Made by a program: the position numbers and the translations under genes
Assembly (NCBI GenBank): GCA_002898315.1
Contig: BEHV01000001.1
Span: 62,001 to 126,000, forward strand
Source: a bacterium HR19
Lineage (GTDB): Bacteria; Calescibacteriota; Calescibacteriia; Calescibacteriales; Calescibacteriaceae
DNA length: 64,000 bases
Direction of reading: 5' to 3'
In this document: one piece after another, positions 1 to 64,000 of the stretch
Numbering within the stretch: the stretch's first letter is position 1
Layout of the letters: the number at the start of each line of letters is the position of its first letter
Notes under the pieces: model-generated
Databases searched by the model: none
What the model was told of the DNA's origin: nothing
Seen by the model: only the letters and a program-made list of their open reading frames with translations

Positions 1-58
1 CTCTGAATCCAACTCCCTGAACTAAACCATAAACCTTTATATATACTCTTGCTTTCAT
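1..58 (-). CDS. acyP: Acylphosphatase, N-terminal fragment
   Basis: Reading the minus strand from ATG at 58, the first 19 codons give a start like MKARVYIKVYGLVQGVGFR. The segment VQGVGFR is the hallmark of acylphosphatases, whose Arg binds the phosphate of carboxyl-phosphate substrates such as acyl phosphates. The gene runs off the left edge, so only the first beta strand and the phosphate loop are visible. It lies 27 bases downstream of the GcvH-like gene on the same strand and may be co-transcribed with it. The motif is very specific, but the rest of the protein cannot be checked. Confidence 0.8.
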   Translation of the reverse strand, partial: MKARVYIKVYGLVQGVGFR

Positions 59-85
59 GTTCGCATATCACTTATGAAACTATTT

Positions 86-475
86 TCAAGTTTCTTCAAC
101 AAGCTGTTTATACTCCTCTGGCGTAAGAAGAGAAAAAGAAGATAAATCTTGGTCCAACTCTATTTCCATAAGCCAACCCTGCTTATACGGATCGTCTAAG
201 ATGATTTCTGGATTTTCAATAACTTCTCTGTTTATTTTCTTTAATCTTCCAGAAACAGGCAAGATTATCTCTATTGAATCGTCATCTTTTGTTATTATCT
301 CTCCTACAACATCTCCTACATAGAGGATAGAATTTTCATCACCATCTATGGTTATCTTTTCTATATCTTTGTCTGATATAAGGTGTTCGGTTATTCCTAC
401 AAGAACAGTGTTTTTACCTTTTGGCATAACCCATAAATGGTCTTCTGAATAGAATATTTTCTTTGGTTTCTTCAT
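86..475 (-). CDS. GcvH-like protein, lipoyl lysine not in place
   Basis: This 129-residue protein has the fold signature of glycine-cleavage H protein: an EDHLWV motif near residues 11-16, a VGIT strand at 26-29 and a PVSG turn at 73-76. In true GcvH the lipoylated Lys lies eight residues before the PVSG proline; here that position is Asp65. Lys63, two residues earlier, is the only nearby Lys. The start chosen is the ATG at 475, which has a good GGAGGA ribosome binding site; an upstream ATG at 505 would swallow that site. No gcvT, gcvP or lipoate ligase gene is visible nearby. It could be a carrier with a shifted Lys, or a non-lipoylated paralogue. Confidence 0.75.
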   Translation of the reverse strand: MKKPKKIFYSEDHLWVMPKGKNTVLVGITEHLISDKDIEKITIDGDENSILYVGDVVGEIITKDDDSIEIILPVSGRLKKINREVIENPEIILDDPYKQGWLMEIELDQDLSSFSLLTPEEYKQLVEET

Positions 476-507
476 AATTTTCTCCTCCGTTCCTCTAATA
501 TTCAAAA

Positions 508-535
508 ATTTTCAGAAAAGTTAAGATTTGGTCAA
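508..535 (-). promoter_or_regulatory. Candidate promoter of the GcvH-like gene
   Basis: On the minus strand TTGACC (530-535) is followed after 16 bases by GAAAAT (508-513), preceded by TCT. This lies about 30 bases upstream of the ATG and ahead of the GGAGGA site, so it fits a conventional sigma-70 promoter with a short leader. Confidence 0.4.
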
Positions 536-660
536 AAAAGATTTTCTTTCTAATTTTTGCATCCAAAAAACTTTTTTTCAAAAAATTTTGGATTTTGTTA
601 ATATTTTAGTTTCCATCTTGATTTTGCAAAATATAAAAAAATTTTCTGAGAATGCAATAA

Positions 661-666
661 TATAAT
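661..666 (+). promoter_or_regulatory. TATAAT -10 box just before secG
   Basis: A perfect TATAAT ends four bases before the secG ATG and no Shine-Dalgarno sequence is present. The predicted transcript would begin at or just inside the start codon. No clear -35 hexamer is visible at the usual distance. Confidence 0.4.
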
Positions 667-670
667 CTTT

Positions 671-967
671 ATGATAGTGATTTTGTGGATACTTGAAATA
701 ATAGTTGGAATTTTGCTTGTTATATCTGTTCTTCTGCAGGTTCGGGGTGGAGATGCCGGAGCTTTTTTTGGCGGGACTCAATCTGTATTCGGTCCAAGAG
801 GTCCTACTACAATTTTGGAGAAAATGACCTATGGTCTTATAGGCGCTTTCTTCATCATAACTCTGCTCATATCTAAACTCTCAAGTTCCGAAAGAATCAC
901 TCCAACACAAGAAATCCCTTCTGCTCCCTCTCCCGAAGAAGTATTGCCAGAACCCACCACAAAATAG
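671..967 (+). CDS. secG: Preprotein translocase subunit SecG
   Basis: This 98-residue protein has the SecG layout: a first membrane helix (about residues 2-22), the conserved LLQxRGGDAG loop followed by FGG (22-35), a second helix (about 52-68) and a Pro/Glu-rich tail. SecG is the small subunit of the SecYEG channel in the inner membrane and improves SecA-driven export. The gene stands alone and is divergent from the GcvH-like gene. There is no ribosome binding site; a TATAAT box sits just before the ATG. Confidence 0.93.
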   Translation: MIVILWILEIIVGILLVISVLLQVRGGDAGAFFGGTQSVFGPRGPTTILEKMTYGLIGAFFIITLLISKLSSSERITPTQEIPSAPSPEEVLPEPTTK

Positions 968-989
968 AAAGAGAACCGCTTAAATCTCC

Positions 990-1469
990 TCATCTGAAAA
1001 TAAACCTCCTTGAAATCATAAAACTTATAAAGCCAACAATAACAGAAGTCATAAGTTGAGAGATAACCTTGGGTATATGCAATACTTCAACCTGAAAATA
1101 AAGGAGCGAAGAGAAGAAGGGAGTATTGAACACCGAAAGAGCAAAAAATCTGAGATACCTTTTGAGCCCATCATAAGACCTTATCTTGAATTTTGAGTAG
1201 TTTTTGAAGGTGAATTTTCTGTGTAGTATGAAGTTTTGAGTCATGGCAAAAAAACCGGCAATAGGACCTGCTATCATATACCAAACTTTCGCAACATAAA
1301 CAAGAAATGAAAACAATGCGAGGTTTGAAGTTATTCCTGCCACTCCTACTGAACCATATTTTATCGCTTGAAATATAAAATCTCTGTTGAGGAGCTGAAA
1401 AATTTCTTTTTTCTTATGGACCGAGTCAGATTTACTCTGCTCCGTCTGATAATCATGTTCTTGAAACAT
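990..1469 (-). CDS. GtrA-like four-helix membrane protein
   Basis: The protein has 159 residues, with a polar N-terminus of about 30 residues and four predicted membrane helices (about 36-59, 63-82, 105-126, 133-152). The NFxLHRKFTF segment after helix 2 (79-88) and the Arg/Phe-rich end are typical of the GtrA/DPMS-associated family. These proteins are thought to help flip or transfer polyprenyl-linked sugars during surface polysaccharide synthesis. No glycosyltransferase gene is adjacent. The family assignment is good; the substrate is unknown. Confidence 0.8.
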   Translation of the reverse strand: MFQEHDYQTEQSKSDSVHKKKEIFQLLNRDFIFQAIKYGSVGVAGITSNLALFSFLVYVAKVWYMIAGPIAGFFAMTQNFILHRKFTFKNYSKFKIRSYDGLKRYLRFFALSVFNTPFFSSLLYFQVEVLHIPKVISQLMTSVIVGFISFMISRRFIFR

Positions 1470-1529
1470 AGCTTGTAAGATTTTTCTTTCACTTCATAAA
1501 TCAGGTTATGAAAAACAAAGCTAAAATCA

Positions 1530-3308
1530 TCAAGATGATGAGAATATTATTGAATCTATCTCGTGAGATGTAAGGGTTTCTTTTTCAAAGAGCATTGTTG
1601 CAAGCTTATGAAGTTTGTCTATATTTTCTGTTATAATACTCTTTGCTCTTGCGTAGCATTGGGAAATTATGTTCATCACCTCTTGATCTAGCTTTCTCGC
1701 TGTTTCTTCGGAAATATCCTCGTGCCTTGCGATCTCTCTTCCCAAGAATATATATTCCTCTTTTGATTTAAAAGCTATCGGACCGAGAGAACTCATTCCC
1801 CATTCATAAACCATTTTCCTCGCTATGTCTGTTGACTTTTCTATATCGTCTGCTGCACCGGTAGATATTGTTTCAAAAACTATCTCCTCAGCTGCTCTCC
1901 CACCGAGCAAAACTGTTATCTTCTTGTAAAGATAATCTCTATCTATCACATACATATCTTCATCTGGTATCTGAACAGTAACACCCAGTGCTTTTCCTCT
2001 TGGAATTATGCTCACTCGTTCAACTTTATCTGGTCCCTGAATTTTTGCTATAAGAGCGTGTCCTGCCTCGTGATAAGCTATCTTTTTCTTCTGCTCATCT
2101 GTCAAAAAGAATGTCTTTCTTTCAACTCCCATTATCATCTTATCTCTTGCTCTCATCAGAAGTTCTTCATCAACAAACGGTTTTCTTTCTCTTATCGCCA
2201 TTATCGCAGCTTCGTTTATCATACTTTCAATATCTGCACCTGAAAATCCCGGGATTGACCTCGCTATCTTTTCAATGTCTATCTTCGGGTCAGATTTAAC
2301 CCTTTTGAGATGGACTTTCAGTATCTCTATTCTTCCTTTGAGGTCTGGAAGAGAAAAGTATATTTTTCTGTCAAATCTGCCGGGGCGCAAAAGAGCTGGG
2401 TCCAGAATATCTGGTCTATTTGTAGCTGCTATTACAACTATTGGTTCTCCTCTTGATTCTATTCCATCAAGTTCAACAAGAAGCTGATTTAGTGTTTGCT
2501 CTCTCTCGTCGTGTCCTCCGCCTATTCCTGTTCCTCTTCCTCTTCCTACTGCATCAATCTCATCAATGAAGATTATACAAGGAGCGCTTTTTCGCGCTCT
2601 CTCAAAAAGGTCTCTAACCCGCGAAGAACCTACTCCAACAAAAAGCTCTATAAAAGATGAGCCAACCTCATAGAAAAAAGGAACACCGGCCTCATTCGCT
2701 ATTGCCTTTGCGAGAAGTGTCTTTCCAGAACCCGGAGGTCCTATAAATATAACTCCTTTTGGCGGTCTTATACCGAATTCCTTGAATTTATCTGGATTTT
2801 TCAGATAGTCAATTATATCTTTTACTTCTTCCTTTACCTCGTCTAAGCCCGCAACATCATCAAAAGTTACTTTATTGTCTTTCCTTGGGACAAAGATTTT
2901 CGCCTTTGACCTTGTAAAAGATATAGCTCTTGAGTTTCCTCTCTCAATACCTCTTATAAAACTGAAAAGAAGGAAAATTATCAGAAGCGTCGGAACCCAA
3001 GCTATAAGTAAATCTCTTACCCAAGATGTTTTTTCTTCTGGTATTATTGTGACTTTGACATTCTTTTCAGAAAAAGTTTTCAGAAGTTCCCACTCAACAG
3101 GACCATAGGTTTTAAAAGCTCTTCCGTCTTTGAATTCTCCGTCTATTCTATTTCCCTTTACCCTTATCTCTTTTATATTTTCAATATCTTTTATCAGGTC
3201 TGTGAATGAAATAAATTCTACCTTCTGGGATTCCTGTATATCAACTATTGCTCTGTAAAGCAGAATCGCTCCTGCAAAAATAAGTATCCACAAAACAAGA
3301 TATTTCAT
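1530..3308 (-). CDS. ftsH: ATP-dependent zinc metalloprotease FtsH
   Basis: FtsH is a membrane-anchored hexameric AAA+ protease that degrades misassembled membrane proteins and short-lived regulators. The 592 residues show two membrane helices (about 4-20 and 101-117) flanking a periplasmic domain. They are followed by Walker A GPPGSGKT (190-197), Walker B FIDEID (about 247-252), the AAA second region of homology (ATNRPD... LLRPGRFDR) and the zinc site HEAGH (413-417). The C-terminal tail is shorter than in Escherichia coli FtsH. The start ATG has only a weak purine stretch upstream. Confidence 0.97.
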
Positions 3309-3383
3309 ATCTTTTCTTATCTTAAAGTTAATTTAATTTACCATTATTTTGAGATTTTTAGGATAAATTCTGAATCCGAAGTT

Positions 3384-3797
3384 TTATATTTTCCCGAGTT
3401 TCTTTATTCTTTCTTCTGGGCTTATTATATCAATTATTCTCACACCAAACTTATCACCAACAAGAATCACCTCACCCCTTGCTATGTGTCTGCCATTCAC
3501 AAGAATTTCAACTGGCTCGTTCTCCTGTTTATCAAGCTCTATTGTTGAACCCTGAGTGATTTGCAGAAGGTCTCCAAGGAGCATTCGTGTCCTTCCTATC
3601 TCCACCGATACTTCAAGTGGTATATCAAGAAGTGTTCTCAAAACCTCCGGGATTGCTTCTTCTTCTCTTTTCCTTTTTAATTCTCTTTTTTCCTCTTCTT
3701 TTTTCTCTTCTTCGGCTACTTCATTTATTGCTTTTGCGAGAGCTTCTTTCATCTCATCTGATAAATTCTCTATACCTTCTGTTTCCTTTTCTATCAT
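3384..3797 (-). CDS. fliN: Flagellar motor switch protein FliN
   Basis: FliN forms part of the cytoplasmic C-ring that sets the direction of flagellar rotation and helps dock export substrates. The 137-residue protein has a charged, Lys/Glu-rich N-terminal half (about 1-45) and a SpoA/FliN domain (about 55-137) with the typical patterns LDIPLEVSVEIGRT, LVNGRHIARGEVI and FGVRI. It is not in a flagellar operon here; the divergent neighbour is efp. A TAAAAT box lies seven bases before the ATG and there is no ribosome binding site. Confidence 0.93.
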   Translation of the reverse strand: MIEKETEGIENLSDEMKEALAKAINEVAEEEKKEEEKRELKRKREEEAIPEVLRTLLDIPLEVSVEIGRTRMLLGDLLQITQGSTIELDKQENEPVEILVNGRHIARGEVILVGDKFGVRIIDIISPEERIKKLGKI

Positions 3798-3804
3798 GAT
3801 TATT

Positions 3805-3810
3805 ATTTTA
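3805..3810 (-). promoter_or_regulatory. TAAAAT box, leaderless-type start of fliN
   Basis: On the minus strand TAAAAT is separated from the fliN ATG by exactly seven bases and no Shine-Dalgarno sequence is present. This spacing places the expected transcription start at or next to the A of the ATG. Confidence 0.5.
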
Positions 3811-3877
3811 ATGATTTCGGAAAATTTTTTCTTTTTCTTCTCTTTTGAAAGTTTAATCAGCTTATTTTTTTATTATT

Positions 3878-4432
3878 ATGAGAGCGGGAGAACTAAAAGT
3901 AGGAACATTTGTAGAGATAGAAAACAGAATATATGAGGTCGTCAGTTTTGAAAGACAAAAAATCGCACAGAGACAACCACACATAAAAGTAAAGCTGAAA
4001 GATACAGTTTCGGGAAGAGTTATAGAAAGAACCTTCGTCTCATCAGATGAGATCAACGCACCAGATGTACTCATAAGATATGCTAACTTCGTATATAAAG
4101 ACAAAGACCAATATGTCTTTATGGATACAGAAACTTATGAAGAGTATAGATTCACTGAAAGTCAAACAGAAGATATAAAGGATTGGTTCATTGAAGGAAT
4201 ACAGTTCCAAATCATAGTAGCTAATGGTAGTCCAATTGCCGTGAGATTACCAAAAGTAATAGAAATAGAGGTCATAGACACTCCTCCTGGAGTGAGAGGG
4301 GATACAGAAAGTGGCGGAAGTAAACCAGCAACACTATCAAACGGAGTCGTAATTCAGGTCCCACTTCACATAAAAAAAGGAGACAAAATCAAGGTCAATC
4401 CCGAGACAAGAGAGTATATAGGTAGAGCATAA
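3878..4432 (+). CDS. efp: Elongation factor P with atypical tip loop
   Basis: EF-P binds between the ribosomal P and E sites and relieves stalling at polyproline. The 184 residues cover the KOW-like N-domain, the central OB domain (VFMDTETYEEYRF near 84-96) and the C-terminal OB domain (PPGVRGDT, PLHIKKGDKIKVNPETREYIGRA pattern). The loop that normally carries the modified Lys (PGKG) here reads IAQRQP at 29-34, so Gln31 takes the place of Lys34 of E. coli, with Arg32 next to it. The 3' end overlaps the convergent MFS gene by 38 bases. Identity as an EF-P is firm; the modification state is unknown. Confidence 0.92.
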   Translation: MRAGELKVGTFVEIENRIYEVVSFERQKIAQRQPHIKVKLKDTVSGRVIERTFVSSDEINAPDVLIRYANFVYKDKDQYVFMDTETYEEYRFTESQTEDIKDWFIEGIQFQIIVANGSPIAVRLPKVIEIEVIDTPPGVRGDTESGGSKPATLSNGVVIQVPLHIKKGDKIKVNPETREYIGRA

Positions 4433-5624
4433 CTATTACCGCTAAACCTCCAATTTGAAGCAATAATGGTATAAAAAGCATCGTGCTCTTCCCGTATAGC
4501 TCAGCAAAGATTACCCCCGATATGAGACCCGATATTCCAAAAATCATGTGAAATAAACCGAAGCTTAACCCTCTATTTTCTTCCTCTGTAAAAAAAGCAA
4601 CAGCTGACCTCATAGAACTCTCGGTCATCCCTATGTATATTCCCCAGAGTAAAGTCCCTAATATATTCCACTTAAAATAGAAAATCAAAAATAAAGAAAG
4701 AATAGCTAAAACTGGCATGAGAGAAAAAAAGAAAATTTTATTTTGTCTGTTCTTTAACTTGTCAAATAGTATGCCGAGGGGAATTGCAGATAAAGCGTCG
4801 GCAATCATCGCTAAAGAAAATATGAGCGGTATCTTCTCGTCAGGCAATCCAGAATTTATAAAACTAACAGATATAATCTGAAAATTTGGTACTCCCGATA
4901 AAGTCAGAGACGAAAAAATCAAAAATAAAATAAAGCTCACCTTTTTACTTCCCAAACTTCTCTGATAGCTTATGCTCCCAGTCTCCACTTTTACCTTATG
5001 ATTTTCTCTCTTTGTTTTTTCTGATTTCGGAACATCTGAATTTGCTTTATCCTCTCTCCTCGGCTCTCCAATTTCTCTGACGTAAATTGACCTTGCAAGA
5101 ATGAGGAAGACGAAAGATATGGTAGCAGGAATAAAAAGAGTATAAAAAGAAGTTCTATAATCGTATTTTGCGAGAATGAAGGAGATGAGAAACGGACCTG
5201 CCACTGAACCTATCTGGTCAAGCGCTTCGTGTATAGCAAAACCTTTACCATAACCTAAATCCTTTGCTGAAAAAGAAATGAGAGTATCTCTTGATGGGCT
5301 TCTCAAAGCTTTACCAAACCTTTCTGTCATGAGAAGAAAGAAGGCAAACTTCCAGCTGTTTGAAAAACCCATAAATGGCAGAGAAAAAAGACCTAAAAAG
5401 TATCCACAAATAGTCATGAACCAATACTTTCTGATTTTATCCGATATATAACCGAATATCAACCTCAGAGCATATCCTAAAAATTCACCTATTCCACCTA
5501 TAATAGATACAAGACCAGCACTCGCTCCAAGATGATACAAAAAAGGACCCGAAATACTTCTTGCGCTTTCATAAGTTATATCGGCGAAAAGAGATACTAT
5601 CCCGAATAGCAGTATTATCTTCAT
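4395..5624 (-). CDS. MFS transporter
   Basis: This 409-residue protein has twelve likely membrane helices in two groups of six, split by a charged cytoplasmic linker (about 185-215) rich in Lys, Arg and Glu. The motif-A-like segment GYISDKIRKYW after helix 2 and its counterpart GILFDKLKNRQNK in the second half are typical of the major facilitator superfamily. The substrate cannot be read from the sequence. The gene is convergent with efp and overlaps its end by 38 bases. A TATAAT box ends eight bases before the ATG. Confidence 0.85.
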   Translation of the reverse strand: MKIILLFGIVSLFADITYESARSISGPFLYHLGASAGLVSIIGGIGEFLGYALRLIFGYISDKIRKYWFMTICGYFLGLFSLPFMGFSNSWKFAFFLLMTERFGKALRSPSRDTLISFSAKDLGYGKGFAIHEALDQIGSVAGPFLISFILAKYDYRTSFYTLFIPATISFVFLILARSIYVREIGEPRREDKANSDVPKSEKTKRENHKVKVETGSISYQRSLGSKKVSFILFLIFSSLTLSGVPNFQIISVSFINSGLPDEKIPLIFSLAMIADALSAIPLGILFDKLKNRQNKIFFFSLMPVLAILSLFLIFYFKWNILGTLLWGIYIGMTESSMRSAVAFFTEEENRGLSFGLFHMIFGISGLISGVIFAELYGKSTMLFIPLLLQIGGLAVIVMLYLYTLLSRD

Positions 5625-5632
5625 CTTATCAG

Positions 5633-5638
5633 ATTATA
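5633..5638 (-). promoter_or_regulatory. TATAAT box, leaderless-type start of MFS gene
   Basis: On the minus strand a perfect TATAAT is followed by eight bases and then the ATG of the transporter. There is no ribosome binding site in between. Confidence 0.5.
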
Positions 5639-5762
5639 GTTTCTGTTTCTTTTTTGATGTTTTCTGAAACCTTTATAAAGCCCTGAGTAGTTCAACTCAG
5701 ATATGAAATAGAAAAATTTTCGCTTGCTCACTCAATTGCGTTTTTGGTATTCTCTTTTAACT

Positions 5763-6065
5763 TTACTCTATTCCAAGTATCTGCTTTGCTTCTTCTGACA
5801 TCATAGATGGATTCCAAGGCGGGTCCCAAACTATTTGGACATTCACATTCTTGACTCCGTCTATGGATTCAAGAACCGCTCTCACTGCTTCCTCTATCGT
5901 TGCGGTAAGCGGACATCCCGGAGTTGTAAGAGTCATCTTTATATCAACATTTCCTTCATCATCTACATTAAGGTCGTAAATCAATCCGAGATTGACTATA
6001 TCTAATCCTATTTCTGGGTCATAAACGCTCTTTAACGCCTCAAGTATTGTTTCTTTCTGCAGCAT
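5763..6065 (-). CDS. MIP18/DUF59 Fe-S assembly factor
   Basis: This 100-residue protein matches the MIP18 (DUF59) family that includes SufT and PaaD and helps mature iron-sulfur proteins. It shows DPEIG (16-20), the VNLGLIYDL strand (24-32) and TTPGCP (47-52), whose Cys51 is the conserved reactive Cys. It ends with the usual VWDPPW motif. It lies 63 bases downstream of cdaA on the same strand and could be the last gene of the tRNA-Ser-dnaX-cdaA unit. No suf or isc genes are nearby. Confidence 0.9.
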   Translation of the reverse strand: MLQKETILEALKSVYDPEIGLDIVNLGLIYDLNVDDEGNVDIKMTLTTPGCPLTATIEEAVRAVLESIDGVKNVNVQIVWDPPWNPSMMSEEAKQILGIE

Positions 6066-6128
6066 ATCTATTTTATTTTTATAATTTTTTCTTTCGGATT
6101 GAATTTTATCTGATTTCTACTGAAAAAT

Positions 6129-6926
6129 TCAGCTCTTTTTAAGAAAACCGAAGAGGTTGGGCTTTGATTTTTCTTTTTGTTTAGCCCCTATAAATTCCTG
6201 AACTATATCTTTGATTTTTGAAGGAGGGATATTTGGCAGAATGTTGCCCCGATAAGCCACTGATATTCTTCCTGTTTCTTCTGAAATGATTATACTTATT
6301 GCATCTGATTCTTCGGTTATACCTATTCCGGCTTTGTGTCTTGTGCCGAAGGGGATATCAAAATCTTTGTTTGAAAGAGGCAAAATAGCTTTTATCATAT
6401 AAATCTTTCCTTTTCTTATTATTACTGCGCCATCGTGTGTTGGAGAACCTTTGTTGAAAATTGAAACAAGAAGTTCTGCCGATAATTCAGAGTCAAGCAC
6501 TTTTCCCCCCTGAACGAGAGGAGTAATATCTACTGACCTCTCAATAACTATTATGCAACCTTCTCTTCTCTTTGAAAGGTACTCACAAGCTCTGCCTATC
6601 TCCTCTAAAACTCTTTCGTCTATATTTTTTTCAAATATTTTTAACCTTATTCCTAGTATTGTCCTTCTGAGTTCAGGTTGAAAAAGAACTATGAGTATAA
6701 GTATTGAGTATTCTGCAAACTTTTCTGTTATCCATGATGTAGCAAAAAGTCCGAGCAACTTTGCAGTTGAATTGAGGATAAACAGAGCAGAGAAAAAGAT
6801 TATAGCACCGATTATCCTTGGGTCATAACTGAAAGACAGAACACGATATATCAAAAATGAGAGAAAAGCTATATCTACTGATAGCTTCAAAATTAAAATA
6901 GAAAGCTCTTTCAAATCAGAAAGCAT
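6129..6926 (-). CDS. cdaA: Diadenylate cyclase CdaA
   Basis: CdaA makes cyclic di-AMP from two ATP. The 265 residues begin with three membrane helices (about 7-27, 36-52, 65-82), followed by a DAC domain with the catalytic DGA motif (165-167) and the nucleotide-binding GTRHK motif (194-198; usually RHR, here RHK). The downstream SEETG and RGNI patterns also fit. The gene starts one base after the dnaX stop, so the two are very likely translated from one mRNA. The usual partner glmM and the regulator cdaR/ybbR are not in view. Confidence 0.93.
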   Translation of the reverse strand: MLSDLKELSILILKLSVDIAFLSFLIYRVLSFSYDPRIIGAIIFFSALFILNSTAKLLGLFATSWITEKFAEYSILILIVLFQPELRRTILGIRLKIFEKNIDERVLEEIGRACEYLSKRREGCIIVIERSVDITPLVQGGKVLDSELSAELLVSIFNKGSPTHDGAVIIRKGKIYMIKAILPLSNKDFDIPFGTRHKAGIGITEESDAISIIISEETGRISVAYRGNILPNIPPSKIKDIVQEFIGAKQKEKSKPNLFGFLKKS

Positions 6927-6927
6927 C

Positions 6928-8379
6928 TTACCAGAGGTTTTCTTCCTCTACTCTTTCAATCTTTACAAAATCATCTCCGAGTATTTTTTCCACATCAGCT
7001 CTGTTTTCGTTCTCCTTCTCAACTTTTATCTTTATCTGAACTTTTTTAGTTGTAAAAAGGAACTCTTCTATATCTTTTTTTACATCTTCAATGGCTCTGG
7101 CGAGTTTGACATCGTCTGTGAAGAACGAAATCAAACTATCTTTTACCTCATATTTTAGAGAACTGACTTTTTCAGCCAGAAGAACTCTTCCCGTTTCTTT
7201 GAGATAATCAATTATGGCGGAAAATATTTTATCCGGTTCCTGAAATTGTGTGTTCTGAGATAAACTCATTTTTTCAAGAATCTCTTTTATACTTTTGACT
7301 CTGTTAAGGTAGCAAAGTTTAAACACGATCATTTTGAAAGCGACCTCATCTGACACAGAAAATTTGAGGTCTTCTTCAAACTTTATAAGAGCGTTGTAAA
7401 TTCTCATAGCGTGCTCAACCTGCATATTGGTCTCAGAGATAAATCTTTTTACTTCCTCTCTTTCTGTTTCTATTCCCTCAAGATAAAAAACGCAATCTTT
7501 TATGATCTCGGCAAAATCTTTGAGAACCCTTCTTATATTGTATCCCTTTTCAATTATTCCTTGGGAGATTTCGTATGACTTTTTTACATCCTGATTGATT
7601 ATGCTTTTTAGGAGTTCGTACACAGAGGTTCTGGGAGCTATGCCGAGGAATTTTTCAACAGCAGATTGTGTTATTTTTTCGTCTCCTGAAAACATCCATA
7701 TAGCTTCAAGTATAGATATTGAGTCCCTCAAAGAGCCGTCTCCTTCTTCTGCAATAAGGTCAAGAGCGTTATCTTCGCATTCTATCTTTTCCTGCTCACA
7801 TATTATCTTCAATCTTTCAACTATTTTTTCTTTTGGAATCTTTCTGAAATCAATTCGTATAGCTCTTGATGATACAGTTTCTGGTATTTTGTGAGGTTCT
7901 GTTGTAGCAAGAATAAATACATCAAATTCTGGGGGTTCTTCAAATATTTTCAAGAGAGCGTTGAAAGCGGAGTTTGAAAGCATATGGGCTTCATCTATTA
8001 TGAAAACTTTGTATCTTCCTTGCGAAGGGGGGTATATAGCTTTTTCTTTTATTGCTCTTATATCTTCAACAGATGTCTGGCTTCCCGCATCTATTTCTAT
8101 AAGGTCTATAAAACTTCCTGATGAAATCTGTATGCAGTTTAAACACTTAGAGCAGGGAGAGATGGTTGGTCCTTTTTCGCAGTTGAGGGCTTTTGCGAAA
8201 ACTCTCGCAGCAGTTGTCTTTCCCGTCCCCCTCACACCGGCGAAGATGTAAGCGTGATGGATTCTTTTCGTAGAGATTGAGTTCTGGAGTATTCTCACAG
8301 CTACTTCTTGACCGAAGATCTCTTCAAAATCTTTTGGTCTGTATTTTCTTGCGAGCGATAGGTATCTTTCTTGGGACAA
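6928..8379 (-). CDS. dnaX: DNA polymerase III gamma/tau subunit
   Basis: This is the clamp-loader ATPase of the replisome. Numbered from the proposed TTG start at 8379 (483 residues), it has Walker A GVRGTGKT (48-55), a zinc-binding set of four Cys (67, 76, 79, 82), a DEAH-type Walker B (129-132) and the SSRAIRIDF sensor region. No ATG lies close to the ARKYRP N-terminal motif. A longer GTG frame would begin inside the neighbouring tRNA gene, so it was rejected. Domain III and a short, charged C-terminal region follow; whether a separate gamma form is made is unclear. Confidence 0.93.
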   Translation of the reverse strand: MSQERYLSLARKYRPKDFEEIFGQEVAVRILQNSISTKRIHHAYIFAGVRGTGKTTAARVFAKALNCEKGPTISPCSKCLNCIQISSGSFIDLIEIDAGSQTSVEDIRAIKEKAIYPPSQGRYKVFIIDEAHMLSNSAFNALLKIFEEPPEFDVFILATTEPHKIPETVSSRAIRIDFRKIPKEKIVERLKIICEQEKIECEDNALDLIAEEGDGSLRDSISILEAIWMFSGDEKITQSAVEKFLGIAPRTSVYELLKSIINQDVKKSYEISQGIIEKGYNIRRVLKDFAEIIKDCVFYLEGIETEREEVKRFISETNMQVEHAMRIYNALIKFEEDLKFSVSDEVAFKMIVFKLCYLNRVKSIKEILEKMSLSQNTQFQEPDKIFSAIIDYLKETGRVLLAEKVSSLKYEVKDSLISFFTDDVKLARAIEDVKKDIEEFLFTTKKVQIKIKVEKENENRADVEKILGDDFVKIERVEEENLW

Positions 8380-8390
8380 ATTTTTCAGTG

Positions 8391-8478
8391 CGGAGGAGGT
8401 GGGATTTGAACCCACGAGGGAGTTTTAACCCCCAACGGATTTCGAATCCGCCCCGTTCGTCCTCTCCGGCACTCCTCC
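8391..8478 (-). tRNA. tRNA-Ser (anticodon CGA)
   Basis: The 88-base minus-strand sequence folds as a class II tRNA. It has a seven-base-pair acceptor stem (GGAGGAG with CTCCTCC), an anticodon loop TTCGAAA giving CGA (reads UCG), a long variable arm and a T loop GTTCAAATC. The discriminator is G, as expected for tRNA-Ser. The CCA end is not encoded. It lies 11 bases upstream of dnaX on the same strand. Confidence 0.95.
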
Positions 8479-8601
8479 ACCCTAATAAATAAAGTTAATA
8501 ATAAAAAACATCTGATTAAAAACTCAAATTCATCTCCCAAAATTACCAAATATCTTTTAGCTTCAAACACTTGAAGAGCACTTCACAAAAAAATTTATCT
8601 G

Positions 8602-8607
8602 TATAAT
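8602..8607 (+). promoter_or_regulatory. -10 box upstream of the restriction gene
   Basis: TATAAT preceded by ATCTG lies about 40 bases before the endonuclease ATG. TTCACA is found 14 bases upstream, which is too short a spacer to trust as a -35 site. The TCTG-TATAAT arrangement recurs upstream of rpsF and rplK. Confidence 0.4.
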
Positions 8608-8646
8608 ATTAAATTTATCATTGAAAGAAGACAAGAGTGATGTACC

Positions 8647-9375
8647 ATGAATGAAAAAATAAATCAGAAAACAGATAGAATTCAAAAGATAATTGAAAAA
8701 TATAATAAAGTCGTAAAACTAGATATTGAGGCAAAGAGAAAAAAAACAAAAAGAGCATACGGAGGAGTAATAAGAGCTGAAAAAGGCAGATTAGTTGAAG
8801 ATATAGGAAAATCTATAATTCAAATTTCGTGGGAAAACATCAGTCAAAATCCTGATAGAATAAAAATTTTAGGGAAGCGGTTTAAAATCCCCATCAGAGA
8901 GGAGTATATAGAAAGATTGAAGAACGAAGAAATCAGAAGATATATACAGCAAAACATTGATAAATTTTATTACTCATATAAACCAGATATTACGGTTTTT
9001 GTTGATGATAAAATCGCTCTTGTGATGGAGTGCAAAGCATATACCGAAAACGCGATGCTGAAAAGGGTTTTAGTTGATTTTACCCTATTAAAGAGCTTAT
9101 ATCCAAATATTGGTTTTGTTCTCCTACAATTAGAAAGTCAGCTCGGTGGAGATTACTCTGAATACACTCTTGGAAAATTTGGAAGTCCATCAACCCACAC
9201 TCTATTATCTTACTTTGATATAGAACTTCATACAATCACTTTGCTGGAGGGAGAAAGAAAAGTAGATAAACCTATACATAAAAAGGAGTTTTTTAAACCT
9301 TTGAAAAGGGAAAATTTAGAAAAAGCGATTAAAGTAATATCTGATATATTAAAAGACAGAGTTGAAGAATTATGA
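8647..9375 (+). CDS. Putative type II restriction endonuclease
   Basis: This 242-residue protein has a PD-(D/E)XK nuclease core: PD at 113-114 and ECK (Glu128, Lys130) at the end of the next strand, with a possible upstream Glu51. The N-terminal 50 residues are strongly basic. Its stop overlaps the start of a DNA methyltransferase (ATGA), the classic arrangement of a type II restriction-modification pair. I do not recognise the specific family, and the recognition site is unknown. Only a weak ribosome binding site precedes the ATG. Composition is as AT-rich as the surroundings. Confidence 0.75.
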   Translation: MNEKINQKTDRIQKIIEKYNKVVKLDIEAKRKKTKRAYGGVIRAEKGRLVEDIGKSIIQISWENISQNPDRIKILGKRFKIPIREEYIERLKNEEIRRYIQQNIDKFYYSYKPDITVFVDDKIALVMECKAYTENAMLKRVLVDFTLLKSLYPNIGFVLLQLESQLGGDYSEYTLGKFGSPSTHTLLSYFDIELHTITLLEGERKVDKPIHKKEFFKPLKRENLEKAIKVISDILKDRVEEL

Positions 9376-10652
9376 AAGGCAGTATAATAGAATTAGATGG
9401 AGTAAAATACAGAATCATCGGTATCAGTTTAAGCAAAGCTCTTTCTATTGAAGAAGAAAAAGCAATTTGGTCTTTAAGCAATTCATTTTCAAAAAAGGAC
9501 TTTTTCATTGAAAAATCAGAAAAAAAATTGCGTATCTACCTACGAGAAATTGACCTTAAACTCCTCAAAGACAGAGTAGAGGAATTAATAGAAGAGTATA
9601 AACTTAATCCATCAAAAAATATCTTGGATCAGATAATAGGAAGTATAGAATCAATCAAAAGCTACGGTCTAAAAGAAGGAAAAAGATTATATGTGGATTA
9701 CAATAGAGAAAGGAAAGTAAAAGGAAGAAAAATCAAAGAAATAAAAAGGGGTAAATATTTTTATGCGTCGGGGCATAATTTTAGTAAGAAGAATAACGAA
9801 TTTCCACCGGAATACGAAAATAAAATTATTTGTGGAGATGCAGAATTCGTTCTAAAAAACTTACCCGATAACTGCGTAGATTTAATTTTCACTTCACCAC
9901 CATATAATTTTGGTTTAGAATATGAAAATCATAAAGATGAGGTTAATTGGAGCGAGTACTTTGATAAACTTTTTAGAATCTTTAAAGAGTGTATAAGGGT
10001 TTTAAAATACGGTGGAAGAATTATTGTTAATGCTCAGCCATTGTTTTCAGATTATATTCCCATTCATCACATAATTTCCAATTTCTTTATGGAAAACAAA
10101 CTTATATGGAAAGGTGAGATAATATGGGATAAACATAACTACAACTGTAAATATACTGCTTGGGGAAGCTGGAAAAGTCCGTCTAATCCATATTTAAAAT
10201 ATACATGGGAGTTCCTTGAAATTTTCTGCAAAGGTGATTTAAAGCATAAGGGAGAGTCCGATAAAAGTGATATTACCGCTGATGAATTTAAAAAATGGGT
10301 TTATGCAAAGTGGGATATTGCTCCTGAAAGAGATATGAAAAAATGGGGACATCCCGCTATGTTCCCAGAAGAATTAGCAAGAAGAGTTATAAAACTTTTC
10401 ACATTTGAAAATGATGTAGTATTAGACCCTTTCAATGGTGTTGGAACAACCACAAAAGTCGCAAAAGAACTTAACAGAAAATTTTTAGGAATTGATATTT
10501 CAGAAGAATATTGTAAAAAAGCCCAAGAAAGATTACTGACAGTAGATAAACAGAAAAAAGAAGAAAAATCACCCAATGATAAAAGTAAGCCAAACAAAAC
10601 CAAATTGCAAATCGTAAATATGTTTGAGCATATAAGAAACAGAAAAATCTAA
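9372..10652 (+). CDS. DNA methyltransferase, probably N4-cytosine
   Basis: This is a beta-class amino-methyltransferase of 426 residues. The catalytic motif TSPPYNFG (174-181) precedes the AdoMet-binding DPFNGVGTT (352-360). A Ser before PPY is usual for N4-methylcytosine enzymes, whereas adenine enzymes mostly have Asp or Asn. An extra domain of about 145 residues with no recognised motif precedes the catalytic core and may recognise DNA. The gene overlaps the putative endonuclease by four bases and should protect its target site. A basic tail of about 35 residues follows the last core helix. Confidence 0.88.
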   Translation: MKGSIIELDGVKYRIIGISLSKALSIEEEKAIWSLSNSFSKKDFFIEKSEKKLRIYLREIDLKLLKDRVEELIEEYKLNPSKNILDQIIGSIESIKSYGLKEGKRLYVDYNRERKVKGRKIKEIKRGKYFYASGHNFSKKNNEFPPEYENKIICGDAEFVLKNLPDNCVDLIFTSPPYNFGLEYENHKDEVNWSEYFDKLFRIFKECIRVLKYGGRIIVNAQPLFSDYIPIHHIISNFFMENKLIWKGEIIWDKHNYNCKYTAWGSWKSPSNPYLKYTWEFLEIFCKGDLKHKGESDKSDITADEFKKWVYAKWDIAPERDMKKWGHPAMFPEELARRVIKLFTFENDVVLDPFNGVGTTTKVAKELNRKFLGIDISEEYCKKAQERLLTVDKQKKEEKSPNDKSKPNKTKLQIVNMFEHIRNRKI

Positions 10653-10785
10653 AATCTACAAAATAAAAATTTTCCAGAACCTTCAAATCTCACAGATAAA
10701 AAAATCAAAAGAGCAGAACTCAAAAAATATTTTAATAAACAAGCCAAAATAGAAGCCACTTAATTTTAATAATAAGAACAAAAGA

Positions 10786-11790
10786 ATGAATGAAGAAATA
10801 AAAAACAAAAGAGAAATACTTATAAACAACTCAGAAGAAAACATAAGAGCAGATATTTTTATATCAAAAAAACTGAACTTAACAAGAAACTTTGTTCAAA
10901 AACTGATCTCAGAAGGAAGAGTAAAAATCAACAACAAAATCATAAGCAAAAAATCTGAAAATGTCTCAAAAGGAGATATTGTAGAGGTTGAAATACCAGA
11001 AGAAGAAAAATTCTTCCTGACGAAATCGGAAAAGAAATTTGATGTGATATGGGAAGACGAAAATATTCTTGTGATAAACAAACCAGCCGGCTATATCGTC
11101 CATCCCTCATCTTCGGAATACAAAAACACAATAGTCAATATGATATTGGAAGAAATTGATTTCGGGGTGGAAAGTGAAGCGAAAAAGGAGGACCTGATAA
11201 AAGGGAAAATAAGACCCGGAATAGTTCACAGATTAGATAAAGATGTTTCGGGTGTCCTGGTGATAGCCAAAAACCAAAAAACATTAGCGTACCTTTCAGA
11301 ACTTTTCAAAGAAAGAAAAGTCAAAAAAAGATATGTAGCTCTGTGCTTCGGATACACAACAAAAGATATGCGGATGATAAACCAAAAAATCGCACGAGCA
11401 AGAGGAGAAAAAATAATGAGAGTTGGAGAAGAAGGTAAAGAAGCAATAACATTTGTGAAAAAATTAAGAGATAGAAAAGACCTTTCTCTTTCTCTATTTG
11501 AGGTCTTCCCCATCACCGGAAGGACACACCAGATAAGAGTTCACCTATCTTCCAACGGCTTCCCAATAGTTAAAGATGAGATGTATGGAGGCGGAGGTAA
11601 AAAACTTCAAACACTTAAAAAAAAATTAGGAGAAGAACTTTTTGATTTTCAGGGAATTTTCTTACACTCACTATCAATAGAAATTGAAGGGAAAACTTTC
11701 TTCGCTCCACTCCCGAATTATTTTCAAAAAATTATTCAAGCTCTCTGGCAAGAGATTCCTCCCACACTTTGCGAAGCTCAGAAATCTTAA
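10786..11790 (+). CDS. rluD: 23S rRNA pseudouridine synthase, RluD-like
   Basis: The 334-residue protein combines an N-terminal S4 RNA-binding domain (about 20-70) with a RluA-type pseudouridine synthase domain. The catalytic Asp is Asp151 in HRLDKDVSG (148-156), and GRTHQIRVHL and the INKPAG strand are also present. It is expected to convert uridines to pseudouridine in 23S rRNA helix 69, although RluD and RluC specificities cannot be told apart here. Its last 59 bases overlap the convergent purL gene on the opposite strand. Confidence 0.88.
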   Translation: MNEEIKNKREILINNSEENIRADIFISKKLNLTRNFVQKLISEGRVKINNKIISKKSENVSKGDIVEVEIPEEEKFFLTKSEKKFDVIWEDENILVINKPAGYIVHPSSSEYKNTIVNMILEEIDFGVESEAKKEDLIKGKIRPGIVHRLDKDVSGVLVIAKNQKTLAYLSELFKERKVKKRYVALCFGYTTKDMRMINQKIARARGEKIMRVGEEGKEAITFVKKLRDRKDLSLSLFEVFPITGRTHQIRVHLSSNGFPIVKDEMYGGGGKKLQTLKKKLGEELFDFQGIFLHSLSIEIEGKTFFAPLPNYFQKIIQALWQEIPPTLCEAQKS

Positions 11791-13969
11791 AAGAAAAAAT
11801 CCCCTCAACTTCAAAGATATCGCTCTCCAACGTCTCTCCGATCACCTGATACGGAATTCCATTTTTACCGCAAAGAGAAATAAATTTTTCCAGATTCTCA
11901 GGTTTGACACTCACTATATACAGAGGATAGCACTCTGAAAAAACAAAAAGATCCCACCTCTGATCATCTTTTATAAAATTTCTCCTTATCTTCACTCCAA
12001 CTTCCCCACCTGAGGGAGAAAACACACCATTCACAGCGCACTCAAAAATAGAAGGAACTATTCCTCCTTCGGAGACATCGTGGCAAGAAGCAACTATTCC
12101 TTCCGAAACGACATATCTTATAAACGAAAAGAGTTTTTTTTCAAGCTCAAAATCTGGTTCAGGTAAAATTCCGCCCACCTTTTCAAAATTAACATATATA
12201 TAAAGGCTACCTGCAAGTTGAGGGAAAATTTTTCCTACTGCTACAACAAAACTTCCGGGTTCAAAAAAGTTTTTTGGAACAGACCTGAACGGAAAAATTT
12301 CTCCAATAGTACCTACCACAGGTAAAGGTGGGATTGATACACCTTCGTATTCGTTGTAAAAGCTGACATTTCCTGAAACAACGGGTATTCCGAACTCCTT
12401 CAAGGCTCTTTCCATACCTTCTATTGTTCTAACGAACTCCCACATGACCTCTGGATTTTCAGGATTGCCAAAGTTAAGATTATCTGTTATAGCTATGGGT
12501 TCTGCGCCGACACATGAGAGGTTTCTTATTCCCTCGGCAACAGTTAAAATCGCTCCAACATAAGGGTCTACAAAAGAGTAAAGAGGATTCCCATCAAGAG
12601 AAATAGCTATCGCGATAGAGTTCTCCTCATCTTCATCTGATGATACATATTCATTAAACGACCTCATTCTGTTTAGTTTTACAATCGTGGCATCTCCCCC
12701 GGGCGGAGAGCAGGTTTGACCTAACACTCCCCAATCGTACTGCTCAAAAATAAATTTCTTTGACGCAAAGTTAGGCGAAGTTATAACTTTTAGGAAAGCA
12801 TCCTCTTTATCTCTGGGAGGTGGAAACTTCTCGGGAGCAACAGCTTTGAGGGAATCTATCCACGATGGTTTTTTCTGTGGTCTATCATATACTGGTGCAG
12901 AGTCAACAATGGCGGAGATGGGCAAAGATATAACTTTTCTCTCTCCATCAAAGACCTCGTAAAGACCTGTATCTGTGAGTTCTCCTATTATCTCGCAATC
13001 CAGCCCCCACTTTTGAGCTATTTCCTTTATTTTTTGAAAGTGCCTTTCTTCGGCGACAAGAAGCATTCTTTCTTGTGATTCGGAAAGCAAAAATTCAATT
13101 GGCAGAAGTGGTTGTCTTTTTGGGACCCGTGAGACATCTATTTTTGCGCCAAATCCACCTTTTGAAGCGAGTTCAGATGAGGAGTTCAGAAGTCCCGCTG
13201 CTCCCATATCTTGCATAGCTATAACATCAACATCAGGAGAAGAAAGGATTTCAAGAATCGCTTCAATTAAACATTTTTCTGTAAAAGGGTCGCCTATTTG
13301 AACAGATGGCTTTTTTTCACTCAGATCTCCTTCAAAGGACTGAGAAGCCATAGATGCACCACCTATGCCATCTCTTCCCGTTTTTCCACCTATATAAATA
13401 AGTTTTCCTTTTCTTGATGGTTTGCTTGAAATCAACTTGCCACCTTCTGGGACCTTTCCCACACACATCACATTAACGATTATGTTGTGGTCAAAAAAAC
13501 CATAAAAGAGAGTTTGTCCTCTCACAACAGGAACTCCGACAGAGTTTCCATAATCAGAAATTCCATCAACGACTCTTTCACAAAGGTATTTCATTTTTCT
13601 GTCTTTTATATTTCCGAAGCAGAGGAAATCAGCAAGAGCTATTGGTCTTGCTCCGACGCACAGAACATCTCTTATTATGCCTCCGACACCTGTTGCAGCA
13701 CCCGAATACGGCTCTATGTAAGATGGATGATTATGCGACTCTATTTTGAACGCTATAAGAGAACCATCTTTTAATCTCACAACACCCGAGTTTTCACCGA
13801 AACTGAAAACAACTCTATCTGATTCTCTTGGGAGCTTTTTGAGGTGGAGCTTTGATGATTTATACGATGCGTGCTCACTCCACATCGCATCAAAAATCAT
13901 AATCTCATCACTTGTCGGTTCCCTTCCTATAACCTTCTTTATCTTCTCTATCTCCTCAGATGTAAGCAT
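11732..13969 (-). CDS. purL: Phosphoribosylformylglycinamidine synthase subunit PurL
   Basis: PurL catalyses the ATP-dependent amidation of FGAR in purine synthesis. At 745 residues it is the small type that works with separate PurQ (glutaminase) and PurS subunits, neither of which is in this window. Visible signatures include MWSEHASYKSSK near residue 29, the ESHNHPS strand, GGTGRDGIGG-like loops and DMGAAGL. A TTGACA-based promoter lies upstream with a leader of roughly 15 bases, but no clear ribosome binding site. The 3' end overlaps rluD on the other strand. Confidence 0.97.
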   Translation of the reverse strand: MLTSEEIEKIKKVIGREPTSDEIMIFDAMWSEHASYKSSKLHLKKLPRESDRVVFSFGENSGVVRLKDGSLIAFKIESHNHPSYIEPYSGAATGVGGIIRDVLCVGARPIALADFLCFGNIKDRKMKYLCERVVDGISDYGNSVGVPVVRGQTLFYGFFDHNIIVNVMCVGKVPEGGKLISSKPSRKGKLIYIGGKTGRDGIGGASMASQSFEGDLSEKKPSVQIGDPFTEKCLIEAILEILSSPDVDVIAMQDMGAAGLLNSSSELASKGGFGAKIDVSRVPKRQPLLPIEFLLSESQERMLLVAEERHFQKIKEIAQKWGLDCEIIGELTDTGLYEVFDGERKVISLPISAIVDSAPVYDRPQKKPSWIDSLKAVAPEKFPPPRDKEDAFLKVITSPNFASKKFIFEQYDWGVLGQTCSPPGGDATIVKLNRMRSFNEYVSSDEDEENSIAIAISLDGNPLYSFVDPYVGAILTVAEGIRNLSCVGAEPIAITDNLNFGNPENPEVMWEFVRTIEGMERALKEFGIPVVSGNVSFYNEYEGVSIPPLPVVGTIGEIFPFRSVPKNFFEPGSFVVAVGKIFPQLAGSLYIYVNFEKVGGILPEPDFELEKKLFSFIRYVVSEGIVASCHDVSEGGIVPSIFECAVNGVFSPSGGEVGVKIRRNFIKDDQRWDLFVFSECYPLYIVSVKPENLEKFISLCGKNGIPYQVIGETLESDIFEVEGIFSFKISELRKVWEESLARELE

Positions 13970-13985
13970 AATCAGACGAAGAAAA

Positions 13986-14013
13986 AAGATAATAAAAATT
14001 CTTCCCTTGTCAA
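13986..14013 (-). promoter_or_regulatory. Candidate sigma-70 promoter of purL
   Basis: A perfect TTGACA (14008-14013, minus strand) is followed after 16 bases by TATCTT (13986-13991). An overlapping TATTAT (13989-13994) would leave a spacer of only 13. The promoter starts about 17 bases before the purL ATG. Of the promoters noted here it is the only one with a consensus -35. Confidence 0.5.
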
Positions 14014-14046
14014 TTTTCTCCCAAAAATAAAATTTTTATTGCTTCT

Positions 14047-15573
14047 TCAATCTTTCATTTCCTCAAGCAGTTTTCTCCATACAAATATGTTGAAAAGAAC
14101 TATAAATCCACACATCACAAAAGTAGAGAAAATCATAAGTTCAACTTTACCTTCACGGGCAGATTGAAATATCAAAGAACCTATCCCGAAAATCTTATAC
14201 TCTTTCTCTCTGAAAATTATAGATTCAGCAACAAAGGTTCCGTTCCACGCTCCTCCCCAAGCAGTGATAAATCCCACAAGCATATCTTTCCTTGACCCCT
14301 TCAAAATTATCTGTCTTAATTTATCTTTCAGGCTCATCCTCAAAGATTCCCCTACGAGAAAAAGCTCTTTGGGGATTGAATTGACTCCTGCAAGAGTGTT
14401 GTAAAATATATACCACACAGATGAGGTTGATATTATAAAAAGAGCGTTCATCTCAAGTCCCATAGGAAGTCGCAAGAAGAATGGGAAAACAAAAGGAATT
14501 ACCGCAGGAACAGGGAAAGATGAGATTATCTGAATCACACTTACTATCTTTTCTTGATAAGGTTTCCATCTGGTTCCGATAAGTATAGCAAGGGGGATAG
14601 CAAGAAGCGAGGCGAGAAAAATTCCCAGAGAAACCCTGAGCAAAGTTGGAAAAATTGAAACTATGCATAGCAAAACATCTGATAGCTCTAATCTCAAAAA
14701 AAATCTGAAAATGAGAAGCAGAAAAACACCAACAGCGAACAGAATAAGAAAAGATAAGTAATCAAAAAATTTGCCGATCTTACTAGATTTGCTCATAAGA
14801 AACTGGTTGAGGTGAGAAAAGAATTGCTCAGCTCGTATTAATTTTTTCAGGATTTGAAAGTAGAACTTATCTAAAATATTCATACGAGCTAATATTTCTT
14901 CTTCTGGCTCTTCTTCAAACTTCATCGCAAGCGAGGCAAGCAAAAGCGGTTTCCAAATCAGAAAATAAGAAGCAGAAATTATAAACAATATGACCAAAAA
15001 TCCATAAAATGTGTTTGTAATCTCTCCTCTTTCCATAGAATTAAGAATGAACGCTCCTATACCATCTACCTTTATTTCAAGCTCACCTATTGAAAACATC
15101 TCGCAGTACATAAGAAAATACCAAGCATTTCCAAAAGACAAAAGAGAATTCCACAAAAACTGAGGAAGAGAAAAAGGTAAATGAAGCAGAAAGAATTTCC
15201 TTATACCTTCAACATTTAAAATTTTTGATAACTCGTCAAACTCTTTTGGGATATTTTTAAGGGAAGTATAAAATGAAAATATAAGATTCCAAATAATGCT
15301 CGTTATTATAAGAATTATCGCTCCAAGCTCAAATCCAGCTCTGCCAAGTCCAAAAAAAATAAGCATAACTCCCGGAGTGAATGATAGAACAGGAACAGAT
15401 TGCATAATATCCACAGCAGGAATTAAAATTTTTTCCAACCTCCTTGAATAAAAAGCAAGATAAGATATAAGCATGGCTAAAAGAGAACTTATGAGATATG
15501 AAATGGAAATGCGAAAAAAAGAAATGAATCCAAGAGGAAATATCTCCAGAAAGCTTTTCAGAGCGTCTATCAT
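14047..15573 (-). CDS. Fused two-domain ABC transporter permease
   Basis: This 508-residue inner-membrane protein carries two binding-protein-dependent permease domains in one chain (about 20-215 and 290-500). Both have EAA-type loops, one near PKEFDELSKILNVEG and one near PKELFLVGESLRM, each followed by the expected membrane helices. The domains resemble the SsuC/TauC/nitrate group of permeases. No ATPase or substrate-binding gene lies beside it. It overlaps the upstream unknown gene by four bases (ATGA), so the two are translationally coupled. The substrate is unknown. Confidence 0.85.
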   Translation of the reverse strand: MIDALKSFLEIFPLGFISFFRISISYLISSLLAMLISYLAFYSRRLEKILIPAVDIMQSVPVLSFTPGVMLIFFGLGRAGFELGAIILIITSIIWNLIFSFYTSLKNIPKEFDELSKILNVEGIRKFFLLHLPFSLPQFLWNSLLSFGNAWYFLMYCEMFSIGELEIKVDGIGAFILNSMERGEITNTFYGFLVILFIISASYFLIWKPLLLASLAMKFEEEPEEEILARMNILDKFYFQILKKLIRAEQFFSHLNQFLMSKSSKIGKFFDYLSFLILFAVGVFLLLIFRFFLRLELSDVLLCIVSIFPTLLRVSLGIFLASLLAIPLAILIGTRWKPYQEKIVSVIQIISSFPVPAVIPFVFPFFLRLPMGLEMNALFIISTSSVWYIFYNTLAGVNSIPKELFLVGESLRMSLKDKLRQIILKGSRKDMLVGFITAWGGAWNGTFVAESIIFREKEYKIFGIGSLIFQSAREGKVELMIFSTFVMCGFIVLFNIFVWRKLLEEMKD

Positions 15574-16346
15574 TTTTCCGGCTCAAATAAAAAAATCATT
15601 CCCCAAATACTTGATAAGATAAAATCTTGATTCCTTTTCATCAGTGTTTCCGAAACTTCATCTTTTTTCAATATAGAAAATCTTTTCAGTTTCTTATCGG
15701 AGAATAAAAAATCAATAAGCCGGCGGGAGTCCCTCGGAAGGTCTAAAATCAAAAATTCTCCCCCAAAAAGATCAATAACCTTATCAAAATCCTCCTTGAA
15801 ATCAAAAAAACAGAACAATCTTCCGTTTTTACTTATGATCAGGCAAGAAAGTTTGAGCAGGAAATCAAGATGAGAAGATAAAATGTTCTTTACTTTCTGC
15901 TCACAAATAAAGACCTGACATTTTTTCATAAGATTGATAAAAACTCTATCAATTTTAAAAGAACCGACGAGAGAAAATATATCTGAAAAAAAATCTTCCG
16001 AAGAGGTGTGCGTACTTCTTTCTTCCAGAGTGTAAACAGCTTTTTTTATATCAGAACCGAAAAACAGAGGAAGTATATTTATTCCCGTATTTGTTTTGTA
16101 TATCCTTCCTCCGTAATTCAGCTTACCGTAATGATTGTATATTTCAATCCTTCCCATGAAGTGTTCTGGTGGGAAACCGAAGAATCTATCTTTGAATCCG
16201 TTCAGAGAAAAAAATTCCCTGAAAGTAATGTCAAAAAAAGGTATGAACGGAAAAACAAAACCATTTTCCGAGGAGAACAAAAAAGCGTCTTTTATTTTAT
16301 CGCTCTCTTGAAGAGCCAGAGAAAAATCATCAGCAAACAAATCCAC
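15570..16346 (-). CDS. Unknown protein coupled to ABC permease
   Basis: I do not recognise this 258-residue protein. It has no signal peptide or membrane helix and is rich in Phe, Leu, Asp and Lys. It has no Walker A motif, so it is not the missing ATPase. Several alternating hydrophobic strands (for example RVFINLMKKCQVFICE and GEFLILDLP) suggest an alpha/beta cytoplasmic fold. The start is GTG at 16346, eight bases after a TAAAAT box and without a ribosome binding site. Coupling to the fused permease by an ATGA overlap suggests a job in the same transport system. Confidence 0.75.
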   Translation of the reverse strand: MDLFADDFSLALQESDKIKDAFLFSSENGFVFPFIPFFDITFREFFSLNGFKDRFFGFPPEHFMGRIEIYNHYGKLNYGGRIYKTNTGINILPLFFGSDIKKAVYTLEERSTHTSSEDFFSDIFSLVGSFKIDRVFINLMKKCQVFICEQKVKNILSSHLDFLLKLSCLIISKNGRLFCFFDFKEDFDKVIDLFGGEFLILDLPRDSRRLIDFLFSDKKLKRFSILKKDEVSETLMKRNQDFILSSIWGMIFLFEPEK

Positions 16347-16354
16347 CGAAATAA

Positions 16355-16360
16355 ATTTTA
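16355..16360 (-). promoter_or_regulatory. TAAAAT box before a GTG start
   Basis: On the minus strand TAAAAT is followed by eight bases and the GTG of the 258-residue unknown protein. It fits the leaderless pattern and supports GTG as the true start. Confidence 0.45.
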
Positions 16361-16450
16361 TGAAACAAAACTTTCACAAGAAAAAGCCGAATTTAATTCA
16401 GGTCAATAAAAAAAGAGAAAAAATTCCATTTTCACATGATTTTGAAGTTT

Positions 16451-16456
16451 TAAAAT
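16451..16456 (+). promoter_or_regulatory. TAAAAT box, leaderless-type start of SpoIID-like gene
   Basis: TAAAAT is followed by seven bases and the ATG at 16464, with no ribosome binding site between. Confidence 0.5.
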
Positions 16457-16463
16457 TCATTTT

Positions 16464-17318
16464 ATGCAATTTCTTCCTCTCCTATTTATTATTTTCCTCA
16501 ATCTCTCAAATTACAAAGTGAAGGTGATATATGGTGGTAAAGAGATAAAATCAATATCTCTTGAGGACTATTTGAAGGGAGTAGTAGCTGGGGAAATGCC
16601 TGCCTCTTGGCATACCGAAGCACTAAAAGCACAAGCGGTAATAGCGAGGTCATTCACGATCTACCACATCAAAAAAGGAAAAAATTACTTTGAAGCATCT
16701 GAAAAAGATCAGGTGTGGATCCCCAAAGAAAAGTGGCAGAATTACAGCGAAAAAATAGAAAAAGCAGTTGATGATACAAGAGGATATGTTCTTACTTTTC
16801 CTTCTGGCGAGGTAGCACCGGGATTCTTTCACTCAACGTGCGGTGGAAAAACAGAGAACGCAATTGAACTCTGGGGAGGAGATGAAAATCTCAAATTCAT
16901 AGTATCTGTAAAATGCTCAAAATGCTATGATTCTCCGTATTTTTTCTGGCGTGAGAGAATAAAAAAAGAAGAAATAATGAGGGTAAGCAGAGAGATAAAC
17001 GATGTAATAACCCAAAAAATACTCTCTCTCTCTTATGATATATTTGCAGAATACACAGATACAGGAAGAGTGAAAAAACTTTTTCTGCCTTACGGCGTCT
17101 TCTTAACTTACTATGATATGAGGAACAAACTGAATTTGAAAAGCAATTTTTTCAAGTTTGAGTTTGACGGAGAATATTTCACATTTTATGGGAGAGGAAA
17201 TGGACACGGGGTTGGATTATGTCAGTGGGGAGCGAAAAAACTCGCCGAAGAAGGACTAAAATGGGACGAAATTTTAAAATTCTACTTTCCACTCCTAAAA
17301 ATCAAAAAAATATACTGA
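16464..17318 (+). CDS. SpoIID/LytB-domain protein
   Basis: The 284-residue protein starts with a hydrophobic signal-like stretch (about 1-15) and then shows the SpoIID domain. This includes the VAGEMPASWHTEALKAQAVIARS region (41-63) with the conserved Glu44, and the C-terminal GRGNGHGVGLCQWGA motif. In sporulating Firmicutes SpoIID is a lytic transglycosylase acting on denuded peptidoglycan; in diderms related proteins are likely periplasmic cell-wall enzymes. There are no sporulation genes here. It is followed after about 60 bases by the PlsB-like gene on the same strand. Confidence 0.88.
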   Translation: MQFLPLLFIIFLNLSNYKVKVIYGGKEIKSISLEDYLKGVVAGEMPASWHTEALKAQAVIARSFTIYHIKKGKNYFEASEKDQVWIPKEKWQNYSEKIEKAVDDTRGYVLTFPSGEVAPGFFHSTCGGKTENAIELWGGDENLKFIVSVKCSKCYDSPYFFWRERIKKEEIMRVSREINDVITQKILSLSYDIFAEYTDTGRVKKLFLPYGVFLTYYDMRNKLNLKSNFFKFEFDGEYFTFYGRGNGHGVGLCQWGAKKLAEEGLKWDEILKFYFPLLKIKKIY

Positions 17319-17363
17319 AAAGAATACAAAAAACAATAAATAACAAAACGAGAAAATATAAGT

Positions 17364-17369
17364 TAAAAT
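17364..17369 (+). promoter_or_regulatory. TAAAAT box, leaderless-type start of acyltransferase gene
   Basis: TAAAAT is followed by seven bases (TTTTGTT) and the ATG at 17377. The same 16-base arrangement, TAAAAT-TTTTGTT-ATG, occurs upstream of the comM-like gene on the other strand. Confidence 0.55.
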
Positions 17370-17376
17370 TTTTGTT

Positions 17377-18990
17377 ATGTCATCTTTCAGAAAATACCTT
17401 CCAGATGAAAAAGAAAAGTTTGAAATAAAAAAAGAAGTAAAAGAGAGAATAATGAGGGATATTTTCTACTACACAAGGGAAGATGATTCATATATGAGAA
17501 GATTGCTTAACGAGACAATCTCAGCCGAAATAGAAAGGTGGAAAAATGAAAGAGAGTTCCCTCTATCTTCTTTCTACATCAAATACTTCAAGAAAGTAAG
17601 ACAAAAACTTTCAAAGATTTCAGATAACGAAAGAAAATATCTGCTATCTCAAATAGTGGAAACATATATGGATGAAATTCAGGGGCATTTTTCACCACTT
17701 ATATACAACCTCGCAACAAAAGTCGTTCCACAAGCGCTTTCTTTCATGCTAACAGGATTATCTCTACCTAACATACTTATAAGATTGATTGAACTCAATC
17801 TGCCTTCAATTGATACTCACCTTATAATTGATGGAAACAGAGAGAAGATAGCAAAATTAGCGAAAAAGGGAACTATAATGCTTGTTCCAACGCATGTGAG
17901 CCACATGGATTCACCAATAATTGGTTATGTTGTATACAAACTCGGTCTTCCCCCTTTCCTTTACGGCGCGGGACTTAACCTTTTCTCAAATCCAATACTT
18001 GGATTCTTCATGAGAAATCTCGGCGCATACAAAGTTGATAGAAAAAGAAAGCACGAACTTTATCTTGATACCCTCAAAGAATATGTATGCGCAACCCTTG
18101 AAAGAGAATATGACCACATATTCTTTCCAGAAGGAACAAGGTCAAGAACAGGAACTTCCCCAGAAAAACTCAAGATGGGAATACTTGGGTGTGGATTGAA
18201 ATCATTTATAAACAATCTCCAGATGAAAAAAGAGAGACCAAATATATACATCGTTCCAGCTACATTCACCTATCACCTCGTCCTTGAAGCCGAAAGTTTA
18301 ATAAAGCAGTACCTTGAAGACACAACAAAAGAGGACTGGGTTTCTTATTCGGACGAAGCTTTCAAAATTCCAAGAGTAGTTGATTTTATAAAAAGGATAG
18401 TTGAGATGGATATAAAAGTTTTTGTAAGGTTATCGGACGCTTTTGACCCATTCGGAAACTATGTTGATGATGAAGGAAACTCACTTGACCCCTCGGGAAG
18501 ACCGATAGACCCGAAAAAATATGTGATAAAAGATGGGAATATAGTTCATGACAGACAGAGAGATGCAGAATACACAAAAGAACTCGCATCAAAAATACTC
18601 AAAACATATAGAAAAGATAATATGGTGCTCTCTACAAATCTCTCATGCTTTACCATATTTCACCTCGGAATGAAAAAAGTTGAGGAAGACGACGAAATAA
18701 GAGCCATCTCTCTTATGGAAGGTTTAGAGATAGATATGAAGGAAACCCTAAAATACCTTGAAATAGCTAAAGAAAAATTCATAGAGCTTGAAAAGGAAGA
18801 TAAAATAAGAGTTATAGATAGAGTGAAAATAAAGACAGCAGGGAACATTATTGACACCGCATACAGGGTTTTCTCAAAATACCACAAAATTCCCCCATTC
18901 ACTATTTCAAAAAACAAGATAAAAATTCTCAATCCCCCACTGCTATACTATTACAGAAACAGATTGAAAGATTACATCTCTTTTGATTAA
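17377..18990 (+). CDS. PlsB-like glycerol-3-phosphate acyltransferase
   Basis: This 537-residue protein has the acyltransferase blocks of the PlsB/PlsC superfamily: HVSHMD (173-178, the HX4D catalytic motif) and FPEGTRSR (250-257, substrate phosphate binding). PlsB-type enzymes make lysophosphatidic acid, the first step of phospholipid synthesis. The length and the His-x-Ser-His-Met-Asp form favour PlsB over the shorter PlsC, but it is much shorter than E. coli PlsB (about 800 residues). The long C-terminal region (about 340-537) has no recognised motif. There is no clear membrane anchor. Confidence 0.82.
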   Translation: MSSFRKYLPDEKEKFEIKKEVKERIMRDIFYYTREDDSYMRRLLNETISAEIERWKNEREFPLSSFYIKYFKKVRQKLSKISDNERKYLLSQIVETYMDEIQGHFSPLIYNLATKVVPQALSFMLTGLSLPNILIRLIELNLPSIDTHLIIDGNREKIAKLAKKGTIMLVPTHVSHMDSPIIGYVVYKLGLPPFLYGAGLNLFSNPILGFFMRNLGAYKVDRKRKHELYLDTLKEYVCATLEREYDHIFFPEGTRSRTGTSPEKLKMGILGCGLKSFINNLQMKKERPNIYIVPATFTYHLVLEAESLIKQYLEDTTKEDWVSYSDEAFKIPRVVDFIKRIVEMDIKVFVRLSDAFDPFGNYVDDEGNSLDPSGRPIDPKKYVIKDGNIVHDRQRDAEYTKELASKILKTYRKDNMVLSTNLSCFTIFHLGMKKVEEDDEIRAISLMEGLEIDMKETLKYLEIAKEKFIELEKEDKIRVIDRVKIKTAGNIIDTAYRVFSKYHKIPPFTISKNKIKILNPPLLYYYRNRLKDYISFD

Positions 18991-19006
18991 AACTGTGTTT
19001 TTGATT

Positions 19007-19522
19007 TCAGGCAAGAGAGCTTAATTTCTTGCTCATCTCCTCAGAAAGAACCTTTGCTTCAACTGCCATGTTCTTTTCAAGATAGTCCTTCATATACTTT
19101 TCAATAATCTTATTTACAAGCGGATTTAACGAGATCTTCAACTCACCTTCTATTATTCTTCTTGTTTTATTTTTCCCTTCTGGAAGGAGTTTTATTCTCC
19201 CTTTGAAATGTATCTTACCTTCAAAAAACACAGGAACCATTTCAAACTCATATTCTTTTTTATCTGGATAGTATTTTGTTATCTCATACCACTTGAGCAT
19301 ATCTGGCTTCACCGCCTTTTTCACAACATCGGGTATTTCAGCTTCTCCTTCGTAAAGAACTTTCCTATATATATAACCCCCTTCGTTTCTCTGCTCTACA
19401 ACCTCCCTTTTCTTAACATTAGGGAGCTTTCTCACGACATTATCTATAACCTCAATATCGCTCCAAAGGATGTCAAACTTATCAACAGGGACATCAAAGA
19501 TATGCTCCATCTTAACTTTCAT
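19007..19522 (-). CDS. DUF2505-like (SRPBCC-fold) protein
   Basis: The 171-residue cytoplasmic protein resembles DUF2505 and other START/SRPBCC-like proteins, which form a hydrophobic-ligand-binding barrel closed by a long C-terminal helix. The N-terminal MKVKMEHIFDVPVDKFD strand-helix, the central alternating strands and the final amphipathic helix ending in EEMSKKLSSLA fit. The ligand is unknown. It lies downstream of the MaoC-like gene on the same strand, but the 81-base gap holds its own TATAAT and a hairpin, so it may be separately controlled. Confidence 0.6.
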   Translation of the reverse strand: MKVKMEHIFDVPVDKFDILWSDIEVIDNVVRKLPNVKKREVVEQRNEGGYIYRKVLYEGEAEIPDVVKKAVKPDMLKWYEITKYYPDKKEYEFEMVPVFFEGKIHFKGRIKLLPEGKNKTRRIIEGELKISLNPLVNKIIEKYMKDYLEKNMAVEAKVLSEEMSKKLSSLA

Positions 19523-19537
19523 TTTCTTTCTGATATA

Positions 19538-19568
19538 CCGGCAAAGGGTGATTGAAACCCAGAGCCGG
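19538..19568 (-). promoter_or_regulatory. 5' leader hairpin before DUF2505-like gene
   Basis: On the minus strand CCGGC pairs with GCCGG, enclosing a 3x3 internal loop, then GGGT paired with ACCC around a seven-base loop. A TATAAT box lies just upstream, at about 19578-19583. The hairpin ends 16 bases before the ATG and is not followed by a T-run, so it looks like a leader structure rather than a terminator. Confidence 0.45.
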
Positions 19569-19603
19569 AATAAAAAAATTATAACAAATCAAGTATAAAA
19601 AAT

Positions 19604-20140
19604 CTAACCAACTTCCCTTTTTAAAAAGTGTTCTTTTTTCTTTACGAGAACCGACCTTTTATATTCTATCACGACTTCTCCGTTCTGATTTACTCCTACT
19701 GTTCTGAAAGTGACAATTCCCGCCTCAGGTCTTGAGCGTGACTCTCTTTTTTCAATAACTTCTGAGAAAGCGAAAATTGTATCTCCGGGATAGACGGGCT
19801 TTAAAAATTTGACATCTGTGTATCCCAAAAGTGCGAGGGCTTGCTCGCTTAAATCTTCAACGCTCATGCCCAAAACTGTGTTGAAAACCAAAAGATGATT
19901 TATTATGCTCTTTTCATAACCCATCTTCTTCGCCCATTCATCGTTAAAATATACGGGATTATAATTCATTGTGAGAGTGGTGAAAATTATGTTATCAGCT
20001 TCTGTAAACGTTCTTCCCCAGTGATGATAATATCTTTCGCCTAACTCAAAATCCTCAAAAAATCTCCCCCTTACTATCTTTTTTACCTTCTTACCATCTC
20101 TTTCTATTTCAATAATCTCCTTTGATTCAAGTTTTTTCAT
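19604..20140 (-). CDS. MaoC-like hot-dog protein, catalytic His replaced
   Basis: The 178-residue protein matches MaoC-family acyl-CoA dehydratases of the mesaconyl-CoA-hydratase-like group: GRTFTEADN (42-50), the LTMNxNP block (56-62), LGYTDVKFLKPVYPGDT and the KRESRSRP segment. Where relatives have NPxH, this protein has NPVY (61-64), so the catalytic His is Tyr64. It may be a non-hydratase thioester-binding protein, or use another residue. No CoA-pathway genes are adjacent. It ends in a Lys-rich tail. Confidence 0.82.
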   Translation of the reverse strand: MKKLESKEIIEIERDGKKVKKIVRGRFFEDFELGERYYHHWGRTFTEADNIIFTTLTMNYNPVYFNDEWAKKMGYEKSIINHLLVFNTVLGMSVEDLSEQALALLGYTDVKFLKPVYPGDTIFAFSEVIEKRESRSRPEAGIVTFRTVGVNQNGEVVIEYKRSVLVKKKEHFLKREVG

Positions 20141-20231
20141 AGTTTTTATAGATAAAGAAAAAGAAAAATTTTTGAGTTTTTCAGAAATATTGACTTGACT
20201 GTAATGTGATTTTATAGGTTCAGGGCAAAGA

Positions 20232-20732
20232 TTATGTTTTTGATTTTATCTTTCTCCACGCCTGTTCAAGCTCTTCTATATATGAAATAATCTTCTCAAA
20301 GAGTTTTTCATCTTTTGATATATCTGCTTCAACTATTTTTTTTGTGATAAAAAGATATGATGTTATAAGATATTTTCCGACCTCGTTAGGTTCTGTTATA
20401 GCGATCAGAGTATCAAAAATTCGCATAGCCCGAGAGACGCCCTCATACTTTAACTCATAATCTTTGTTTCTTATACCTTCTATTGCCTTTTTCAAAGATG
20501 CTTTTGCAAGGTCATAACACATAAGAAGAAGAGAAACAGGGTCAGCAGTCCTCAAAGAACTCTCAAAAAAACTATCAAAACCTTTCCCTTGAACCTTCTG
20601 AAAACCTCCTGATTGAATCTCTGCTGATATATCAGCTTTTTGAGCATCAGATGACTCTACACTTTTTTCTTCTTCTGATTCAAACTCTATTTTCCTTGAA
20701 ACCAAATCGTCTATTATCTTTTTTGATGACAT
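20232..20732 (-). CDS. fliS: Flagellar export chaperone FliS
   Basis: FliS binds flagellin in the cytoplasm and keeps it unfolded for export. The C-terminal 110 residues match FliS: ADPVSLLLMCYD helix start, the VSRAMRIFDTLIA helix and the closing EELEQAWRKIKSK. A polar N-terminal extension of about 50 residues precedes this core, longer than usual for FliS. The ATG at 20732 is chosen over an in-frame TTG at 20750. It follows flaG closely (gap about 19 bases) and shares its sigma-28 promoter. Confidence 0.85.
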   Translation of the reverse strand: MSSKKIIDDLVSRKIEFESEEEKSVESSDAQKADISAEIQSGGFQKVQGKGFDSFFESSLRTADPVSLLLMCYDLAKASLKKAIEGIRNKDYELKYEGVSRAMRIFDTLIAITEPNEVGKYLITSYLFITKKIVEADISKDEKLFEKIISYIEELEQAWRKIKSKT

Positions 20733-20751
20733 AAAATTAAACCAAAACAAC

Positions 20752-21129
20752 TTAAAGCAATCGGAAATATTTTTTCAGAATAAATCCAATCAGTATATCA
20801 AAAACCTCGTTCATTCTCTGAATGACACTGGTAATCTCTTTTGGTGGGAAAACCTTTACCGCTTTGCCACTTTGAACATCTACAACCTTAACAACAGGGA
20901 TATTTCCTTCTCTATCAAACGCAAGATATATGCCGAGGTTTTTTATCTTTGAGTTTATGCTCTCTATGATCTTCTGCATTTCTTCAACTGTCATTTCAGC
21001 TTTTTGAGATACAACGCGGTTCTGCATCTCTTTGAGTTCATTTACTGTATTTTTAACATTTTCGGGTAAAGATTTCAATAAGGTTCCGGGAAAGTTTTCA
21101 TACTCCGCGCCTATTTTTTTGACATCCAT
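20752..21129 (-). CDS. flaG: FlaG-family flagellar protein
   Basis: The 125-residue protein has an N-terminal low-complexity and coiled-coil half (about 1-60), then the FlaG domain with LAFDREGNIPVVKVVDVQSGKAVKVFPPKE, the strand pair typical of the family. FlaG affects filament length in several bacteria. A strong AAGGAGG ribosome binding site precedes the ATG, and a sigma-28-type promoter lies 40-66 bases upstream. It is the first gene of a flaG-fliS unit. Flagellin itself is not in the window. Confidence 0.85.
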   Translation of the reverse strand: MDVKKIGAEYENFPGTLLKSLPENVKNTVNELKEMQNRVVSQKAEMTVEEMQKIIESINSKIKNLGIYLAFDREGNIPVVKVVDVQSGKAVKVFPPKEITSVIQRMNEVFDILIGFILKKYFRLL

Positions 21130-21168
21130 GCCACTTAAACCTCCTTTTTGTCCTCTAATATAAGTTAG

Positions 21169-21195
21169 TAATCGGAAAAAATAGAAAGTAATTTA
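21169..21195 (-). promoter_or_regulatory. Sigma-28 (FliA) promoter of flaG-fliS
   Basis: On the minus strand TAAATTAC (21188-21195), an 11-base spacer and TCCGATTA (21169-21176) match the FliA layout TAAAGTTT-N11-GCCGATAA, with an intact CCGAT core. The gene downstream is a late flagellar gene, as expected for this sigma factor. Confidence 0.72.
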
Positions 21196-21236
21196 ATATG
21201 TTATTGATAAATTTTAATCTGATTCAAGTTTAAACA

Positions 21237-22211
21237 TCAGGTTATGAAGAAAACATGATTTCCAGATGAGACCGAAATTTTTCTGGCTGTGTACAGGTCG
21301 CCATCTACTGTAAATCCAATCTCTTTTTCTGATTCAATGTCAATTTTTACCGCAAGTTCGTTCAGAGATTCTTTGGGAAGAACTCCGAACCATATTAAAG
21401 GGAGGAAAAATCCCAATTTCATTAGTGAGCCCGAGTAAGCGAGAGCGTTGAAGTTATTGTGAGAATAAGGTGCCTTTGGGAAGTTTGAAAAATTCAGTCC
21501 AAAAGTGTGAATAGTACTTGCTCCTATAATAAAAAAATCTTTTTCTATCTCAAAATCGCATGTTTTTCCATCTGAGAGATAAACTTTGAGTTTGCATCTT
21601 TCAAAACGCAAAATGTTTTTTTGATTTTTAGGAATTTCCGATAATGCTCTGATGATAGTTTTCACTCCCCCAACAGGTCCCTGAATTTTACCACTGTAAT
21701 AATCTTGCAAAAATTTATATGGGGTTATAGCTCCAAAAATTATACCTGCCAAAAAATCTTTTTCTGTTGAGATAAAAAGGACATTTCTTGGTATGACCTC
21801 TATTTCTTCGGAAGAGATGTAGGTGTGGATTTTTTTCAGGAGTTGAGGGGGATTGGGGATACGAAGCGAGGAAGCGATTGTATTCATAGTACCACCGCGA
21901 AGATGTGCGAGAAAGATTTCAGAACTTTTGCTCATCGCTCCGCTCTTTTTCAAGCTTGTGAGGAGATAAGACAGGGTTCCGTCTCCGCCGAAAACCAAAA
22001 ATATATCTTTGTCCTCCACATCAAACTCTACATTTTGATCTGGAAAGAAAATGACTCTATCTGGCAAAACTTTCTCATCTTCAAGCAATCTGTAAAGGGT
22101 TATAAATTTTGAGGGACTGTAATTAGAGTTATTGCCTGCTTTTTTATTATAGACCAGAATTAATCTACTTATTTTTTTCTTTTTTTTGAGTTTTTTATAA
22201 TTGTGGTACAT
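21237..22211 (-). CDS. Diacylglycerol-kinase-family lipid kinase
   Basis: This 324-residue protein belongs to the DAGK/YegS/sphingosine-kinase catalytic family. It shows the nucleotide loop GGDGT (75-79), the LRGGTMN segment (104-110) and the C-terminal substrate-binding beta domain. Such enzymes phosphorylate diacylglycerol or related lipids at the inner membrane. It begins two bases after the rplQ stop and is therefore probably the last gene of the rpoA-rplQ transcript, an unusual partner for that operon. The N-terminus is very Lys-rich. The exact lipid is unknown. Confidence 0.85.
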   Translation of the reverse strand: MYHNYKKLKKKKKISRLILVYNKKAGNNSNYSPSKFITLYRLLEDEKVLPDRVIFFPDQNVEFDVEDKDIFLVFGGDGTLSYLLTSLKKSGAMSKSSEIFLAHLRGGTMNTIASSLRIPNPPQLLKKIHTYISSEEIEVIPRNVLFISTEKDFLAGIIFGAITPYKFLQDYYSGKIQGPVGGVKTIIRALSEIPKNQKNILRFERCKLKVYLSDGKTCDFEIEKDFFIIGASTIHTFGLNFSNFPKAPYSHNNFNALAYSGSLMKLGFFLPLIWFGVLPKESLNELAVKIDIESEKEIGFTVDGDLYTARKISVSSGNHVFFIT

Positions 22212-22213
22212 TT

Positions 22214-22594
22214 TCAGTTTACGAATGTTATGATAGATTTTTGTGCGGAATCTCCTGCTCTTTGGTAAAGTTTTATAATTCTTATGTATCCGCCGGGTCT
22301 ATCTTTGAACTTTGGGGTTATTTCTTCAAGAAGTTTTTTCACCGCCTTTTTGTTTTGGAGGAAGGAAAAAATATATCTTGCACTGTTTATTGATTGAGGG
22401 GATTTTGTGTTGTTGGGGTCAAATTCTTTTGCTTTCGTTATGAGTTTTTCCACAAACCTTCTGAGTTCTTTTGCCTTAGCTGTTGTGGTTTCAATTTTCC
22501 CCGATAGTATTAGGTCGCAGGCAAGTTGCCTCAAAAGCGCAAGTCGGTGAGGGGTAGGTCTTTTGAGCTTTCTCATCTTAACTCTGTGCCTCAT
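22214..22594 (-). CDS. rplQ: 50S ribosomal protein L17
   Basis: At 126 residues this is a standard-length L17. It has the invariant start MRHRVKMRKLKRPTPHR (usually RHRKxGRKLxRxxxHR), the RQLACDLI helix and the ITTxAKAKELR region. L17 binds 23S rRNA near the exit tunnel. It has an AAGGAGGG ribosome binding site and follows rpoA with a gap of about 20 bases, the one pair preserved from the usual alpha operon. Confidence 0.97.
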   Translation of the reverse strand: MRHRVKMRKLKRPTPHRLALLRQLACDLILSGKIETTTAKAKELRRFVEKLITKAKEFDPNNTKSPQSINSARYIFSFLQNKKAVKKLLEEITPKFKDRPGGYIRIIKLYQRAGDSAQKSIITFVN

Positions 22595-22616
22595 ACCAAT
22601 TCCCTCCTTAAATTGC

Positions 22617-23630
22617 TCACTTTTCTTTTTTCTCTTCCATAATTTTCTGCTGGATCTGTTCGTCTGTCATACCGAGGTCAAGATTAGCCCTAAGGAGTGT
22701 TTCTCTTATTTCTTTGAGGGACCTTCTTCCGAGGTTAGGCAGGGCGAGCAAGTCCTTTTCTGTCTTTTTAACGAGTTCATAAACGGTATTTATGTTATGG
22801 GCTTTGAGAACCTCATAAGCTTTGCGTGGCAAGTTAAGATCTTCTATATCTCTTTTGAGAAACTCTTCAATTGTAGAAACTTTTATATCTTTCCTTTCTC
22901 TCTCGTATTTACCTCTTTCAACATAGTTTTTGAGTGCCTCAAAATGCTCTATGAGAAGGTCTATTGATTTTTCGTATGCCTCCTGCGGGGTTATAGTTCC
23001 ATCTGACCATATATCTAAAACAAGTTCATCGTAATCAGCTCTTTCCTGATACATAGTTGTTCTGACCTCGTAATTCACTTTAACTATTGGATTGAAAATA
23101 GCATCTATGGGAATAGTTCCAGCAGGCAGGTCAAACATAAACTGAACTCTTTCTGCGGGAACATATCCTCTGCCTTTTGCTATGAAAAGCTCGCATCTGA
23201 ACTTATACTTCGGCATAACTTCGGTTATATACTGGTCTTTATTTTCCACCTCAACGCTTCCCTGAATATCTCCCGCCCTCACTACTCTTGGGGTATCACC
23301 TTTTGTATTATCTACTTTGATCTCAGCTCTGACAAAATCTTTATCTCCGAGTATTTTCAACCTTACTCTTTTGAGGTATAGTATTATCATTGCGACATCA
23401 TCTCTGACACCTTCTATGGAAGAGAATTCGTGAGGGACATCATCTATTTTCACTCCAACTATTGCAGAGCCTTCCATTGAGCTCAGGAGAACTCTTCTCA
23501 GCGAATTTCCAAGAGTATATCCGAACCCCCTCTCAAGCGGACCGATGTAAAATCTCTGATACATTCTTCTTGCATTTTCCGGGACAGTTTCATCTATTTT
23601 TGTTCCTTCTGGGAAGACAAATTCAACCAT
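22617..23630 (-). CDS. rpoA: RNA polymerase alpha subunit
   Basis: The 337-residue protein has the full RpoA layout. The N-terminal dimerisation domain (about 1-230) carries GFGYTLGNSLRRVLLSS, the linker follows, and a C-terminal domain (about 255-320) carries LARKAYEVL and LPNLGRRSLKEI helix-hairpin-helix signatures. A strong AAGGAGGA ribosome binding site precedes the ATG. In most bacteria rpsM, rpsK and rpsD lie directly upstream, but here the upstream neighbour is a divergent 5S rRNA gene. Confidence 0.97.
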   Translation of the reverse strand: MVEFVFPEGTKIDETVPENARRMYQRFYIGPLERGFGYTLGNSLRRVLLSSMEGSAIVGVKIDDVPHEFSSIEGVRDDVAMIILYLKRVRLKILGDKDFVRAEIKVDNTKGDTPRVVRAGDIQGSVEVENKDQYITEVMPKYKFRCELFIAKGRGYVPAERVQFMFDLPAGTIPIDAIFNPIVKVNYEVRTTMYQERADYDELVLDIWSDGTITPQEAYEKSIDLLIEHFEALKNYVERGKYERERKDIKVSTIEEFLKRDIEDLNLPRKAYEVLKAHNINTVYELVKKTEKDLLALPNLGRRSLKEIRETLLRANLDLGMTDEQIQQKIMEEKKEK

Positions 23631-23703
23631 ACTGGAAAATCCTCCTTGTGGTATTTTTTAAAGGTAATGAGGCGGGGAAAAAATTTGAAATTTTTCTGAA
23701 AAA

Positions 23704-23732
23704 TTTGCACTTATATTTTTTTGTTTTAGATT
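23704..23732 (+). promoter_or_regulatory. Candidate promoter of 5S rRNA gene
   Basis: TTGCAC (23704-23709), a 16-base spacer and TAGATT (23727-23732) precede the 5S gene so that the expected transcription start falls at about the first base of mature 5S RNA. Both hexamers are imperfect. Confidence 0.35.
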
Positions 23733-23740
23733 TTGAGTTA

Positions 23741-23859
23741 GCTCAGGAGCCATACCGGGGGTGACACCCGCCTTCCCATTCCGAACAGGACCGGGAAACC
23801 CCCCCAGGGCCGATGATACTGCGTCCGCACGGGCGTGGGAAAGTAGGTCGCTCCTGGGC
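23741..23859 (+). rRNA. rrf: 5S ribosomal RNA, stand-alone gene
   Basis: The 119-base sequence has the universal 5S loop CCCATTCCGAACAGG and a ten-base-pair terminal helix formed by GCTCAGGAGC and GCTCCTGGGC (one G-U). A run of six T follows directly, which with the terminal helix could act as an intrinsic terminator. It is GC-rich compared with its surroundings, as expected for a thermophile rRNA. No 16S, 23S or tRNA is adjacent; the neighbours are rpoA (divergent) and a hydrolase gene (convergent, nine bases away). Confidence 0.95.
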
Positions 23860-23867
23860 TTTTTTCA

Positions 23868-24950
23868 CTATATCTTCGGGTAATAATTCCTGACACTGAC
23901 CCACCGTGCGGGAACATCGTCATCTTTTAAAAAATCATCTATATTCTTTATTCCGAGAAAACCTCTATCCCAAAGATACTCTACGTGTGCTCCTACTTCA
24001 TCTAATGCAAGAATAAACTGATAACCTTTCTTGTCTGGGAACATTCTCTCTGTTATCTCAACGATAGTGAGTGGTTCTTTACACATATCAAGAATTGCTC
24101 TTATTCTATTTCTGTGATGCTCCTTTATTTCGTCTATTCTTTTCACAACATCTTCAATTATTGAGTAGTGCGCTGGAAGCCCTAAACTTATCTTTCTCTT
24201 CAAAACTACCTCCCTTACTTTGTCAAGGGATTCAATATAGTGTCCCACACCTGTGTATTTCATTATACTTTCTGGGAACTGATGGGGAGTTATGTAGGGC
24301 AGTATATGGTCTCCGGTGAAAATAACATCATCAAAGATAAGACACATGTGTCCCGGGCTATGCCCTGGGGTATGAATGACCTCAAAACCATACAGTTTAT
24401 CTCCATCGTGCAAAGCTCTTGTTATTTTTGCCGACCTCAAAAATTCTTTTGATGCAGTATACATAGAAACATATGTTTTTATTCCTTCTTCATCAAGTCC
24501 AGCTCGTGCGAGGAATATTTTGAGGTAGTGTCTGGCATAAATGAAAACCTCTTCAAATCTCTCAACTGCTTTTGAATCAACCTCATGAACATAAACTTCT
24601 ATATTCGGATTTACATTTCTGATGAGATTTATTCCTCCAAAGTGGTCTATATGTGCGTGCGTTATAAACAAAGCTTTAATATCTTCAACTTTCACTCCGT
24701 ATCTTTGAGTTATCTCCTGTGAAAACTTATTTAAAAATTTGTTGAAGTCGGTCATATAACCAAGGTCTACCAAGAACACTCCATCGTCACCAAGGACGAC
24801 ATAGATGCTGTTATAAAGGTAAGGGAGGGTATTTACAGAGAGGCGAACTATTTTGCGTTTTTGAGATGTTTCAAACTCTTCGGTTGGAAGTTCCTGAGTT
24901 ATTCTCTCTCTTCTTTCTTCACTTTGCAATTTGCTCTTTTCTGATACCAT
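23868..24950 (-). CDS. MBL-fold hydrolase with C-terminal winged helix
   Basis: The 360-residue protein has the metallo-beta-lactamase signature THAHIDH (97-103), the later HTPGHSPGH metal-binding motif and a TGDHILP segment supplying a bridging Asp. The C-terminal 90 residues (ALDEVGAHVEYLWDRGFL) resemble the small helical domain of LACTB2-type hydrolases. The substrate is unknown; thioesters, RNA and lactones are all precedents. The first 35 residues are charged and lack a signal peptide. A TAAAAA box lies seven bases before the ATG. Confidence 0.85.
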   Translation of the reverse strand: MVSEKSKLQSEERRERITQELPTEEFETSQKRKIVRLSVNTLPYLYNSIYVVLGDDGVFLVDLGYMTDFNKFLNKFSQEITQRYGVKVEDIKALFITHAHIDHFGGINLIRNVNPNIEVYVHEVDSKAVERFEEVFIYARHYLKIFLARAGLDEEGIKTYVSMYTASKEFLRSAKITRALHDGDKLYGFEVIHTPGHSPGHMCLIFDDVIFTGDHILPYITPHQFPESIMKYTGVGHYIESLDKVREVVLKRKISLGLPAHYSIIEDVVKRIDEIKEHHRNRIRAILDMCKEPLTIVEITERMFPDKKGYQFILALDEVGAHVEYLWDRGFLGIKNIDDFLKDDDVPARWVSVRNYYPKI

Positions 24951-25014
24951 AGATTAATTTTTACTTATTGCTCTTCAAATTTTGTTTTCTTCAAGTGTTT
25001 TCAAGTGAATGCGA

Positions 25015-25740
25015 TTATATTGATATGAAAAAGATGTTATCGGTTGCTCTGAATTTTTCAAATCCATCTTCAACTTCTACATCATAGCTTACAAACTTTT
25101 CTTTTTCAGCAAAAACGAAAACCTTTTTATCTTTCAGAGCGTCGCAGAATTTTTTAGAAGGGAACCCATTCAGGATAAAGATTTCTTTTTCTTTTGAAAT
25201 CACAGCATCAGCTCCCATAATACCTATTTCAACAGAATTTTTGAGTTGTTGCTCATCAACAAAAATTATATTTTTTTTGAATCTTTTTGCGTGATTATCT
25301 TCGGAAAGTGCGAAGAACTTTTTAGCTTCGGAGGAAATTATTATTTCGTTCAGTATAGATGAAAAACTGACAACTCCTATGAGTGAATAGGGTTTTATGA
25401 TTTGAAGACCTATGTCAACAAGCTTTTTTCTTTTCTGCTCAATTTCATCTATAAGAGAAGCAATAAAATCTTTCAGGTTTTGTAAATCTTTATTACTTTC
25501 AAGAAAGATTTTTATCTTTTCAGCGTAGGAAGATATGATCACCATTGATGGTCTTAGTTTTTTCATCTCACCTATGAGTTTTAAAATATGTTCTTTATCT
25601 GGGTTCTGAGATGAGATGAAGTCGTATATTTTGCGTAGTGATTTTATAGCGAGCGTTGTCGCGCCATCTTCTCTATTACGTCTTATATCGTCAAACAAAA
25701 AACCTATCTCCCAAACCTGTAATTTATTATGATTCTGCAT
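25015..25740 (-). CDS. eIF2B-like (IF-2B domain) protein
   Basis: The 241-residue protein has the pattern of the IF-2B alpha/beta/delta family: DIRRNREDGATTLAIKSL near the N-terminus, a long helical bundle and the Rossmann-like GADAVISKEKEIFILNGFPS and VFAEKEKFV segments. Bacterial relatives act as sugar-phosphate isomerases or methylthioribose-1-phosphate isomerases, but the usual catalytic residues are not evident. The ATG at 25740 overlaps the end of the upstream lipoprotein gene by 37 bases; a TTG at 25698 with GGGAG before it is an alternative start. Confidence 0.7.
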   Translation of the reverse strand: MQNHNKLQVWEIGFLFDDIRRNREDGATTLAIKSLRKIYDFISSQNPDKEHILKLIGEMKKLRPSMVIISSYAEKIKIFLESNKDLQNLKDFIASLIDEIEQKRKKLVDIGLQIIKPYSLIGVVSFSSILNEIIISSEAKKFFALSEDNHAKRFKKNIIFVDEQQLKNSVEIGIMGADAVISKEKEIFILNGFPSKKFCDALKDKKVFVFAEKEKFVSYDVEVEDGFEKFRATDNIFFISI

Positions 25741-28700
25741 ATTTCTGGGGTAATCGTAGGGTCACCGGTTTTCAGGTTAGCTCTCCACATAAGAGAAGTT
25801 CCTGTGGAGTTAAAAGGGAAAAATCCAGCATTAGGAATAACTTCAACCCACGAAAGTCCGCCGTTATTTGTTAGCTGAAAAGATACATTGCAACCGACTT
25901 TATCACAATTTATATCTTGAGTTTCACAATATGATACACTTATTGATGCATCTTTTATAGATGACTTCAAATCTGGCGTTAGATTGGTAGATTGAGCTTT
26001 ACCTTCGGAAAGGTATAAAGTTTTTCCTCTTGCAAACCTGATAATCTTTGCTTTTCCGTCTCCATCATATACCACAGCTAAATCACCGAAAACAGAGCCA
26101 TTTTTAACTTTCAAACTTGCAGAGTAAACTTCCCTTGGTCTATCTATATATGTATTATCTGCGAGAGATAAACTGGTATCTCTGAAAACGAGGTCAAAGT
26201 ATCCAAAGTTTTTAACTCCTATCGCATTCTGAACCGGAAGAGCTCCAATTTGAGCAATCCTGCTGAATATGAGCTGGCTCACATCGTAGTATATAAGACC
26301 AGAAATTCCCTCAGCAACAGCTAAGTATTTTCCAAAATAAATACTACCCCACACAGCAGAAGATACAAGATTATCTAAAAGCAAAGTTATGTTTGGTCCC
26401 TCAGAAATTCGCAAAACTATAACTCTTGAATCTCTTGAAGAGACAAAAAGAGTATCTCCGGATATATCTATATCGTAAAATGAAATGCCGGATTTTTCAT
26501 ACTTGAAGATTTTATCTGGCGTGAGGTCTGCAATCTGAGAGAGAGGAACAAGAAAGAGAGCGCTTTCACCAGCCACAATAGCAGTATCACCCCAACCTAA
26601 AATCTTCCGAACCCTAACTCCGGATTTCAGGGAAGAAAGGTCAATTTCTTTTATCGGGTCCGTAGGAGGAAAATCAAAAAACTTTATTTTAGAACCATCG
26701 CCTACAATAAGCTTTGTTCCCCAAACGAGCAGAGAAGATAAATCGCTCCCGGAAACGCCTGTGATACTTGAAGGAGTAAATGGGTCAGAAATGGTGAAAA
26801 ATTTTGCTCTATCTCCACCAGCAGTAGAAGCAATAAATCCATCACAAGATGCGTAAGCTGAACCAGTATCAAGGACTGAAACTTCATATGGTTTTTCGTA
26901 TGGTTCAGCAATCTTGTATATGTACAGCCCCGAGTTAATATCACCTGCTAATAATCTATCACCGTAAACGAAAGAAGATAGAGTTCCTCCTCTCCTCAGG
27001 TCGTAGACAACCGATGGATTTGAAGGGTCTCTGACATCAATGAACTTTATACCCTGATTATCTGATATGATAAGTATATTGCCCCACACATCTATATCGT
27101 TTATTGGTATTCCGGAGGAAACGGTAAAAGATGCGATCTGTTTTGTTTTTTTAGGATTCAGAGAATCAAAGATATATATGCCCCCGTTATTTGTTCCGAC
27201 GACAACATAGGGGAAGAAAAACTTTACCGACTGTGCGGATTCTCCTGAAGAAAGAAAATCTGAAACAGAAGTGAGCTGAGACGGAGCAGACGGGTTTTGT
27301 ACAGATAAGATTCTCAGACCTCCTCTGCCTTCTGCAACAGCAACAAGATTACCAAAAACATCTATGTCTTGCGATGAAACGCCAGAAGCGTTTGAAGATG
27401 GCATAATTCCCCCTACCCTTTCAAATGCCACAGAGTGAGTTGAGGTTGTCTGGTCTCTCCTCACTTTCACAAGAACTACTCCCTGATTACCTGCCGATAT
27501 GATAAGATATTTACCCCATACCCTTATATTGTTCGCCTGATTTGGAGATATTGATAGGTCAGAAGATAAATCAACAGAACCTATCTGTTTTATATTCCTC
27601 ACATTTGATATATCGTATGCAAAAATTTTAGAGTTTGTGAGAACAAAAAGGACATCATGCCACAGAGAGAGAGAGATTGCAGAGGTCAATCCCAATTGAG
27701 CAACGACACCTGGTGCAGAAGGAGAAGAAATATCTATCACCTTTACACCTGAATTAGCATCAATTATAAAAGCGGTTTTATCTCTTACATCTATATCACG
27801 GGTTCCTGCACCTTGTGTATCAACTGACCCTTCAGATGATGGAGAATCTCTTTTGAGTGTGAGTTTTCCATTACCCCAAGAAGCGGTCGTCTCATTGCTA
27901 TCCATCTTATCTTGATTGTCAAACTCCTCAATATATTTTCCTGATACTTCGCATTCGGTTTTAATTACCTCAGATGTGTTCCCAGCCAAATCTCTTCCAC
28001 AGACGAAGACAAAGGATGGAATATCTATCACTATATTTGTCACAGGAGCGGTTCCAGATAAGACATCGGGAGAGTTAGGATCACAAGAGGGGAGGGAGCA
28101 CCCTGGCAAATCTTTTTCACAGATTTTCCAGAAAACCTTCACTTTTTCCTCATCTGCTTTTATTGTAGCTGATATTGGACCAGAATCTGAGAAACAGTTC
28201 GCAGGTTCAAAAAACACTCTTGGGGGTGTCTTATCTATTATAAAATCTGCTCTTCTCTGTTCATCTGCCAATCCCCCCTTATAAGCTCTGAAAGTAATTA
28301 TATTTTTCCCTTCTTTCTCTAAAACTATTTTGCATGGTGAGGGACAATCAGTAGAGGTATAAGTAGAGCTATCGGGGTAGCTCACCGTGTAGCTTATGAG
28401 AGCATCATCTGGAATAGAGAATATCTGAACTTCAAGGGGTATCTGTGAGCTTCCGAAAACACCACCGGGAGGGATAGCATAGGCAAAAGGTCTATCTCCT
28501 ATGAGAACTATGAGGGTTCTGATGTTCTCCTTATTTCCAGCAAGGTCTTTTGAGAAGAACTTTACTATTGTGTGTGTCTTTACAGGAACTTGCCCGGAAT
28601 TTTTAGCTCTGAAAGTATTTCCTCCTGCCTCAAATGACTTTTCAACTTCATCCGAAGGGTCAAAACCATCAACAGACCAAAAAACATCAATAGAAGGAGA

Positions 28701-29480
28701 TTTATCGTCATTCCCTATTAAACTCAGTGTAACGGCGTTTTTACATCTTACCACATCTGGGACTTTCTTATCGCAACCTTTTTCACATTTGCAGGTTTCT
28801 GTCCCGAGAACTATTGTTTCTGGTGGAGATTTATCTATAAAATATTCTTCGGTTCTGATATCTGATTTGAGACCGAGCACTTTATCTTCTGCATATACTT
28901 GAAGTTTTATATCGTTTTTGACGTCTATTATAAATCCGTTCTCTTCTTTTTTCCCTTTCTCAACTGGATTACTTCCATCTAGTGTGTAATAGAGGAAGCA
29001 TGGTTTATTGCATCCGACGGCTACTGTTATATCTTTTGAGTAGAAACCTCCTCTGGGGTTCACAGTTATGAATGGTTTGAGAATAATTTTATATCTTCTT
29101 GACTCTAAAATTTCTTCTCCATCTTTGCTTTTTGCGAGAATTTTTATGTGAAACACACCTTCTGTTGCCCCTTCGGTAAATTCAGGAGTCGCAGGTATTG
29201 TCACGGAATTATCAGCAGAGACCTTGACTCTTTTTACATATTCTCTTTCGCATGGTTTTGGGTTGTCTTTCTCTCTTACAGTATAGCACAGCTCTGCATC
29301 TTTTCCTCTGACCCTGACACTAATGTAAAGCGTACTGTACTCGGGATAAACTCCTTCTTGGGGAGAAATTTCAAGAAAGAAATTTTTTTGAGCATTTTGT
29401 TTGTTTTTATTACATGAAGGCGAAAAGAACAGAAAAAGCATAAAAGCAGAAAGGTTAAAGAAAATGAAGAGTGTTTTCAT
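25704..29480 (-). CDS. Large lipoprotein with Ig-like and LVIVD-propeller domains
   Basis: The protein has about 1258 residues from the proposed ATG at 29480 (another ATG at 29495). A signal peptide ends in a lipobox with Cys at FFSPSC, so it should be lipid-anchored outside the inner membrane. Residues of about 25-520 contain several beta-sandwich repeats of the chitobiase C-terminal/Ig-like type, with paired Cys. About 570-1170 holds many LVIVD-type propeller repeats built around phrases such as VFVIDISSPSAP and WGNILIISD. Function is unknown; surface binding is likely. The stop overlaps the eIF2B-like gene. Confidence 0.8.
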   Translation of the reverse strand: MKTLFIFFNLSAFMLFLFFSPSCNKNKQNAQKNFFLEISPQEGVYPEYSTLYISVRVRGKDAELCYTVREKDNPKPCEREYVKRVKVSADNSVTIPATPEFTEGATEGVFHIKILAKSKDGEEILESRRYKIILKPFITVNPRGGFYSKDITVAVGCNKPCFLYYTLDGSNPVEKGKKEENGFIIDVKNDIKLQVYAEDKVLGLKSDIRTEEYFIDKSPPETIVLGTETCKCEKGCDKKVPDVVRCKNAVTLSLIGNDDKSPSIDVFWSVDGFDPSDEVEKSFEAGGNTFRAKNSGQVPVKTHTIVKFFSKDLAGNKENIRTLIVLIGDRPFAYAIPPGGVFGSSQIPLEVQIFSIPDDALISYTVSYPDSSTYTSTDCPSPCKIVLEKEGKNIITFRAYKGGLADEQRRADFIIDKTPPRVFFEPANCFSDSGPISATIKADEEKVKVFWKICEKDLPGCSLPSCDPNSPDVLSGTAPVTNIVIDIPSFVFVCGRDLAGNTSEVIKTECEVSGKYIEEFDNQDKMDSNETTASWGNGKLTLKRDSPSSEGSVDTQGAGTRDIDVRDKTAFIIDANSGVKVIDISSPSAPGVVAQLGLTSAISLSLWHDVLFVLTNSKIFAYDISNVRNIKQIGSVDLSSDLSISPNQANNIRVWGKYLIISAGNQGVVLVKVRRDQTTSTHSVAFERVGGIMPSSNASGVSSQDIDVFGNLVAVAEGRGGLRILSVQNPSAPSQLTSVSDFLSSGESAQSVKFFFPYVVVGTNNGGIYIFDSLNPKKTKQIASFTVSSGIPINDIDVWGNILIISDNQGIKFIDVRDPSNPSVVYDLRRGGTLSSFVYGDRLLAGDINSGLYIYKIAEPYEKPYEVSVLDTGSAYASCDGFIASTAGGDRAKFFTISDPFTPSSITGVSGSDLSSLLVWGTKLIVGDGSKIKFFDFPPTDPIKEIDLSSLKSGVRVRKILGWGDTAIVAGESALFLVPLSQIADLTPDKIFKYEKSGISFYDIDISGDTLFVSSRDSRVIVLRISEGPNITLLLDNLVSSAVWGSIYFGKYLAVAEGISGLIYYDVSQLIFSRIAQIGALPVQNAIGVKNFGYFDLVFRDTSLSLADNTYIDRPREVYSASLKVKNGSVFGDLAVVYDGDGKAKIIRFARGKTLYLSEGKAQSTNLTPDLKSSIKDASISVSYCETQDINCDKVGCNVSFQLTNNGGLSWVEVIPNAGFFPFNSTGTSLMWRANLKTGDPTITPEICRIIINYRFGR

Positions 29481-29597
29481 ATCAACTCTTTTCATATCAA
29501 AAATAAAAGATAACGAGTTGGCAGAGCACTTGAACTTTTTCTGCAATAATTTTCACTCACAGCTAACAGAAATTTCAATCTGATGGGAAATGGATTA

Positions 29598-32006
29598 TCA
29601 TCTATATGGGTAGTTCTCAATCAGTCCAGTAAGCGCAACACCTTTCCATATTGTGCGGAACAAAAGGGCATTATCTGTAAGAACTTCTCCTTTCTTATTT
29701 TTCACAACTCCTCCTTTCCCCTTATATAACCTTATAACTCCTGAAAATGTAGGGTCTGGCAAAAGTAGGTATATGAGGTCTATAACATCGTCTCTATCTC
29801 CTGAATAAAGTCCTGTTTCACATATTATTCCACCGGGACCTATGGAGTTTGCAGGGTCAACTTTTCCGTCTGGCCAGTAGTGTTCAACATCCATAACGTC
29901 AAATTTATTGTTTCCGATCACATTACTTCCACCTGTTCCTCTTTTACCGTTCAAAATTCCGTAATCATCGTCCCACGGTTCGGTTATATCACCTTTGTCT
30001 GGGATTTTATTGCCGTTTTTATCTTTCCAATCAAAGAGCATATTACCTTCTGTTCCGAAATCATTATCTTCAACGGTGGAGTTCACAAAGTTTTTGCAGT
30101 CGCGAGGAGAAGAAGGGGTAATACCTTGCTCATACTCACTGTATGCTTTATAAGCTTCTGCGTTAGCACACTTTCCATTATCATTTGTATCAAAACCATC
30201 TTGATTGTTTGAACTTGGGTTAAAATCATCTTTATCTGGGTCTGAATTTGAAAATGGATGAAAACTATCATACTCCCATGAAAATTTACCATCGTAGCCA
30301 GTATCTTTAAACGGTTCTGTATCTCTCTGAACAATAATTGATTTTGTATTTGGGTCCCACAGAGGCAACATATCTCGCAGTGGAGTTGGATTTATGAAAA
30401 ACTCCCACAATCTGACTTCTGGGAAAGAAATTCCCTGAGAGCAGAGCAAATCACGCAGAGCTTCGTTTGTGCTTCCCACAATTTTTCCTATATCAAGTAT
30501 TCCGCCTTTGACATTATCAGCCAAAATCTGAAACAACTTTCTCTCAAACAAAATGGTGTACACGGTTTGCCCGATATTCCCGGAAAAAGCTAATTTTATT
30601 CCATTAGAATTAAAGAGCTGAACTTTTTCTGTTCCTATCATCTCTCCTATGTCGTATCTATTGTTTCCTTCTCCTTCATCAGGCGAGGTCCAGGCATCAT
30701 TCCATTTTCCATTTCTGTTTAAATCAAGGTATGGTTCTCCATTATCGTATTTGCCATTGCCATTTATATCTGCGAATGGTTCAGCAGGGTCGCCCGGGCA
30801 GATATTATCTTTCCCGCAATCCCAGTATCTTATTATATCATCTGATTGGTCGTCTGTTTCTGCCCTGAGCGAGTCAAGCATTCTTTGTAGATTGATAAGA
30901 CCGTTATAGATTGATGATTGAGCGCTTTTCAACCGCTCCCCTGCCTCAGAAGATAAACTCAAAAAAGCGGGATTACTCATAAGCTGTTCTATAAAAATAT
31001 ATGATACAGAGTTGAATATGCTCACTCTTTCACCACTTGAAACCCTCGTTATAACCTGCTCCGGCAAACTTAAAATAAATTCCAGCGAACCATTATAAGC
31101 TAAAAGAACATCAAATACACCTGATACAAACTCAACAAGCGAAGTAAGAAAATATAGGTCTGTTATATCGTGCTCTCCACTGAGATCCACAGAGACATTT
31201 TCAACTTGTTCAGTTTCCAGATAATCTTTTATAACATATACGAAAACTCTCTTTACCCTGAAAGAGAAGTCAGGAGGTATTGAACCTGAATTTATAACGC
31301 CTTCAAGAACTCTCTGCGCAGGTTTAACTGCTCCATCTACAAGCAACCGAATATCGGTTGGAGTCAATTTACCTAAAAAAAGGTCTGTGATAAGCTGGTT
31401 GAGTTGAGAGAGTATGTATATTACTTTTCCAAGAGTAAGAGCATATACCACTTCAACATCGCAGGCGTTCTCTCCATAAACATATTTTTCAAGAGCAATA
31501 ACAGATTTCAAAACCTTGTCAATGTTCTGCTGTGTCTGCGCATATTCTGCTCCTATTATTATAATGTCGTTTTTGTAGATATCTACCGCAGATTGAACTT
31601 CTTGACTTCTCTGGACTTCACTTTTGACTACAGAAATTTTCAGCTTTCTTGTTTCTAATTTTTTATCTTCACTTGAAGAAATGACGCTGAAATCAATTTC
31701 TTTTCCTCCTTCTGAACAGAAAAGCAGATTCACATAGGGAGAAGTAGATAAAACAGTATCTCCCATTTTCCACTCAAAAACACAATCTGAGCAATCTTTT
31801 AGCTTACCTTCATATTTTATCAGAAAGCTCTGTCCTACCTTTACCTCAACCGAATCAGCAACAGATACCGTTTCTGGTTTTTCTTTGTTTGGATTTTTAA
31901 CAACTTGAAAAGGTTTTTCCGAGTTTTTATTATTACTGCAAAAGATAAAGAAAAAAGATAGAGAAAAAAAAGAGATTATAAGCCACTTTAAATAAAGCTT
32001 TTTCAT
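29598..32006 (-). CDS. Large lipoprotein with calcium-loop-like motifs
   Basis: The 802-residue protein starts with a lipoprotein signal peptide ending at FFIFC. I recognise no enzyme domain. Residues 60-115 look like an Ig-like domain with a Cys pair. The middle is helical. About 410-460 and 590-740 carry Asp/Asn/Gly-rich loops of the DxNxNGxxDxxE kind, typical of calcium-binding or dockerin/thrombospondin-3-like repeats. A TAAAAT box lies seven bases before the ATG. It sits just upstream of the propeller lipoprotein on the same strand. Confidence 0.75.
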   Translation of the reverse strand: MKKLYLKWLIISFFSLSFFFIFCSNNKNSEKPFQVVKNPNKEKPETVSVADSVEVKVGQSFLIKYEGKLKDCSDCVFEWKMGDTVLSTSPYVNLLFCSEGGKEIDFSVISSSEDKKLETRKLKISVVKSEVQRSQEVQSAVDIYKNDIIIIGAEYAQTQQNIDKVLKSVIALEKYVYGENACDVEVVYALTLGKVIYILSQLNQLITDLFLGKLTPTDIRLLVDGAVKPAQRVLEGVINSGSIPPDFSFRVKRVFVYVIKDYLETEQVENVSVDLSGEHDITDLYFLTSLVEFVSGVFDVLLAYNGSLEFILSLPEQVITRVSSGERVSIFNSVSYIFIEQLMSNPAFLSLSSEAGERLKSAQSSIYNGLINLQRMLDSLRAETDDQSDDIIRYWDCGKDNICPGDPAEPFADINGNGKYDNGEPYLDLNRNGKWNDAWTSPDEGEGNNRYDIGEMIGTEKVQLFNSNGIKLAFSGNIGQTVYTILFERKLFQILADNVKGGILDIGKIVGSTNEALRDLLCSQGISFPEVRLWEFFINPTPLRDMLPLWDPNTKSIIVQRDTEPFKDTGYDGKFSWEYDSFHPFSNSDPDKDDFNPSSNNQDGFDTNDNGKCANAEAYKAYSEYEQGITPSSPRDCKNFVNSTVEDNDFGTEGNMLFDWKDKNGNKIPDKGDITEPWDDDYGILNGKRGTGGSNVIGNNKFDVMDVEHYWPDGKVDPANSIGPGGIICETGLYSGDRDDVIDLIYLLLPDPTFSGVIRLYKGKGGVVKNKKGEVLTDNALLFRTIWKGVALTGLIENYPYR

Positions 32007-32013
32007 ACTATAA

Positions 32014-32019
32014 ATTTTA
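32014..32019 (-). promoter_or_regulatory. TAAAAT box, leaderless-type start of lipoprotein gene
   Basis: On the minus strand TAAAAT is followed by seven bases and the ATG at 32006, with no ribosome binding site. Confidence 0.5.
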
Positions 32020-32119
32020 GTTATAGGTGAAATTTGAAATAGTTTTCTAAAATAAAGCGAATTTTAAAATTAATCTTTTGGAAATCAGTTCAAACAAGAG
32101 GAGTTTCAGGGAAGAAGGT

Positions 32120-32596
32120 ATGATTATACTGATTTCGCTAGAGAGGCAGAAACTTTATGTAATTGATGGAGATAAAATCATAAAAGAGTACCCGGTATCT
32201 ACTTCAAAGTATGGGAAAGGGAATGATAAAGATTCAGAGAAAACTCCGACAGGAATTCACAGGATATACAAGAAAATAGGAGAAGGTATGCCTCCCGATA
32301 CTTACTTTATTGGAAGAGTACCTTACACAAAGGAAGAAGCAGAAAAAAAATTCGGAGAGCTAAAAGATAAAATAACCGCAAGAATAATATGGCTTGAAGG
32401 GTGCGAAGAAGGAATAAACAAGGGTAAAAACGAAGAAGGAAAAATCGTAGATACAAAAGAAAGATACATTTACATACATGGAACGCCAGAAGACATATCT
32501 TCACCATCTTCAAGGGGGTGCATAAGAATGAGAAATGAAGATATTATTGAGCTTTTTGATATGGTCAGGGAAAACGACCTTGTGCTGATATTCTGA
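32120..32596 (+). CDS. L,D-transpeptidase (YkuD) without signal peptide
   Basis: The 158-residue protein has the YkuD catalytic block: HGTPEDIS followed by SSRGCIRM, whose Cys is the nucleophile. The N-terminal ISLERQKLYVIDG strand also fits. YkuD enzymes form 3-3 crosslinks in peptidoglycan or anchor lipoproteins. No signal peptide or membrane helix is seen from the ATG at 32120, which has GGGAAGAAGG upstream; an in-frame TTG at 32078 does not add one. It may be exported by another route or act on cytoplasmic substrates. Confidence 0.85.
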   Translation: MIILISLERQKLYVIDGDKIIKEYPVSTSKYGKGNDKDSEKTPTGIHRIYKKIGEGMPPDTYFIGRVPYTKEEAEKKFGELKDKITARIIWLEGCEEGINKGKNEEGKIVDTKERYIYIHGTPEDISSPSSRGCIRMRNEDIIELFDMVRENDLVLIF

Positions 32597-32614
32597 GCAG
32601 AAAAAAATCTCATA

Positions 32615-33160
32615 TCAGTGAAAGTTTTTCTTTAACTCAGAGATTTGAACCTTATAGATTTTTCTTATCTGCATAAGGATGTTATCGTATAGACCTTCTT
32701 TGAAGTCAGGGAATGTCCACGGAAAAGGCAGAAATTTTCCTTTTTCATATCGTAGCACAAGGTCTGCCCAAACACCATCAGAAAGGTATATTTTACATCC
32801 CCCCGGCTTACATGTAGCCAAAACAACCTTGTAGAAATCAATATATCCCGGGTCTAAATTCACCTTTCTTCTGCCAGATTCATCTGATAGTTTATCTTCA
32901 ATCTCAACACATTTTATTTTAATTTGAGTGAGCTTATCTGGTTTCATAAGTTTTTCAAAAGAGAAGAAAACTCTCCTTATGTTATCTCCCATTTCATCTT
33001 TGTAGTAATCTGTGATGGTAAATGGTATGGATTCGCTTTCAAAATCAAAATCACCGAAGTTTTTCTGGATTTCCTTCCTCGCAGAATTGAGTTTTTCTTC
33101 ATCTGAAAACAGAACAGCAACAAAGAACTTGACAAAATCAGGTTCTTTCGGATGAGCCAT
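32615..33160 (-). CDS. DUF4416 family protein
   Basis: The 181-residue protein matches the DUF4416 pattern: KFFVAVLFSDEE at the start, PFTITDYYKDEMG, RRVNLDPGY-type segment (RRKVNLDPGYIDFYKVVLAT) and a LPFPWTFPDF block near the end. The family is widespread in diderm thermophiles and deltaproteobacteria-like lineages, but I know of no function. Its ATG overlaps the end of the NAT-like gene by 23 bases, so the two are co-transcribed. Confidence 0.82.
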   Translation of the reverse strand: MAHPKEPDFVKFFVAVLFSDEEKLNSARKEIQKNFGDFDFESESIPFTITDYYKDEMGDNIRRVFFSFEKLMKPDKLTQIKIKCVEIEDKLSDESGRRKVNLDPGYIDFYKVVLATCKPGGCKIYLSDGVWADLVLRYEKGKFLPFPWTFPDFKEGLYDNILMQIRKIYKVQISELKKNFH

Positions 33161-33938
33161 ACCTCAAATTTGCAACAACTTTTCTCAAAACTTCTTTTTT
33201 TATACCTATTTTCTCCACAAAATTTTCAAGTTCAAAAATACTATCTAATTTTATGCTTTTTGAGACCCCATCTTTTATGAGATGGACAAAGTTATCTCTA
33301 ATATAAATCAATTTGTCTTTGAATAGTTTGACAACTATCAGGTGGTTCATCATTTCAAACTCAAATGTTTTTTCCCACGCAGAAAGAAAATCATCAAAAC
33401 TGGTTTTTTCAAGTTTAACGGAATATCTGAATTTTCTGTGTCCGTTTTCAAAAACAGTGAAAGCATCTATTCTTTTACCATCATCACTCCACAAAAATTC
33501 AAGCTCTCCCTGAACGGTCTTCACTCTGACTTTACTTTGAGATACATCAACGGGGAAAAATATTGAAAAACCGATGTCACCGAGATATAGTTTATCTCCG
33601 AATTGAGTTATGACGACACAGTGGGAAGATGGGGCATATGTTCTATCAGCAAGGGCAATCCATGAGTTGAAACCCAGAGAATCAAGAACTCTTTTGAGAA
33701 AATATGTTAGAGGGAAACAGGTTCCTCCCGTCCCAAATTCAAGGTATCCCCTCATTACATCAAAGGGACTTGCGAACCTTTCTTTTATGTAGTTATGTTT
33801 TGTAAGGTTTTCGTATGGTATATGGGAGAACGCATTAAAAACTTTTTTCAAAAGCTCAAGTTCTCCATCTTTATTCCACTCTTTAACAAAGTGAGAGAAA
33901 AAAAGCTCAATTCCTTTTTCTTCGTCTCGGAATATCAC
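33138..33938 (-). CDS. Arylamine N-acetyltransferase-like protein
   Basis: The 266-residue protein shows the NAT catalytic triad at almost canonical positions: Cys74 in GTGGTCFPL, His106 in SSHCVVI and Asp121 in LGDIGF. The IPYENL motif (40-45) is also typical. NAT enzymes move acetyl groups from acetyl-CoA to amines, and the fold is used for other acyl transfers too. The start is GTG at 33938 without a ribosome binding site. It heads a two-gene unit with DUF4416. Confidence 0.82.
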   Translation of the reverse strand: MIFRDEEKGIELFFSHFVKEWNKDGELELLKKVFNAFSHIPYENLTKHNYIKERFASPFDVMRGYLEFGTGGTCFPLTYFLKRVLDSLGFNSWIALADRTYAPSSHCVVITQFGDKLYLGDIGFSIFFPVDVSQSKVRVKTVQGELEFLWSDDGKRIDAFTVFENGHRKFRYSVKLEKTSFDDFLSAWEKTFEFEMMNHLIVVKLFKDKLIYIRDNFVHLIKDGVSKSIKLDSIFELENFVEKIGIKKEVLRKVVANLRYGSSERT

Positions 33939-33991
33939 AACGAAAAATTAATTATTTTTTTGAGGGACGGAAAAAAATTAAATTTACGGAG

Positions 33992-35512
33992 CTAAAATTG
34001 CTGGTCAACATTGAAAAAACTTTCTGCTTTTCTCATCTGTAAAGCTTCAAGGATATGTTCTGGCTTTATTTTATCACTGTGGTCCAAATCGGCTATTGTG
34101 AGAGCCATTTTGAGAACTCTGAAAACTGCTCTTGCAGAAAGAGAAAACTTCAAAATAGCGTTTTTCATTATCTCCTCACATTTTGAGTCAAGCTTGAAAA
34201 ACTCATTTTGCAAAGATGGGGGAATCTCAGAATTCAAGAAGAAACCGAAGTTCTTAAACCTTCTCATCTGTATTTCACGGACTTCCGCAACAATATCTCT
34301 TAATTTCTCTGTCTCTGATGTATGAGTTTTCTTATTTGACAAAATATCTTCTGGTCCAAGAGCTGGGACTTCAAGATACATATCAAATCTATCAAGGAGA
34401 GGGCCTGATATTTTTGAAATATACTTTTTGATTTGTGCGAAGGTACATCTGCATTCTTTTTTGGGGTTTTTGAAATTACCGCACGGGCAAGGGTTCATAG
34501 CAGAAATAAGCTGGAAACTTGCAGGAAATGAAACAGTTCTTTGAGCGCGAGAAATAGTAACTTTCTTTTCTTCTATGGGTGTTCTCAGTGATTCAAGTGT
34601 CTGCCGTCTGAATTCTGGGAGTTCATCAAGGAAAAGAATTCCTCTATGAGCTAGGGAAACCTCTCCGGGTTTTGGAATAGAACCCCCGCCTATCATTGCG
34701 ACATCTGATATTGTATAGTGTGGGGAACGGAAAGGTCTTACTCTGTGTTCTCTTTTCACTCCCGCAACCGAGTATATTTTCATAACTTCTATCTCCTCAT
34801 CGTCGGTAAGAGTTGGGAGGATTGAGAGGATGGATTTTGCGAGAAGCGTTTTTCCTGCACCCGGAGGTCCTATCATGATAACGTTGTGTCCACCGCACGC
34901 TGAAATCAAAAGCGCCCTTTTTATAAAGTCATGACCTCTTATATCGTCAAATGTCACATCAAAAGCTCTGGGGGGAACTTCTGAAAAGTTCCTGCTCTTC
35001 ACCTCATCAAGATGTCCCGAACCGTTAAGGAAATTCACAAGATTTTTGAGGTGGTCTACATAAAAACCTTTCACGCCTATATACTCTACCTCTGAATTCT
35101 CCTTTGAGATTATAAGCTCTACCGATTTTTCTTTGGCTAAAACCGCAATAGGTATAACACCATTTACACCCTTGACAAATCCATCAAGAGATAGCTCTCC
35201 AATAAAAATAAACTTTTTAGGTAAATATAGCTTTTTCTCGGAAGCTAAAATTCCTATGGCTATTGGGAGGTCATAAATTGACCCTTCTTTCTTTATATCC
35301 GCTGGTGCAAGATTGACAGTTATTCTTTTCAGAGGGAAGTCAAATCCAGAATTTTTTATAGCGCTTTTTACCCTGTCTCTGCTTTCCTTCACAGCAGAGT
35401 CGGGAAGCCCCACAATATTGAAAGAAGGTATGCCGGGAGATATATCCACTTCTACTTCAACCTCGTATGCATCTATTCCAAAGACACCAGCAGAAAAAAC
35501 CTTTGAAACCAT
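33992..35512 (-). CDS. comM: ComM/YifB-family Mg-chelatase-like ATPase
   Basis: The 506-residue protein has the N-terminal ChlI-like domain (EVEVDISPGIPSFNIVGLPD, the VTVNLAPADIKKEG block) and a Lon-like fold. An AAA+ domain follows, with Walker A GPPGAGKT, LFLDELPEF as Walker B, and the four-Cys insertion MNPCPCGN...CRC. ComM is a hexameric helicase that drives branch migration during natural transformation. The start is an ATG seven bases after TAAAAT. Confidence 0.92.
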   Translation of the reverse strand: MVSKVFSAGVFGIDAYEVEVEVDISPGIPSFNIVGLPDSAVKESRDRVKSAIKNSGFDFPLKRITVNLAPADIKKEGSIYDLPIAIGILASEKKLYLPKKFIFIGELSLDGFVKGVNGVIPIAVLAKEKSVELIISKENSEVEYIGVKGFYVDHLKNLVNFLNGSGHLDEVKSRNFSEVPPRAFDVTFDDIRGHDFIKRALLISACGGHNVIMIGPPGAGKTLLAKSILSILPTLTDDEEIEVMKIYSVAGVKREHRVRPFRSPHYTISDVAMIGGGSIPKPGEVSLAHRGILFLDELPEFRRQTLESLRTPIEEKKVTISRAQRTVSFPASFQLISAMNPCPCGNFKNPKKECRCTFAQIKKYISKISGPLLDRFDMYLEVPALGPEDILSNKKTHTSETEKLRDIVAEVREIQMRRFKNFGFFLNSEIPPSLQNEFFKLDSKCEEIMKNAILKFSLSARAVFRVLKMALTIADLDHSDKIKPEHILEALQMRKAESFFNVDQQF

Positions 35513-35519
35513 AACAAAA

Positions 35520-35525
35520 ATTTTA
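35520..35525 (-). promoter_or_regulatory. TAAAAT box, leaderless-type start of comM
   Basis: The minus strand reads TAAAAT, seven bases (TTTTGTT), then ATG. It is the same 16-base string as at the PlsB-like gene. Confidence 0.55.
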
Positions 35526-35569
35526 GCTCAAAAAATGATTTATCAAAAATGATACCAAATTTGCGAGAA

Positions 35570-35575
35570 TAAAAT
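35570..35575 (+). promoter_or_regulatory. TAAAAT box, leaderless-type start of hisS
   Basis: TAAAAT is followed by eight bases and the hisS ATG, with no ribosome binding site. It is divergent from the comM box in the same short intergenic region. Confidence 0.5.
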
Positions 35576-35583
35576 TTTTCTTT

Positions 35584-36864
35584 ATGCCAAGAGTTTCTGG
35601 AACAAGAGATATTTTCGGAGAAGAGATTAGAAAAATCAACTTTTTAGAAAGCAAAGCTCGTGAATTTTTCTCAAAACTCGGATTTGAAGAGATAAGAACT
35701 CCAATTTTAGAGTACTCAGAGATATTTCAAAAATCGCTCGGTGAAGGTTCAGAAATCATAATGCACCAGATGTATGTTTTTGAAGATAAAGATGGAAAAG
35801 AAGTTGCACTGAGACCAGAAGGAACAGCACCATCTGTGAGATTCTACATAGAAAACCTGATGAACAAAAAACCAAGAGCAAAACTACTTTATATAGGTCC
35901 CATGTTCAGAAGAGAACGCCCACAAAGAGGAAGATTCAGACAGTTCCATCAGATAGGATGCGAAATGTTCGGATTTGACTCTCCCGAAAGTGATTTTTAC
36001 CTCATCTCTGTCCTGAGCTTTTTCCTAAAAGAGGTAGGAGTAGAACACAAGATTGATATAAACTCGGTCGGATGTCCAATCTGCAGACCAAAATATTCGC
36101 AAAAACTCAAAGAGTTCTTCTCAAATAAACCACTCTGCCCAGATTGTCAGGTAAGGTTGAAAATAAATCCTCTGAGAATTCTTGACTGCAAAAAAGACAT
36201 ACAAATAGTAAAGGAAGCACCAGATATAAGAGAGTTTCTGTGCGAAAAATGTAGTTCATCACTCAAAAACGTTGTTGATAACCTCAAAAAATACAACATA
36301 AAATTTGAAGAAAATCCGAAAATAGTCAGAGGACTTGAATATTACACAGGAGTTGTTTTTGAAGTTTTCTTTCCAGAAGATAATCTGGCAATAGCAGCAG
36401 GAGGAAGATACGACCTCCTCGTTGAATCTATGGGAGGAAATCCAACTCCCGCTCTTGGATTCGCAATAGGAACTGAAAGATTAGCAAATATACTTATGAA
36501 AAAAATAAAAGAAGAAGAAAAGAGAGACGGAGTATTTATATGCTATACACAAGAAGGAAAAGAAAAAGCATTTGAGTTCTTCACAAAGACAATATCTGAC
36601 CTGAAAAAATTTGAGAACATTCAAAAAGAAGGAAATGAAAAAATTCTCTACGAACTAATCAACGAAATAAAAAGCGGAAGAATAGATATAAGTGTTGAAG
36701 GACAGAAGAGCTTGAAATCTCAAATAAGATACGCTGACTCTCAAAATTTCAAATTCATTATCATCTTCGGAAAAGAAGAAGTTATGAATAACTCTTTCTC
36801 ACTTAAAAAACTTGAAAGCTCAGAACAAATAATGATTAGCATAAAAGAATTCATAAAATCATAA
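35584..36864 (+). CDS. hisS: Histidyl-tRNA synthetase
   Basis: HisS charges tRNA-His. The 426 residues show motif 1 (GFEEIRTPILEY), motif 2 (MFRRERPQRGRFRQFHQIG), the histidine-binding motifs RGLEYYTG and AAGGRYD, and motif 3 (ALGFAIGTERL), then the anticodon-binding domain. A four-Cys cluster (about residues 160-214: CPIC, CPDC, CEKC) probably binds zinc in the insertion domain. Length is typical. The gene stands alone, divergent from comM. Confidence 0.97.
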   Translation: MPRVSGTRDIFGEEIRKINFLESKAREFFSKLGFEEIRTPILEYSEIFQKSLGEGSEIIMHQMYVFEDKDGKEVALRPEGTAPSVRFYIENLMNKKPRAKLLYIGPMFRRERPQRGRFRQFHQIGCEMFGFDSPESDFYLISVLSFFLKEVGVEHKIDINSVGCPICRPKYSQKLKEFFSNKPLCPDCQVRLKINPLRILDCKKDIQIVKEAPDIREFLCEKCSSSLKNVVDNLKKYNIKFEENPKIVRGLEYYTGVVFEVFFPEDNLAIAAGGRYDLLVESMGGNPTPALGFAIGTERLANILMKKIKEEEKRDGVFICYTQEGKEKAFEFFTKTISDLKKFENIQKEGNEKILYELINEIKSGRIDISVEGQKSLKSQIRYADSQNFKFIIIFGKEEVMNNSFSLKKLESSEQIMISIKEFIKS

Positions 36865-36919
36865 AAATTCTCTCTATCTGTGGCTTTTCCCTTGCCCAAT
36901 TCTTGAATCAAAAATTACC

Positions 36920-37807
36920 TTATTTCGCTTTGAAGGATTTTATTTTTTTTAAGAATTCATCTGGGTTTTCTGCTGAGAAAATAGCTTTCTTTATTTTCCT
37001 CAGCTTCCTTATATCATCTATTTTGGAAAGCAGTTTTTTCAGCTCATTTAACTTGCTCTTTCTAAACTGCCCATTTCCAAACTTCAACTCAAAATCAAGT
37101 AAAATCGCTTCCTTCAATCCTTCTACCTTACCTTTTAACCTACCGCTCTTTTCTCCCTCTTCAAATCCAATCTTATAAAGTGTTGTCTTCTCAACTGGTA
37201 TTTCTACCTTCGGTATCATCTCTCTTGATAACTTTATTTTAAGCATGTCTGAAAGCAAAATCAAGTTTTTCATAACCTCTTTCCTCTCTTCTTCATCTCT
37301 TGAAAGAACTTTTATCCTCTCTTTTATAAGCTCTAAATCCCTCTTTTCTCTTGCTGAAACTATGCCAAGTATCACAAAATAAGGGTTATGGCTTTCTAAA
37401 AACCTTCTCAATCCGAGCTTTCTCATGTCTATGACTTTGAACCTGTGAAGAGTGCTTTTATCTTTGAATTGAGGTTTGGGTGGATTTCCTTTCCCGAACC
37501 ATAAAACAAACTGCTCTGGCTCTTTTTTGTATTTTGCTTTTATAGCTATCTTGTAAAGGAGCATTTTCTCCGGAAGAAGTTTATCAGATTGGTTCTGGAT
37601 TTCAAAGTGTAGTATGTGCGAGCGATTTTTTGTCTTGATAGATAAAAGTAAGTCAGCTCTGAGCTGTTTTACGAACCGGAGTTCTTCTGGGAGGAGAGAG
37701 ATTTTCTGGGGTTTTTGATTTGAGACGAGCTTTATGATTTCTGGGATTGATTTCTGGAAAATCTCTTTGAAAACAGGGTCAAGACGAGCGATTTTCTTTT
37801 TTGACAC
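36920..37807 (-). CDS. Rpn-family PD-(D/E)XK nuclease-like protein
   Basis: The 295-residue protein resembles Rpn/YhgA-like 'recombination-promoting nuclease/putative transposase' proteins: LDPVFKEIF at the start, LRADLLLSIKTK with the catalytic Asp, and HFEIQNQ supplying Glu and Gln. A GEKSGRLKGKVEGLKEAI coiled segment follows near residue 215, as is usual in these proteins. They are often multicopy and mobile in AT-rich genomes, though no inverted repeats are evident. The start is GTG at 37807, without a ribosome binding site. It is convergent with hisS. Confidence 0.75.
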   Translation of the reverse strand: MSKKKIARLDPVFKEIFQKSIPEIIKLVSNQKPQKISLLPEELRFVKQLRADLLLSIKTKNRSHILHFEIQNQSDKLLPEKMLLYKIAIKAKYKKEPEQFVLWFGKGNPPKPQFKDKSTLHRFKVIDMRKLGLRRFLESHNPYFVILGIVSAREKRDLELIKERIKVLSRDEEERKEVMKNLILLSDMLKIKLSREMIPKVEIPVEKTTLYKIGFEEGEKSGRLKGKVEGLKEAILLDFELKFGNGQFRKSKLNELKKLLSKIDDIRKLRKIKKAIFSAENPDEFLKKIKSFKAK

Positions 37808-37824
37808 AAGAAAAGTTTAAAATT

Positions 37825-39972
37825 TCATATAAAAAGCGGAGCGAGGACGAGTGTTACAGTAGATAGGAGTTTGATAAGCACATGCAAAGAAGGACCGGCG
37901 GTATCTTTCAAGGGGTCTCCTACGGTATCGCCGACAACCGCTGCCTTATGCTGTTCAGTTCTCTTCTGTCCAGCGGATTCTATTGATTTTTTAGCGTTAT
38001 CCCACGCTGCTCCGCCGTTGTTGAAAACTGTTGCCACAAGTATCCCTGCTATGGTTCCAACCATAAGCAAAGACGCAACAGACTCAGCTCCCAATCCTAC
38101 AAGTTTGAAAATAATTCCTGTAATCGTTGGGACTATAACAGGCAAAAGCCCGGGGATAATCATCTCTTTGAGAGCTCCTTTTGTCACTATATCAACACAA
38201 GTTCCATATTCTGGTTTTTCTGTTCCCTGAAGTATTCCCGGCTTTTCTCGGAACTGTCTTCTTACCTCATTTATGACATAGTATGCAGCTCTTCCTACTG
38301 CTCTTATAGCAAGTCCCGAAAAGAGAAAGACGAGCATAGCACCTATGAGAGCTGCGACAAAAACTTCTGGTTTTGATATATCTACTGCTTTAAGTTCAAC
38401 TCCGTAGTTTCTCACCTCGTCTATGTATGCGCTGAAAAGCAAGAACGCAGCGAGTCCGGCAGAACCTATCGCGTAACCTTTTGTAAGCGCTTTTGTTGTG
38501 TTTCCGACCGCATCTAATTTATCTGTTATTGATCTTACCTCCGCAGGTTGATGGCTCATTTCTGCTATTCCACCAGCGTTATCTGTAATGGGTCCGAATG
38601 TATCCATCGCAAGTATAAACCCTGCGGTTGAGAGCATGCCCATCGTAGCTACTGCGGTTCCAAATAGACCAGCATCTGGAAGACCCGTCGCTCTGCCAAG
38701 ATAGTAAGACGCTATTATTGCTACTCCTATGGCAATTGCCGGAAGCGCGGTGTTCTCAAATCCCACAGATAAACCTGTTATTATATTAGTTGCTGGACCG
38801 GTATAACTTGACTTCACTATCTCTTTCACTGGTCTATATCTATCTTCTGTGTAGTATTGGGTTATAAAGACGAAAGCAACAGATGTGAGAACTCCTATTA
38901 CACCGCAGAGGAAGAAATTTATCCACGCTGTTGGGTAGGAAGGGTGATAGAGGAGCCAGCGGGAGGCGATGAAAAATCCTATCATAGCAAGGAAGACCGA
39001 GACGTAGTATCCTTTGTTCAGAGCACGCATAGGGTCGTCGTCGTTGCTCTTCGCTCTAACAAGCATTATGCCTATTATAGACGCTATTATACCGAATGCA
39101 CGAGCAACAAGAGGGAAAAGCATAACTCCTACAACCCATGAAAGTTCGCTTCCCGCTACTTTTGAAGCCATAGCAGCTCCAAGTATCATCGCACCTATGT
39201 TTTCAGCAGCAGTTGATTCAAAAAGGTCTGCCCCTCTTCCAGCACAATCCCCAACATTATCTCCAACCTGATCTGCTATAACTGCTGGATTTCTCGGATC
39301 ATCTTCCGGTATCCCGGCTTCAACTTTACCAACAAGGTCAGCTCCCACATCTGCTGCCTTTGTGTAAATTCCTCCACCAAGTTGAGCGAAAAGAGCAACA
39401 AAAGAAGCTCCGAAACCATATCCGACTATAAGAAGTGGAATCTTAATCGGGTCAGCTGTTGAAAAGAACTTCATGAGTATAAAAAGTCCGCCTATTCCGA
39501 GTAAGCTCATTGATACGACCATTATTCCCGAGACAGCTCCACCCCTCAGAGCGATTTTTAGGGCATCAGGTAAGCTTCTTCTCGCTGCCGCAGCTGCGAC
39601 CCTTATATTGCTTCTTATGCTTGCCCACATTCCAACATATCCAGCTATCAGAGATGAAATTGCACCAGCTATGAAAGATAGAGCAATCCAGAAGGCAAGC
39701 TCAAGAGCAGAAGCCACAGGGTCAAACTCCTTGTGTCCCCTTATTATGCCGTATCCGACAAAAAGAAGCAATGCAAAAGGTAAAGATATAATTATTATCG
39801 TCTTGTATTGTCTTCGCAGGAAAGCTTCTGCACCTTCTTTTATAGCCAGAGAAATCGCCTGCATCTCTGGACTTCCTGCATCGTGTTTCAAAACCCATCT
39901 TGCAAGAAGAAAAGAAAAAACCACACCCCCTATGCTTACTCCCAAAACTATTGCAAGTAGTCCCCATGTCAT
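37825..39972 (-). CDS. hppA: Membrane H+-pumping pyrophosphatase, K+-independent type
   Basis: The 715-residue protein couples pyrophosphate hydrolysis to proton pumping across the inner membrane. It has about 16 membrane helices and the PPi-binding loop DVGADLVGKVE (208-218). A second acidic loop, DNAGGIAEM, starts near 464, and the C-terminal GDTVGDPLKDTAGP block is intact. Lys494 in GNTTKALTKG marks the K+-independent subfamily, where K+-dependent enzymes have Ala. An AAGGAGG ribosome binding site precedes the ATG. It likely conserves energy from PPi made in biosynthesis. Confidence 0.96.
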   Translation of the reverse strand: MTWGLLAIVLGVSIGGVVFSFLLARWVLKHDAGSPEMQAISLAIKEGAEAFLRRQYKTIIIISLPFALLLFVGYGIIRGHKEFDPVASALELAFWIALSFIAGAISSLIAGYVGMWASIRSNIRVAAAAARRSLPDALKIALRGGAVSGIMVVSMSLLGIGGLFILMKFFSTADPIKIPLLIVGYGFGASFVALFAQLGGGIYTKAADVGADLVGKVEAGIPEDDPRNPAVIADQVGDNVGDCAGRGADLFESTAAENIGAMILGAAMASKVAGSELSWVVGVMLFPLVARAFGIIASIIGIMLVRAKSNDDDPMRALNKGYYVSVFLAMIGFFIASRWLLYHPSYPTAWINFFLCGVIGVLTSVAFVFITQYYTEDRYRPVKEIVKSSYTGPATNIITGLSVGFENTALPAIAIGVAIIASYYLGRATGLPDAGLFGTAVATMGMLSTAGFILAMDTFGPITDNAGGIAEMSHQPAEVRSITDKLDAVGNTTKALTKGYAIGSAGLAAFLLFSAYIDEVRNYGVELKAVDISKPEVFVAALIGAMLVFLFSGLAIRAVGRAAYYVINEVRRQFREKPGILQGTEKPEYGTCVDIVTKGALKEMIIPGLLPVIVPTITGIIFKLVGLGAESVASLLMVGTIAGILVATVFNNGGAAWDNAKKSIESAGQKRTEQHKAAVVGDTVGDPLKDTAGPSLHVLIKLLSTVTLVLAPLFI

Positions 39973-40089
39973 ATCAAGTTTCCTCCTTTTTCAGAAGTCT
40001 AAAAAGCTAAAATGTAGCACAATAAAAAGCGAGCCGAAAAAAATATCTTCTAAATCTAAAAAAACAGAAAAAAAATGCGAAAATTTCAA

Positions 40090-40095
40090 TAAATT
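40090..40095 (+). promoter_or_regulatory. TAAATT box before dgt
   Basis: TAAATT is followed by seven bases and the ATG at 40103. There is no ribosome binding site. Confidence 0.45.
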
Positions 40096-40102
40096 TTTTA
40101 AG

Positions 40103-41140
40103 ATGGGAAAAAACCCAAGAGAGATAAGAGAGGAATTGGAAGAAAAAATTCTTTCCGAAATAGCCACACCGAGCTCAAAATCAAGAGGCAGAAAAATTCC
40201 CGAAGAGCCATGCGAAATAAGAACCTGCTTTCAGGTTGATAGAGATAGAATACTGCATTCAAAGTCATTCAGAAGGTTGAAGAGAAAGACACAGGTTCTG
40301 ATATTGCCAAAGGGAGACCATTACAGGACTCGGCTGACACACACATTAGAAGTTATGCAGATTTCAAGAACGATAGCGAGAGCGCTCATGCTTAATGAAG
40401 ACCTCGCGGAAGCCATTGCTCTTGGGCACGACCTCGGACATACCCCTTTCGGACACGCAGGAGAATTCGCTATGAGAAAAATCATTCCAGATTTCCACCA
40501 CGCTAAACAATCTGTAAGAGTCGTAGAAAAAATAGAAAAAGATGGAAAAGGTTTAAACTTGACTTTTGAAGTTATAGATGGTATCCTCAAACACTCAAAA
40601 GGTATGGGGAAAATTTTTCCCGATAATCCCGAATTCATTCCGGTCACCGCCGAAGGAAAAGTTGTAAGAGTAAGCGATATTATAGCTTACCTCAATCATG
40701 ATTTAGATGATGCAATAAGAGCGCAAATAATAAAACCACAGGATATCCCAAAAGAAATAACAAAGATAATAGGAGAATCATACGGCGAGAGAATAGACAG
40801 AATGGTGAAAGATGTTATAAACTCATCAAAAGAAAAAGGTGATATTTCGGTTTCTTCTGACATGCTCTGGGCTATGGAAGAACTGAGAACATTCCTCTAC
40901 GAAAGAGTTTATACCTCACCTCATGTTATGAAAGAAACAGCAAAAGTTGAAAGAGTAATCCTTGACCTTTATGAATACTATATTTCACATCCGCATATTT
41001 TTGAAGAAGATAGCGAAGGATTCTTAACAGATGAAAGTTTTGAACAGAGGGTTATTGATTTTATAGCGGGTATGACAGATAGCTTCGCTATTGAGATGTG
41101 GAGCAAAAAGTTTTTACCCAAACCCTTTGACAAAATCTGA
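40103..41140 (+). CDS. dgt: dGTP triphosphohydrolase-like HD protein
   Basis: The 345-residue protein has the HD-domain metal ligands in the order typical of dGTPases: RLTHTLEVMQ, GHDLGHTPFGHAGE and the later Asp in YLNHDLDD. The N-terminal block with a conserved DRDRILHSKSFRRLKRKTQV is characteristic of the short, non-proteobacterial Dgt group. It hydrolyses dNTPs to nucleosides and triphosphate. The chosen ATG removes a long, low-quality N-terminal extension that would read antisense through hppA. Confidence 0.88.
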   Translation: MGKNPREIREELEEKILSEIATPSSKSRGRKIPEEPCEIRTCFQVDRDRILHSKSFRRLKRKTQVLILPKGDHYRTRLTHTLEVMQISRTIARALMLNEDLAEAIALGHDLGHTPFGHAGEFAMRKIIPDFHHAKQSVRVVEKIEKDGKGLNLTFEVIDGILKHSKGMGKIFPDNPEFIPVTAEGKVVRVSDIIAYLNHDLDDAIRAQIIKPQDIPKEITKIIGESYGERIDRMVKDVINSSKEKGDISVSSDMLWAMEELRTFLYERVYTSPHVMKETAKVERVILDLYEYYISHPHIFEEDSEGFLTDESFEQRVIDFIAGMTDSFAIEMWSKKFLPKPFDKI

Positions 41141-41217
41141 TATAAGCCAAAATTCCTATTTTTCAATATCCAAAACACGAAAAGAACTAAAATAAAATAA
41201 AAGGAGGTGATTTTATC

Positions 41218-42771
41218 ATGAATTTCAGAAGTCTGATAGGAATTCTCCTCGTGATAGGATTCATATATCTTATTGTAAAAGGGATAGAGTCAGGAACATT
41301 AGGAAAAATCAGCATCGGTTCAGAAATAATAAATGAAACAAAAGAAAAATTAGAAAACCTCAAAGAAAAAGTAGAGATAGGGAGAGCAGAAAATTTAAGT
41401 AAAAGCCAAGAAGAAGAGAAGAAGAACGAAGAACAGAATCCAGTATCAAAGATGACGGTTGCTCCTTTTTCATTTGCAGATATAGTTGAGAAAGTGAGCA
41501 AGGGTGTAGTAAATATAAGCACCACAAGAGTTGAAAGACAGGCTAACCCATTCTGGTGGTTCTTCGGTCCAGGTCCCTTTGGTGAAAGAAACCCAGGTGA
41601 AGAATTCTTCAAAAAATTCTTCGGAGAACCTGAAAGAGAAGTACCGATGACAAGCCTGGGCTCTGGATTTCTAATATCTCCTGACGGATACATAGTGACA
41701 AACTCTCATGTTGTGAAAAATGCAAAAGATATAAGTGTAAAACTATGGGATGGAAGAACTTTCAAAGGAAGAATAATAGGAATAGATGATGCTACAGATA
41801 TAGCTGTGCTCAAAATAGATGGCAATAACTTTCCTTATCTGAAATTCGGTGATTCAAATGAACTAAAAGTAGGCGACTGGGTTATCGCAATAGGTAATCC
41901 ATTTGGACTCGGTCACACCGTAACTGTTGGTGTTGTATCTGCAAAAGGAAGAAGTTTGGGAATAACAAGGTATGAAGATTTCATTCAGACAGACGCTGCG
42001 ATAAACCCTGGGAACTCCGGCGGACCACTCATAAACATAAAAGGTGAAGTCGTAGGAATAAACACAGCAATCTTAAATCCATCTGGTATGTCTGTATATG
42101 CCGGAATAGGATTTGCAATACCTTCTTCTCTGGCAAAAAATATTGTCCCCACACTTATAGAAAAAGGCAAGATAGATAGAGCATGGCTCGGAGTTTATAT
42201 CCAAGAGGTAACGCCAGAGATAGCCAAACAACTTGGTTTAAGTGAAGCAAAAGGAGCGCTTGCATCAGAAGTTATTCCCGGGTCCCCAGCAGATAAAGCA
42301 GGAATAAAAAGAGGCGATGTAATTGTTGAATTTGACGGGAAACAAATAGAAAACTACAAACAGCTCCCTCTTATGGTCTCTTTAAGTCCGATAAACAAAA
42401 AAGTAAATGTCAAAGTTGTAAGAGATGGTAAAACACTTTCGTTTGATGTGACTTTGGCAAAGATGCCAGAAGAAGAAGCACTTGCACAAAGACAACCACA
42501 ACAAGAACAACAACCACAAGAAGGTGTTGAGCTAAAGCAGTTCGGATTAGTTATTCAGGATTCTCCTGATGGTCCAAGAGTCGTTGCTGTTGAACCTGGA
42601 TCTCCTGCTCAAATGGCTGGAATAGCTCCCGGAGACATAATAGTTGAGGTGAACAGAAAATCTGTCAAATCTTCTGCGGAAATAGCTCAAATCCTCAAAG
42701 ACCAGAAATCTGCTCTTTTCCTCATAAACAGAGGAGGAAGAACTCTCTTTGTAGCAATAAGAATAGGATAA
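41218..42771 (+). CDS. HtrA/DegP-type serine protease with two PDZ domains
   Basis: The 517-residue protein has an N-terminal membrane anchor (about 6-22), a charged coiled linker (about 38-75) and a trypsin-like domain with His164 (NSHVV), Asp194 (TDIAVL) and Ser267 (GNSGGP). Two PDZ domains follow, near 310-400 and 425-515, separated by a Gln/Pro-rich stretch. It should act in the periplasm on misfolded proteins. AAGGAGGTGA lies just upstream of the ATG. The uncleaved anchor suggests membrane attachment, as in DegS. Confidence 0.95.
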   Translation: MNFRSLIGILLVIGFIYLIVKGIESGTLGKISIGSEIINETKEKLENLKEKVEIGRAENLSKSQEEEKKNEEQNPVSKMTVAPFSFADIVEKVSKGVVNISTTRVERQANPFWWFFGPGPFGERNPGEEFFKKFFGEPEREVPMTSLGSGFLISPDGYIVTNSHVVKNAKDISVKLWDGRTFKGRIIGIDDATDIAVLKIDGNNFPYLKFGDSNELKVGDWVIAIGNPFGLGHTVTVGVVSAKGRSLGITRYEDFIQTDAAINPGNSGGPLINIKGEVVGINTAILNPSGMSVYAGIGFAIPSSLAKNIVPTLIEKGKIDRAWLGVYIQEVTPEIAKQLGLSEAKGALASEVIPGSPADKAGIKRGDVIVEFDGKQIENYKQLPLMVSLSPINKKVNVKVVRDGKTLSFDVTLAKMPEEEALAQRQPQQEQQPQEGVELKQFGLVIQDSPDGPRVVAVEPGSPAQMAGIAPGDIIVEVNRKSVKSSAEIAQILKDQKSALFLINRGGRTLFVAIRIG

Positions 42772-42811
42772 TCTGCACTCATTTTTGGAAACCAAACCTT
42801 GTTTCCCCTCT

Positions 42812-43510
42812 ATGGTAAGAATAACCAAAAATATACCGAGGGAAGTCATAAGGGAAATAGAAGATATAATTAATGTTAGCATAGACGGAACTCCTCTGCA
42901 TAAGATTGTTGAAAAAAGGGTTTTAGAGTTCAAGGAGTTGGGTATAAGCGGGCACACAAAATTTGATTTCAGACCTTTTTTAGACATTGAACTTGAAACG
43001 GGTTTATTCGGAGAACTATGCTTCTGCTTTCTCACAGCAAATTCATCAGCAGAACTCGGAATAAGAATCCAAAAACAGATAGGCGATGAAGGATTTTTCA
43101 AGCTTGAGGAAAAAGAGATAGCAGACATTTTGAAAAAAATGGGTCATAGATATCCTGAAATCAGAGCGAGATATATTGTACTTGCCCGCCAATTTGATAT
43201 AGGAAAAGTTCTCAAAGAAAAAAGCGGAAAAAGAGCGAGAGAAATTGTCATAAATCTCAAAGGTCTTGGTATGAAAGAATCAAGCCACTTTCTCCGAAAT
43301 ATTGGCTACGATGACATAGCAATAGTAGACAGACACATATATAGATTCCTTGTAAGGCATAATTTAGTTCCTGAAAAAAACTCTATCTCTCCATCTCTTT
43401 ACCTTCTGTGCGAAAAGACATTAGAAAACATATCAGCAGAACTCGGAATACCTCTTTCAGCTCTTGACCTTTTTATATTTTTCAAACAAGCAGGAAAAGT
43501 CCTGAAATGA
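42812..43510 (+). CDS. N-glycosylase/DNA lyase, Ogg2-type
   Basis: This protein of about 232 residues matches the archaeal-type 8-oxoguanine glycosylase family (MJ0724-like). It shows the ELCFCFLTANSSAE block, MGHRYPEIRARYI, and the helix-hairpin-helix GLGMKESSHFL with catalytic Lys155, followed by Asp173 in VDRHIYRF. It removes 8-oxoguanine and cuts the abasic site. The start is placed at ATG 42812; an in-frame TTG at 42785 is possible. It follows the protease gene by 40 bases. The family is most common in archaea and thermophilic bacteria. Confidence 0.88.
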   Translation: MVRITKNIPREVIREIEDIINVSIDGTPLHKIVEKRVLEFKELGISGHTKFDFRPFLDIELETGLFGELCFCFLTANSSAELGIRIQKQIGDEGFFKLEEKEIADILKKMGHRYPEIRARYIVLARQFDIGKVLKEKSGKRAREIVINLKGLGMKESSHFLRNIGYDDIAIVDRHIYRFLVRHNLVPEKNSISPSLYLLCEKTLENISAELGIPLSALDLFIFFKQAGKVLK

Positions 43511-43521
43511 AATAGGAAATA

Positions 43522-44274
43522 TCACCTTATCAGATAGTATATTCTTGATATTATGTAGTTCAAGATAAATATCATAACTGTTGCAAAAACAATTGATTCT
43601 GTGGTTCTTTCTCCAACAGCTTCTGAACTTCCTCTTGCTGAAAAACCAAAGTAGCACGATGTGATTCCAATAGCTAAACCAAACGACATAGATTTTGTTA
43701 TACCAAGCAGTATATCAGATATACCAACCCACGAATGAACATCTTTCAGAAACATTGAAGGGTCTATTCCGTACGCCTGAGCGGAAATTATTCCCCCTAT
43801 CATACCGAGAATTATGAAGAAAAAGTAAATAAGTGGCATGCTTATCATAAGAGCGATGACTTTTGGCACCGCAACATAATGAACAGGCGAAATCCCCATA
43901 AGGTATAGAGCATCTATCTGTTCAGTGACTTTCATTGTTCCTATTTTAGAGCAGTAAGCCGAGCCGACTCTTCCTGTTATTATAAGCCCCCCAAAACCAC
44001 TCGCAAGCTCTCTCGCAAAAGATAGCATAACAGATTGACCAACCAGCGTCTCCATCCTCGCAAGCGATAAAGCCCTTATTGAGTGAAGGGTAAAAACCAT
44101 TCCCAAAAATACAGATGTAAGAGCTATTATCGGAAGCGACTTTACTCCCGCAAATTCTATCTCCCTCAATATCAAACTGATTCTATACGGAGGTCTGAAA
44201 ATCTCTCTCAAAAGCTGGAAAGAAAAAATAAGTATTCCCACAATATCTCTTACCACTCCTAAAAAATTCATCAA
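43522..44274 (-). CDS. mlaE: MlaE-family ABC permease
   Basis: The 250-residue inner-membrane protein matches MlaE: five or six helices, the KSLPIIALTSVFLGMVFTLH start, the GPLLTALLVAGRVGSA-like segment (GGLIITGRVGSAYCSKIGTMKVTEQIDALYLMG) and GITSCYFGF near the end. MlaE-type permeases move phospholipids between inner and outer membranes with MlaF, MlaD and MlaB, none of which is adjacent. It follows rpsF by 18 bases. Supports a diderm envelope. Confidence 0.92.
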   Translation of the reverse strand: MMNFLGVVRDIVGILIFSFQLLREIFRPPYRISLILREIEFAGVKSLPIIALTSVFLGMVFTLHSIRALSLARMETLVGQSVMLSFARELASGFGGLIITGRVGSAYCSKIGTMKVTEQIDALYLMGISPVHYVAVPKVIALMISMPLIYFFFIILGMIGGIISAQAYGIDPSMFLKDVHSWVGISDILLGITKSMSFGLAIGITSCYFGFSARGSSEAVGERTTESIVFATVMIFILNYIISRIYYLIR

Positions 44275-44292
44275 ATATTATTTTTCGGATTT

Positions 44293-44856
44293 TTACTGAG
44301 ATAGCTCTTTTCTCATTTTTGCTCTCCATATATGCCCCTTTGTTTCTACCTTCTCCTTCCGAACTATAAGATACCTCAGAACGTGTTCTTCGGTTTCTAA
44401 AAACTTCCTCAGCTCCTGCTCCCCTCTTCCTGTTGATTTATACTCAATGCAAAAAAACTTTCCTCTATTGTATTTTTTGATCTTGTATGCAAGCTCTCTT
44501 TCCCCCTCAGATCTTTCGTAAATTATCTTCCCTACTTTTCTTTCAATGAAATCTCTTATTGCGTCTATTAATTCTTTCTCTTTTTTTTCTCCTAAATCGG
44601 GAGATATAACAACGGTGAATTCATAATCTTTCAACCTTTTTAATCTTCCTTTTTCCTCAATAAAGTTTTTTCCCTCTTCAATTGCTTTTTTTATTTTTTC
44701 TGATATATACTCCTCTTTTTCTCCTTCTGCTTCTTTTATTTCACGCAAAGACGAGGGTTTTTCTACTTCTTTACTTTCTTCTCCTACTCTGCTTTCTTTT
44801 GGTTCCTGACCTTCAGATTGTTCAAAATTACCCGCTTCGTTTTCACCTTTTTTCAT
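44293..44856 (-). CDS. rpsF: 30S ribosomal protein S6 with long N-terminal extension
   Basis: The C-terminal half (about 76-175) is an S6 domain: DYEFTVVISPDL, the amphipathic helix KKEKELIDAIRDFIERK, ERELAYKIKKYNRGKF and the RYLIVRKEK end. S6 pairs with S18 in the small-subunit platform. About 72 extra residues, rich in Glu, Lys and Ser, precede it; bacterial S6 extensions are more usually C-terminal. The usual neighbours ssb, rpsR and rplI are absent. A TATAAT box lies ten bases before the ATG, without a ribosome binding site. Confidence 0.9.
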   Translation of the reverse strand: MKKGENEAGNFEQSEGQEPKESRVGEESKEVEKPSSLREIKEAEGEKEEYISEKIKKAIEEGKNFIEEKGRLKRLKDYEFTVVISPDLGEKKEKELIDAIRDFIERKVGKIIYERSEGERELAYKIKKYNRGKFFCIEYKSTGRGEQELRKFLETEEHVLRYLIVRKEKVETKGHIWRAKMRKELSQ

Positions 44857-44866
44857 GGCTTTTTTT

Positions 44867-44876
44867 ATTATACAGA
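44867..44876 (-). promoter_or_regulatory. Extended -10 (TCTG-TATAAT) of rpsF
   Basis: On the minus strand TCTG directly precedes a perfect TATAAT, ten bases before the rpsF ATG. The expected leader is about three bases. Confidence 0.5.
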
Positions 44877-44897
44877 TTTTTTCGGTTTTATGTTTTT

Positions 44898-46046
44898 TCA
44901 GTTTTCTTTTACTTCTGGCTTCAAAGTTATCACTATCTCCCTGCTTTCTTTTGAGGTCTTGGTATTTCTGAAAAGGAAACCGATGATAGGTATTCGTGAG
45001 AGTACAGGAACACCTTCATAAGTATAAGATTGATTTTCTATTATTATTCCTCCTATAACTGCACTTTGTCCATCTTTCACAAGAACCTTTGAGTATATTT
45101 CATTTCTTGATATGGCTGGCACTCCTCTGAAAGACCTGAATTCTGATGTTGGGAAATTTCTTGAAACTTTTGTCTCAAGGACAATTCCGTTTTCCGAGAC
45201 AAACGGAGTCACCTCAAGTGCAAGAAGGGCATCTATAAATTTAGTTTCTACTACAAACTGGGTTGTTGTCTCATATGGGATTGAAACGCCTTGGAAAATC
45301 TGCGATTTTTCTCCCTCAATTGCGAGAATTTTAGGAGCTGAAAGAATTTTAGCTTCTCCCTTCTGCTCAAGGAGGTTGAGATAGTATTCTATCAATTTTG
45401 TATTTACTGATACAAACGCTCCCTGTTTATCTGAGAACTCAAAGCCACCGCTGAAATCACCTGAGCTTACTTTGAGTATGTTTCCTATTTCTCTCGCAGC
45501 TTTTCTGCTCAACTCAAATATTTTCGCTTCTATTACTATTTGCTTTGGAAGAACATCTATTGATTCTACCAGTTTTTCTATTTCTCTTATGATTTTCTCT
45601 TTGCCCTCAAGTATGATGAAATTTTCTGCTTTTATAACTTTTATTCCTTCTATCTGTGGTAAAATTTGAACAAGATTTTTCAGGTAAAATTTAGGTCTGA
45701 CGATTTTCAAAGATTTCCTCTTTGGCAAAATAGCTATAAAGTTCTTTGATTCTTCAAATTCTATGTCATAGAGTTCTTCAAGCGCATGCATAAAATCATC
45801 AAAACTTCCCTTAAACCTTGATGTCACCTTCTTATCAACATCGGGAGATATAATGAAACTTTTACCTGTCGCCTGAGATATTGCAGAAAACAGAGTTTTT
45901 ATATCTATCTCATAAACATCAACAAATATCTTCTGTATTGTATCGGAGTATAAATTCTGGTGATTGGAAAGATACATTATAAAAAATAAAAGTGTGATAA
46001 AAATTCTTGTGTTTATGTGAGACAACATCTTTTTGCCCCGAATCAT
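44898..46046 (-). CDS. pilQ: Type IV pilus secretin PilQ-like
   Basis: The 382-residue protein has a signal peptide, an N-terminal STN/secretin domain (about 38-100), an N1-type KH domain (about 105-165) and a secretin core (about 165-380). The core carries VEAKIFELSR, SVNTKLIEYYLNLLEQKGEAKILSAPK and the PVLSRIPIIGFLFRN signature. It should form the outer-membrane pore for pili or for a related secretion system. It is short compared with proteobacterial PilQ (about 700 residues). It follows the PilP-like gene; an alternative ATG is at 46028. Confidence 0.85.
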   Translation of the reverse strand: MIRGKKMLSHINTRIFITLLFFIMYLSNHQNLYSDTIQKIFVDVYEIDIKTLFSAISQATGKSFIISPDVDKKVTSRFKGSFDDFMHALEELYDIEFEESKNFIAILPKRKSLKIVRPKFYLKNLVQILPQIEGIKVIKAENFIILEGKEKIIREIEKLVESIDVLPKQIVIEAKIFELSRKAAREIGNILKVSSGDFSGGFEFSDKQGAFVSVNTKLIEYYLNLLEQKGEAKILSAPKILAIEGEKSQIFQGVSIPYETTTQFVVETKFIDALLALEVTPFVSENGIVLETKVSRNFPTSEFRSFRGVPAISRNEIYSKVLVKDGQSAVIGGIIIENQSYTYEGVPVLSRIPIIGFLFRNTKTSKESREIVITLKPEVKEN

Positions 46047-46072
46047 TCATTTCATCTTCTTTTATTCTTTCG

Positions 46073-46483
46073 TCATTCAATCTTCTTTTTTGTAATCTTA
46101 TCTACAATCTTCAAATCTTGCTCTGTTATCTTTTCCACTTTTATACCTTCTACTTCATCTCCTTCTTTCAGTATGTATGGTTTTTTATCAATCTCAATGA
46201 TGACAAGCTTATTTTTTATCTCTCCGTTTTCCTCATATATTACTTTTCCGATTACTTTTACCTCTCTTTTTCCTTCTGAAACATTTTTGTTTTCGGTCAG
46301 TTTGTTTTTTTCTTTCTTCTCTTTGCTTTCTTTTTCATCTGATGAGAAAGGATCATTTTTTATTTCAAGAAGAACTCCTTTATCAAGTGGTTTAGAGATT
46401 TTTTCCTCCGCATACAGATTTCTGACCGCAAAAAATAAAAGCATAAGAAATGGGAGCGGAGAGATTTTTTTCATTCCCTTCAT
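46073..46483 (-). CDS. pilP: PilP-like pilotin/assembly protein
   Basis: The 136-residue protein has a signal peptide (about 5-25), a charged linker (about 45-70) and a small beta domain. Its strands VIIEIDKKPYILKEGDEVEGIKV and ITEQDLKIVDK match the end of PilP/GspC homology regions. PilP links the inner-membrane PilN/PilO complex to the PilQ secretin. Position directly upstream of pilQ strengthens the call; pilM, pilN and pilO are missing from the window. Confidence 0.7.
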   Translation of the reverse strand: MKGMKKISPLPFLMLLFFAVRNLYAEEKISKPLDKGVLLEIKNDPFSSDEKESKEKKEKNKLTENKNVSEGKREVKVIGKVIYEENGEIKNKLVIIEIDKKPYILKEGDEVEGIKVEKITEQDLKIVDKITKKKIE

Positions 46484-46492
46484 ATAATCTGG

Positions 46493-47110
46493 TCACTTTG
46501 CTATAAGCTTTACTTTTTCTGACCTTACTGTTATATCTATGTCTTGTGGCAGAATTTCTTTTGCACTGCCCTTAGCTTTTTCTGTCTTAACATAAATTTG
46601 AGTTGCTATCTCTTTTTCAACATCAAACTCATACATCAGGGTTTTCTTGAATATTCTATTTGTCTTTATAACAAAAACAACATCAACCACATGTTTTCCG
46701 GGGATAGCTTCTGATTCATCATATATAATGATGTCTTGCTTTGATGCTAAATCTATTTTAGATTTGTCTTTTATGCTTGACACTTCAAACCCATCAAGAA
46801 CAACAGAGATCTCCTGAATATCTGCGTCTTTCAACTCGTTTTTAAAGTATATGGTTATCTTTGTTCCTGTAAGAGTTCCCATAAGTATCATATCTTCAAA
46901 GACCTTTATTGATTTTTTGGTTTCAAGTATTTTGAGCTTGAGCATCTCTATCTCTTTCTGGAGTTTTCGGAGTTCTTCTTTAAGTTTCTCTTCTTCTTGA
47001 CTTTGAGCGTATGCGAAAATGTTTATCTTCTGAAATATAGATAAGATGAAAAAGATAACCAAAGATAGAGAAACGATCTTTCTCAACTTCATCAGAACTG
47101 CTATTTTCAT
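46493..47110 (-). CDS. Periplasmic coiled-coil protein of unknown function
   Basis: The 205-residue protein has a signal peptide (about 10-35), a short Glu/Lys-rich coiled coil (about 37-70) and a beta-rich C-terminal part. A VVLDGFEV segment and IPGKHVVDVVFVI look like the strands of a PEGA-like or beta-sandwich domain. It is the first gene of the unit that contains pilP and pilQ, where pilO would often be; a coiled coil followed by a small domain is PilO-like, but the sequence is not clearly PilO. The leaderless-type box TAATAT precedes the ATG by six bases. Confidence 0.7.
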   Translation of the reverse strand: MKIAVLMKLRKIVSLSLVIFFILSIFQKINIFAYAQSQEEEKLKEELRKLQKEIEMLKLKILETKKSIKVFEDMILMGTLTGTKITIYFKNELKDADIQEISVVLDGFEVSSIKDKSKIDLASKQDIIIYDESEAIPGKHVVDVVFVIKTNRIFKKTLMYEFDVEKEIATQIYVKTEKAKGSAKEILPQDIDITVRSEKVKLIAK

Positions 47111-47161
47111 TAAAAAATATTAATCGTTATAAACTTTTTATTTTTCATATTCTGAAATTGT

Positions 47162-48013
47162 ATGTCTGCTGTTCTGAAAAGAAATTTTCTTTTATCTTTT
47201 CTGAACGACTTTCTGCTTCTATTTTCTTTTTTTTATGTTATGACATTTGCTTTATCTTTTCTGCGATATTCAGCAGGATACGGAGTAGTAGATATAGATC
47301 TTGCAATAGCTTTCTGTCTTTTTGTCTTTCCTTTTGTCATCATTTTTTCTTTTTCCACATCTCTTTTTTTCTTTTTGAAACAGAATTTGGGGCGTGTAGT
47401 ATTTCTTGAAGTTTTCGGGAAAGCGGGAAAATCAATCTTTGAGTTATTTTTTGCTGTATCACTTCTTATCTTCTCCGCCTCTCTTTTATTTTTCTTCTAT
47501 GTATCTCCGCGCAGTTTTCTGTTTATGAAGATAGAAAGCGTAAAATCGCTTCCTATAAAATTCTCAAAAGAGATCAAAAAATATGTTCTTACGATGGGAG
47601 ATAAGTTATTTGTGGCAGAAAGAATAATGTCTCAGTCAGGGAAACTGAAAATGTATGATGGTTTTGTTTTTGATGGAGAAAACCTCATGAATTTCAAGGA
47701 AGCAGAGATATCTATTGAAAAGGGAAAAAGCAAACTCATAAAAGACCTCGCGGAACTCATAGAAGAAGGGGGGAGAGAAGAATTGAACGAAGTGATGTTT
47801 GATATTTCTTTTTCGTTATCTTCGGTAACATGCTTGCCGTTCTCTTTTCAGATTTTTAAGTTCGGAATAATCTGCACACCTATATTCTTTTTTATATCAA
47901 AATTCTTCCGAGATACATTAAATCCTTTGAGTTTTGCAATACTTTCTCTCCTTATACATACTCTCTCTTTCTTTATAGGGTTAAAGATTTTGAAAAAAAA
48001 TGGATTTTTGTGA
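47162..48013 (+). CDS. LptF/LptG-like membrane protein
   Basis: The 283-residue protein has three membrane helices at the N-terminus (about 14-35, 45-70, 90-115), a periplasmic domain of about 120 residues and about three helices at the C-terminus. This is the layout of LptF/LptG permeases, which extract lipopolysaccharide from the inner membrane. It is about 80 residues shorter than the usual family length, and the family match is weak by eye. It could be a reduced LptF/G or another permease. Confidence 0.55.
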   Translation: MSAVLKRNFLLSFLNDFLLLFSFFYVMTFALSFLRYSAGYGVVDIDLAIAFCLFVFPFVIIFSFSTSLFFFLKQNLGRVVFLEVFGKAGKSIFELFFAVSLLIFSASLLFFFYVSPRSFLFMKIESVKSLPIKFSKEIKKYVLTMGDKLFVAERIMSQSGKLKMYDGFVFDGENLMNFKEAEISIEKGKSKLIKDLAELIEEGGREELNEVMFDISFSLSSVTCLPFSFQIFKFGIICTPIFFFISKFFRDTLNPLSFAILSLLIHTLSFFIGLKILKKNGFL

Positions 48014-48050
48014 TGATACTATATCAGCAAAAACGCCGCAGGAAATATAT

Positions 48051-49457
48051 TTATTTTCCTATGCAGAATGTAGAAAATATTTTGTCAATTATTTCATGAG
48101 AGCTTTCTTTGCCGAGCATTTCATCTATCTTTTTTATAGCGTTGCGCAACGAGTAAGCAGTTCCCAAATAATCAGATTGCACCATAAAGTTCCTGGCAGT
48201 AAAGACACTTTGCAGAATTTCCTCAGCAACAGCTTTCTGTCTTGATGTTATTATTGAAACACTTTCCGAAGATGAAATACTTTGAGAGAAAAATTTCAAA
48301 ATCTCCTCTTTTATAGCATCTATACCGATTCTCTCTTTTGCAGAAACGGGAATAATAGCGAACTGCTTTCCTTCAATATTTTTCTCTGAAATCTCTTCAA
48401 TTTTTTTTCTCAGAAGATTAATCCAGAAATCAGAATATCCTATATCTATTTTGTTGATAGCAATTATCACTTTTTTATCTTGCGATGCCTTTATAATTTT
48501 TAAAACTTCCTCATCGTCTTCTTGGAGCTCTTTTTCAGAAGAGTCAAAAACGCATATCAGAATATCTGCAGAATCCGCAATTTTCAAAGTTCTTTCAATA
48601 CCTTCCTTCTCTATCGGGTCATAAGTTTTTCTTACTCCTGCTGTATCTACAATTTTCACTATCGCTCCACCAATATCTACATCTGAATCTATGAAATCAC
48701 GGGTTGTTCCTGGTATAGGAGAGACAATCGCTCTTGAATATCCTATTATGGAGTTGAAAAGCATTGATTTTCCGACATTTGGTTTCCCGACTATAACACA
48801 TTTTGCCCCGTAAATAAGCGTCTTGGTACTTTTCCATTCAGAAAGAATTCTATTGATTTTCTGGTAAAGCTCTGAAACCTTTCTCATAATTTCTTCGTAT
48901 GTGAGCTCGTAATCTACATCTTCGGGAAAGTCAATAGATGCCTCAACCTGTGAAACAACATCTAAAATCTCCTCCCTCAAAGTATTCATCAGCTTCTCAA
49001 ATTCACCCTTCAGTACACTAAAAGACCTTTTCACTCCTTCAAGAGTAGAAGCTCTTATAAGTGAGTTTATCGCTTCTGATTTTTCAAGTGTTACCTTACC
49101 GTTCAAAAAAGCTCTTTTTGTAAACTCTCCTTCCCTTGCATACCTCGCTCCATAACTTATACATAGCTTCACGATGTAATCTGTGAGAATAGGATTTCCG
49201 TGAATAAAGATTTCTGCCATATCTTCTCCGGTGTATGAATGCGGAGCTTTGAAGAAAACAACAAGCCCCTCATCTAACTCCTCTCCGTTTTCTCCATATA
49301 TTCTTGCAAGGTAGAATTTTCTTGGTTCTTTTGAAGAGAAGTCCTTCCGGGTGAGTTTAGAAAGTATTTCAAGAACTTTGCTTCCTGATAACCTTATTAT
49401 ATGTATAGGAGATGGCATAAGAGGAGATGCTGGGGCAACAATCGTATCACTTACCAT
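48051..49457 (-). CDS. mnmE: tRNA modification GTPase MnmE (TrmE)
   Basis: The 468-residue protein works with MnmG to modify the wobble uridine of certain tRNAs. It has the formyl-THF-binding N-domain (TIVAPASPL start, FIHGNP), the helical domain and a GTPase domain with GKPNVGKS, DTAG and NKID. The C-terminal FCIGK, whose Cys is the catalytic residue, is present. Length is standard. The ATG follows a TAGAAT box by six bases, without a ribosome binding site. mnmG is not in the window. Confidence 0.96.
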   Translation of the reverse strand: MVSDTIVAPASPLMPSPIHIIRLSGSKVLEILSKLTRKDFSSKEPRKFYLARIYGENGEELDEGLVVFFKAPHSYTGEDMAEIFIHGNPILTDYIVKLCISYGARYAREGEFTKRAFLNGKVTLEKSEAINSLIRASTLEGVKRSFSVLKGEFEKLMNTLREEILDVVSQVEASIDFPEDVDYELTYEEIMRKVSELYQKINRILSEWKSTKTLIYGAKCVIVGKPNVGKSMLFNSIIGYSRAIVSPIPGTTRDFIDSDVDIGGAIVKIVDTAGVRKTYDPIEKEGIERTLKIADSADILICVFDSSEKELQEDDEEVLKIIKASQDKKVIIAINKIDIGYSDFWINLLRKKIEEISEKNIEGKQFAIIPVSAKERIGIDAIKEEILKFFSQSISSSESVSIITSRQKAVAEEILQSVFTARNFMVQSDYLGTAYSLRNAIKKIDEMLGKESSHEIIDKIFSTFCIGK

Positions 49458-49542
49458 ATAATAATTCTAATATATCTTGTGCGCGTAGCTCATATATGAT
49501 TTTTAAATCTTGTTTTGGGGCAATTACAGGAGCAAAAAGAGG

Positions 49543-50010
49543 TTAGTCAACAACTTCTATTCCCATGCTTTTTGCTGCTCCTTCTATTATTCTGCAAGCA
49601 GATTCAAACGAATTGACTTTGAGGTCCGGTAGCTTTATTTTTGCTATCTCCTCAACATCTTTTCTTGTTATTTTTCCGACAATTTTTCTTCCTGGTTCAG
49701 AAGAACCTTTTTCTAATTTTGCGTATTTGAGGATCAGGGCAGATGTTACGGGGGTTTTAAGTATAAAATCAAAGGATCTGTCTTTATATACTGTGACATG
49801 AGCGGTAATTGGCATACCTTTTGGGAAAACCTTTGAGGATTCATTAAATCTTTTACAGAATTCGGCTATATTTACTCCTCTTTGACCGAGCGCTGGACCG
49901 ACCGGAGGAGCGGGAGCTGCTTCCTGAGCTGGTATTCTTATTCTGAAACGAGCAACCACTTCCTTAGGTCCCCCCGCCCCTGCGGGAGAAGCTTTTTTCT
50001 CTGCTTTCAT
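49543..50010 (-). CDS. rplK: 50S ribosomal protein L11
   Basis: The 155-residue protein has the L11 N-domain ([24 protein letters not shown]) and the RNA-binding C-domain ([22 protein letters not shown]). About 15 extra Ala/Gly/Lys-rich residues extend the N-terminus. L11 forms the GTPase-associated centre with 23S rRNA. It is normally next to rplA, nusG and secE; here it stands alone, divergent from coaD. A TCTG-TAAAAT box lies eight bases before the ATG and no ribosome binding site is present. Confidence 0.96.
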
Positions 50011-50018
50011 AAATTTTC

Positions 50019-50028
50019 ATTTTACAGA
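50019..50028 (-). promoter_or_regulatory. Extended -10 (TCTG-TAAAAT) of rplK
   Basis: On the minus strand TCTG directly precedes TAAAAT, which is eight bases before the rplK ATG. It fits the leaderless pattern. Confidence 0.5.
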
Positions 50029-50076
50029 TTTGAAAATTTGTGTTATTGATTTTCAGAAATCTATTATTATGAATCA

Positions 50077-50082
50077 TAAATT
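50077..50082 (+). promoter_or_regulatory. TAAATT box before coaD
   Basis: TAAATT is followed by eight bases and the coaD ATG, with no ribosome binding site. Confidence 0.4.
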
Positions 50083-50090
50083 TTTCTGTT

Positions 50091-50576
50091 ATGCCAGAAA
50101 AAGTTGCGGTGTATCCGGGGACTTTTGACCCCATCACACTCGGGCATGTGAGTGTTGTAAAACGAGCACTCATAGTTTTTGAAAAATTGATAATAGCAGT
50201 AGCAAAAGATACCCAAAAGAATACTTTCTTCTCATTTGAAGAGAGATTTGAAATGCTAAAAGAAGTTTTTTCAGATGAGCCAAGGGTTGAGGTGATGAAA
50301 TTTGAAGGACTGCTCATTGATTTTATGAAAAGAATCGGGGCGAAGGTTATATTAAGAGGATTGAGAACCGTTTCAGACTTTGAGTATGAGTTTCAGATGG
50401 CTCTCACAAACAGAAAACTTGATAACTCAATAGAGACAATTTTCATAATGGCAGAAGAACAAGTATCTTACTTCTCATCATCTCTTGTCAGAGAAATAGC
50501 AAAACTTGGAGGAGATATTTCTTTGCTCGTTCCCCAACCCGTTATAAAATGGTTTGAAAGAAAGCTCAAAAGGTAA
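50091..50576 (+). CDS. coaD: Phosphopantetheine adenylyltransferase
   Basis: CoaD makes dephospho-CoA from phosphopantetheine and ATP, the fourth step of coenzyme A synthesis. The 161-residue protein is of standard length and has YPGTFDPITLGH with the T/HxGH nucleotide motif, LRGLRTVSDFEYE and the SSSLVREIA motif. It is divergent from rplK and convergent with the small gene that follows. Confidence 0.96.
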   Translation: MPEKVAVYPGTFDPITLGHVSVVKRALIVFEKLIIAVAKDTQKNTFFSFEERFEMLKEVFSDEPRVEVMKFEGLLIDFMKRIGAKVILRGLRTVSDFEYEFQMALTNRKLDNSIETIFIMAEEQVSYFSSSLVREIAKLGGDISLLVPQPVIKWFERKLKR

Positions 50577-50581
50577 AAAAA

Positions 50582-50851
50582 TCAGTCCGACTCTCTTTTC
50601 TTTCTTCCGCCCCTTTTTGACTCCAACCATTCCATTATTTTCTTTTTTGTATCATCTTCAAGTAAGTCAGAGAATTCGTCTTTCTTGAGCAGAACTTTCA
50701 AAATCTCCTTTTTCTCAGGTCCTGAAAGTATTAGTTTGAATTCAATTCCCGCTTCCGAGCATAGGTCTCTGAGTGTTTCTGAAAAGCTCTTTCTACATAG
50801 TTTTGAAAACTTCTCTATTATATCATTAAATTCCTTATCTGATAAAGCCAT
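50582..50851 (-). CDS. Small unknown charged protein
   Basis: I do not recognise this 89-residue protein. It is mainly helical, with a heptad-like pattern (FNDIIEKFSKLCRKSF, LKVLLKKDEFSDLLED) and a basic Arg/Lys-rich tail (SKRGGRKKRESD). It has no signal peptide. It is convergent with coaD and ends six bases beyond it. The reading frame is free of interruption and its codon use matches the neighbours, so it is likely real. Confidence 0.6.
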   Translation of the reverse strand: MALSDKEFNDIIEKFSKLCRKSFSETLRDLCSEAGIEFKLILSGPEKKEILKVLLKKDEFSDLLEDDTKKKIMEWLESKRGGRKKRESD

Positions 50852-50968
50852 AATTTTTAATCTATTTTTTGAGGATTAGAAGTTTAAAATTTATATATAA
50901 GTTTAATTTTATTTTTTAGTATCGCAAAATTTTTTTGTGGATTTCAGAAGGTTGTGCGGGGGTGATTG

Positions 50969-52180
50969 ATGAACGAGGCAGAAAATGAAAAGAAAAAATC
51001 AGAGAGAAAAAAGCTTTACGAACTGATAAAATTAACCCTATCAGTAGCCATAGGTATAATCATAGGCATCGCAATAACTAAGTGTCCTGAAAAAAAAACT
51101 GAAAGATGGGAAGAAAAGAAGGAGGTAAAAACAGAAGAAAAAGCTGTGGAGAAAAAATTAAAATCACAACAAGAAGAAAAACAGAAGAGTAAAGTTATAG
51201 TACTTCACGAAGGCGAAGTACAAAAGGAGGTATTTGAAAAATCAGCAACAGAACAGGTTTACCCTGAAAAACCAACTTGCTACGACTTCGGATTTCAACC
51301 GACCTTTATCACCAAACCAGAAAAATACTGGAATAGAAACTATGCAGAATTTGTTTTTGCTCCCGGAATAACTTTTTCCTGTAAAATATTAGATTACTCA
51401 ATTCCTTGCCCCGCCATATCTTCAAGAATATTCATAGAGTTTAAAGAAGACGGAGAGAAAAAATTTGAAGTATATTTTGAAGATGGGAGTTGCAGAAGAA
51501 AAATATTAGATTACAACTTCATCGTAGATACATATCCACCAAAAACAACTATCGTTCCAGTAGGTTTCTCTGAAATCACCACAGCTCCTGAGGCAATGTT
51601 TGAACTTCTGACAAGTGAGCCGGTAAAATATACTCTGTGCAAGGTTGATGATGGTTTCTGGTTTGAGTGCTCAAGCTCTAAATTCTATCTGACAAGTATA
51701 GAGGATGGAGAACATAAAATAGAAGCGTTCTCCGAAGATTTAGCAGGAAACATGGAAAAGCCCCCCGCTCAGCTCACTTTCACCGTAGATGCTAAACCAC
51801 CAATCACAATACTTCTTTCCGCTCCTCCAAGTATAACAAACACAAACTATGCAGAGTTCATCTTCACAGCAGATGAAGAAAAAGGAATAAAATTTGAGTG
51901 CAACCTCAACTCATCGGGATGGCTCCCCTGTGATGAACTTTTTGTTATATCAGAAGCTAAACAAGGAATCAACACACTTGAGATAAGAGCAATTGATAGG
52001 TTCGGTCGCTACGAAGAAAAACCTGTAAAATACTCTTGGCAGGTCGTCAAAGGAAATATAATAGGAATCCCCAAACCATACTCTACCCCCGATGAACTAT
52101 TAGAACTTCTCAAAAGAAGAAGAAACATAAACGATATTGGAAAATTTATTCAAAATCTCAAAAACAGAAAAACAAGATGA
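50969..52180 (+). CDS. Membrane-anchored protein with three Ig-like repeats
   Basis: The protein of 403 residues has a short cytoplasmic N-terminus, one membrane helix (about 21-43), a Lys/Glu-rich linker and three beta-sandwich repeats. Repeats two and three share the pattern of paired Cys around a Trp or Phe, an 'EGxHxIEAxxxDxxGN' strand and a PPxT start. Such repeats are common in surface proteins, so it should face the periplasm. GGGGGTGAT precedes the ATG. It overlaps the Cas4-like gene by four bases, so the two are co-expressed. Confidence 0.75.
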   Translation: MNEAENEKKKSERKKLYELIKLTLSVAIGIIIGIAITKCPEKKTERWEEKKEVKTEEKAVEKKLKSQQEEKQKSKVIVLHEGEVQKEVFEKSATEQVYPEKPTCYDFGFQPTFITKPEKYWNRNYAEFVFAPGITFSCKILDYSIPCPAISSRIFIEFKEDGEKKFEVYFEDGSCRRKILDYNFIVDTYPPKTTIVPVGFSEITTAPEAMFELLTSEPVKYTLCKVDDGFWFECSSSKFYLTSIEDGEHKIEAFSEDLAGNMEKPPAQLTFTVDAKPPITILLSAPPSITNTNYAEFIFTADEEKGIKFECNLNSSGWLPCDELFVISEAKQGINTLEIRAIDRFGRYEEKPVKYSWQVVKGNIIGIPKPYSTPDELLELLKRRRNINDIGKFIQNLKNRKTR

Positions 52181-52893
52181 GAGAAAGAACCAAAAATGAA
52201 AAGACAATTCTTTACCGCATACATGAAAGATTTTCACAAATATCAAACTTTGCCATAAAAAACAAAATACCAAGAATTTTCGTCTCTGACATATCCTCCT
52301 CTCTTTTTTGCGAATGGAGAAAAATTCTTGAGATAAAGCACGGCAAACCAGAAACAGAAGAGATGATCTTAGGGACAAAAATCCACGAAGAATACTTCGC
52401 ATACGAACTTGAAAGCATAGATGAATTAGAAAAAATTATATCAAGGGGAGAAACAATCGGACTAACAACAAAAGTTGGATTTATATGGGAAGAAAAAAAT
52501 CAAGATTTCAAAGTTATGATATCGGGAGAACCAGACCTTATGATCTTCTCGGAGAGAAAGTTAAAGAAAATCGTTGAACTGAAAACAAGAAGAACCTATG
52601 ACATTTTCTCATCAGATATACTTCAACTCGGAATATATGCGCTCTGTATTGAAAAAATGACAGGAGAAAACCTGAAAGACCTACAGCTTGAAATAAGAGT
52701 AAAAGTTGTATCAGACAACTTGAAAGAGTTCTCCCGAAACTTCTACTACAAAGATATAAGAGACGGGATTTTAGACGAACTGAAAAGTTCTCTTGATTTC
52801 TGGCTCGGGAAAAGAGACCCCAAAATCCCGACATCAAAAAACATCTGCCTTTCGTGCTATTTCAGAGAAATCTGCGACAGAAAACTTGTCTGA
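52177..52893 (+). CDS. Cas4/AddB-like nuclease with Fe-S cluster
   Basis: The 238-residue protein has the RecB-type PD-(D/E)XK core: His70 (GTKIHEE), GEPD with Asp120, ELK at 134-136 and a QxxxY-like LQLGIYALC helix from 150. Four Cys (45, 224, 227, 233) in the Cas4 spacing probably hold a [4Fe-4S] cluster. Cas4-type enzymes resect DNA ends or trim CRISPR spacers, but no CRISPR array or other cas gene is here. It is coupled by ATGA overlap to an Ig-like membrane protein, an unusual pairing. A DNA-repair role is possible. Confidence 0.82.
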   Translation: MRERTKNEKTILYRIHERFSQISNFAIKNKIPRIFVSDISSSLFCEWRKILEIKHGKPETEEMILGTKIHEEYFAYELESIDELEKIISRGETIGLTTKVGFIWEEKNQDFKVMISGEPDLMIFSERKLKKIVELKTRRTYDIFSSDILQLGIYALCIEKMTGENLKDLQLEIRVKVVSDNLKEFSRNFYYKDIRDGILDELKSSLDFWLGKRDPKIPTSKNICLSCYFREICDRKLV

Positions 52894-52973
52894 ACGAATA
52901 CGGAAATAAACACCGAAAAATTCAAAAAAACGCAATTTTTACGATTTAGAAAATTTTTAAAATTCTTTCAAGC

Positions 52974-54101
52974 ATGAAAAAGTATCAAAAAAGCGTGAGA
53001 TTTTTTTTCAAACTCCTCATAAGTGGAATCTTCATACTCTCCTTTTCAAAGTTAAGTCATATCTACGCTATTGAGATAAGTTTGCGAGGTAATTCACTTT
53101 TCAGCGCTTTCACAGGAAAAAACAATATGTTTATGTTTTCTATAAGAAATCTTGAACTTTCAGCAAGCGGGGGAAGAGGATTTTTGTTCGCAAAAGGAGA
53201 ACTTGATATTCAACCCATCAATCTTTCCTTCTTCACAGATGCTATTGAGAAAAAAAATAGCGAGATGCAAGATTTTTTGACATCACAGGTAGCAGGAAGA
53301 GAGTTCTTCAGAGCAAAAGAGGTTTATGTTTCAACTCGTGGTCTTCCATTTTTCAGAATAACATTAGGAAGGTTCTACGGGGCGGTCGGAAATGCCAATT
53401 CGCAGAAATTCTGGATAAGAAACTTTGTTGAAAGACCTTTCACAGTAAGATATTTTTTTGGTCAGAACGGATTTTTAGACGATGGACTTGAAATCTCTCT
53501 TTTTCCACCTTTACCGTGGACATTTGAAATAGTAGGACAGATTTTTGATGGGAGTGTAAAATCGTGGGCGAGCAAAGGAAGCTTTGACCTAACATATCTT
53601 CTCGCAATAAGGAACTACTTCGGTGAGGAGGATATATCAGGAGGTTTCAGCTTGTTCTGGGCAGTTGGGAAAAATTTTGCATCTCAGCGACTTGTCGCAA
53701 AAGGCACTCATATAGCATCAGATAACCTCTCGGAATTCTTTGGCGGAGATGCGTCTTTTAATTTCCAACCATACTTCTCAATGAATGTAGGATACATTCT
53801 GAGAAGATTCCAAAGCCCAACAATACTTGATGTTGAAGCCGGGTTATACTCTGAATTCAATGTAAATCCCGTAAGATTCTTCTCTGTTGGATTGAGACCT
53901 GAAATATTCGGTATTCCACGCATCAGAGAATTTGAAGAAGGTGGCTCTCAAAACCTACCGCAGATATTTGAACTATCTATATCTGCGACATTCTCCGCTT
54001 ATGAAATCGCAAAAATAAGGTTGCAGTGGACAGGAAACTTCTCAGAGGCATCATTACCGCAAAACATTTTTTATTTGCAAACAATGTTTGAACTACGCTA
54101 A
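52974..54101 (+). CDS. Putative outer-membrane beta-barrel protein
   Basis: The 375-residue protein has a signal peptide (about 8-32, cut after IYA) and then alternating hydrophobic/polar strands rich in Phe, Gly and aromatic pairs, ending in FELR. That pattern suggests a porin-like barrel of about 14-16 strands. I do not recognise the family. A TAAAAT box lies ten bases before the ATG. The TroA-like gene follows after 40 bases with its own promoter-like box. Confidence 0.6.
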   Translation: MKKYQKSVRFFFKLLISGIFILSFSKLSHIYAIEISLRGNSLFSAFTGKNNMFMFSIRNLELSASGGRGFLFAKGELDIQPINLSFFTDAIEKKNSEMQDFLTSQVAGREFFRAKEVYVSTRGLPFFRITLGRFYGAVGNANSQKFWIRNFVERPFTVRYFFGQNGFLDDGLEISLFPPLPWTFEIVGQIFDGSVKSWASKGSFDLTYLLAIRNYFGEEDISGGFSLFWAVGKNFASQRLVAKGTHIASDNLSEFFGGDASFNFQPYFSMNVGYILRRFQSPTILDVEAGLYSEFNVNPVRFFSVGLRPEIFGIPRIREFEEGGSQNLPQIFELSISATFSAYEIAKIRLQWTGNFSEASLPQNIFYLQTMFELR

Positions 54102-54129
54102 AATTTATGAAAATTTCGCTTCAACAGAT

Positions 54130-54135
54130 TAAATT
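54130..54135 (+). promoter_or_regulatory. TAAATT box before TroA-SH3 gene
   Basis: TAAATT is followed by six bases and the ATG at 54142, with no ribosome binding site. Confidence 0.4.
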
Positions 54136-54141
54136 TTAGCT

Positions 54142-55260
54142 ATGAATTTAGTAGCAACATTTCTGATTTCGGTCGTAGTTGTGACTTCAAACTACGACCT
54201 ATATTACATAGCTTCACGTGTTGCAGACCCCTCTGTTGAAATATACTACCTCGTAGATGAATCACAAGAAGATGGTATAAACTTTCAGATTCAGGATTTT
54301 CACATCAGGTTGCTCAACCGTGCAGATATATTTATTCATACGGGAACATTTGAGAGAAGATGGCTTCAGCAGGCGCTCTGGTCTGCCAGAAACCCAAAAA
54401 TCCTTGAAGGAAAAGAAGGACATATTGATATATCAAAATACATAGATGTAAAAAATGGTTCAAACTGCTTTATATTCAACAAAGAATACATCAAAAGAGT
54501 TGCAGCTATCCTCTCAGGTTTCATAAGAAAACTATCTCCCGATTTTTCAGCAGAGTTTTACGAAAAGAGGCTTTCGGAGTTTTACGCAGAAGTTGATGAG
54601 TATTTTTTTGCACTTCAAACAACAATATCAAGCTATATGCTCCCAAAATTTGCCATCTACTCCCCATGCCTGAAATATCTTTCAGACAGCATGAACTTAA
54701 AGTATGACCTCATTGTGAAAAAAAATGAAGACGAGGTCTTCACCTACGGGCTTGCCCGAGATTCATCAGAGGTTATGAAGAGAATGAACCTTCCTCTCCT
54801 TCTTGCTCCTCACAACATAGAAAGAAGCGCAGAGATAGGATTTATGTCAGCAGAAATCTTCGTCTTGAAAATACCGTCACACCTTGGCAAAAAATACCCA
54901 AACCTCAAATCAATAGTCAATGGTATAACCTTCATAGGAGATATAGAAAAATTAAGAGGTCTTCAAGAGAAAGAAAAAGAAAAGGAAGGAATTATAAAGA
55001 AGGAGGAGAAAAAACCTGCCGAGATAACGAGCATTCCACCAGAAACTCCTCCCGCCCCTCTTGAAGAGTATGCTGTTGTCACATCAAAATACACAAGTAT
55101 AATTTTGAGAGATAGACCTTCTGAACAAGCCGGACAAGCTGGAAAAATAGCCGGTGGGTCAAGGGTTCTGGTCCTTGAAAAGCAAAACGAATGGGTGAAA
55201 ATAACAGATGGAAAAAACATCGGGTGGGTGAGAATAAGCGTCCTCACATTTGAAAAATAA
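54142..55260 (+). CDS. TroA/ZnuA-like domain fused to bacterial SH3
   Basis: The 372-residue protein starts with a signal-like helix (about 1-15). Residues of about 15-275 resemble the metal-binding TroA/ZnuA fold (FLISVVVVTSNYDL, RADIFIHTGTFERRWL, the long KRLSEFYAEVDEYF helix, SPCLKYLSDSMNL). The usual DPHxYEP metal loop is replaced by NFQIQDFHIR, so metal binding is uncertain. A Lys/Glu/Pro linker (about 278-315) leads to an SH3b domain (about 318-370) with VLEKQNEWVKITDGKNIGWV, as in cell-wall binding proteins. No ABC partner is near. It overlaps pth by one base. Confidence 0.72.
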   Translation: MNLVATFLISVVVVTSNYDLYYIASRVADPSVEIYYLVDESQEDGINFQIQDFHIRLLNRADIFIHTGTFERRWLQQALWSARNPKILEGKEGHIDISKYIDVKNGSNCFIFNKEYIKRVAAILSGFIRKLSPDFSAEFYEKRLSEFYAEVDEYFFALQTTISSYMLPKFAIYSPCLKYLSDSMNLKYDLIVKKNEDEVFTYGLARDSSEVMKRMNLPLLLAPHNIERSAEIGFMSAEIFVLKIPSHLGKKYPNLKSIVNGITFIGDIEKLRGLQEKEKEKEGIIKKEEKKPAEITSIPPETPPAPLEEYAVVTSKYTSIILRDRPSEQAGQAGKIAGGSRVLVLEKQNEWVKITDGKNIGWVRISVLTFEK

Positions 55261-55835
55261 TGGGAAAGGATTTTGTTCTCGCGTGTCTTGGGAACTGGGG
55301 AAAAAAATACGAGAAAACAAGGCACAACTTCGGGTTCATTCTTGGTGAATTCATGGCGAAAAAGCTATCGGAAAAATTCAAAGATATTGATTTTGGTGTT
55401 TTCTTTAAGGCAAAAATATCTGGACGAGAACTTTATGTTTTCAAGGGCAAGACATTCATGAATCTGTCAGGTGAGCCGATAAGAAGATTCATAGATTACT
55501 TCAACCTGAAAAACGCAAATCTGATCATAGCACACGACGATATAACTATACCATTTGGGAAAATAAAGATAGCTCAAAACGGAGGAGCTGGAGGACACAA
55601 AGGAGTCCAATCTGTCATAGAGCACCTTGGAAAAGATAACATAAGAGTAAAGTTAGGAATAGGTAAAAAAAGAAAAGAACAAAACCTCGCGGATTTTGTC
55701 CTTGAAGAATTCTCTCCCGAAGAGCTGGAAAAACTTGACAAAATTTTAGATTTTGCTTTTTCAGCTGTTATGACGATGATAAGTGAAGGAACAGAAAAAG
55801 CCATGAGTTTATATAACCACAAATCTATAATCTGA
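55260..55835 (+). CDS. pth: Peptidyl-tRNA hydrolase
   Basis: Pth releases tRNA from prematurely dropped peptidyl-tRNA. The 191 residues show LGNWGKKYEKTRHNFGF with the catalytic His, the MNLSG motif, IAHDDI and GGAGGHKGVQSVIEHLG. Length is standard. Its ATG overlaps the TAA of the TroA-SH3 gene by one base, so translation is probably coupled. Confidence 0.96.
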   Translation: MGKDFVLACLGNWGKKYEKTRHNFGFILGEFMAKKLSEKFKDIDFGVFFKAKISGRELYVFKGKTFMNLSGEPIRRFIDYFNLKNANLIIAHDDITIPFGKIKIAQNGGAGGHKGVQSVIEHLGKDNIRVKLGIGKKRKEQNLADFVLEEFSPEELEKLDKILDFAFSAVMTMISEGTEKAMSLYNHKSII

Positions 55836-55956
55836 TAAATTTCTTCCGCCCTTTCACAGTCAAAAATAAACCACTTCATTACGAAAAGATAATTAATATA
55901 AAGTATAAGGACTGAACGAAAAAGTTTTTTGTGCCGAATAAAATAAAAAACAAAAA

Positions 55957-58900
55957 ATGCTTTTGATCGCAACACTGATAATCTCTCTGTTTTCGGAAGA
56001 GAAAGTTTTAGTATCAAAGGCGGAAGAGCAATCAAAAGTATCGGTAGCTGTCACACCCTCAGGGCAGATCGTAGCAGTTGCAGAAGATACAAATTGCTCA
56101 AAACCAGAAAAGCATATATGTCTTTTTTATAACGGAGAAGAGTTAGCAGATGACTCTTTCGTATCCACAGCTTACCCATCAGTAGCTGTTGATAATAACG
56201 GAAATATATATGTGGTATGGGCTGATGCAAGCCAAATAGACCCAAACTCACGAACAAGAACATGGGATATCTATCTCAGAAAGAGAGTCGGAAACTCATG
56301 GCAGAACTCAGAAAGAATAAACGGTAAAACAACATCAGACCAATGCGGAACTCAGGGAGACCAAATAAAGCCAGATATATATATTTCTGGATCAGAAATA
56401 CATATCGTTTGGCAAAGTATAGAAAGCAACGGGAGGTCTTTTATATGCTATGTCAAGTCGCCAGACCTCGGAGCGAGCTGGACACCTAATAAAAAACTCT
56501 TTGAAGGTTATTATCCATCAATAGCAGTAAAAGGCAACAAGGTGTTTATCGCTTTTTCAGATATAAATGGAAACATAAGATTTGCATCATCACAAGACGG
56601 CGGAAACACTTTTTCTCTGAGAACTCAAAATGTATTCAACGCATCTCAGAGAATTCAAGACCTATCATCGCCAGATATAACAATCTCTCCATCAGGAAAC
56701 ATTCTTCTTGTATGGCAAGATAAACCCATATCAAAATCTGATATAGATATTTTCTTCTCTGTATCAAAAGATGATGGAGCATCGTGGGGAACGCCACAGC
56801 AACTCAATCTACCGGGAGACCAGCTAAACCCTTCGGTTGTTTTTTTCGGGGGACCTAAAATATTTTTCTCCGAAAAAAAGAGTGAGACACTCGGTTTTGA
56901 CATATACTATGTAGAGCAAGAAGGAAATCTCTCTATTTCAAGAGGTGAATTTTCTCCTTCGTCTTCAATAAACACGGTTTCAGGTGTAACTCAGGTTGTT
57001 ATTTTTCAGATGAAAGTTACAGCAAGCGATGACCTGAGTGAAGCAGAGGTAAAAAGCATAACAGTAAAAGCATTCGGTTCTATGGATGACTCAAATCACA
57101 TCTCAAATATATATGCGTGGTGGGATAAAGATGGGAACGGAGTTATATCATCACCAGATATACTTTTGAGCAAATCAAAATTTTCTGCGAACAACGGTAG
57201 CACAACACTTGGTATAAATATTCCTGTCATAACTCCTAATCCCGAGTATATTATTTTTTCTGTTGACCTTGCAAAGCCGATACCACGCGGAAGTGATTTT
57301 CGCATTGAAATATCTCCTTCCGATGTCCTCGCGGTCCTGCCAGGAACATCAAAAGGGGTAAGAGTGGTAGGACCAACGCTTTCAAGTGTAAGCGTTTCGG
57401 TATCAAATAACATTCCTGTTGCGGTAGTATCAGCGAGCAACTCAGCTGTTCTTGAAGGTTCGGGAGTGACAGTGATATTGAACGCATCTTCATCTTATGA
57501 CCCAGATGGAGACCCGCTCACTTTCTCGTGGAGACAAGTAGGAGGAATACCCATATCTCTTTCGAGCTCTGGACCCACCGCAAGCTTTTCCGCACCATCA
57601 TCTGTCACCAAAAACGAAACCCTGACCTTTGAGGTAACTGTTGCTGATTCATTCGGAGGAAGAGCAACAGCAGAGGTATCTGTTACCGTAATTGATTCTA
57701 TAAATGAGCCACCAGTTGCTATTGCAAGAGTAAATATTTCAGGAAATCTTTTTGACGAACCAATAGAGGTAAATGAAGGAGATATTGTTGTGTTAGACGG
57801 CTCTTTAAGTTATGACCCGAACGGTGATAGCTTGGTTTTCTTCTGGTCGCAAGTGGGAGGTCCGAAAGTAGAAATCTTCAACCCATCTGGAATAACCGCA
57901 TATTTTGTGGCTCCCGATGTTGTAGGGCTGGCAAGAGAAACAATAATCATCAATCTTTCTGTGAGAGACAGTAAAGGGGCAGTATCTTCTGACGAGATAA
58001 AGATAAATGTGAGGAACACAAAGAATGACCCTCCACAGCCATCGTTTGATTACAACCCGAAAAAAGGTCTTGCACCACTTGATGTTGAATTTGACGCAAG
58101 CTCTTCCTTTGACCCAGATGGCTCAGTAATCTCTTACAGATGGAACTTCGGAGATGGGACGGAAATTACAACAACCAACACACGAATTACTCACAGATTT
58201 GAAACACCTGGCGAGTACATCGTAACTTTAACGGTTTATGATAACGGAGGGGATTCAAACTCTTTTTCAGCAACTGTTACAGCTCTTTCGTCTGAACCTG
58301 AACTTTTCATCTATACAATAAGCATAACTCAGAATATACCTTTTGGTACAAGAAAAGATATAGGCATTATAAGAGTGTCAAATGTTTCGGGAGAGTCAAT
58401 AATGTTGAGGTCTTTGAAAATGCGGTTTTCGGGAATACCAGACGCATCTGTTGACTTTTTCATAGATTACAACAACGATAAGATTGGAGATGTAAAGGTT
58501 TTTTCTTACTCTTTGAAATCAACATCAGATGCGTTTTTTGTTCCGCTTGACACAATAGTACCGGGGGGAGAGTCAATAAACATAATATTATCCGCAACCG
58601 CTTATCCTTTCAGTATTCCAGCAGATTACACTTTGTATTTTGAATCGGTTGATTCAAGAAGCAGTGTTATGTCTGTTGAGCCGAAGCTTTCAGGAGTTTC
58701 CCTTCCGCAATCTTTCAGATTCGGCGTGAAAAGACCAGCAATATTATTCTTTGCATCTCAGGTCTCATACACGGCATTTCAGGGAAAAGTTGAGATTCCC
58801 ATATCAATAAGAGCAAACGGAGCTAACTTCACTTTAAATTCAATCTCTCTTGAATATAATCCTATTATTTTTGAGTCAATACAGATATTTTCTGATTTAA

Positions 58901-59403
58901 ACGGGAACGGGAGATACGACCCCGGAGATGAGCTTCTCGCAAAGCTTGGGTCAGGGAATTTATCAGCCAATCTTTCTTTGAGTTTATCAAACAGAGATGA
59001 GAAGAAGATTTTGATTGTTGGTTATTTAGCTCCTACAACCGCAGTGGTCGCACCTAAACTTTCGGCTCCAAACAACACCCGCCTATCTCTGCTATTTTAT
59101 TTATGGTTTTCTGTTCCGGTTATTTTTGGGTTGATTTTTATGAAGGTGAAAAGGCAGATTTGTGTTTTCGCTCTTGCGACCTTGATTTTTGCTCTCAATA
59201 TAACCTGTGCAAATAAAGCGGGCAAAGGTATAGTCCAAACCAAGCCAGAACAAAAGCAGTCCACAGAAGTTAGCTCGCAAGAGCGTGGTCAGATTTCGGG
59301 AAAGACAACATCAATCAAGATAAAATCAGTGGGAGTAAGCTCAAACGCGCCAGAATTTGATATAGTAGGAATACCACTTGAAATAAAAGTCATAATACCG
59401 TAA
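55957..59403 (+). CDS. Giant BNR/PKD surface protein with C-terminal lipoprotein-like tail
   Basis: The 1148-residue protein starts with a short hydrophobic stretch and a sialidase/BNR-like propeller (about 25-330, several SxDGGxxW-type Asp boxes). A region of unknown type follows (about 330-480), then three PKD/REJ-like beta domains (about 485-790, YDPDGDPLTFSWRQ and WNFGDGTEI). A further beta region reaches about 1040. Near the end lies a membrane helix (about 1043-1061), then Met1062 starts a segment that looks exactly like a lipoprotein signal (basic KVKR, hydrophobic core, ALNITC lipobox) with a polar tail. This may be a fusion of two genes. Confidence 0.7.
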   Translation: MLLIATLIISLFSEEKVLVSKAEEQSKVSVAVTPSGQIVAVAEDTNCSKPEKHICLFYNGEELADDSFVSTAYPSVAVDNNGNIYVVWADASQIDPNSRTRTWDIYLRKRVGNSWQNSERINGKTTSDQCGTQGDQIKPDIYISGSEIHIVWQSIESNGRSFICYVKSPDLGASWTPNKKLFEGYYPSIAVKGNKVFIAFSDINGNIRFASSQDGGNTFSLRTQNVFNASQRIQDLSSPDITISPSGNILLVWQDKPISKSDIDIFFSVSKDDGASWGTPQQLNLPGDQLNPSVVFFGGPKIFFSEKKSETLGFDIYYVEQEGNLSISRGEFSPSSSINTVSGVTQVVIFQMKVTASDDLSEAEVKSITVKAFGSMDDSNHISNIYAWWDKDGNGVISSPDILLSKSKFSANNGSTTLGINIPVITPNPEYIIFSVDLAKPIPRGSDFRIEISPSDVLAVLPGTSKGVRVVGPTLSSVSVSVSNNIPVAVVSASNSAVLEGSGVTVILNASSSYDPDGDPLTFSWRQVGGIPISLSSSGPTASFSAPSSVTKNETLTFEVTVADSFGGRATAEVSVTVIDSINEPPVAIARVNISGNLFDEPIEVNEGDIVVLDGSLSYDPNGDSLVFFWSQVGGPKVEIFNPSGITAYFVAPDVVGLARETIIINLSVRDSKGAVSSDEIKINVRNTKNDPPQPSFDYNPKKGLAPLDVEFDASSSFDPDGSVISYRWNFGDGTEITTTNTRITHRFETPGEYIVTLTVYDNGGDSNSFSATVTALSSEPELFIYTISITQNIPFGTRKDIGIIRVSNVSGESIMLRSLKMRFSGIPDASVDFFIDYNNDKIGDVKVFSYSLKSTSDAFFVPLDTIVPGGESINIILSATAYPFSIPADYTLYFESVDSRSSVMSVEPKLSGVSLPQSFRFGVKRPAILFFASQVSYTAFQGKVEIPISIRANGANFTLNSISLEYNPIIFESIQIFSDLNGNGRYDPGDELLAKLGSGNLSANLSLSLSNRDEKKILIVGYLAPTTAVVAPKLSAPNNTRLSLLFYLWFSVPVIFGLIFMKVKRQICVFALATLIFALNITCANKAGKGIVQTKPEQKQSTEVSSQERGQISGKTTSIKIKSVGVSSNAPEFDIVGIPLEIKVIIP
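59140..59403 (+). CDS. Possible separate small lipoprotein (nested reading)
   Basis: This is an in-frame subset of the giant protein: an ATG at 59140 begins 87 codons with a type II signal peptide (KVKR, then about 14 hydrophobic residues, then ALNITC) and a 66-residue polar tail. There is no clear ribosome binding site. Either it is an independent start within the large gene, or a stop codon between two genes was lost. Confidence 0.35.
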   Translation: MKVKRQICVFALATLIFALNITCANKAGKGIVQTKPEQKQSTEVSSQERGQISGKTTSIKIKSVGVSSNAPEFDIVGIPLEIKVIIP

Positions 59404-59424
59404 TTTTCCAAAATTTCAAAAAGC

Positions 59425-59451
59425 TAAACTTCTTATTGAAAATTCCGATTT
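59425..59451 (+). promoter_or_regulatory. Sigma-28 (FliA) promoter of fliD
   Basis: TAAACTTC (59425-59432), an 11-base spacer and TCCGATTT (59444-59451) match the FliA layout with an intact CCGAT core. The expected start is near 59458, ahead of an AAGGAGG ribosome binding site. A sigma-70-like TTGAAA-N16-TAAATT overlaps it. Confidence 0.72.
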
Positions 59452-59491
59452 AAATATTAAATTTCTTCCAAGGAAGGAGGTAAAAATTCAA

Positions 59492-61948
59492 ATGGCAGAA
59501 CTCGGTAACATCTTCATGCCAAACATACTTTCACAATTTGATGTCTCAACAATAGTTGAAAACCTCGTAAAACTTAGAGAAAAAATACTCACAGAACCAG
59601 TAAATCAGAGAAAAAGCTTGCTTCAAGAAAAAAGAGACGCATTGCAAACACTAAAAACAAATGTCCTTGACCTTCTCTCATCGGTTCAAGTAGCATCTTC
59701 TCCCGTATCTTATAAAGTTTTCTCTGCTTCTTTATCTAACATGACAGGAACAGAAAATCCATCAAATATTCTATCTGTAAGCACTGGACCGGAAGCAGTT
59801 CCATCAAATTTTGATGTTCAGGTTATTCAAACAGCACAAAGTTGGAAGGTCGGCTCAAGCGTCTTCACCTCAGCAGATATAACATTAGGTAGCTTAGGAA
59901 TTTCTTCGGGAAACATAATAGAAATAAAGGGTTCAAATACAGCAAATGCGAAGGTTCTACGCCTTGACCCAAACTGGACGATAAAACAGCTCAGAGACAA
60001 AATAAATGAACTAAACGCAGGTGTCACCGCATACCTTGTGAATGAACCAGGAGGAGTAAGATTAGTTATTTCAGCAACAAAAACAGGAGCAGATAAAGAA
60101 TTCATCACGCTTGCTGATGTAAATTCAAATGCCCTGCAAATTCTCGGGTTCACAAATGGGACACTTTCAGGGAAACACCAAACTGGCACAACTTATCTTT
60201 CAGATGTTTTCACAAAAAAAGATGTTGCGGTCGGCTCACTAATCGGACTTAACCCAGGAGAAGCTCCATCAGGCACAATATCAATAAACGGCACTCCAAT
60301 CTCCATAAATCTCAACACAATGACCCTTGAAGATATAGCAAATGCGATAAATTCATCTGGTTCAGGAGCAACAGCATCAGTAGTCCAAGAAGGTGGAGTA
60401 TATCGTCTTAAAATAGAAGGTGTCTCATCAATATCAGATTCAGCTCATGTTCTTGAATCGCTTGGAGTTTTAGCGCAGGGTTTTCAAAACACAATTTCAA
60501 CAGGTCAAAACGCCCAAATTTCAATTGATGGAACTATTTTTCAATCCCCAGATAACACATTCACACCAGAGGAGACAGGAATATCTGGAATAACTTTCAC
60601 CGCACTCAAATCATCAACAGATACTATTCGCGTGACCGTTTCGCGAGATATAAACAAAATAGTAAATTACTTCAAAAACCTCGTAGATGCGTGGAACAAA
60701 GTTATGGACTTCATAAATGAGCAAATAAAGTTTGATGAGAAAACTGGCAAAGCTGGTCCGCTTTCAGGAGAATTCGTCTTGCTATCAGTAGAATCAACTA
60801 TGAAAAGAGCTTTCTCAGGAATAGTTGAAGTGGGACAACCAGATGGCTCGGTAAAAACCTTCACAATAGATAAATTAGGTTTCTCAATAGATAGAGAAGG
60901 GAAACTCTCTCTTGACACATCAAAACTCTCGGAACTTCTGCAAACCGACTTTGATAACACAGTAAGAGCGCTGACATCTATTGTATCTCAAAAGGTGGTA
61001 AGCAGTGGATTCAGCTCAGATACAACCCCCCTGGGTTTCTCAGGAGAGATACTTGTGAACGGAAAAAGCGTTGTGGTAAATCCATCAGATACACTGCGAG
61101 ATATTGCTCTGAAAATAAACAGCTCATCAGACACAGCAAGAGCGTATATCAAAACAGAATCCGGGCAATACAAGTTAGTTATAGAGAATTTGGCCGGCGG
61201 TCTGCCCTCGCTTGCTGAGGTGTCAGGGACAATTCTTTCAGACCTCGGACTCGCTTCATCATCTTTCCTGATAAAAAACAAAGTCAATATAACCACCTTG
61301 GACACTGATTCATTCTTTTTCAGAAACCAACCCCTCAGAAACTCCCTTGACTCAAACTCCTCAACTTCTGACACCACAAATAATATTTCAGGTCCTCTGG
61401 TTATACCACTTGCAGGCGGAGGGACAGTAACGGTACCCGTAGATATATCAGTAGATACGTTAGATAGTTTAGCAAGTGCAATAAACACTGCCGCTGGTTC
61501 CACAATAGCGCAGGTAAAAGAAACAGTAGTCAACGGTCAAACAAAATACTACATTCAGCTTTCGGGAGTTGATACTGACCCGGCAAAATGGGGAGGAAAC
61601 CAAAACCTCCTTCAGTTTCTTGGAATACTCAAAAAAGATGAAAATGAGAAGAATTTCTACACTGGATTTGCAGAGAGATTAAGAGCAGGAATTGCTGACC
61701 TTCTTTCATCAAAAGGTAGCATCGGGGCAACAGAAGATAGATTTGACACCGAACTTTCTGGAATAGATAAAGAGCTGAGCAATATTTCAGATGAGATTGA
61801 GCGATACAGAGCTTTCCTTTATGAAAGATGGAGCAGAGCTAACGCTCTTATGTTCCAGATAAGAGGAATAAGTCAATTTCTCAGCGTAACACTGGGCACT
61901 CTTGTTCAGAGAGCTCAGACCTTCGGAGGAACTCAAGTCCCATTCTGA
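59492..61948 (+). CDS. fliD: Flagellar filament cap protein FliD
   Basis: FliD caps the growing filament and guides flagellin polymerisation. The 818-residue protein has the FliD N-domain (about 12-110, LSQFDVSTIVENLVKLRE), several flagellin hook IN-type repeats (near 160-220, 245-330, 515-590, 650-700), the FliD C-domain and a long C-terminal coiled coil. It is longer than usual (about 450-670), because of the extra hook repeats. AAGGAAGGAGG precedes the ATG. A sigma-28 promoter lies upstream. Confidence 0.92.
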   Translation: MAELGNIFMPNILSQFDVSTIVENLVKLREKILTEPVNQRKSLLQEKRDALQTLKTNVLDLLSSVQVASSPVSYKVFSASLSNMTGTENPSNILSVSTGPEAVPSNFDVQVIQTAQSWKVGSSVFTSADITLGSLGISSGNIIEIKGSNTANAKVLRLDPNWTIKQLRDKINELNAGVTAYLVNEPGGVRLVISATKTGADKEFITLADVNSNALQILGFTNGTLSGKHQTGTTYLSDVFTKKDVAVGSLIGLNPGEAPSGTISINGTPISINLNTMTLEDIANAINSSGSGATASVVQEGGVYRLKIEGVSSISDSAHVLESLGVLAQGFQNTISTGQNAQISIDGTIFQSPDNTFTPEETGISGITFTALKSSTDTIRVTVSRDINKIVNYFKNLVDAWNKVMDFINEQIKFDEKTGKAGPLSGEFVLLSVESTMKRAFSGIVEVGQPDGSVKTFTIDKLGFSIDREGKLSLDTSKLSELLQTDFDNTVRALTSIVSQKVVSSGFSSDTTPLGFSGEILVNGKSVVVNPSDTLRDIALKINSSSDTARAYIKTESGQYKLVIENLAGGLPSLAEVSGTILSDLGLASSSFLIKNKVNITTLDTDSFFFRNQPLRNSLDSNSSTSDTTNNISGPLVIPLAGGGTVTVPVDISVDTLDSLASAINTAAGSTIAQVKETVVNGQTKYYIQLSGVDTDPAKWGGNQNLLQFLGILKKDENEKNFYTGFAERLRAGIADLLSSKGSIGATEDRFDTELSGIDKELSNISDEIERYRAFLYERWSRANALMFQIRGISQFLSVTLGTLVQRAQTFGGTQVPF

Positions 61949-61966
61949 ACCGACACAGAAAATTCT

Positions 61967-63052
61967 TCAATACCTTGAATTTATTTGCTTTCTGAACTCT
62001 TTTGAGATAAACTTTATGATTTTGTGTGAGAGGTTTGGGTGAATTGGTAGAGAGATGCCCTTTTCGTATGCGGTCTCCGTATTCTGTAAATTTTGTTCCT
62101 TTGCATAAAAAAAATGAAGTGGCTTGAAAATAAGCTTATCAGCATACACTCTTTTTCTCCTCAAATTCAAAATCACACTATCTGATTGCAAATCGTTCAA
62201 AATCACAGGGAACCTGAAAAATATGTTGTTTTCTCTCGGAGGAAGCTTTATCTTCCCTCTTCTTTCATCATCTTCAAGAAGCTCAAAGTAAAGCAATGCG
62301 ATTTCTTTCCTTCTTTTAAGAATGGTTTTGATTTTCTTCAGCTGAACCCAACCAAGTCCTGCTTGTATATCTGACATTTTAAAGTTGAACCTGAACTCGC
62401 CCGGGTTATAATCTTTTTTATCGTAGTCAATAAAGTCCCTGATTTTTTCTATCAGCGATTTTTCGTTTGAGAAGACCGCTCCTCCTTCTGCTGTTGTTAT
62501 AACCTTCGTTGCATAAAAAGATGTGAAAGACACCAAACCCTGAGAGCCAACCATCTTTTGAGAAGAAACCTTACCCCCAAAAGCCTGAGCTATACCCTCT
62601 ATCACAGGAACTCCCATAGCTAAAAAGTCAGAAATATCTGAGCATATTCCGAAAGAGTGAATGAAGACAACACACAGAGTATCAGGAGATATTTTTCTCC
62701 TCACATCTTGCAGACCAAGAGAGAATGTATCAAGGTTTATATCTGCAAAAACGGGCTCGTATCCAGCCATAAAAACAGCATTTGATATTGCTGGACACGT
62801 GAAGGAAGGAATCAGCACTTTATTCCTACCTTTCAGTTCCGGAAAAATTTCCGGCAGAAACTTCAGAATAAGATATAGAGCTGATGAACCCGAGGAGGTG
62901 CATACTGCGTCTTTGACTCCGAGAAACTTCGCAAGGCTAAACTCAAATTTCCTCACTATTTTGCCAGTTGATAATGTCTTTTGTTTTATGAGTTTTGAAA
63001 GTATGTTTATTTCATCTTTGCTCAAAAACGGCTCGGAGTGCTTTACCACCAT
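61967..63052 (-). CDS. DegT/DnrJ/EryC1-type sugar aminotransferase
   Basis: The 361-residue PLP enzyme has SSGSSALY (53-60), the EGIAQAFGGK segment (152-161) and the Schiff-base Lys183 in FYATKVITTAEGG. Such enzymes aminate keto-sugars for surface polysaccharides or glycan modification, using glutamate. It is convergent with fliD. Flagellin glycosylation is a possible role, but there is no direct evidence. A basic C-terminus ends the chain. Confidence 0.88.
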   Translation of the reverse strand: MVVKHSEPFLSKDEINILSKLIKQKTLSTGKIVRKFEFSLAKFLGVKDAVCTSSGSSALYLILKFLPEIFPELKGRNKVLIPSFTCPAISNAVFMAGYEPVFADINLDTFSLGLQDVRRKISPDTLCVVFIHSFGICSDISDFLAMGVPVIEGIAQAFGGKVSSQKMVGSQGLVSFTSFYATKVITTAEGGAVFSNEKSLIEKIRDFIDYDKKDYNPGEFRFNFKMSDIQAGLGWVQLKKIKTILKRRKEIALLYFELLEDDERRGKIKLPPRENNIFFRFPVILNDLQSDSVILNLRRKRVYADKLIFKPLHFFYAKEQNLQNTETAYEKGISLPIHPNLSHKIIKFISKEFRKQINSRY

Positions 63053-63103
63053 AAAATTAAATTTCTTCTTCTCTTTACTTTCTTTATTTTTTTGGAAAGA
63101 ATC

Positions 63104-64000
63104 TTACTGACAGATGTCGCCGGTATTTATATACTGATACTGCCCGGTCACGAGACCGACAAGGTTTGCCAGAACAGAAACAACCGGAGAAACAATCCTT
63201 GAAAACAGGTCAGCTGTCACCTTATTTAGTGTATAGTTATCTGGTGTTATCCATCCGGAAGGGTCTCCCTCGCACTTTGGAAGTGGGTCAAGATTTACCT
63301 CTACTGCGCCGAAAAAAGTAGGGTCTCTGAACAAAACATAGTAGTATGACCAATCACCTTTCGGGAACTGACAATCCATCTTTATTCTTGTGCTATACCT
63401 TATACCTTCTGATATTATGTATTCTGGGAAGTGAGGGGAATCGTGGTTGAAAAAGCATCTTGGTATTATGGAAGAGCATCCTAAAACGAGCTTTGACCAC
63501 ATAGGAAATTCAGAAAGAGACAAAAATCTCGGAATATCTTTATCCTTCTCATCGGTCTTTTCGGTGTATAAAGCAGAGAAAAGTTTATATTTTCCCGAAG
63601 TTCTCACAAAAGAGATATTTTCTATCATATATCTTTGAGATGATTGACCGAAAACCAAACCGGCTATCTCTTCAAAGAATTTATCTGAAAAAGCCGATGA
63701 TTTCAAATAAACTTCTGGATTTCCAAAAGGTATTATTTTTCCATCAGAAGAAAATTGGAAAGGCAAAGTTGCAAATACTATTCTTGGGCTAAAAAGACAA
63801 GTATCGGTTGAAAAATTTGTTTCCTTTGATATATTTATTGGGTTATCTAAAGCAAATTTCTCGGTAGCGCCGATATTTTTTATTCTGAGCTCGTGTTTTT
63901 CTTCGGAGCCGTTTCTCATCTGAAAATCTCTGTAGTAGAGTTCAAAAAACCCTTTTGGTTCTCTCGTATCTTTTGAGAACTCAACACATTTATAACTTGA
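63104..64000 (-). CDS. Unknown protein, N-terminus beyond window
   Basis: The frame stays open upstream of an internal ATG at 63919 and out of the right edge, so 298 residues of a longer protein are seen. I recognise no family. It looks beta-rich, with several Cys near the C-terminal half (GCSSIIPRCF, MDCQFPKG, KCEGD) and a final hydrophobic helix (VSVLANLVGLV). It may be a secreted or surface protein. It precedes the DegT gene on the same strand. Confidence 0.6.
   Translation of the reverse strand, partial: SSYKCVEFSKDTREPKGFFELYYRDFQMRNGSEEKHELRIKNIGATEKFALDNPINISKETNFSTDTCLFSPRIVFATLPFQFSSDGKIIPFGNPEVYLKSSAFSDKFFEEIAGLVFGQSSQRYMIENISFVRTSGKYKLFSALYTEKTDEKDKDIPRFLSLSEFPMWSKLVLGCSSIIPRCFFNHDSPHFPEYIISEGIRYSTRIKMDCQFPKGDWSYYYVLFRDPTFFGAVEVNLDPLPKCEGDPSGWITPDNYTLNKVTADLFSRIVSPVVSVLANLVGLVTGQYQYINTGDICQ

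Follow-up and report, generated by a model that had tools for sequence, protein, structure and literature searches.

This locus raises the question of whether the TAAAAT-like hexamers lying a few bases before many of its start codons are promoter -10 elements, from which mRNAs would begin at, or almost at, the initiation codon. Bacterial genes without a leader are a familiar phenomenon, most of the mapping having been done in Actinobacteria and Deinococcus-Thermus, and some authors regard them as reflecting an ancient way of initiating translation. The host is an uncultured hot-spring bacterium that belongs with Ca. Calescibacterium (Calescibacteriota), and a literature search of incomplete coverage found no earlier account of such genes from this phylum. 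The analysis comprised a stretch of 64,000 nucleotides (the window) and, beyond it, 1.85 of the 1.88 Mb of the genome.

Boxes at the start codons of the window

The original prediction named fourteen genes with a -10-like box close to ATG or GTG, and all fourteen boxes were recovered in place and on the expected strand. The hexamer was TAAAAT in eight cases, TAAATT in three, and TATAAT, TAATAT and TAGAAT in one each, with spacers of 6 (three genes), 7 (six genes) or 8 nt (five genes). On the reverse strand, TAAAAT was located 7 nt from the ATG of fliN (box 3805..3810, ATG 3797; FliN C-terminal domain), of an 802-aa protein (32014..32019, ATG 32006) and of comM (35520..35525, ATG 35512; Mg_chelatase family), and 8 nt from the ATG of rplK (50019..50024, ATG 50010; Ribosomal_L11) and the GTG of a 258-aa protein of unknown family, with no Pfam match (16355..16360, GTG 16346). 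The same strand carried TATAAT 8 nt from the ATG of an MFS transporter (5633..5638, ATG 5624; MFS_1), TAATAT 6 nt from that of a 205-aa gene without a Pfam match (47117..47122, ATG 47110) and TAGAAT 6 nt from that of mnmE (49464..49469, ATG 49457). On the forward strand, TAAAAT preceded a SpoIID-like gene (16451..16456, 7 nt to ATG 16464; SpoIID), an acyltransferase (17364..17369, 7 nt to ATG 17377; Acyltransferase domain) and hisS (35570..35575, 8 nt to ATG 35584), while TAAATT preceded a dgt-like HD hydrolase (40090..40095, 7 nt to ATG 40103; HD and HD_assoc), coaD (50077..50082, 8 nt to ATG 50091) and a ZnuA/TroA-SH3 gene (54130..54135, 6 nt to ATG 54142). The start of the 258-aa protein is less certain, because the motif-blind start was a TTG at 16340; for the SpoIID-like gene, the motif-blind start was a GTG at 16518.

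Every upstream region of these genes matched AGGAGG at three of six bases or fewer, in agreement with the predicted lack of a ribosome binding site. The second gene class that had been described, with a strong Shine-Dalgarno (SD) sequence, was also seen, for example at AGGAGG 41202..41207 on the forward strand, which precedes ATG 41218 and has no box. The 16S rRNA carries the usual anti-SD GGATCACCTCCTTT.

Several boxes were retained in other loci. That of comM was found in L063 and L092, as was that of hisS, for which L066 showed TAAGAT at the equivalent position; the two genes lie back to back, with start codons 71 bp apart. The box of the 802-aa protein was retained in L092 despite divergence of the sequence further upstream. 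An additional box outside the original list, TAATTT (33945..33950, reverse strand, 6 nt to GTG 33938), was retained in L092 together with its GTG, at a protein identity of 88%.

Genome-wide distribution of the box and the SD sequence

Start sites were taken from our own gene caller and from orthologues, and 743 were considered confident, being orthologue-supported or unambiguous within the open reading frame. TANNNT beginning at -15 to -12 was present at 229 of these 743 starts, against about 77 expected from 20 windows lying farther upstream, used as controls (mean 77.4, sd 12.7, maximum 110), and at 226 of the 611 confident starts without SD (64 expected). The genome-wide peak that the original prediction called for was therefore present near the start codon, although slightly wider than its limit of -13. 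The peak was also recovered with orthologue-supported starts, and in a count free of gene calling, where TAAAAT-N7-ATG and TAAAAT-N8-ATG occurred 96 and 85 times, respectively, against about 50 at other spacings; no rise comparable to that of ATG was observed for TAWAWT before the control triplets CTG, ATC, ACG and AAG. Counting against the preferred explanation, the spacing ratio was just 1.09 in a close relative (G001).

Box-adjoining starts make up at least about 24% of confident genes, that is, about a quarter. This value is the excess over control, and was adopted because a two-motif EM estimate (TA class 45-46%), which was dropped, also yielded 37% in control sequence 40-90 bp upstream; the EM likelihood gain was 579 for the real upstream regions and 78 for the control. 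Internal-ATG decoys were discarded as a control, since codon structure distorted their background, as were a first set of coding-potential starts (too noisy) and two orthologue-start procedures that chose internal Met codons, instead of which alignment-start anchoring was used.

The enrichment depended on particular bases. Hexamers composed entirely of A and T with T1, A2 and T6 were found 161 times (49 expected) and TAAAWT 95 times (20 expected), while the remaining seven A/T hexamer classes rose only 1.3-1.8 fold; loss of T6 or A2 abolished the enrichment, and loss of T1 left 1.2 fold. Canonical TATAAT was not significantly enriched at the box position genome-wide (4 vs. 2.1). Box and SD occurred together in 2 of 1,003 head genes, against 33 expected, a pattern of mutual exclusion. 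A clear SD was present in about 18% of genes, and 344 of the 743 confident genes showed neither signal. Among 176 orthologue pairs at family distance, 25 were SD-SD and 27 TA-TA, with just 7 swaps between the classes. The host thus shares with the TA-led (leaderless) class the TANNNT-like hexamer about 10 bp upstream, above genome-wide background, the constraint on T1, A2 and T6, and the absence of SD from boxed genes.

As in that class, boxes were found at the starts of transcription units. They preceded 38% of divergent starts and 33-34% of genes after gaps of 21-120 bp, falling to 16% where the gap was 1-20 bp and to 9% in the case of overlapping genes, where no enrichment was detected (background 6-15%). 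The SD ran in the opposite direction (12% at divergent starts vs. 20-23% at same-strand starts), and the box reached its maximum in divergent pairs separated by 61-100 bp (48% boxed, 2% SD). No box excess was seen where a same-strand neighbour lay more than 120 bp away (17% vs. 15% background), perhaps due to misplaced starts.

The predicted lack of a -35 element largely held, except that 11 of 267 boxed genes had TTGA at 17-bp spacing, compared with 2.75 elsewhere; this trace is weak evidence, because the -35 scan peaks at -32 and -48 too. A test for a pyrimidine-purine initiator gave a weak signal, which counts against the preferred explanation: position -1 was T for 62% of boxed and 48% of SD genes (p = 0.01). 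An extended -10 TG, present in only 6 of the 267 boxed genes, was rejected. Upstream regions of tRNA genes, judged by eye, gave no clear promoter consensus.

Probable leaderless mRNAs and alternative readings

Position, sequence specificity, SD avoidance, location at unit heads and class conservation support the leaderless reading, and it is probable (roughly 0.86) that TAAAAT/TAAATT is the housekeeping -10 element, with transcription starting at, or 1-3 bases before, the start codon, which would leave the mRNAs with no leader or almost none. The original prediction of a start exactly at the codon needs a qualification: because spacers of 7-8 dominate, a leader of 1-3 bases fits as well as none. 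In the proposed mechanism, the hexamer, with its essential T1, A2 and T6, would act as a -10 element read by sigma, the transcript 5' end would fall at or 1-3 bases before the codon, and ribosomes would bind the 5'-terminal AUG or GUG directly, translating the leaderless mRNA; this mode would serve about a quarter of genes, chiefly those first in transcription units.

A variant in which the boxes are -10 elements but the transcripts retain a brief leader of 1-10 nt is possible, although distinctly less likely. The dominant spacers exceed the usual distance by 1-2, and the base before ATG is just mildly T-biased, both of which would fit it; such leaders leave no space for an SD, and an AUG at or near the 5' end is treated as leaderless (PMC9031893), so the functional conclusion would be nearly unchanged. 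Far less probable is a role in translation, with the box serving as an A/U-rich signal within a conventional 5' leader, for instance one bound by ribosomal protein S1 or a Bacteroidota-like non-SD site. The genome has 37% GC and encodes an S1-repeat protein, and non-SD sites are predicted in about 10% of bacterial species (PMC9581028), but the enrichment is tied to T1, A2 and T6 rather than to A/T content, fades at genes that overlap or closely follow a same-strand neighbour, although these depend on translation signals no less than others, and is strongest in short divergent gaps, too tight for long leaders. Chance or artefact, through AT-rich upstream DNA, upstream TAA stops or motif-biased start choice, is scarcely credible: TAAAAT does include TAA, and starts right after an in-frame stop would place it at multiples of 3, but the peak takes in -13 and -14, both out of frame, and the box is most frequent at divergent genes, where an upstream stop is lacking. 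Moreover, the peak arises without gene calling and with orthologue-supported starts, and no control window exceeded 110, against 229 observed.

The RpoD-type sigma factor and known leaderless systems

Under the leaderless reading, the box is probably recognised by the lineage's one RpoD-type sigma. Each of the five family genomes encodes one such protein, in which Val-Pro-Trp (VPW) replaces Thr-Trp-Trp (TWW), so that the region 2.4 W-dyad of primary sigma-70 factors (E. coli W433/W434) is absent in all five and W433 is lost; the 45 other readable sigma sites, of which some were covered by two overlapping loci, all had ATWW. Regions 2, 3 and 4, as in Group 1 sigma-70, were present, and RpoD was the best sigma-class match. 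The family sigmas scored 208-229 bits against NCBIfam RpoD_Cterm (TIGR02393), below its cut-off of 354 and the lowest best scores among 59 genomes with a match; 37 of 60 genomes passed the cut-off, and the other failing genomes with a match scored above the family's range. No canonical RpoD was found in the five family genomes, which are incomplete. The dnaG-rpoD synteny was present in the one genome where it was read (G000), with dnaG recognised from sequence.

Loss of the tryptophan at W433 slows promoter opening, with a stronger effect in the cold. The sigma change and the box may be causally tied, and there is an even chance that promoter opening depends on the heat of growth and on -10 boxes that are very A/T-rich (TAAAWT, then a T-rich stretch), placed so that many mRNAs are leaderless. 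Across 1,002 primary sigmas, both W433 (Taq W256) and V454 (Taq V277) are reported to be 100% conserved (PMC4593229, Table 3).

The host joins several known systems in part. As in the host, the leaderless class of Mycobacterium tuberculosis is tied to a -10 hexamer adjoining the start codon, in a high-GC genome as opposed to the 37% GC of the host. Mycobacteria use stand-alone CarD; the only CarD-type match in the host lies within a 932-aa, Mfd-sized frame, and a stand-alone CarD offsetting the weak -35 was rejected. Leaderless transcripts of M. tuberculosis are the subject of PMC3898074. RpoD of Deinococcus binds the same motif, located 6-7 bp ahead of open reading frames, and bases 1, 2 and 6 are required (PMC12340547). 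Deinococcus-Thermus also resembles the host in having TANNNT instead of SD, a second, SD class and a similar leaderless share (nearly one third vs. about a quarter in the host), and differs in its box (TACACT-like vs. TAAAAT/TAAATT) and its spacer (6-7 bp vs. commonest 7-8) (PMC12340547); the host is of another phylum, with a low-GC genome and an RpoD without the W-dyad. GeneMarkS-2 predicted leaderless genes in 21.6% of bacterial species, as cited in PMC9581028. These predicted leaderless bacteria and the TA-led genes described by Zheng et al. 2011 (PMC3160421) share with the host a TA signal about 10 bp upstream, exclusive of SD and read as leaderless. Low-GC genomes of these sets have TAtAAT, in several with an upstream TG, whereas in the host base 3 prefers A, TG is lacking and TATAAT is not significantly enriched.

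Leaderless genes in a deep-branching, low-GC hot-spring phylum would represent an independent additional case. In the annotation of Calescibacteriota, many starts will be misplaced by SD-based tools, and the VPW sigma offers a testable exception to a W433 rule stated as invariant.

Host genome and the boxes of the window

The draft genome that holds the window (contig 1, 62001-126000) comprises 1.876 Mb in 22 contigs and is 82% complete; 1.846 Mb of it (GC 36.9%) was read in stretches, and 1,572 genes were called with our own script. The nearest relatives of its comM were found in a MAG bin (95%) and in Candidatus Calescibacterium nevadense (73%), of a genus assigned by NCBI to Candidatus Calescibacteriota. 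The known members have been found in springs of about 80 °C (PMC4791363), and we infer a thermophilic host. Its operons seem short, since the upstream neighbour lay on the opposite strand in 580 of 1,543 genes genome-wide. The rRNA genes look split, because a 5S rRNA gene stands alone at 23742-23859 (+) of the window, between two protein genes on the opposite strand, and the 3' end of the 16S lies on a different contig (C9, near 53937).

The 14 -10-like hexamers (boxes) of the original prediction were all present in the window, with spacers of 6-8 bases to the start codon and no Shine-Dalgarno sequence (SD). The proposed gene identities were borne out by Pfam for FliN, MFS, SpoIID, acyltransferase, ComM, HisS, HD hydrolase, MnmE, L11, cytidylyltransferase and ZnuA-SH3, while no Pfam family matched the 258-, 802- and 205-residue genes. 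For SpoIID and the 258-residue gene, two of the 14, a motif-blind choice of start disagreed with the predicted one. Close relatives retained the boxes of comM, hisS, the 802-residue gene and the gene with GTG at 33938. The longest ORF available to the dgt-like gene (39473-41140, +) shares 500 bases with the end of ORF 37825-39972 (-) (window 37825-41140); the box at 40090 argues for a dgt start at 40103 instead. The rplK gene, which in most bacteria lies beside rplA, here forms a divergent pair with coaD and has mnmE downstream (48051-50576).

Frequency and nature of the box

Starts were accepted when supported by an orthologue within the same family (178 genes) or when an ATG had no in-frame rival within 18 codons (n = 744, 743 usable). 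The genome-wide peak expected from the original prediction was found: TANNNT began at -15 to -12 in 229 of 743 starts, against a background of 77.4 (mean of 20 windows further upstream; sd 12.7, maximum 110), and in 226 of the 611 genes lacking an SD (background 64). After background correction, real boxes amounted to about 181 genes (24% of 743). An SD was present in 132 starts (18%), and 344 had neither element in its strict form. In a separate set of 1,003 head genes, box and SD occurred together in 2 (33 expected). Counts independent of gene calls agreed with this result (TAAAAT-N7-ATG 96 times and TAAAAT-N8-ATG 85 times, vs. about 50 at other spacings), and in the same type of count TAWAWT showed no comparable rise before CTG, ATC, ACG or AAG.

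Several features mark the box as a probable -10 promoter element. Among A/T-only hexamers, those with T1, A2 and T6 were observed 161 times (49 expected), whereas the other seven classes were 1.3-1.8 fold up, partly from overlap with the box; enrichment was gone when A2 or T6 differed, and 1.2 fold was left when T1 differed. In Deinococcus reporters, RpoD binding and transcription both depended on bases 1, 2 and 6 (PMC12340547). The same arrangement is known from the -10 motif of Deinococcus-Thermus (PMC12340547) and from the TA-led genes that Zheng et al. described (PMC3160421), yet the host favours A at the third base (3.4-fold enrichment vs. 1.7 for T; TAAAAT 50 observed vs. 12 expected, TAAATT 45 vs. 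8, TATAAT 4 vs. 2.1).

Boxes preceded 38% of divergent starts vs. 9% of overlapping ones, and in divergent gaps of 61-100 bp 48% of starts were boxed and 2% had an SD; both genes were boxed in 16 divergent pairs, with start codons down to 61 bp apart. Orthologues at family distance retained the start class. No excess was detected in genes with a same-strand neighbour more than 120 bp away, perhaps because of misplaced starts, the sole account offered. The absence of a -35 hexamer, as originally described, held insofar as no strong element was found, but a trace of TTGA appeared at the exact 17-bp spacing (11 vs. 2.75), although a weighted scan peaked at other positions as well. Spacers of 7-8 bases dominated, which would allow leaders of 0-3 nt. 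Judged from sequence, the reading of boxed genes as leaderless, a kind of expression already known, is well supported; GeneMarkS-2 predictions quoted in PMC9581028 put the share of bacterial species with leaderless transcription at 21.6%.

Distribution and the RpoD-type sigma factor

The ratio of whole-genome TAAAWT-N7/8-ATG to the same motif at N13/14 and N16/17 was 1.80 in the host and 1.54, 1.46, 1.26 and 1.09 in the other family genomes (G002, G004, G003 and G001, respectively); among 38 further genomes whose counts could be used, the median was 0.99. Four of the five family members therefore show the trait clearly, and it is not confined to the family. G001, of the same genus as the host, had almost no excess (354 vs. 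326), and its box may have shifted in sequence or spacing. In G043, a distant genome of 4.5 Mb, the ratio was 1.55 and the excess significant (544 vs. 350), so that another lineage probably has the same architecture.

Region 2 identified two sigma-70 factors in the host, one RpoD-type (L193) and one RpoH-like (L194). The RpoD-type gene (L193:934-2310 = G000:C11:57234-58610, minus strand; orthologues L196, L197, L198 and L199) lies 78 bp 3' of dnaG and in the same orientation. This type was the sole RpoD-type sigma in each of the five incomplete family genomes, and no canonical RpoD was seen in them. The family proteins reached 208-229 bits with the RpoD_Cterm model (TIGR02393), whose curated cut-off is 354; of the 59 genomes with a match, no other had so low a best score. 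A profile built from four of the family proteins gave 649-871 bits within the family and no more than 224 bits elsewhere.

In region 2.4 these sigmas read FSTYAVPW, with Val-Pro-Trp for Thr-Trp-Trp, which breaks the W433/W434 dyad (E. coli numbering), while all 45 of the other sigma sites that were read, in distant genomes, had ATWW (some genomes contributed two loci). DNA coding for FxTYAxPW occurred once per family genome and in 1 of 381 other genomes. In Taq numbering, Pro stands at W256 (E. coli W433) and Gly at V277 (V454); the second Trp of the dyad, Gln260 and the recognition residues of region 4.2 are retained. Pro at the W256 position occurs in SigB/F/G-type alternative sigmas, but L193 is much nearer RpoD (224 bits) than that class (109 bits). 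According to Bae et al. (PMC4593229), W256 and V277 were 100% conserved in 1,002 primary sigmas, W256 serves as the wedge in promoter opening; its loss causes a melting defect that is greater in the cold. The TAAAWT boxes are probably read by the family RpoD-type sigma, whose changes may explain the box sequence. In G043, with its similar box signal, the RpoD match reached 354.7 bits, slightly above the cut-off, which suggests that an altered sigma is not required for such boxes. Leaderless expression in itself is of a known kind; the sigma anomaly is what would surprise specialists.

Follow-up and report, generated by a model that had tools for sequence, protein, structure and literature searches.

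The locus and its question

At one point in the genome of bacterium HR19, the gene of a nuclease with Cas4-like motifs overlaps the gene of a membrane protein with Ig-like repeats. Do the two products form a functional unit? A sequence-only reading of this DNA had implied that they do, possibly in DNA uptake, in defence or at the envelope. We analysed the locus within a stretch of 64,000 nucleotides, hereafter the window, and compared it across the five genomes available for the family. These are the source genome (G000; 22 draft contigs totalling 1.88 Mb, at 82% completeness), the sister species G002, the more distant genus member G001, and G003 and G004 from two other genera. All five are drafts of 82-86% completeness, and the other relatives in our collection share only the domain with them. 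Both genes were recovered as read before, as open reading frames at 50969-52180 and 52177-52893 with a common ATGA. The features of the locus are as follows:

50969-52180, + strand: P0001, Ig-repeat protein with membrane anchor, 403 aa from ATG (open reading frame, model matches, repeats)
51014-51088, + strand: predicted sole membrane helix of P0001, about residues 16-40, with positive charges ahead (hydropathy, alignment)
51278-51538, + strand: Ig-like repeat 1 of P0001, residues 104-190 (repeat alignment)
51539-51796, + strand: Ig-like repeat 2 of P0001, residues 191-276, site of weak Big_13 and OmpL47-type matches
51797-52054, + strand: Ig-like repeat 3 of P0001, residues 277-362 (repeat alignment)
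52177-52180, + strand: ATGA start/stop overlap common to both genes, absent in the sister species
52177-52893, + strand: P0002, stand-alone Cas4/Exo5-like PD-(D/E)XK nuclease, putative Fe-S protein, 238 aa
52309-52311, + strand: C45 of P0002, first putative cluster cysteine, motif CEWRK (invariant in 5/5)
52384-52386, + strand: H70 of P0002, predicted active site (invariant in 5/5)
52534-52584, + strand: D120, E134 and K136 of P0002 (D ... E-x-K), predicted active site (invariant in 5/5)
52846-52875, + strand: C224, C227 and C233 of P0002 (CxxCxxxxxC), putative cluster (C233 in 4/5)

P0001 is predicted to be an anchored Ig-repeat protein

Hydropathy of P0001 exceeds 1.6 in 19-residue windows starting at residues 16-22, and beyond residue 60 no such window exceeds 1.04. 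Lysines and arginines precede this N-terminal hydrophobic helix. The three repeats align pairwise with scores of 60, 60 and 55, compared to maxima of 53, 53 and 42 among 300 shuffles each. Hydropathy and repeat scores thus bear out the architecture of one membrane helix and three Ig-like repeats. Judged by the lipobox rule from the residue before the cysteine, P0001 does not read as a lipoprotein, since a lysine precedes C39. Two models of surface repeats matched below their cut-offs, i.e., PF19077 (Big_13; 19.6 bits against 27 in Pfam) and NF047446 (OmpL47-type; 30.8 bits against 40 in NCBIfam). P0001 would be an envelope protein separate from the nuclease, anchored by its single N-terminal helix, with the three repeats lying beyond the cytoplasmic membrane.

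Long homologues of P0001 occur in all five family genomes, with second copies on contig 4 of G000 and contig 60 of G002; the G000 second copy has no adjoining nuclease. A seven-row tree of the Ig family left both the G003 copy and the G004 copy as possible partners of the window copy (support 75/81).

P0002 appears to sit between Exo5 and Cas4

P0002 shows the pattern of Cas4/Exo5/AddB-type nucleases, namely the PD-(D/E)XK motifs together with one N-terminal and three C-terminal cysteines. H70, D120, E134, K136, Q150, Y154, C45, C224 and C227 are invariant in all five family members, and C233 is kept in four, the fifth having ambiguous bases at that site. This conservation upholds the nuclease and four-cysteine pattern noticed earlier.

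In Pfam hmmscan, P0002 scored over the cut-offs of Exo5 (PF09810; 37 bits against 25) and PDDEXK_1 (PF12705; 30.5 bits against 22), although the Exo5 match came in separate pieces, the best of them covering positions 12-54 of the 367-position model. It stayed under both curated cut-offs for Cas4, i.e., PF01930 (17.2 bits against 22.7 in Pfam) and TIGR00372 (37.5 bits against 65 in NCBIfam). PADLOC, whose library lists no cut-offs, ranked Cas4 models first (best E 5.6e-10), and in PHROGs the protein matched phrog_1706, annotated 'CRISPR/Cas system associated' (E 7.3e-9). "Cas4-like" is therefore apt in the loose sense of the motifs but not in the strict sense of the models. A profile built from the five family nucleases found Exonuclease V (7lwa/7lw7) as its best, weak match among solved structures (E 0.007), while the Cas4 structure 8d3l followed at E 0.13. 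Structure models of both proteins, computed from two-row alignments, had mean pLDDT values of 36.4 and 32.9 and were unusable, so the fold assignment of P0002 rests on sequence. Taken together, the motifs and scores would place P0002 between Exo5 and Cas4, near the pfam12705 Cas4-like proteins.

Two other interpretations were discarded. Calcineurin appeared as a relative of P0002 solely through chance matches of a single-sequence PDB search. Furthermore, empty genome searches with PF12705 and PF01930 might have suggested that P0002 is of neither kind; these searches missed P0002 itself, which passes PF12705 in hmmscan, and their negative results therefore carry little weight.

The nuclease is present throughout the sampled family

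At E <= 1e-6, the nuclease was found in 8 of 386 genomes, comprising the five of the family and three of one other family. A profile from these three distant nucleases aligned to that of the window nuclease with an hhalign probability of 97.5%. Scanning the genome collection with P0002 itself matched the sister species G002 alone, and no relative was detected in viral contigs or phages. The sister species G000 and G002 stand at 90-94% protein identity; for the two genes dS is 0.33-0.35, and both evolve under purifying selection (omega 0.149 and 0.096). Their GC contents of 0.366 and 0.353 match those of the window genes (mean 0.365, sd 0.028), and thus neither gene bears a sign of recent import.

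The two genes adjoin in two sister species

Adjacency of the Ig and nuclease genes was observed in G000 and G002 and was lost in G003 and G004; in G001, the contig breaks off early in the nuclease gene. In G002 the genes adjoin but do not overlap, as a one-base length difference places the nuclease start 6 bases past the Ig stop. The G003 nuclease gene lies between a 182-aa gene and the genes of SpoIID and then ComM, all on one strand, whereas that of G004 is flanked by opposite-strand genes with a TatD-type DNase upstream; in both genomes the Ig gene lies within another contig. The only long Ig homologue of G001 is likewise found on another contig among other neighbours, and the coaD region, which in the window lies upstream of the Ig gene, contains neither gene in G001.

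Nothing sets the ATGA overlap apart, since among 37 pairs of same-strand neighbours in the window 3 overlap by exactly four bases and 17 lie within 50 bases. These counts refer to 54 hand-chosen window genes, without the gene at 39473-41140 (HD domain), which would add one gapped same-strand pair. The spacing in the two species, a 4-base overlap or a 6-base gap, would give coordinated expression of both genes. A literature search found no report of an operon of a Cas4-like nuclease and an Ig-like protein. The pairing looks ordinary rather than like a new system, because other relatives carry both genes far apart. It is probably a local arrangement, operon-like in two sister species, and nothing we found points to a joint function. 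Measured by the condition set in the earlier reading, conservation in no related genome, the pairing is not strictly refuted, as G002 keeps it. It fails beyond this closest relative, however, since two other genera of the family carry the genes apart, and the implied functional partnership is not supported.

Surroundings of the locus

Among 26 window proteins searched with Pfam (MnmE being named by NCBIfam), no cas or recombination gene lies next to the pair, in agreement with the earlier reading. Within about 10 kb we found an Ogg-type glycosylase, an MlaE permease, a secretin, FliD and a PKD-repeat protein. The window gene at 33992-35512 carries the Mg_chelatase and ChlI Pfam domains, an architecture that we take to be ComM, and ComEC is present in all five family genomes (in G000 on contig 9). 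Competence functions are thus encoded, as had been noted, but neither gene is near the pair, and we found nothing that links the pair to DNA uptake. The one exception concerns the nuclease alone, which in G003 forms a tight same-strand run with SpoIID-like and ComM-like genes (L042:6977-10641).

Downstream of the nuclease, the gene at 52974-54101 encodes a 375-aa protein without a significant Pfam or any NCBIfam match, which is present in all five family genomes, the four homologues outside G000 being 55-94% identical to it; we have the impression, and only that, of a beta-barrel outer membrane protein. The product of the gene at 54142-55260 joins a ZnuA-like metal-binding domain to a bacterial SH3 domain at its C-terminus, and this gene is found downstream of the nuclease in G001 too.

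The cas loci of relatives carry a different Cas4

Cas1 was detected in G001, G002 and G004, each with a Cas4 of its own, while a search of the five family genomes did not find it in G000 and G003. A Cas4 gene of 168-174 aa precedes Cas1 in G002, in G004 (C38) and at one G001 locus. Another G001 Cas1 locus (L056) has different Cas4-like neighbours, and a further Cas1 fragment lies at a contig end of G004 (L057). The profile of the cas-locus Cas4 aligned to that of the window nuclease with an hhalign probability of just 15%. This poor alignment argues that the P0002 family is a second, CRISPR-independent protein.

Weighing the possible roles

Could P0002 still be an adaptation Cas4 displaced from its cas locus? 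The TIGR00372 and PADLOC Cas4 models do match over residues 36-233, and three relatives carry Cas1. However, P0002 scores below both curated cut-offs, is not found beside cas1 or cas2, and also occurs in both genomes without detected Cas1, while the relatives' cas loci have their dedicated, different Cas4. We consider such a displacement highly improbable. Equally remote, to our judgement, is a functional unit in which P0001 would bind DNA or contact phages or surfaces outside the cell and the nuclease would process the incoming DNA in uptake or defence. The overlap in the window, the close spacing in the sister species, purifying selection on both genes, ComEC throughout the family with ComM in the window, and the SpoIID-ComM run behind the G003 nuclease all fit this idea. 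Against it, the genes lie apart in G003 and G004 although both are present, the second Ig copy is unpaired, PADLOC gave no match for P0001, viral contigs and phages hold no relative of the nuclease, and SpoIID and ComM accompany the nuclease in just one genome.

The nuclease might instead belong with its downstream neighbours, the envelope-like 52974 gene and the ZnuA-like/SH3 54142 gene, in a mixed housekeeping and envelope transcript that excludes the Ig gene. In G001, the same two genes follow the nuclease (58-70% identity), which shows the downstream part of the neighbourhood to predate the Ig part. Yet the 52974 homologue lies elsewhere in G003 and G004, and the products share no evident common process, which makes this grouping unlikely. 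We thus favour P0002 as a stand-alone nuclease of the Cas4/Exo5/AddB kind, most likely with a cytoplasmic role at DNA ends that is independent of both CRISPR and the Ig protein.

As such, P0002 would be a soluble cytoplasmic protein with a putative four-cysteine Fe-S cluster, acting as a metal-dependent exonuclease that trims DNA ends in repair or recombination. The repair role is drawn from the protein family, as no DNA-repair gene is a conserved neighbour. The proposed mechanism follows by analogy the Cas4-family protein Sso0001 of Sulfolobus, an Fe-S cluster protein described as an exonuclease that degrades single strands from 5' to 3' and for which a role in strand resection was proposed (PMC3466216). 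In the five draft genomes, neither PF12705 nucleases of the RecB/AddB kind nor an ordinary UvrD/RecB/AddA-type helicase was detected (UvrD control positive in 13 of 14). These absences make a resection role of P0002 attractive, as a lead only: the AddB/RecB result is weak evidence because the genomes are incomplete and the PF12705 search missed P0002 itself. That P0002 is the principal enzyme of its lineage for processing double-strand DNA ends, in recombination and DNA uptake, seems to us quite doubtful.

A nuclease and a surface protein that looked like a candidate system can thus be struck off, as their pairing is local and not kept in other genera. What is left is a Cas4/Exo5-like nuclease that belongs to the core of its lineage, within a bacterial group of which few genomes are sampled. 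For stand-alone nucleases of this type the roles are unsettled, and P0002 would offer a clean case in which to test a CRISPR-independent one, since all five family genomes have it, whether or not Cas1 was detected in them.

Related systems and comparison with known proteins

Several related loci were observed in passing. In three genera of one other family, a trio is conserved (L096:659-4118 in G304, L097:4842-8225 in G017 and L098:4539-7799 in G165), in which a Cas4-like nuclease gene (265-275 aa) overlaps that of a 628-673 aa AAA/STAND-like ATPase, with a 210-221 aa gene ahead of them. Winged-helix models weakly matched the 210-221 aa product in two of these genomes, and a LexA gene adjoins in G304. 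We regard this trio as a better candidate system than the pair of the window. The Exonuclease V family is known mainly from eukaryotes. Full-length-looking members were found in one bacterial genus, in G267 (L077, L089, L090) and G131 (L078, L088, L091), with three collinear pieces (best 104.5 bits) in open frames of 323-392 aa. Lastly, helicases of about 1580 aa with an MTES_1575 nuclease domain (L095:2487-7238 in G001 and L094:1-4734 in G002) resemble the anti-phage proteins ProA and Hhe, below the respective cut-offs, and are the only UvrD-model matches of the family (2/5 genomes).

Compared to the OmpL47-type/Big_13 surface repeats, P0001 likewise has repeats of ~85 residues with paired cysteines, but it stays under both cut-offs and carries just three repeats on a single-helix anchor. 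P0002 shares with Exo5 the E-L-K-T-R around the ExK motif and a G-x-R-E-P ahead of the last three cysteines. At 238 aa it is much shorter, however, than the 367-position model, which it matches piecewise, and searching the genomes with Exo5 gave matches below the cut-off for three other family members and none for G001. The pfam12705 Cas4-like proteins are reported in a 2017 survey not to be associated with CRISPR-Cas (Hudaiberdiev et al., PMC5704561). Like the solo-Cas4/pfam12705 nucleases described there, P0002 is small, combines catalytic motifs with four cysteines, lies outside CRISPR loci, appears lineage-inherited and passes the pfam12705 cut-off. Unlike the pfam12705 cases in that survey, which have a helicase partner or a phage context, P0002 has neither, and it falls under the Cas4 cut-offs.

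Follow-up and report, generated by a model that had tools for sequence, protein, structure and literature searches.

We describe a putative lipoprotein (type II) signal, a known kind of signal that by its sequence lies inside a protein, near the end of an 1148-residue chain, and is kept within one chain across the phylum Calescibacterota. The gene occupies positions 55957–59403 on the forward (+) strand of the window, the 64,000-nucleotide stretch of DNA that was analysed, with 1148 open codons and a stop codon at 59401–59403. A sequence-only reading of the window had placed a lipoprotein signal after the protein's C-terminal membrane helix, and the parts that it named, a first membrane segment (TM1), a basic run, a second segment (TM2), Cys1084 and a tail, are all found in the 1148-residue frame; Met1062, with which its signal began, is not conserved. 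In our preferred reading, to which we give an even chance, an ancient fusion created a hairpin-anchored ectodomain followed by an internal lipoprotein-type signal, which is probably lipidated, and the chain may be cut into two products. We regard the case as a candidate, short of proof, for processing of a type II signal inside a protein. In window coordinates, the features of the protein are as follows.

55957–56010, + strand: N-terminal signal sequence, residues ~1–18 (five orthologues compared).
56044–56946, + strand: sialidase/BNR-like repeat region of the ectodomain, residues ~30–330 (weak Pfam BNR_2; fold matches to a Micromonospora sialidase).
57394–58296, + strand: PKD/Ig-like domains, residues ~480–780 (PF22352, PF18911, PF00801).
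58741–59028, + strand: last ectodomain domain, seven-stranded beta, residues 929–1024 (AlphaFold model, pLDDT mostly 84–92).
59074–59139, + strand: TM1, predicted stop-transfer helix, residues 1040–1061 (hydrophobicity, predicted helix).
59140–59157, + strand: basic loop M1062-KVKRQ, residues 1062–1067, putative n-region of the lipoprotein-type signal, its Met not conserved (orthologue alignment).
59158–59205, + strand: TM2, residues ~1067–1083, putative h-/c-region of the lipoprotein-type signal, ending in LNIT (hydrophobicity, predicted helix).
59206–59208, + strand: Cys1084, candidate lipidated residue, invariant in five of five orthologues (CANK; orthologue alignment).
59206–59400, + strand: 65-residue tail after TM2, ~30 disordered residues and then beta strands (alignment, AlphaFold, dN/dS).
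59302–59397, + strand: three C-terminal beta strands, residues 1116–1147, with a conserved G-[LI]-P-[LI] (pLDDT 85–91).

Among all 17-mers of the protein, those in TM1 and TM2 score highest for hydrophobicity (2.28 and 2.36 on the Kyte-Doolittle scale), and TM2 with its invariant Cys is shaped like a lipoprotein signal. At the other end of the chain, the signal sequence (residues 1–20) has no Lys or Arg before its hydrophobic core in any of the five orthologues. The three Pfam matches in the PKD region all lie above their gathering cut-offs, and the BNR_2 score on the ectodomain is 21.9 bits, below the cut-off of 31.4. With a weak full-length model as the query (pLDDT 67, pTM 0.36), a fold search matched general beta-sandwich/sialidase folds only and listed a bacterial sialidase at low TM-score. 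Elsewhere in the window, at 54142–55260, a ZnuA-like metal-binding domain is fused to a bacterial SH3 domain.

We propose a single chain that consists, in order, of a signal sequence, a secreted beta ectodomain with sialidase-like and PKD parts, TM1 as a stop-transfer helix, a short basic loop in the cytoplasm, TM2, and the Cys with its short tail. TM1 would run from outside to inside and TM2 from inside to outside, which would leave Cys1084 and the tail on the outer face of the inner membrane. The stretch between the two helices is basic in all five orthologues (KVKR, KVKR, RKENFVSN, RRK and RRK), and the Cys is therefore predicted to be outside; Lgt and LspA work at this outer face. After membrane insertion, Lgt would put diacylglycerol on Cys1084, and LspA may then cut before it, yielding an ectodomain of ~1083 residues on a helical hairpin and a lipopeptide of 65 residues. 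If LspA did not cut, the hairpin plus the lipid would keep the tail beside the ectodomain. Judged from sequence, Cys1084 is a candidate lipidation site with roughly equal chances of being modified and of being left bare, and the chance that LspA cleaves before it falls somewhat short of even. LspA, Lgt, Lnt and LolA genes are all encoded in the genome. As a separate observation, the lipoprotein pathway is doubled at two steps in this 1.9-Mb genome, which holds two Lnt-like genes (G000:C1:228603 and G000:C7:46248) and two Lgt-like genes (G000:C8:32321 and C1:157582).

The arrangement is old within its family. We compared five genomes of the phylum Calescibacterota, G000 to G004, where G000 is the genome of the window's copy and the named relatives are Candidatus Calescibacterium; the phylum is uncultured, comes from hot springs, is probably Gram-negative and has flagellar genes (PMC4791363). 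An orthologue is present in all five, with identities to the window's copy of 92, 60, 51 and 48%, and each is a single frame of ~1150 residues. A stop codon before Met1062, for which the sequence-only reading had advised a search among orthologues, occurs in none of these five assemblies from three genera, and both parts stand in one chain throughout. The order of TM, basic loop, TM, Cys and tail is likewise kept in frame in all five, and with no conserved internal start the lipoprotein-type signal is not at the N-terminus of the primary product. Outside the family, a search of 60 related and more distant genomes gave matches limited to the PKD or BNR parts. The genes Pth and FliD adjoin the gene only in the closest relative; the available sequence around two other orthologues is short.

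Conservation is concentrated after the second helix. The sequences of TM1 and TM2 are themselves poorly conserved, whereas C-A-N-K directly follows TM2 in every orthologue, with an invariant G two residues on, and the last part of the tail retains G-[LI]-P-[LI] together with alternating hydrophobic residues. Between the two closest genomes, residues 1062–1148 have a dN of 0.049 and a dS of 0.291, which indicates purifying selection; the corresponding values for the ectodomain are 0.036 and 0.379. Purifying selection and conservation beyond Met1062 together argue that the cell translates this region in the frame of the long protein and that the region is of importance to it. A search of five genomes for the DNA pattern of CANK[AP]G, with G004 left out, found one site in each of four family genomes, always in the known gene, and a profile of the tail found no free copy of it as a separate lipoprotein in 21 genomes. 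Local alignments of the tail to the ectodomain domains were no better than those of shuffled sequences, which argues against a truncated ectodomain repeat as its source.

We then ask how closely the end of TM2 resembles a lipobox. The sequence-only reading had called it perfect-looking, a description that does not hold: Cys1084 is preceded by Thr at −1, Ile at −2, Asn at −3 and Leu at −4. The PROSITE pattern PS51257, which needs Ala, Gly or Ser at −1 and, at −3, a residue that is small or hydrophobic, is failed by the copies of G000, G001, G002 and G004 and is matched only by that of G003 (IIIGS-C, where a hyphen stands before the Cys). Across the five orthologues, position −1 is always Ser or Thr (Thr in three) and position −3 is Asn or Glu in three. 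Thr at −1 is absent from 24 N-terminal lipoproteins of G000, a set picked out with a simple rule and visual inspection. Counted from the last charge, the Cys lies 17, 17, 22, 15 and 14 residues away in the orthologues, compared with 12–21 in the same 24 lipoproteins, and this spacing and the predicted topology fit a type II signal. Profiles spanning TM2, the Cys and the tail also match N-terminal lipoproteins of the same family, with LAAG-CADEPGK and FLYR-CAQEP at their Cys, which suggests that lipoboxes in these genomes can be loose. In some lipoprotein-like precursors the residue just before the Cys is Arg, which is unusual for LspA substrates: FLYR-C (L087, G002:C50, 1480–1975) and QLVR-C (L049, ~residue 281).

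A second protein of the same genomes shows a similar design. We scanned 611 ORFs, covering 660 kb of the 1.88-Mb genome, for a last TM that ends in a Cys behind an earlier TM. A dozen ORFs matched, and a clearly basic loop with a soluble tail of useful length was present in two only, the 1148-residue protein and a paralogue of Lgt. The paralogue (G000:C1:157564–159177, L037:11564–13177; orthologues in L049–L052) has 537 residues, with PF01790 over residues 7–240 and, beyond it and in frame, a basic loop, a TM, Cys282 and a 256-residue tail. It is one frame in four genomes and two genes with an ATGA overlap in G004, and its Cys is kept in all five. The second gene of G004 has a purine-rich stretch like a ribosome site upstream and looks by sequence like a normal precursor of a lipoprotein (MRTKKKTTNKKIAILMILLTLTQN-CKQK). 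At least once, then, an Lgt-paralogue/lipoprotein pair has been either fused or split within this family.

The paralogue thus supplies a parallel, within the same genomes, for joining a membrane protein to a downstream lipoprotein, and the mechanism gains credibility from it. In both proteins a single frame runs from a membrane part that ends in the cytoplasm, through a basic loop and a TM, to an invariant Cys and a soluble tail; the paralogue differs in its longer tail and in being split in G004, and the two are not homologous. A common topology rule applies: the protein ahead of the embedded signal has to finish in the cytoplasm, which allows that signal to insert normally. The gene of the 1148-residue protein probably arose, ahead of the divergence of the known Calescibacterota, when the gene of an inner-membrane protein fused with that of a lipoprotein downstream of it. 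No split orthologue was found among the five genomes, and its fusion origin therefore rests on analogy. More tentatively, the protein may be a polyprotein whose internal type II signal receives its lipid from Lgt and is cleaved by LspA, freeing a hairpin-anchored ectodomain and a small lipopeptide, a device that would have been used twice, the second time on the Lgt paralogue.

Other origins of the signal can be weighed against these data. The sequence-only reading had suggested that loss of a stop codon fused two genes, and adjacent TM and lipoprotein genes with an ATGA overlap do exist in the family, as the Lgt case demonstrates. However, the same continuous frame appears in five independent assemblies from three genera, which excludes a recent stop loss, or an assembly or base error in this genome, and leaves the idea only as an old event, for which the Lgt paralogue is a parallel. 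It had also suggested a nested start near Met1062, from which a free small lipoprotein would be made besides the long protein. Candidate codons are at hand, since Met1062 lies right before KVKR in G000, G001 has Met-Arg-Lys, and G002 and G003 have a GTG nearby. Yet Met1062 is ACG (Thr) in G002, the 92%-identical nearest relative, the Met is missing in two others, G004 lacks a start codon in its n-region and onward to the middle of TM2, and no candidate codon in the five genomes is preceded by a visible Shine-Dalgarno sequence. Because Met1062 is not conserved and a Shine-Dalgarno sequence is lacking, a conserved second start is improbable. A C-terminal sorting signal of the sortase, exosortase or myxosortase kind, in which TM1 and the basic loop are the signal's helix and the rest was added, is more improbable still. 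In its favour, tripartite signals of this type have a TM and then Arg/Lys as their second half, Cys-TM-basic is the ending of other giant PKD proteins in these genomes, and the genome encodes a CPBP protease, but no conserved short motif or Cys stands ahead of TM1 and the chain runs 87 residues past it, through TM2 and the conserved tail. The NCBIfam sorting-signal models gave no match to residues 1032–1148.

There remains the possibility, plausible though one we would not favour, that the two helices form an unprocessed anchor. Here, a TM1/TM2 hairpin would return the tail to the outside, its strands would pack on the last ectodomain domain, Cys1084 would stay unlipidated and TM2 would be a mere look-alike of a signal. 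The sequence-only reading had offered a double-anchor C-terminus, and our data support it as anatomy. A shallow AlphaFold model of residues 929–1148 contains the seven-stranded domain (929–1024), two helices, disorder at ~1083–1113 and three strands at 1116–1147. Its strands mostly have pLDDT values of 84–92, with those of the tail similar in confidence to those of the last ectodomain domain and the linker between them disordered, and in this model the tail could belong to the ectodomain fold rather than form a separate lipopeptide. The single chain in all five genomes and the poor lipobox in four of them agree with such an anchor. In contrast, CANK is invariant exactly at the end of the helix, which is what the start of a lipoprotein would keep, and a small residue (Ser or Thr) occupies −1 in every orthologue. 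Should the strands of the tail pack against the beta domain, the two chains produced by a cut at Cys1084 may remain associated, or cleavage may never take place. A fold search with the C-terminal model gave no match below an E-value of 0.001.

Returning to the internal lipoprotein-type signal, we compared it with known systems. Like N-terminal type II lipoproteins, the substrates of Lgt and LspA, the segment has a basic n-region, a hydrophobic core of 14–22 residues leading to an invariant Cys, Ser or Thr before it and a polar, disordered stretch after it, and the processing enzymes are encoded in this genome; it differs in lying at residue ~1062 of 1148, behind another helix, and in a lipobox that is degenerate in four of five orthologues. 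FbcH, the cytochrome b/c1 precursor of Bradyrhizobium, is a membrane protein fused to a second exported protein, with an internal signal peptide that is cut by signal peptidase. FbcH uses the type I signal peptidase, with no lipid, and its processing has been demonstrated, whereas here processing is predicted. To our knowledge, searches for lipoprotein signals are confined to the N-termini of proteins, and we found no relevant report of an internal lipobox or internal lipoprotein signal in the open-licence literature. Should cells use internal signals, current counts of lipoproteomes are too low and LspA becomes an enzyme of polyprotein processing; the Lgt paralogue, a single frame in four genomes but two genes in the fifth, is a natural comparison for testing them.

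The MYXO-CTERM/myxosortase signals offer another likeness, a C-terminal membrane segment with an invariant Cys, which is thought to be lipidated with Lgt as the leading candidate enzyme (PMC11980579). There, the Cys comes before the helix and the basic residues after it, whereas the order here, basic-helix-Cys, is the lipoprotein orientation. C-termini that resemble MYXO-CTERM signals were seen outside Myxococcota in the giant PKD proteins of L043–L047 (2053, 2094 and 1962 residues in G001, G002 and G004, and a partial frame in G000), which end in GCS-TM-RKRRK and gave no match at cut-off to the NCBIfam models. Several of these giants begin as N-terminal lipoproteins, for example with SSCAKGCGKK, and the CPBP (Rce1-like) protease is encoded at G000:C2:107937.
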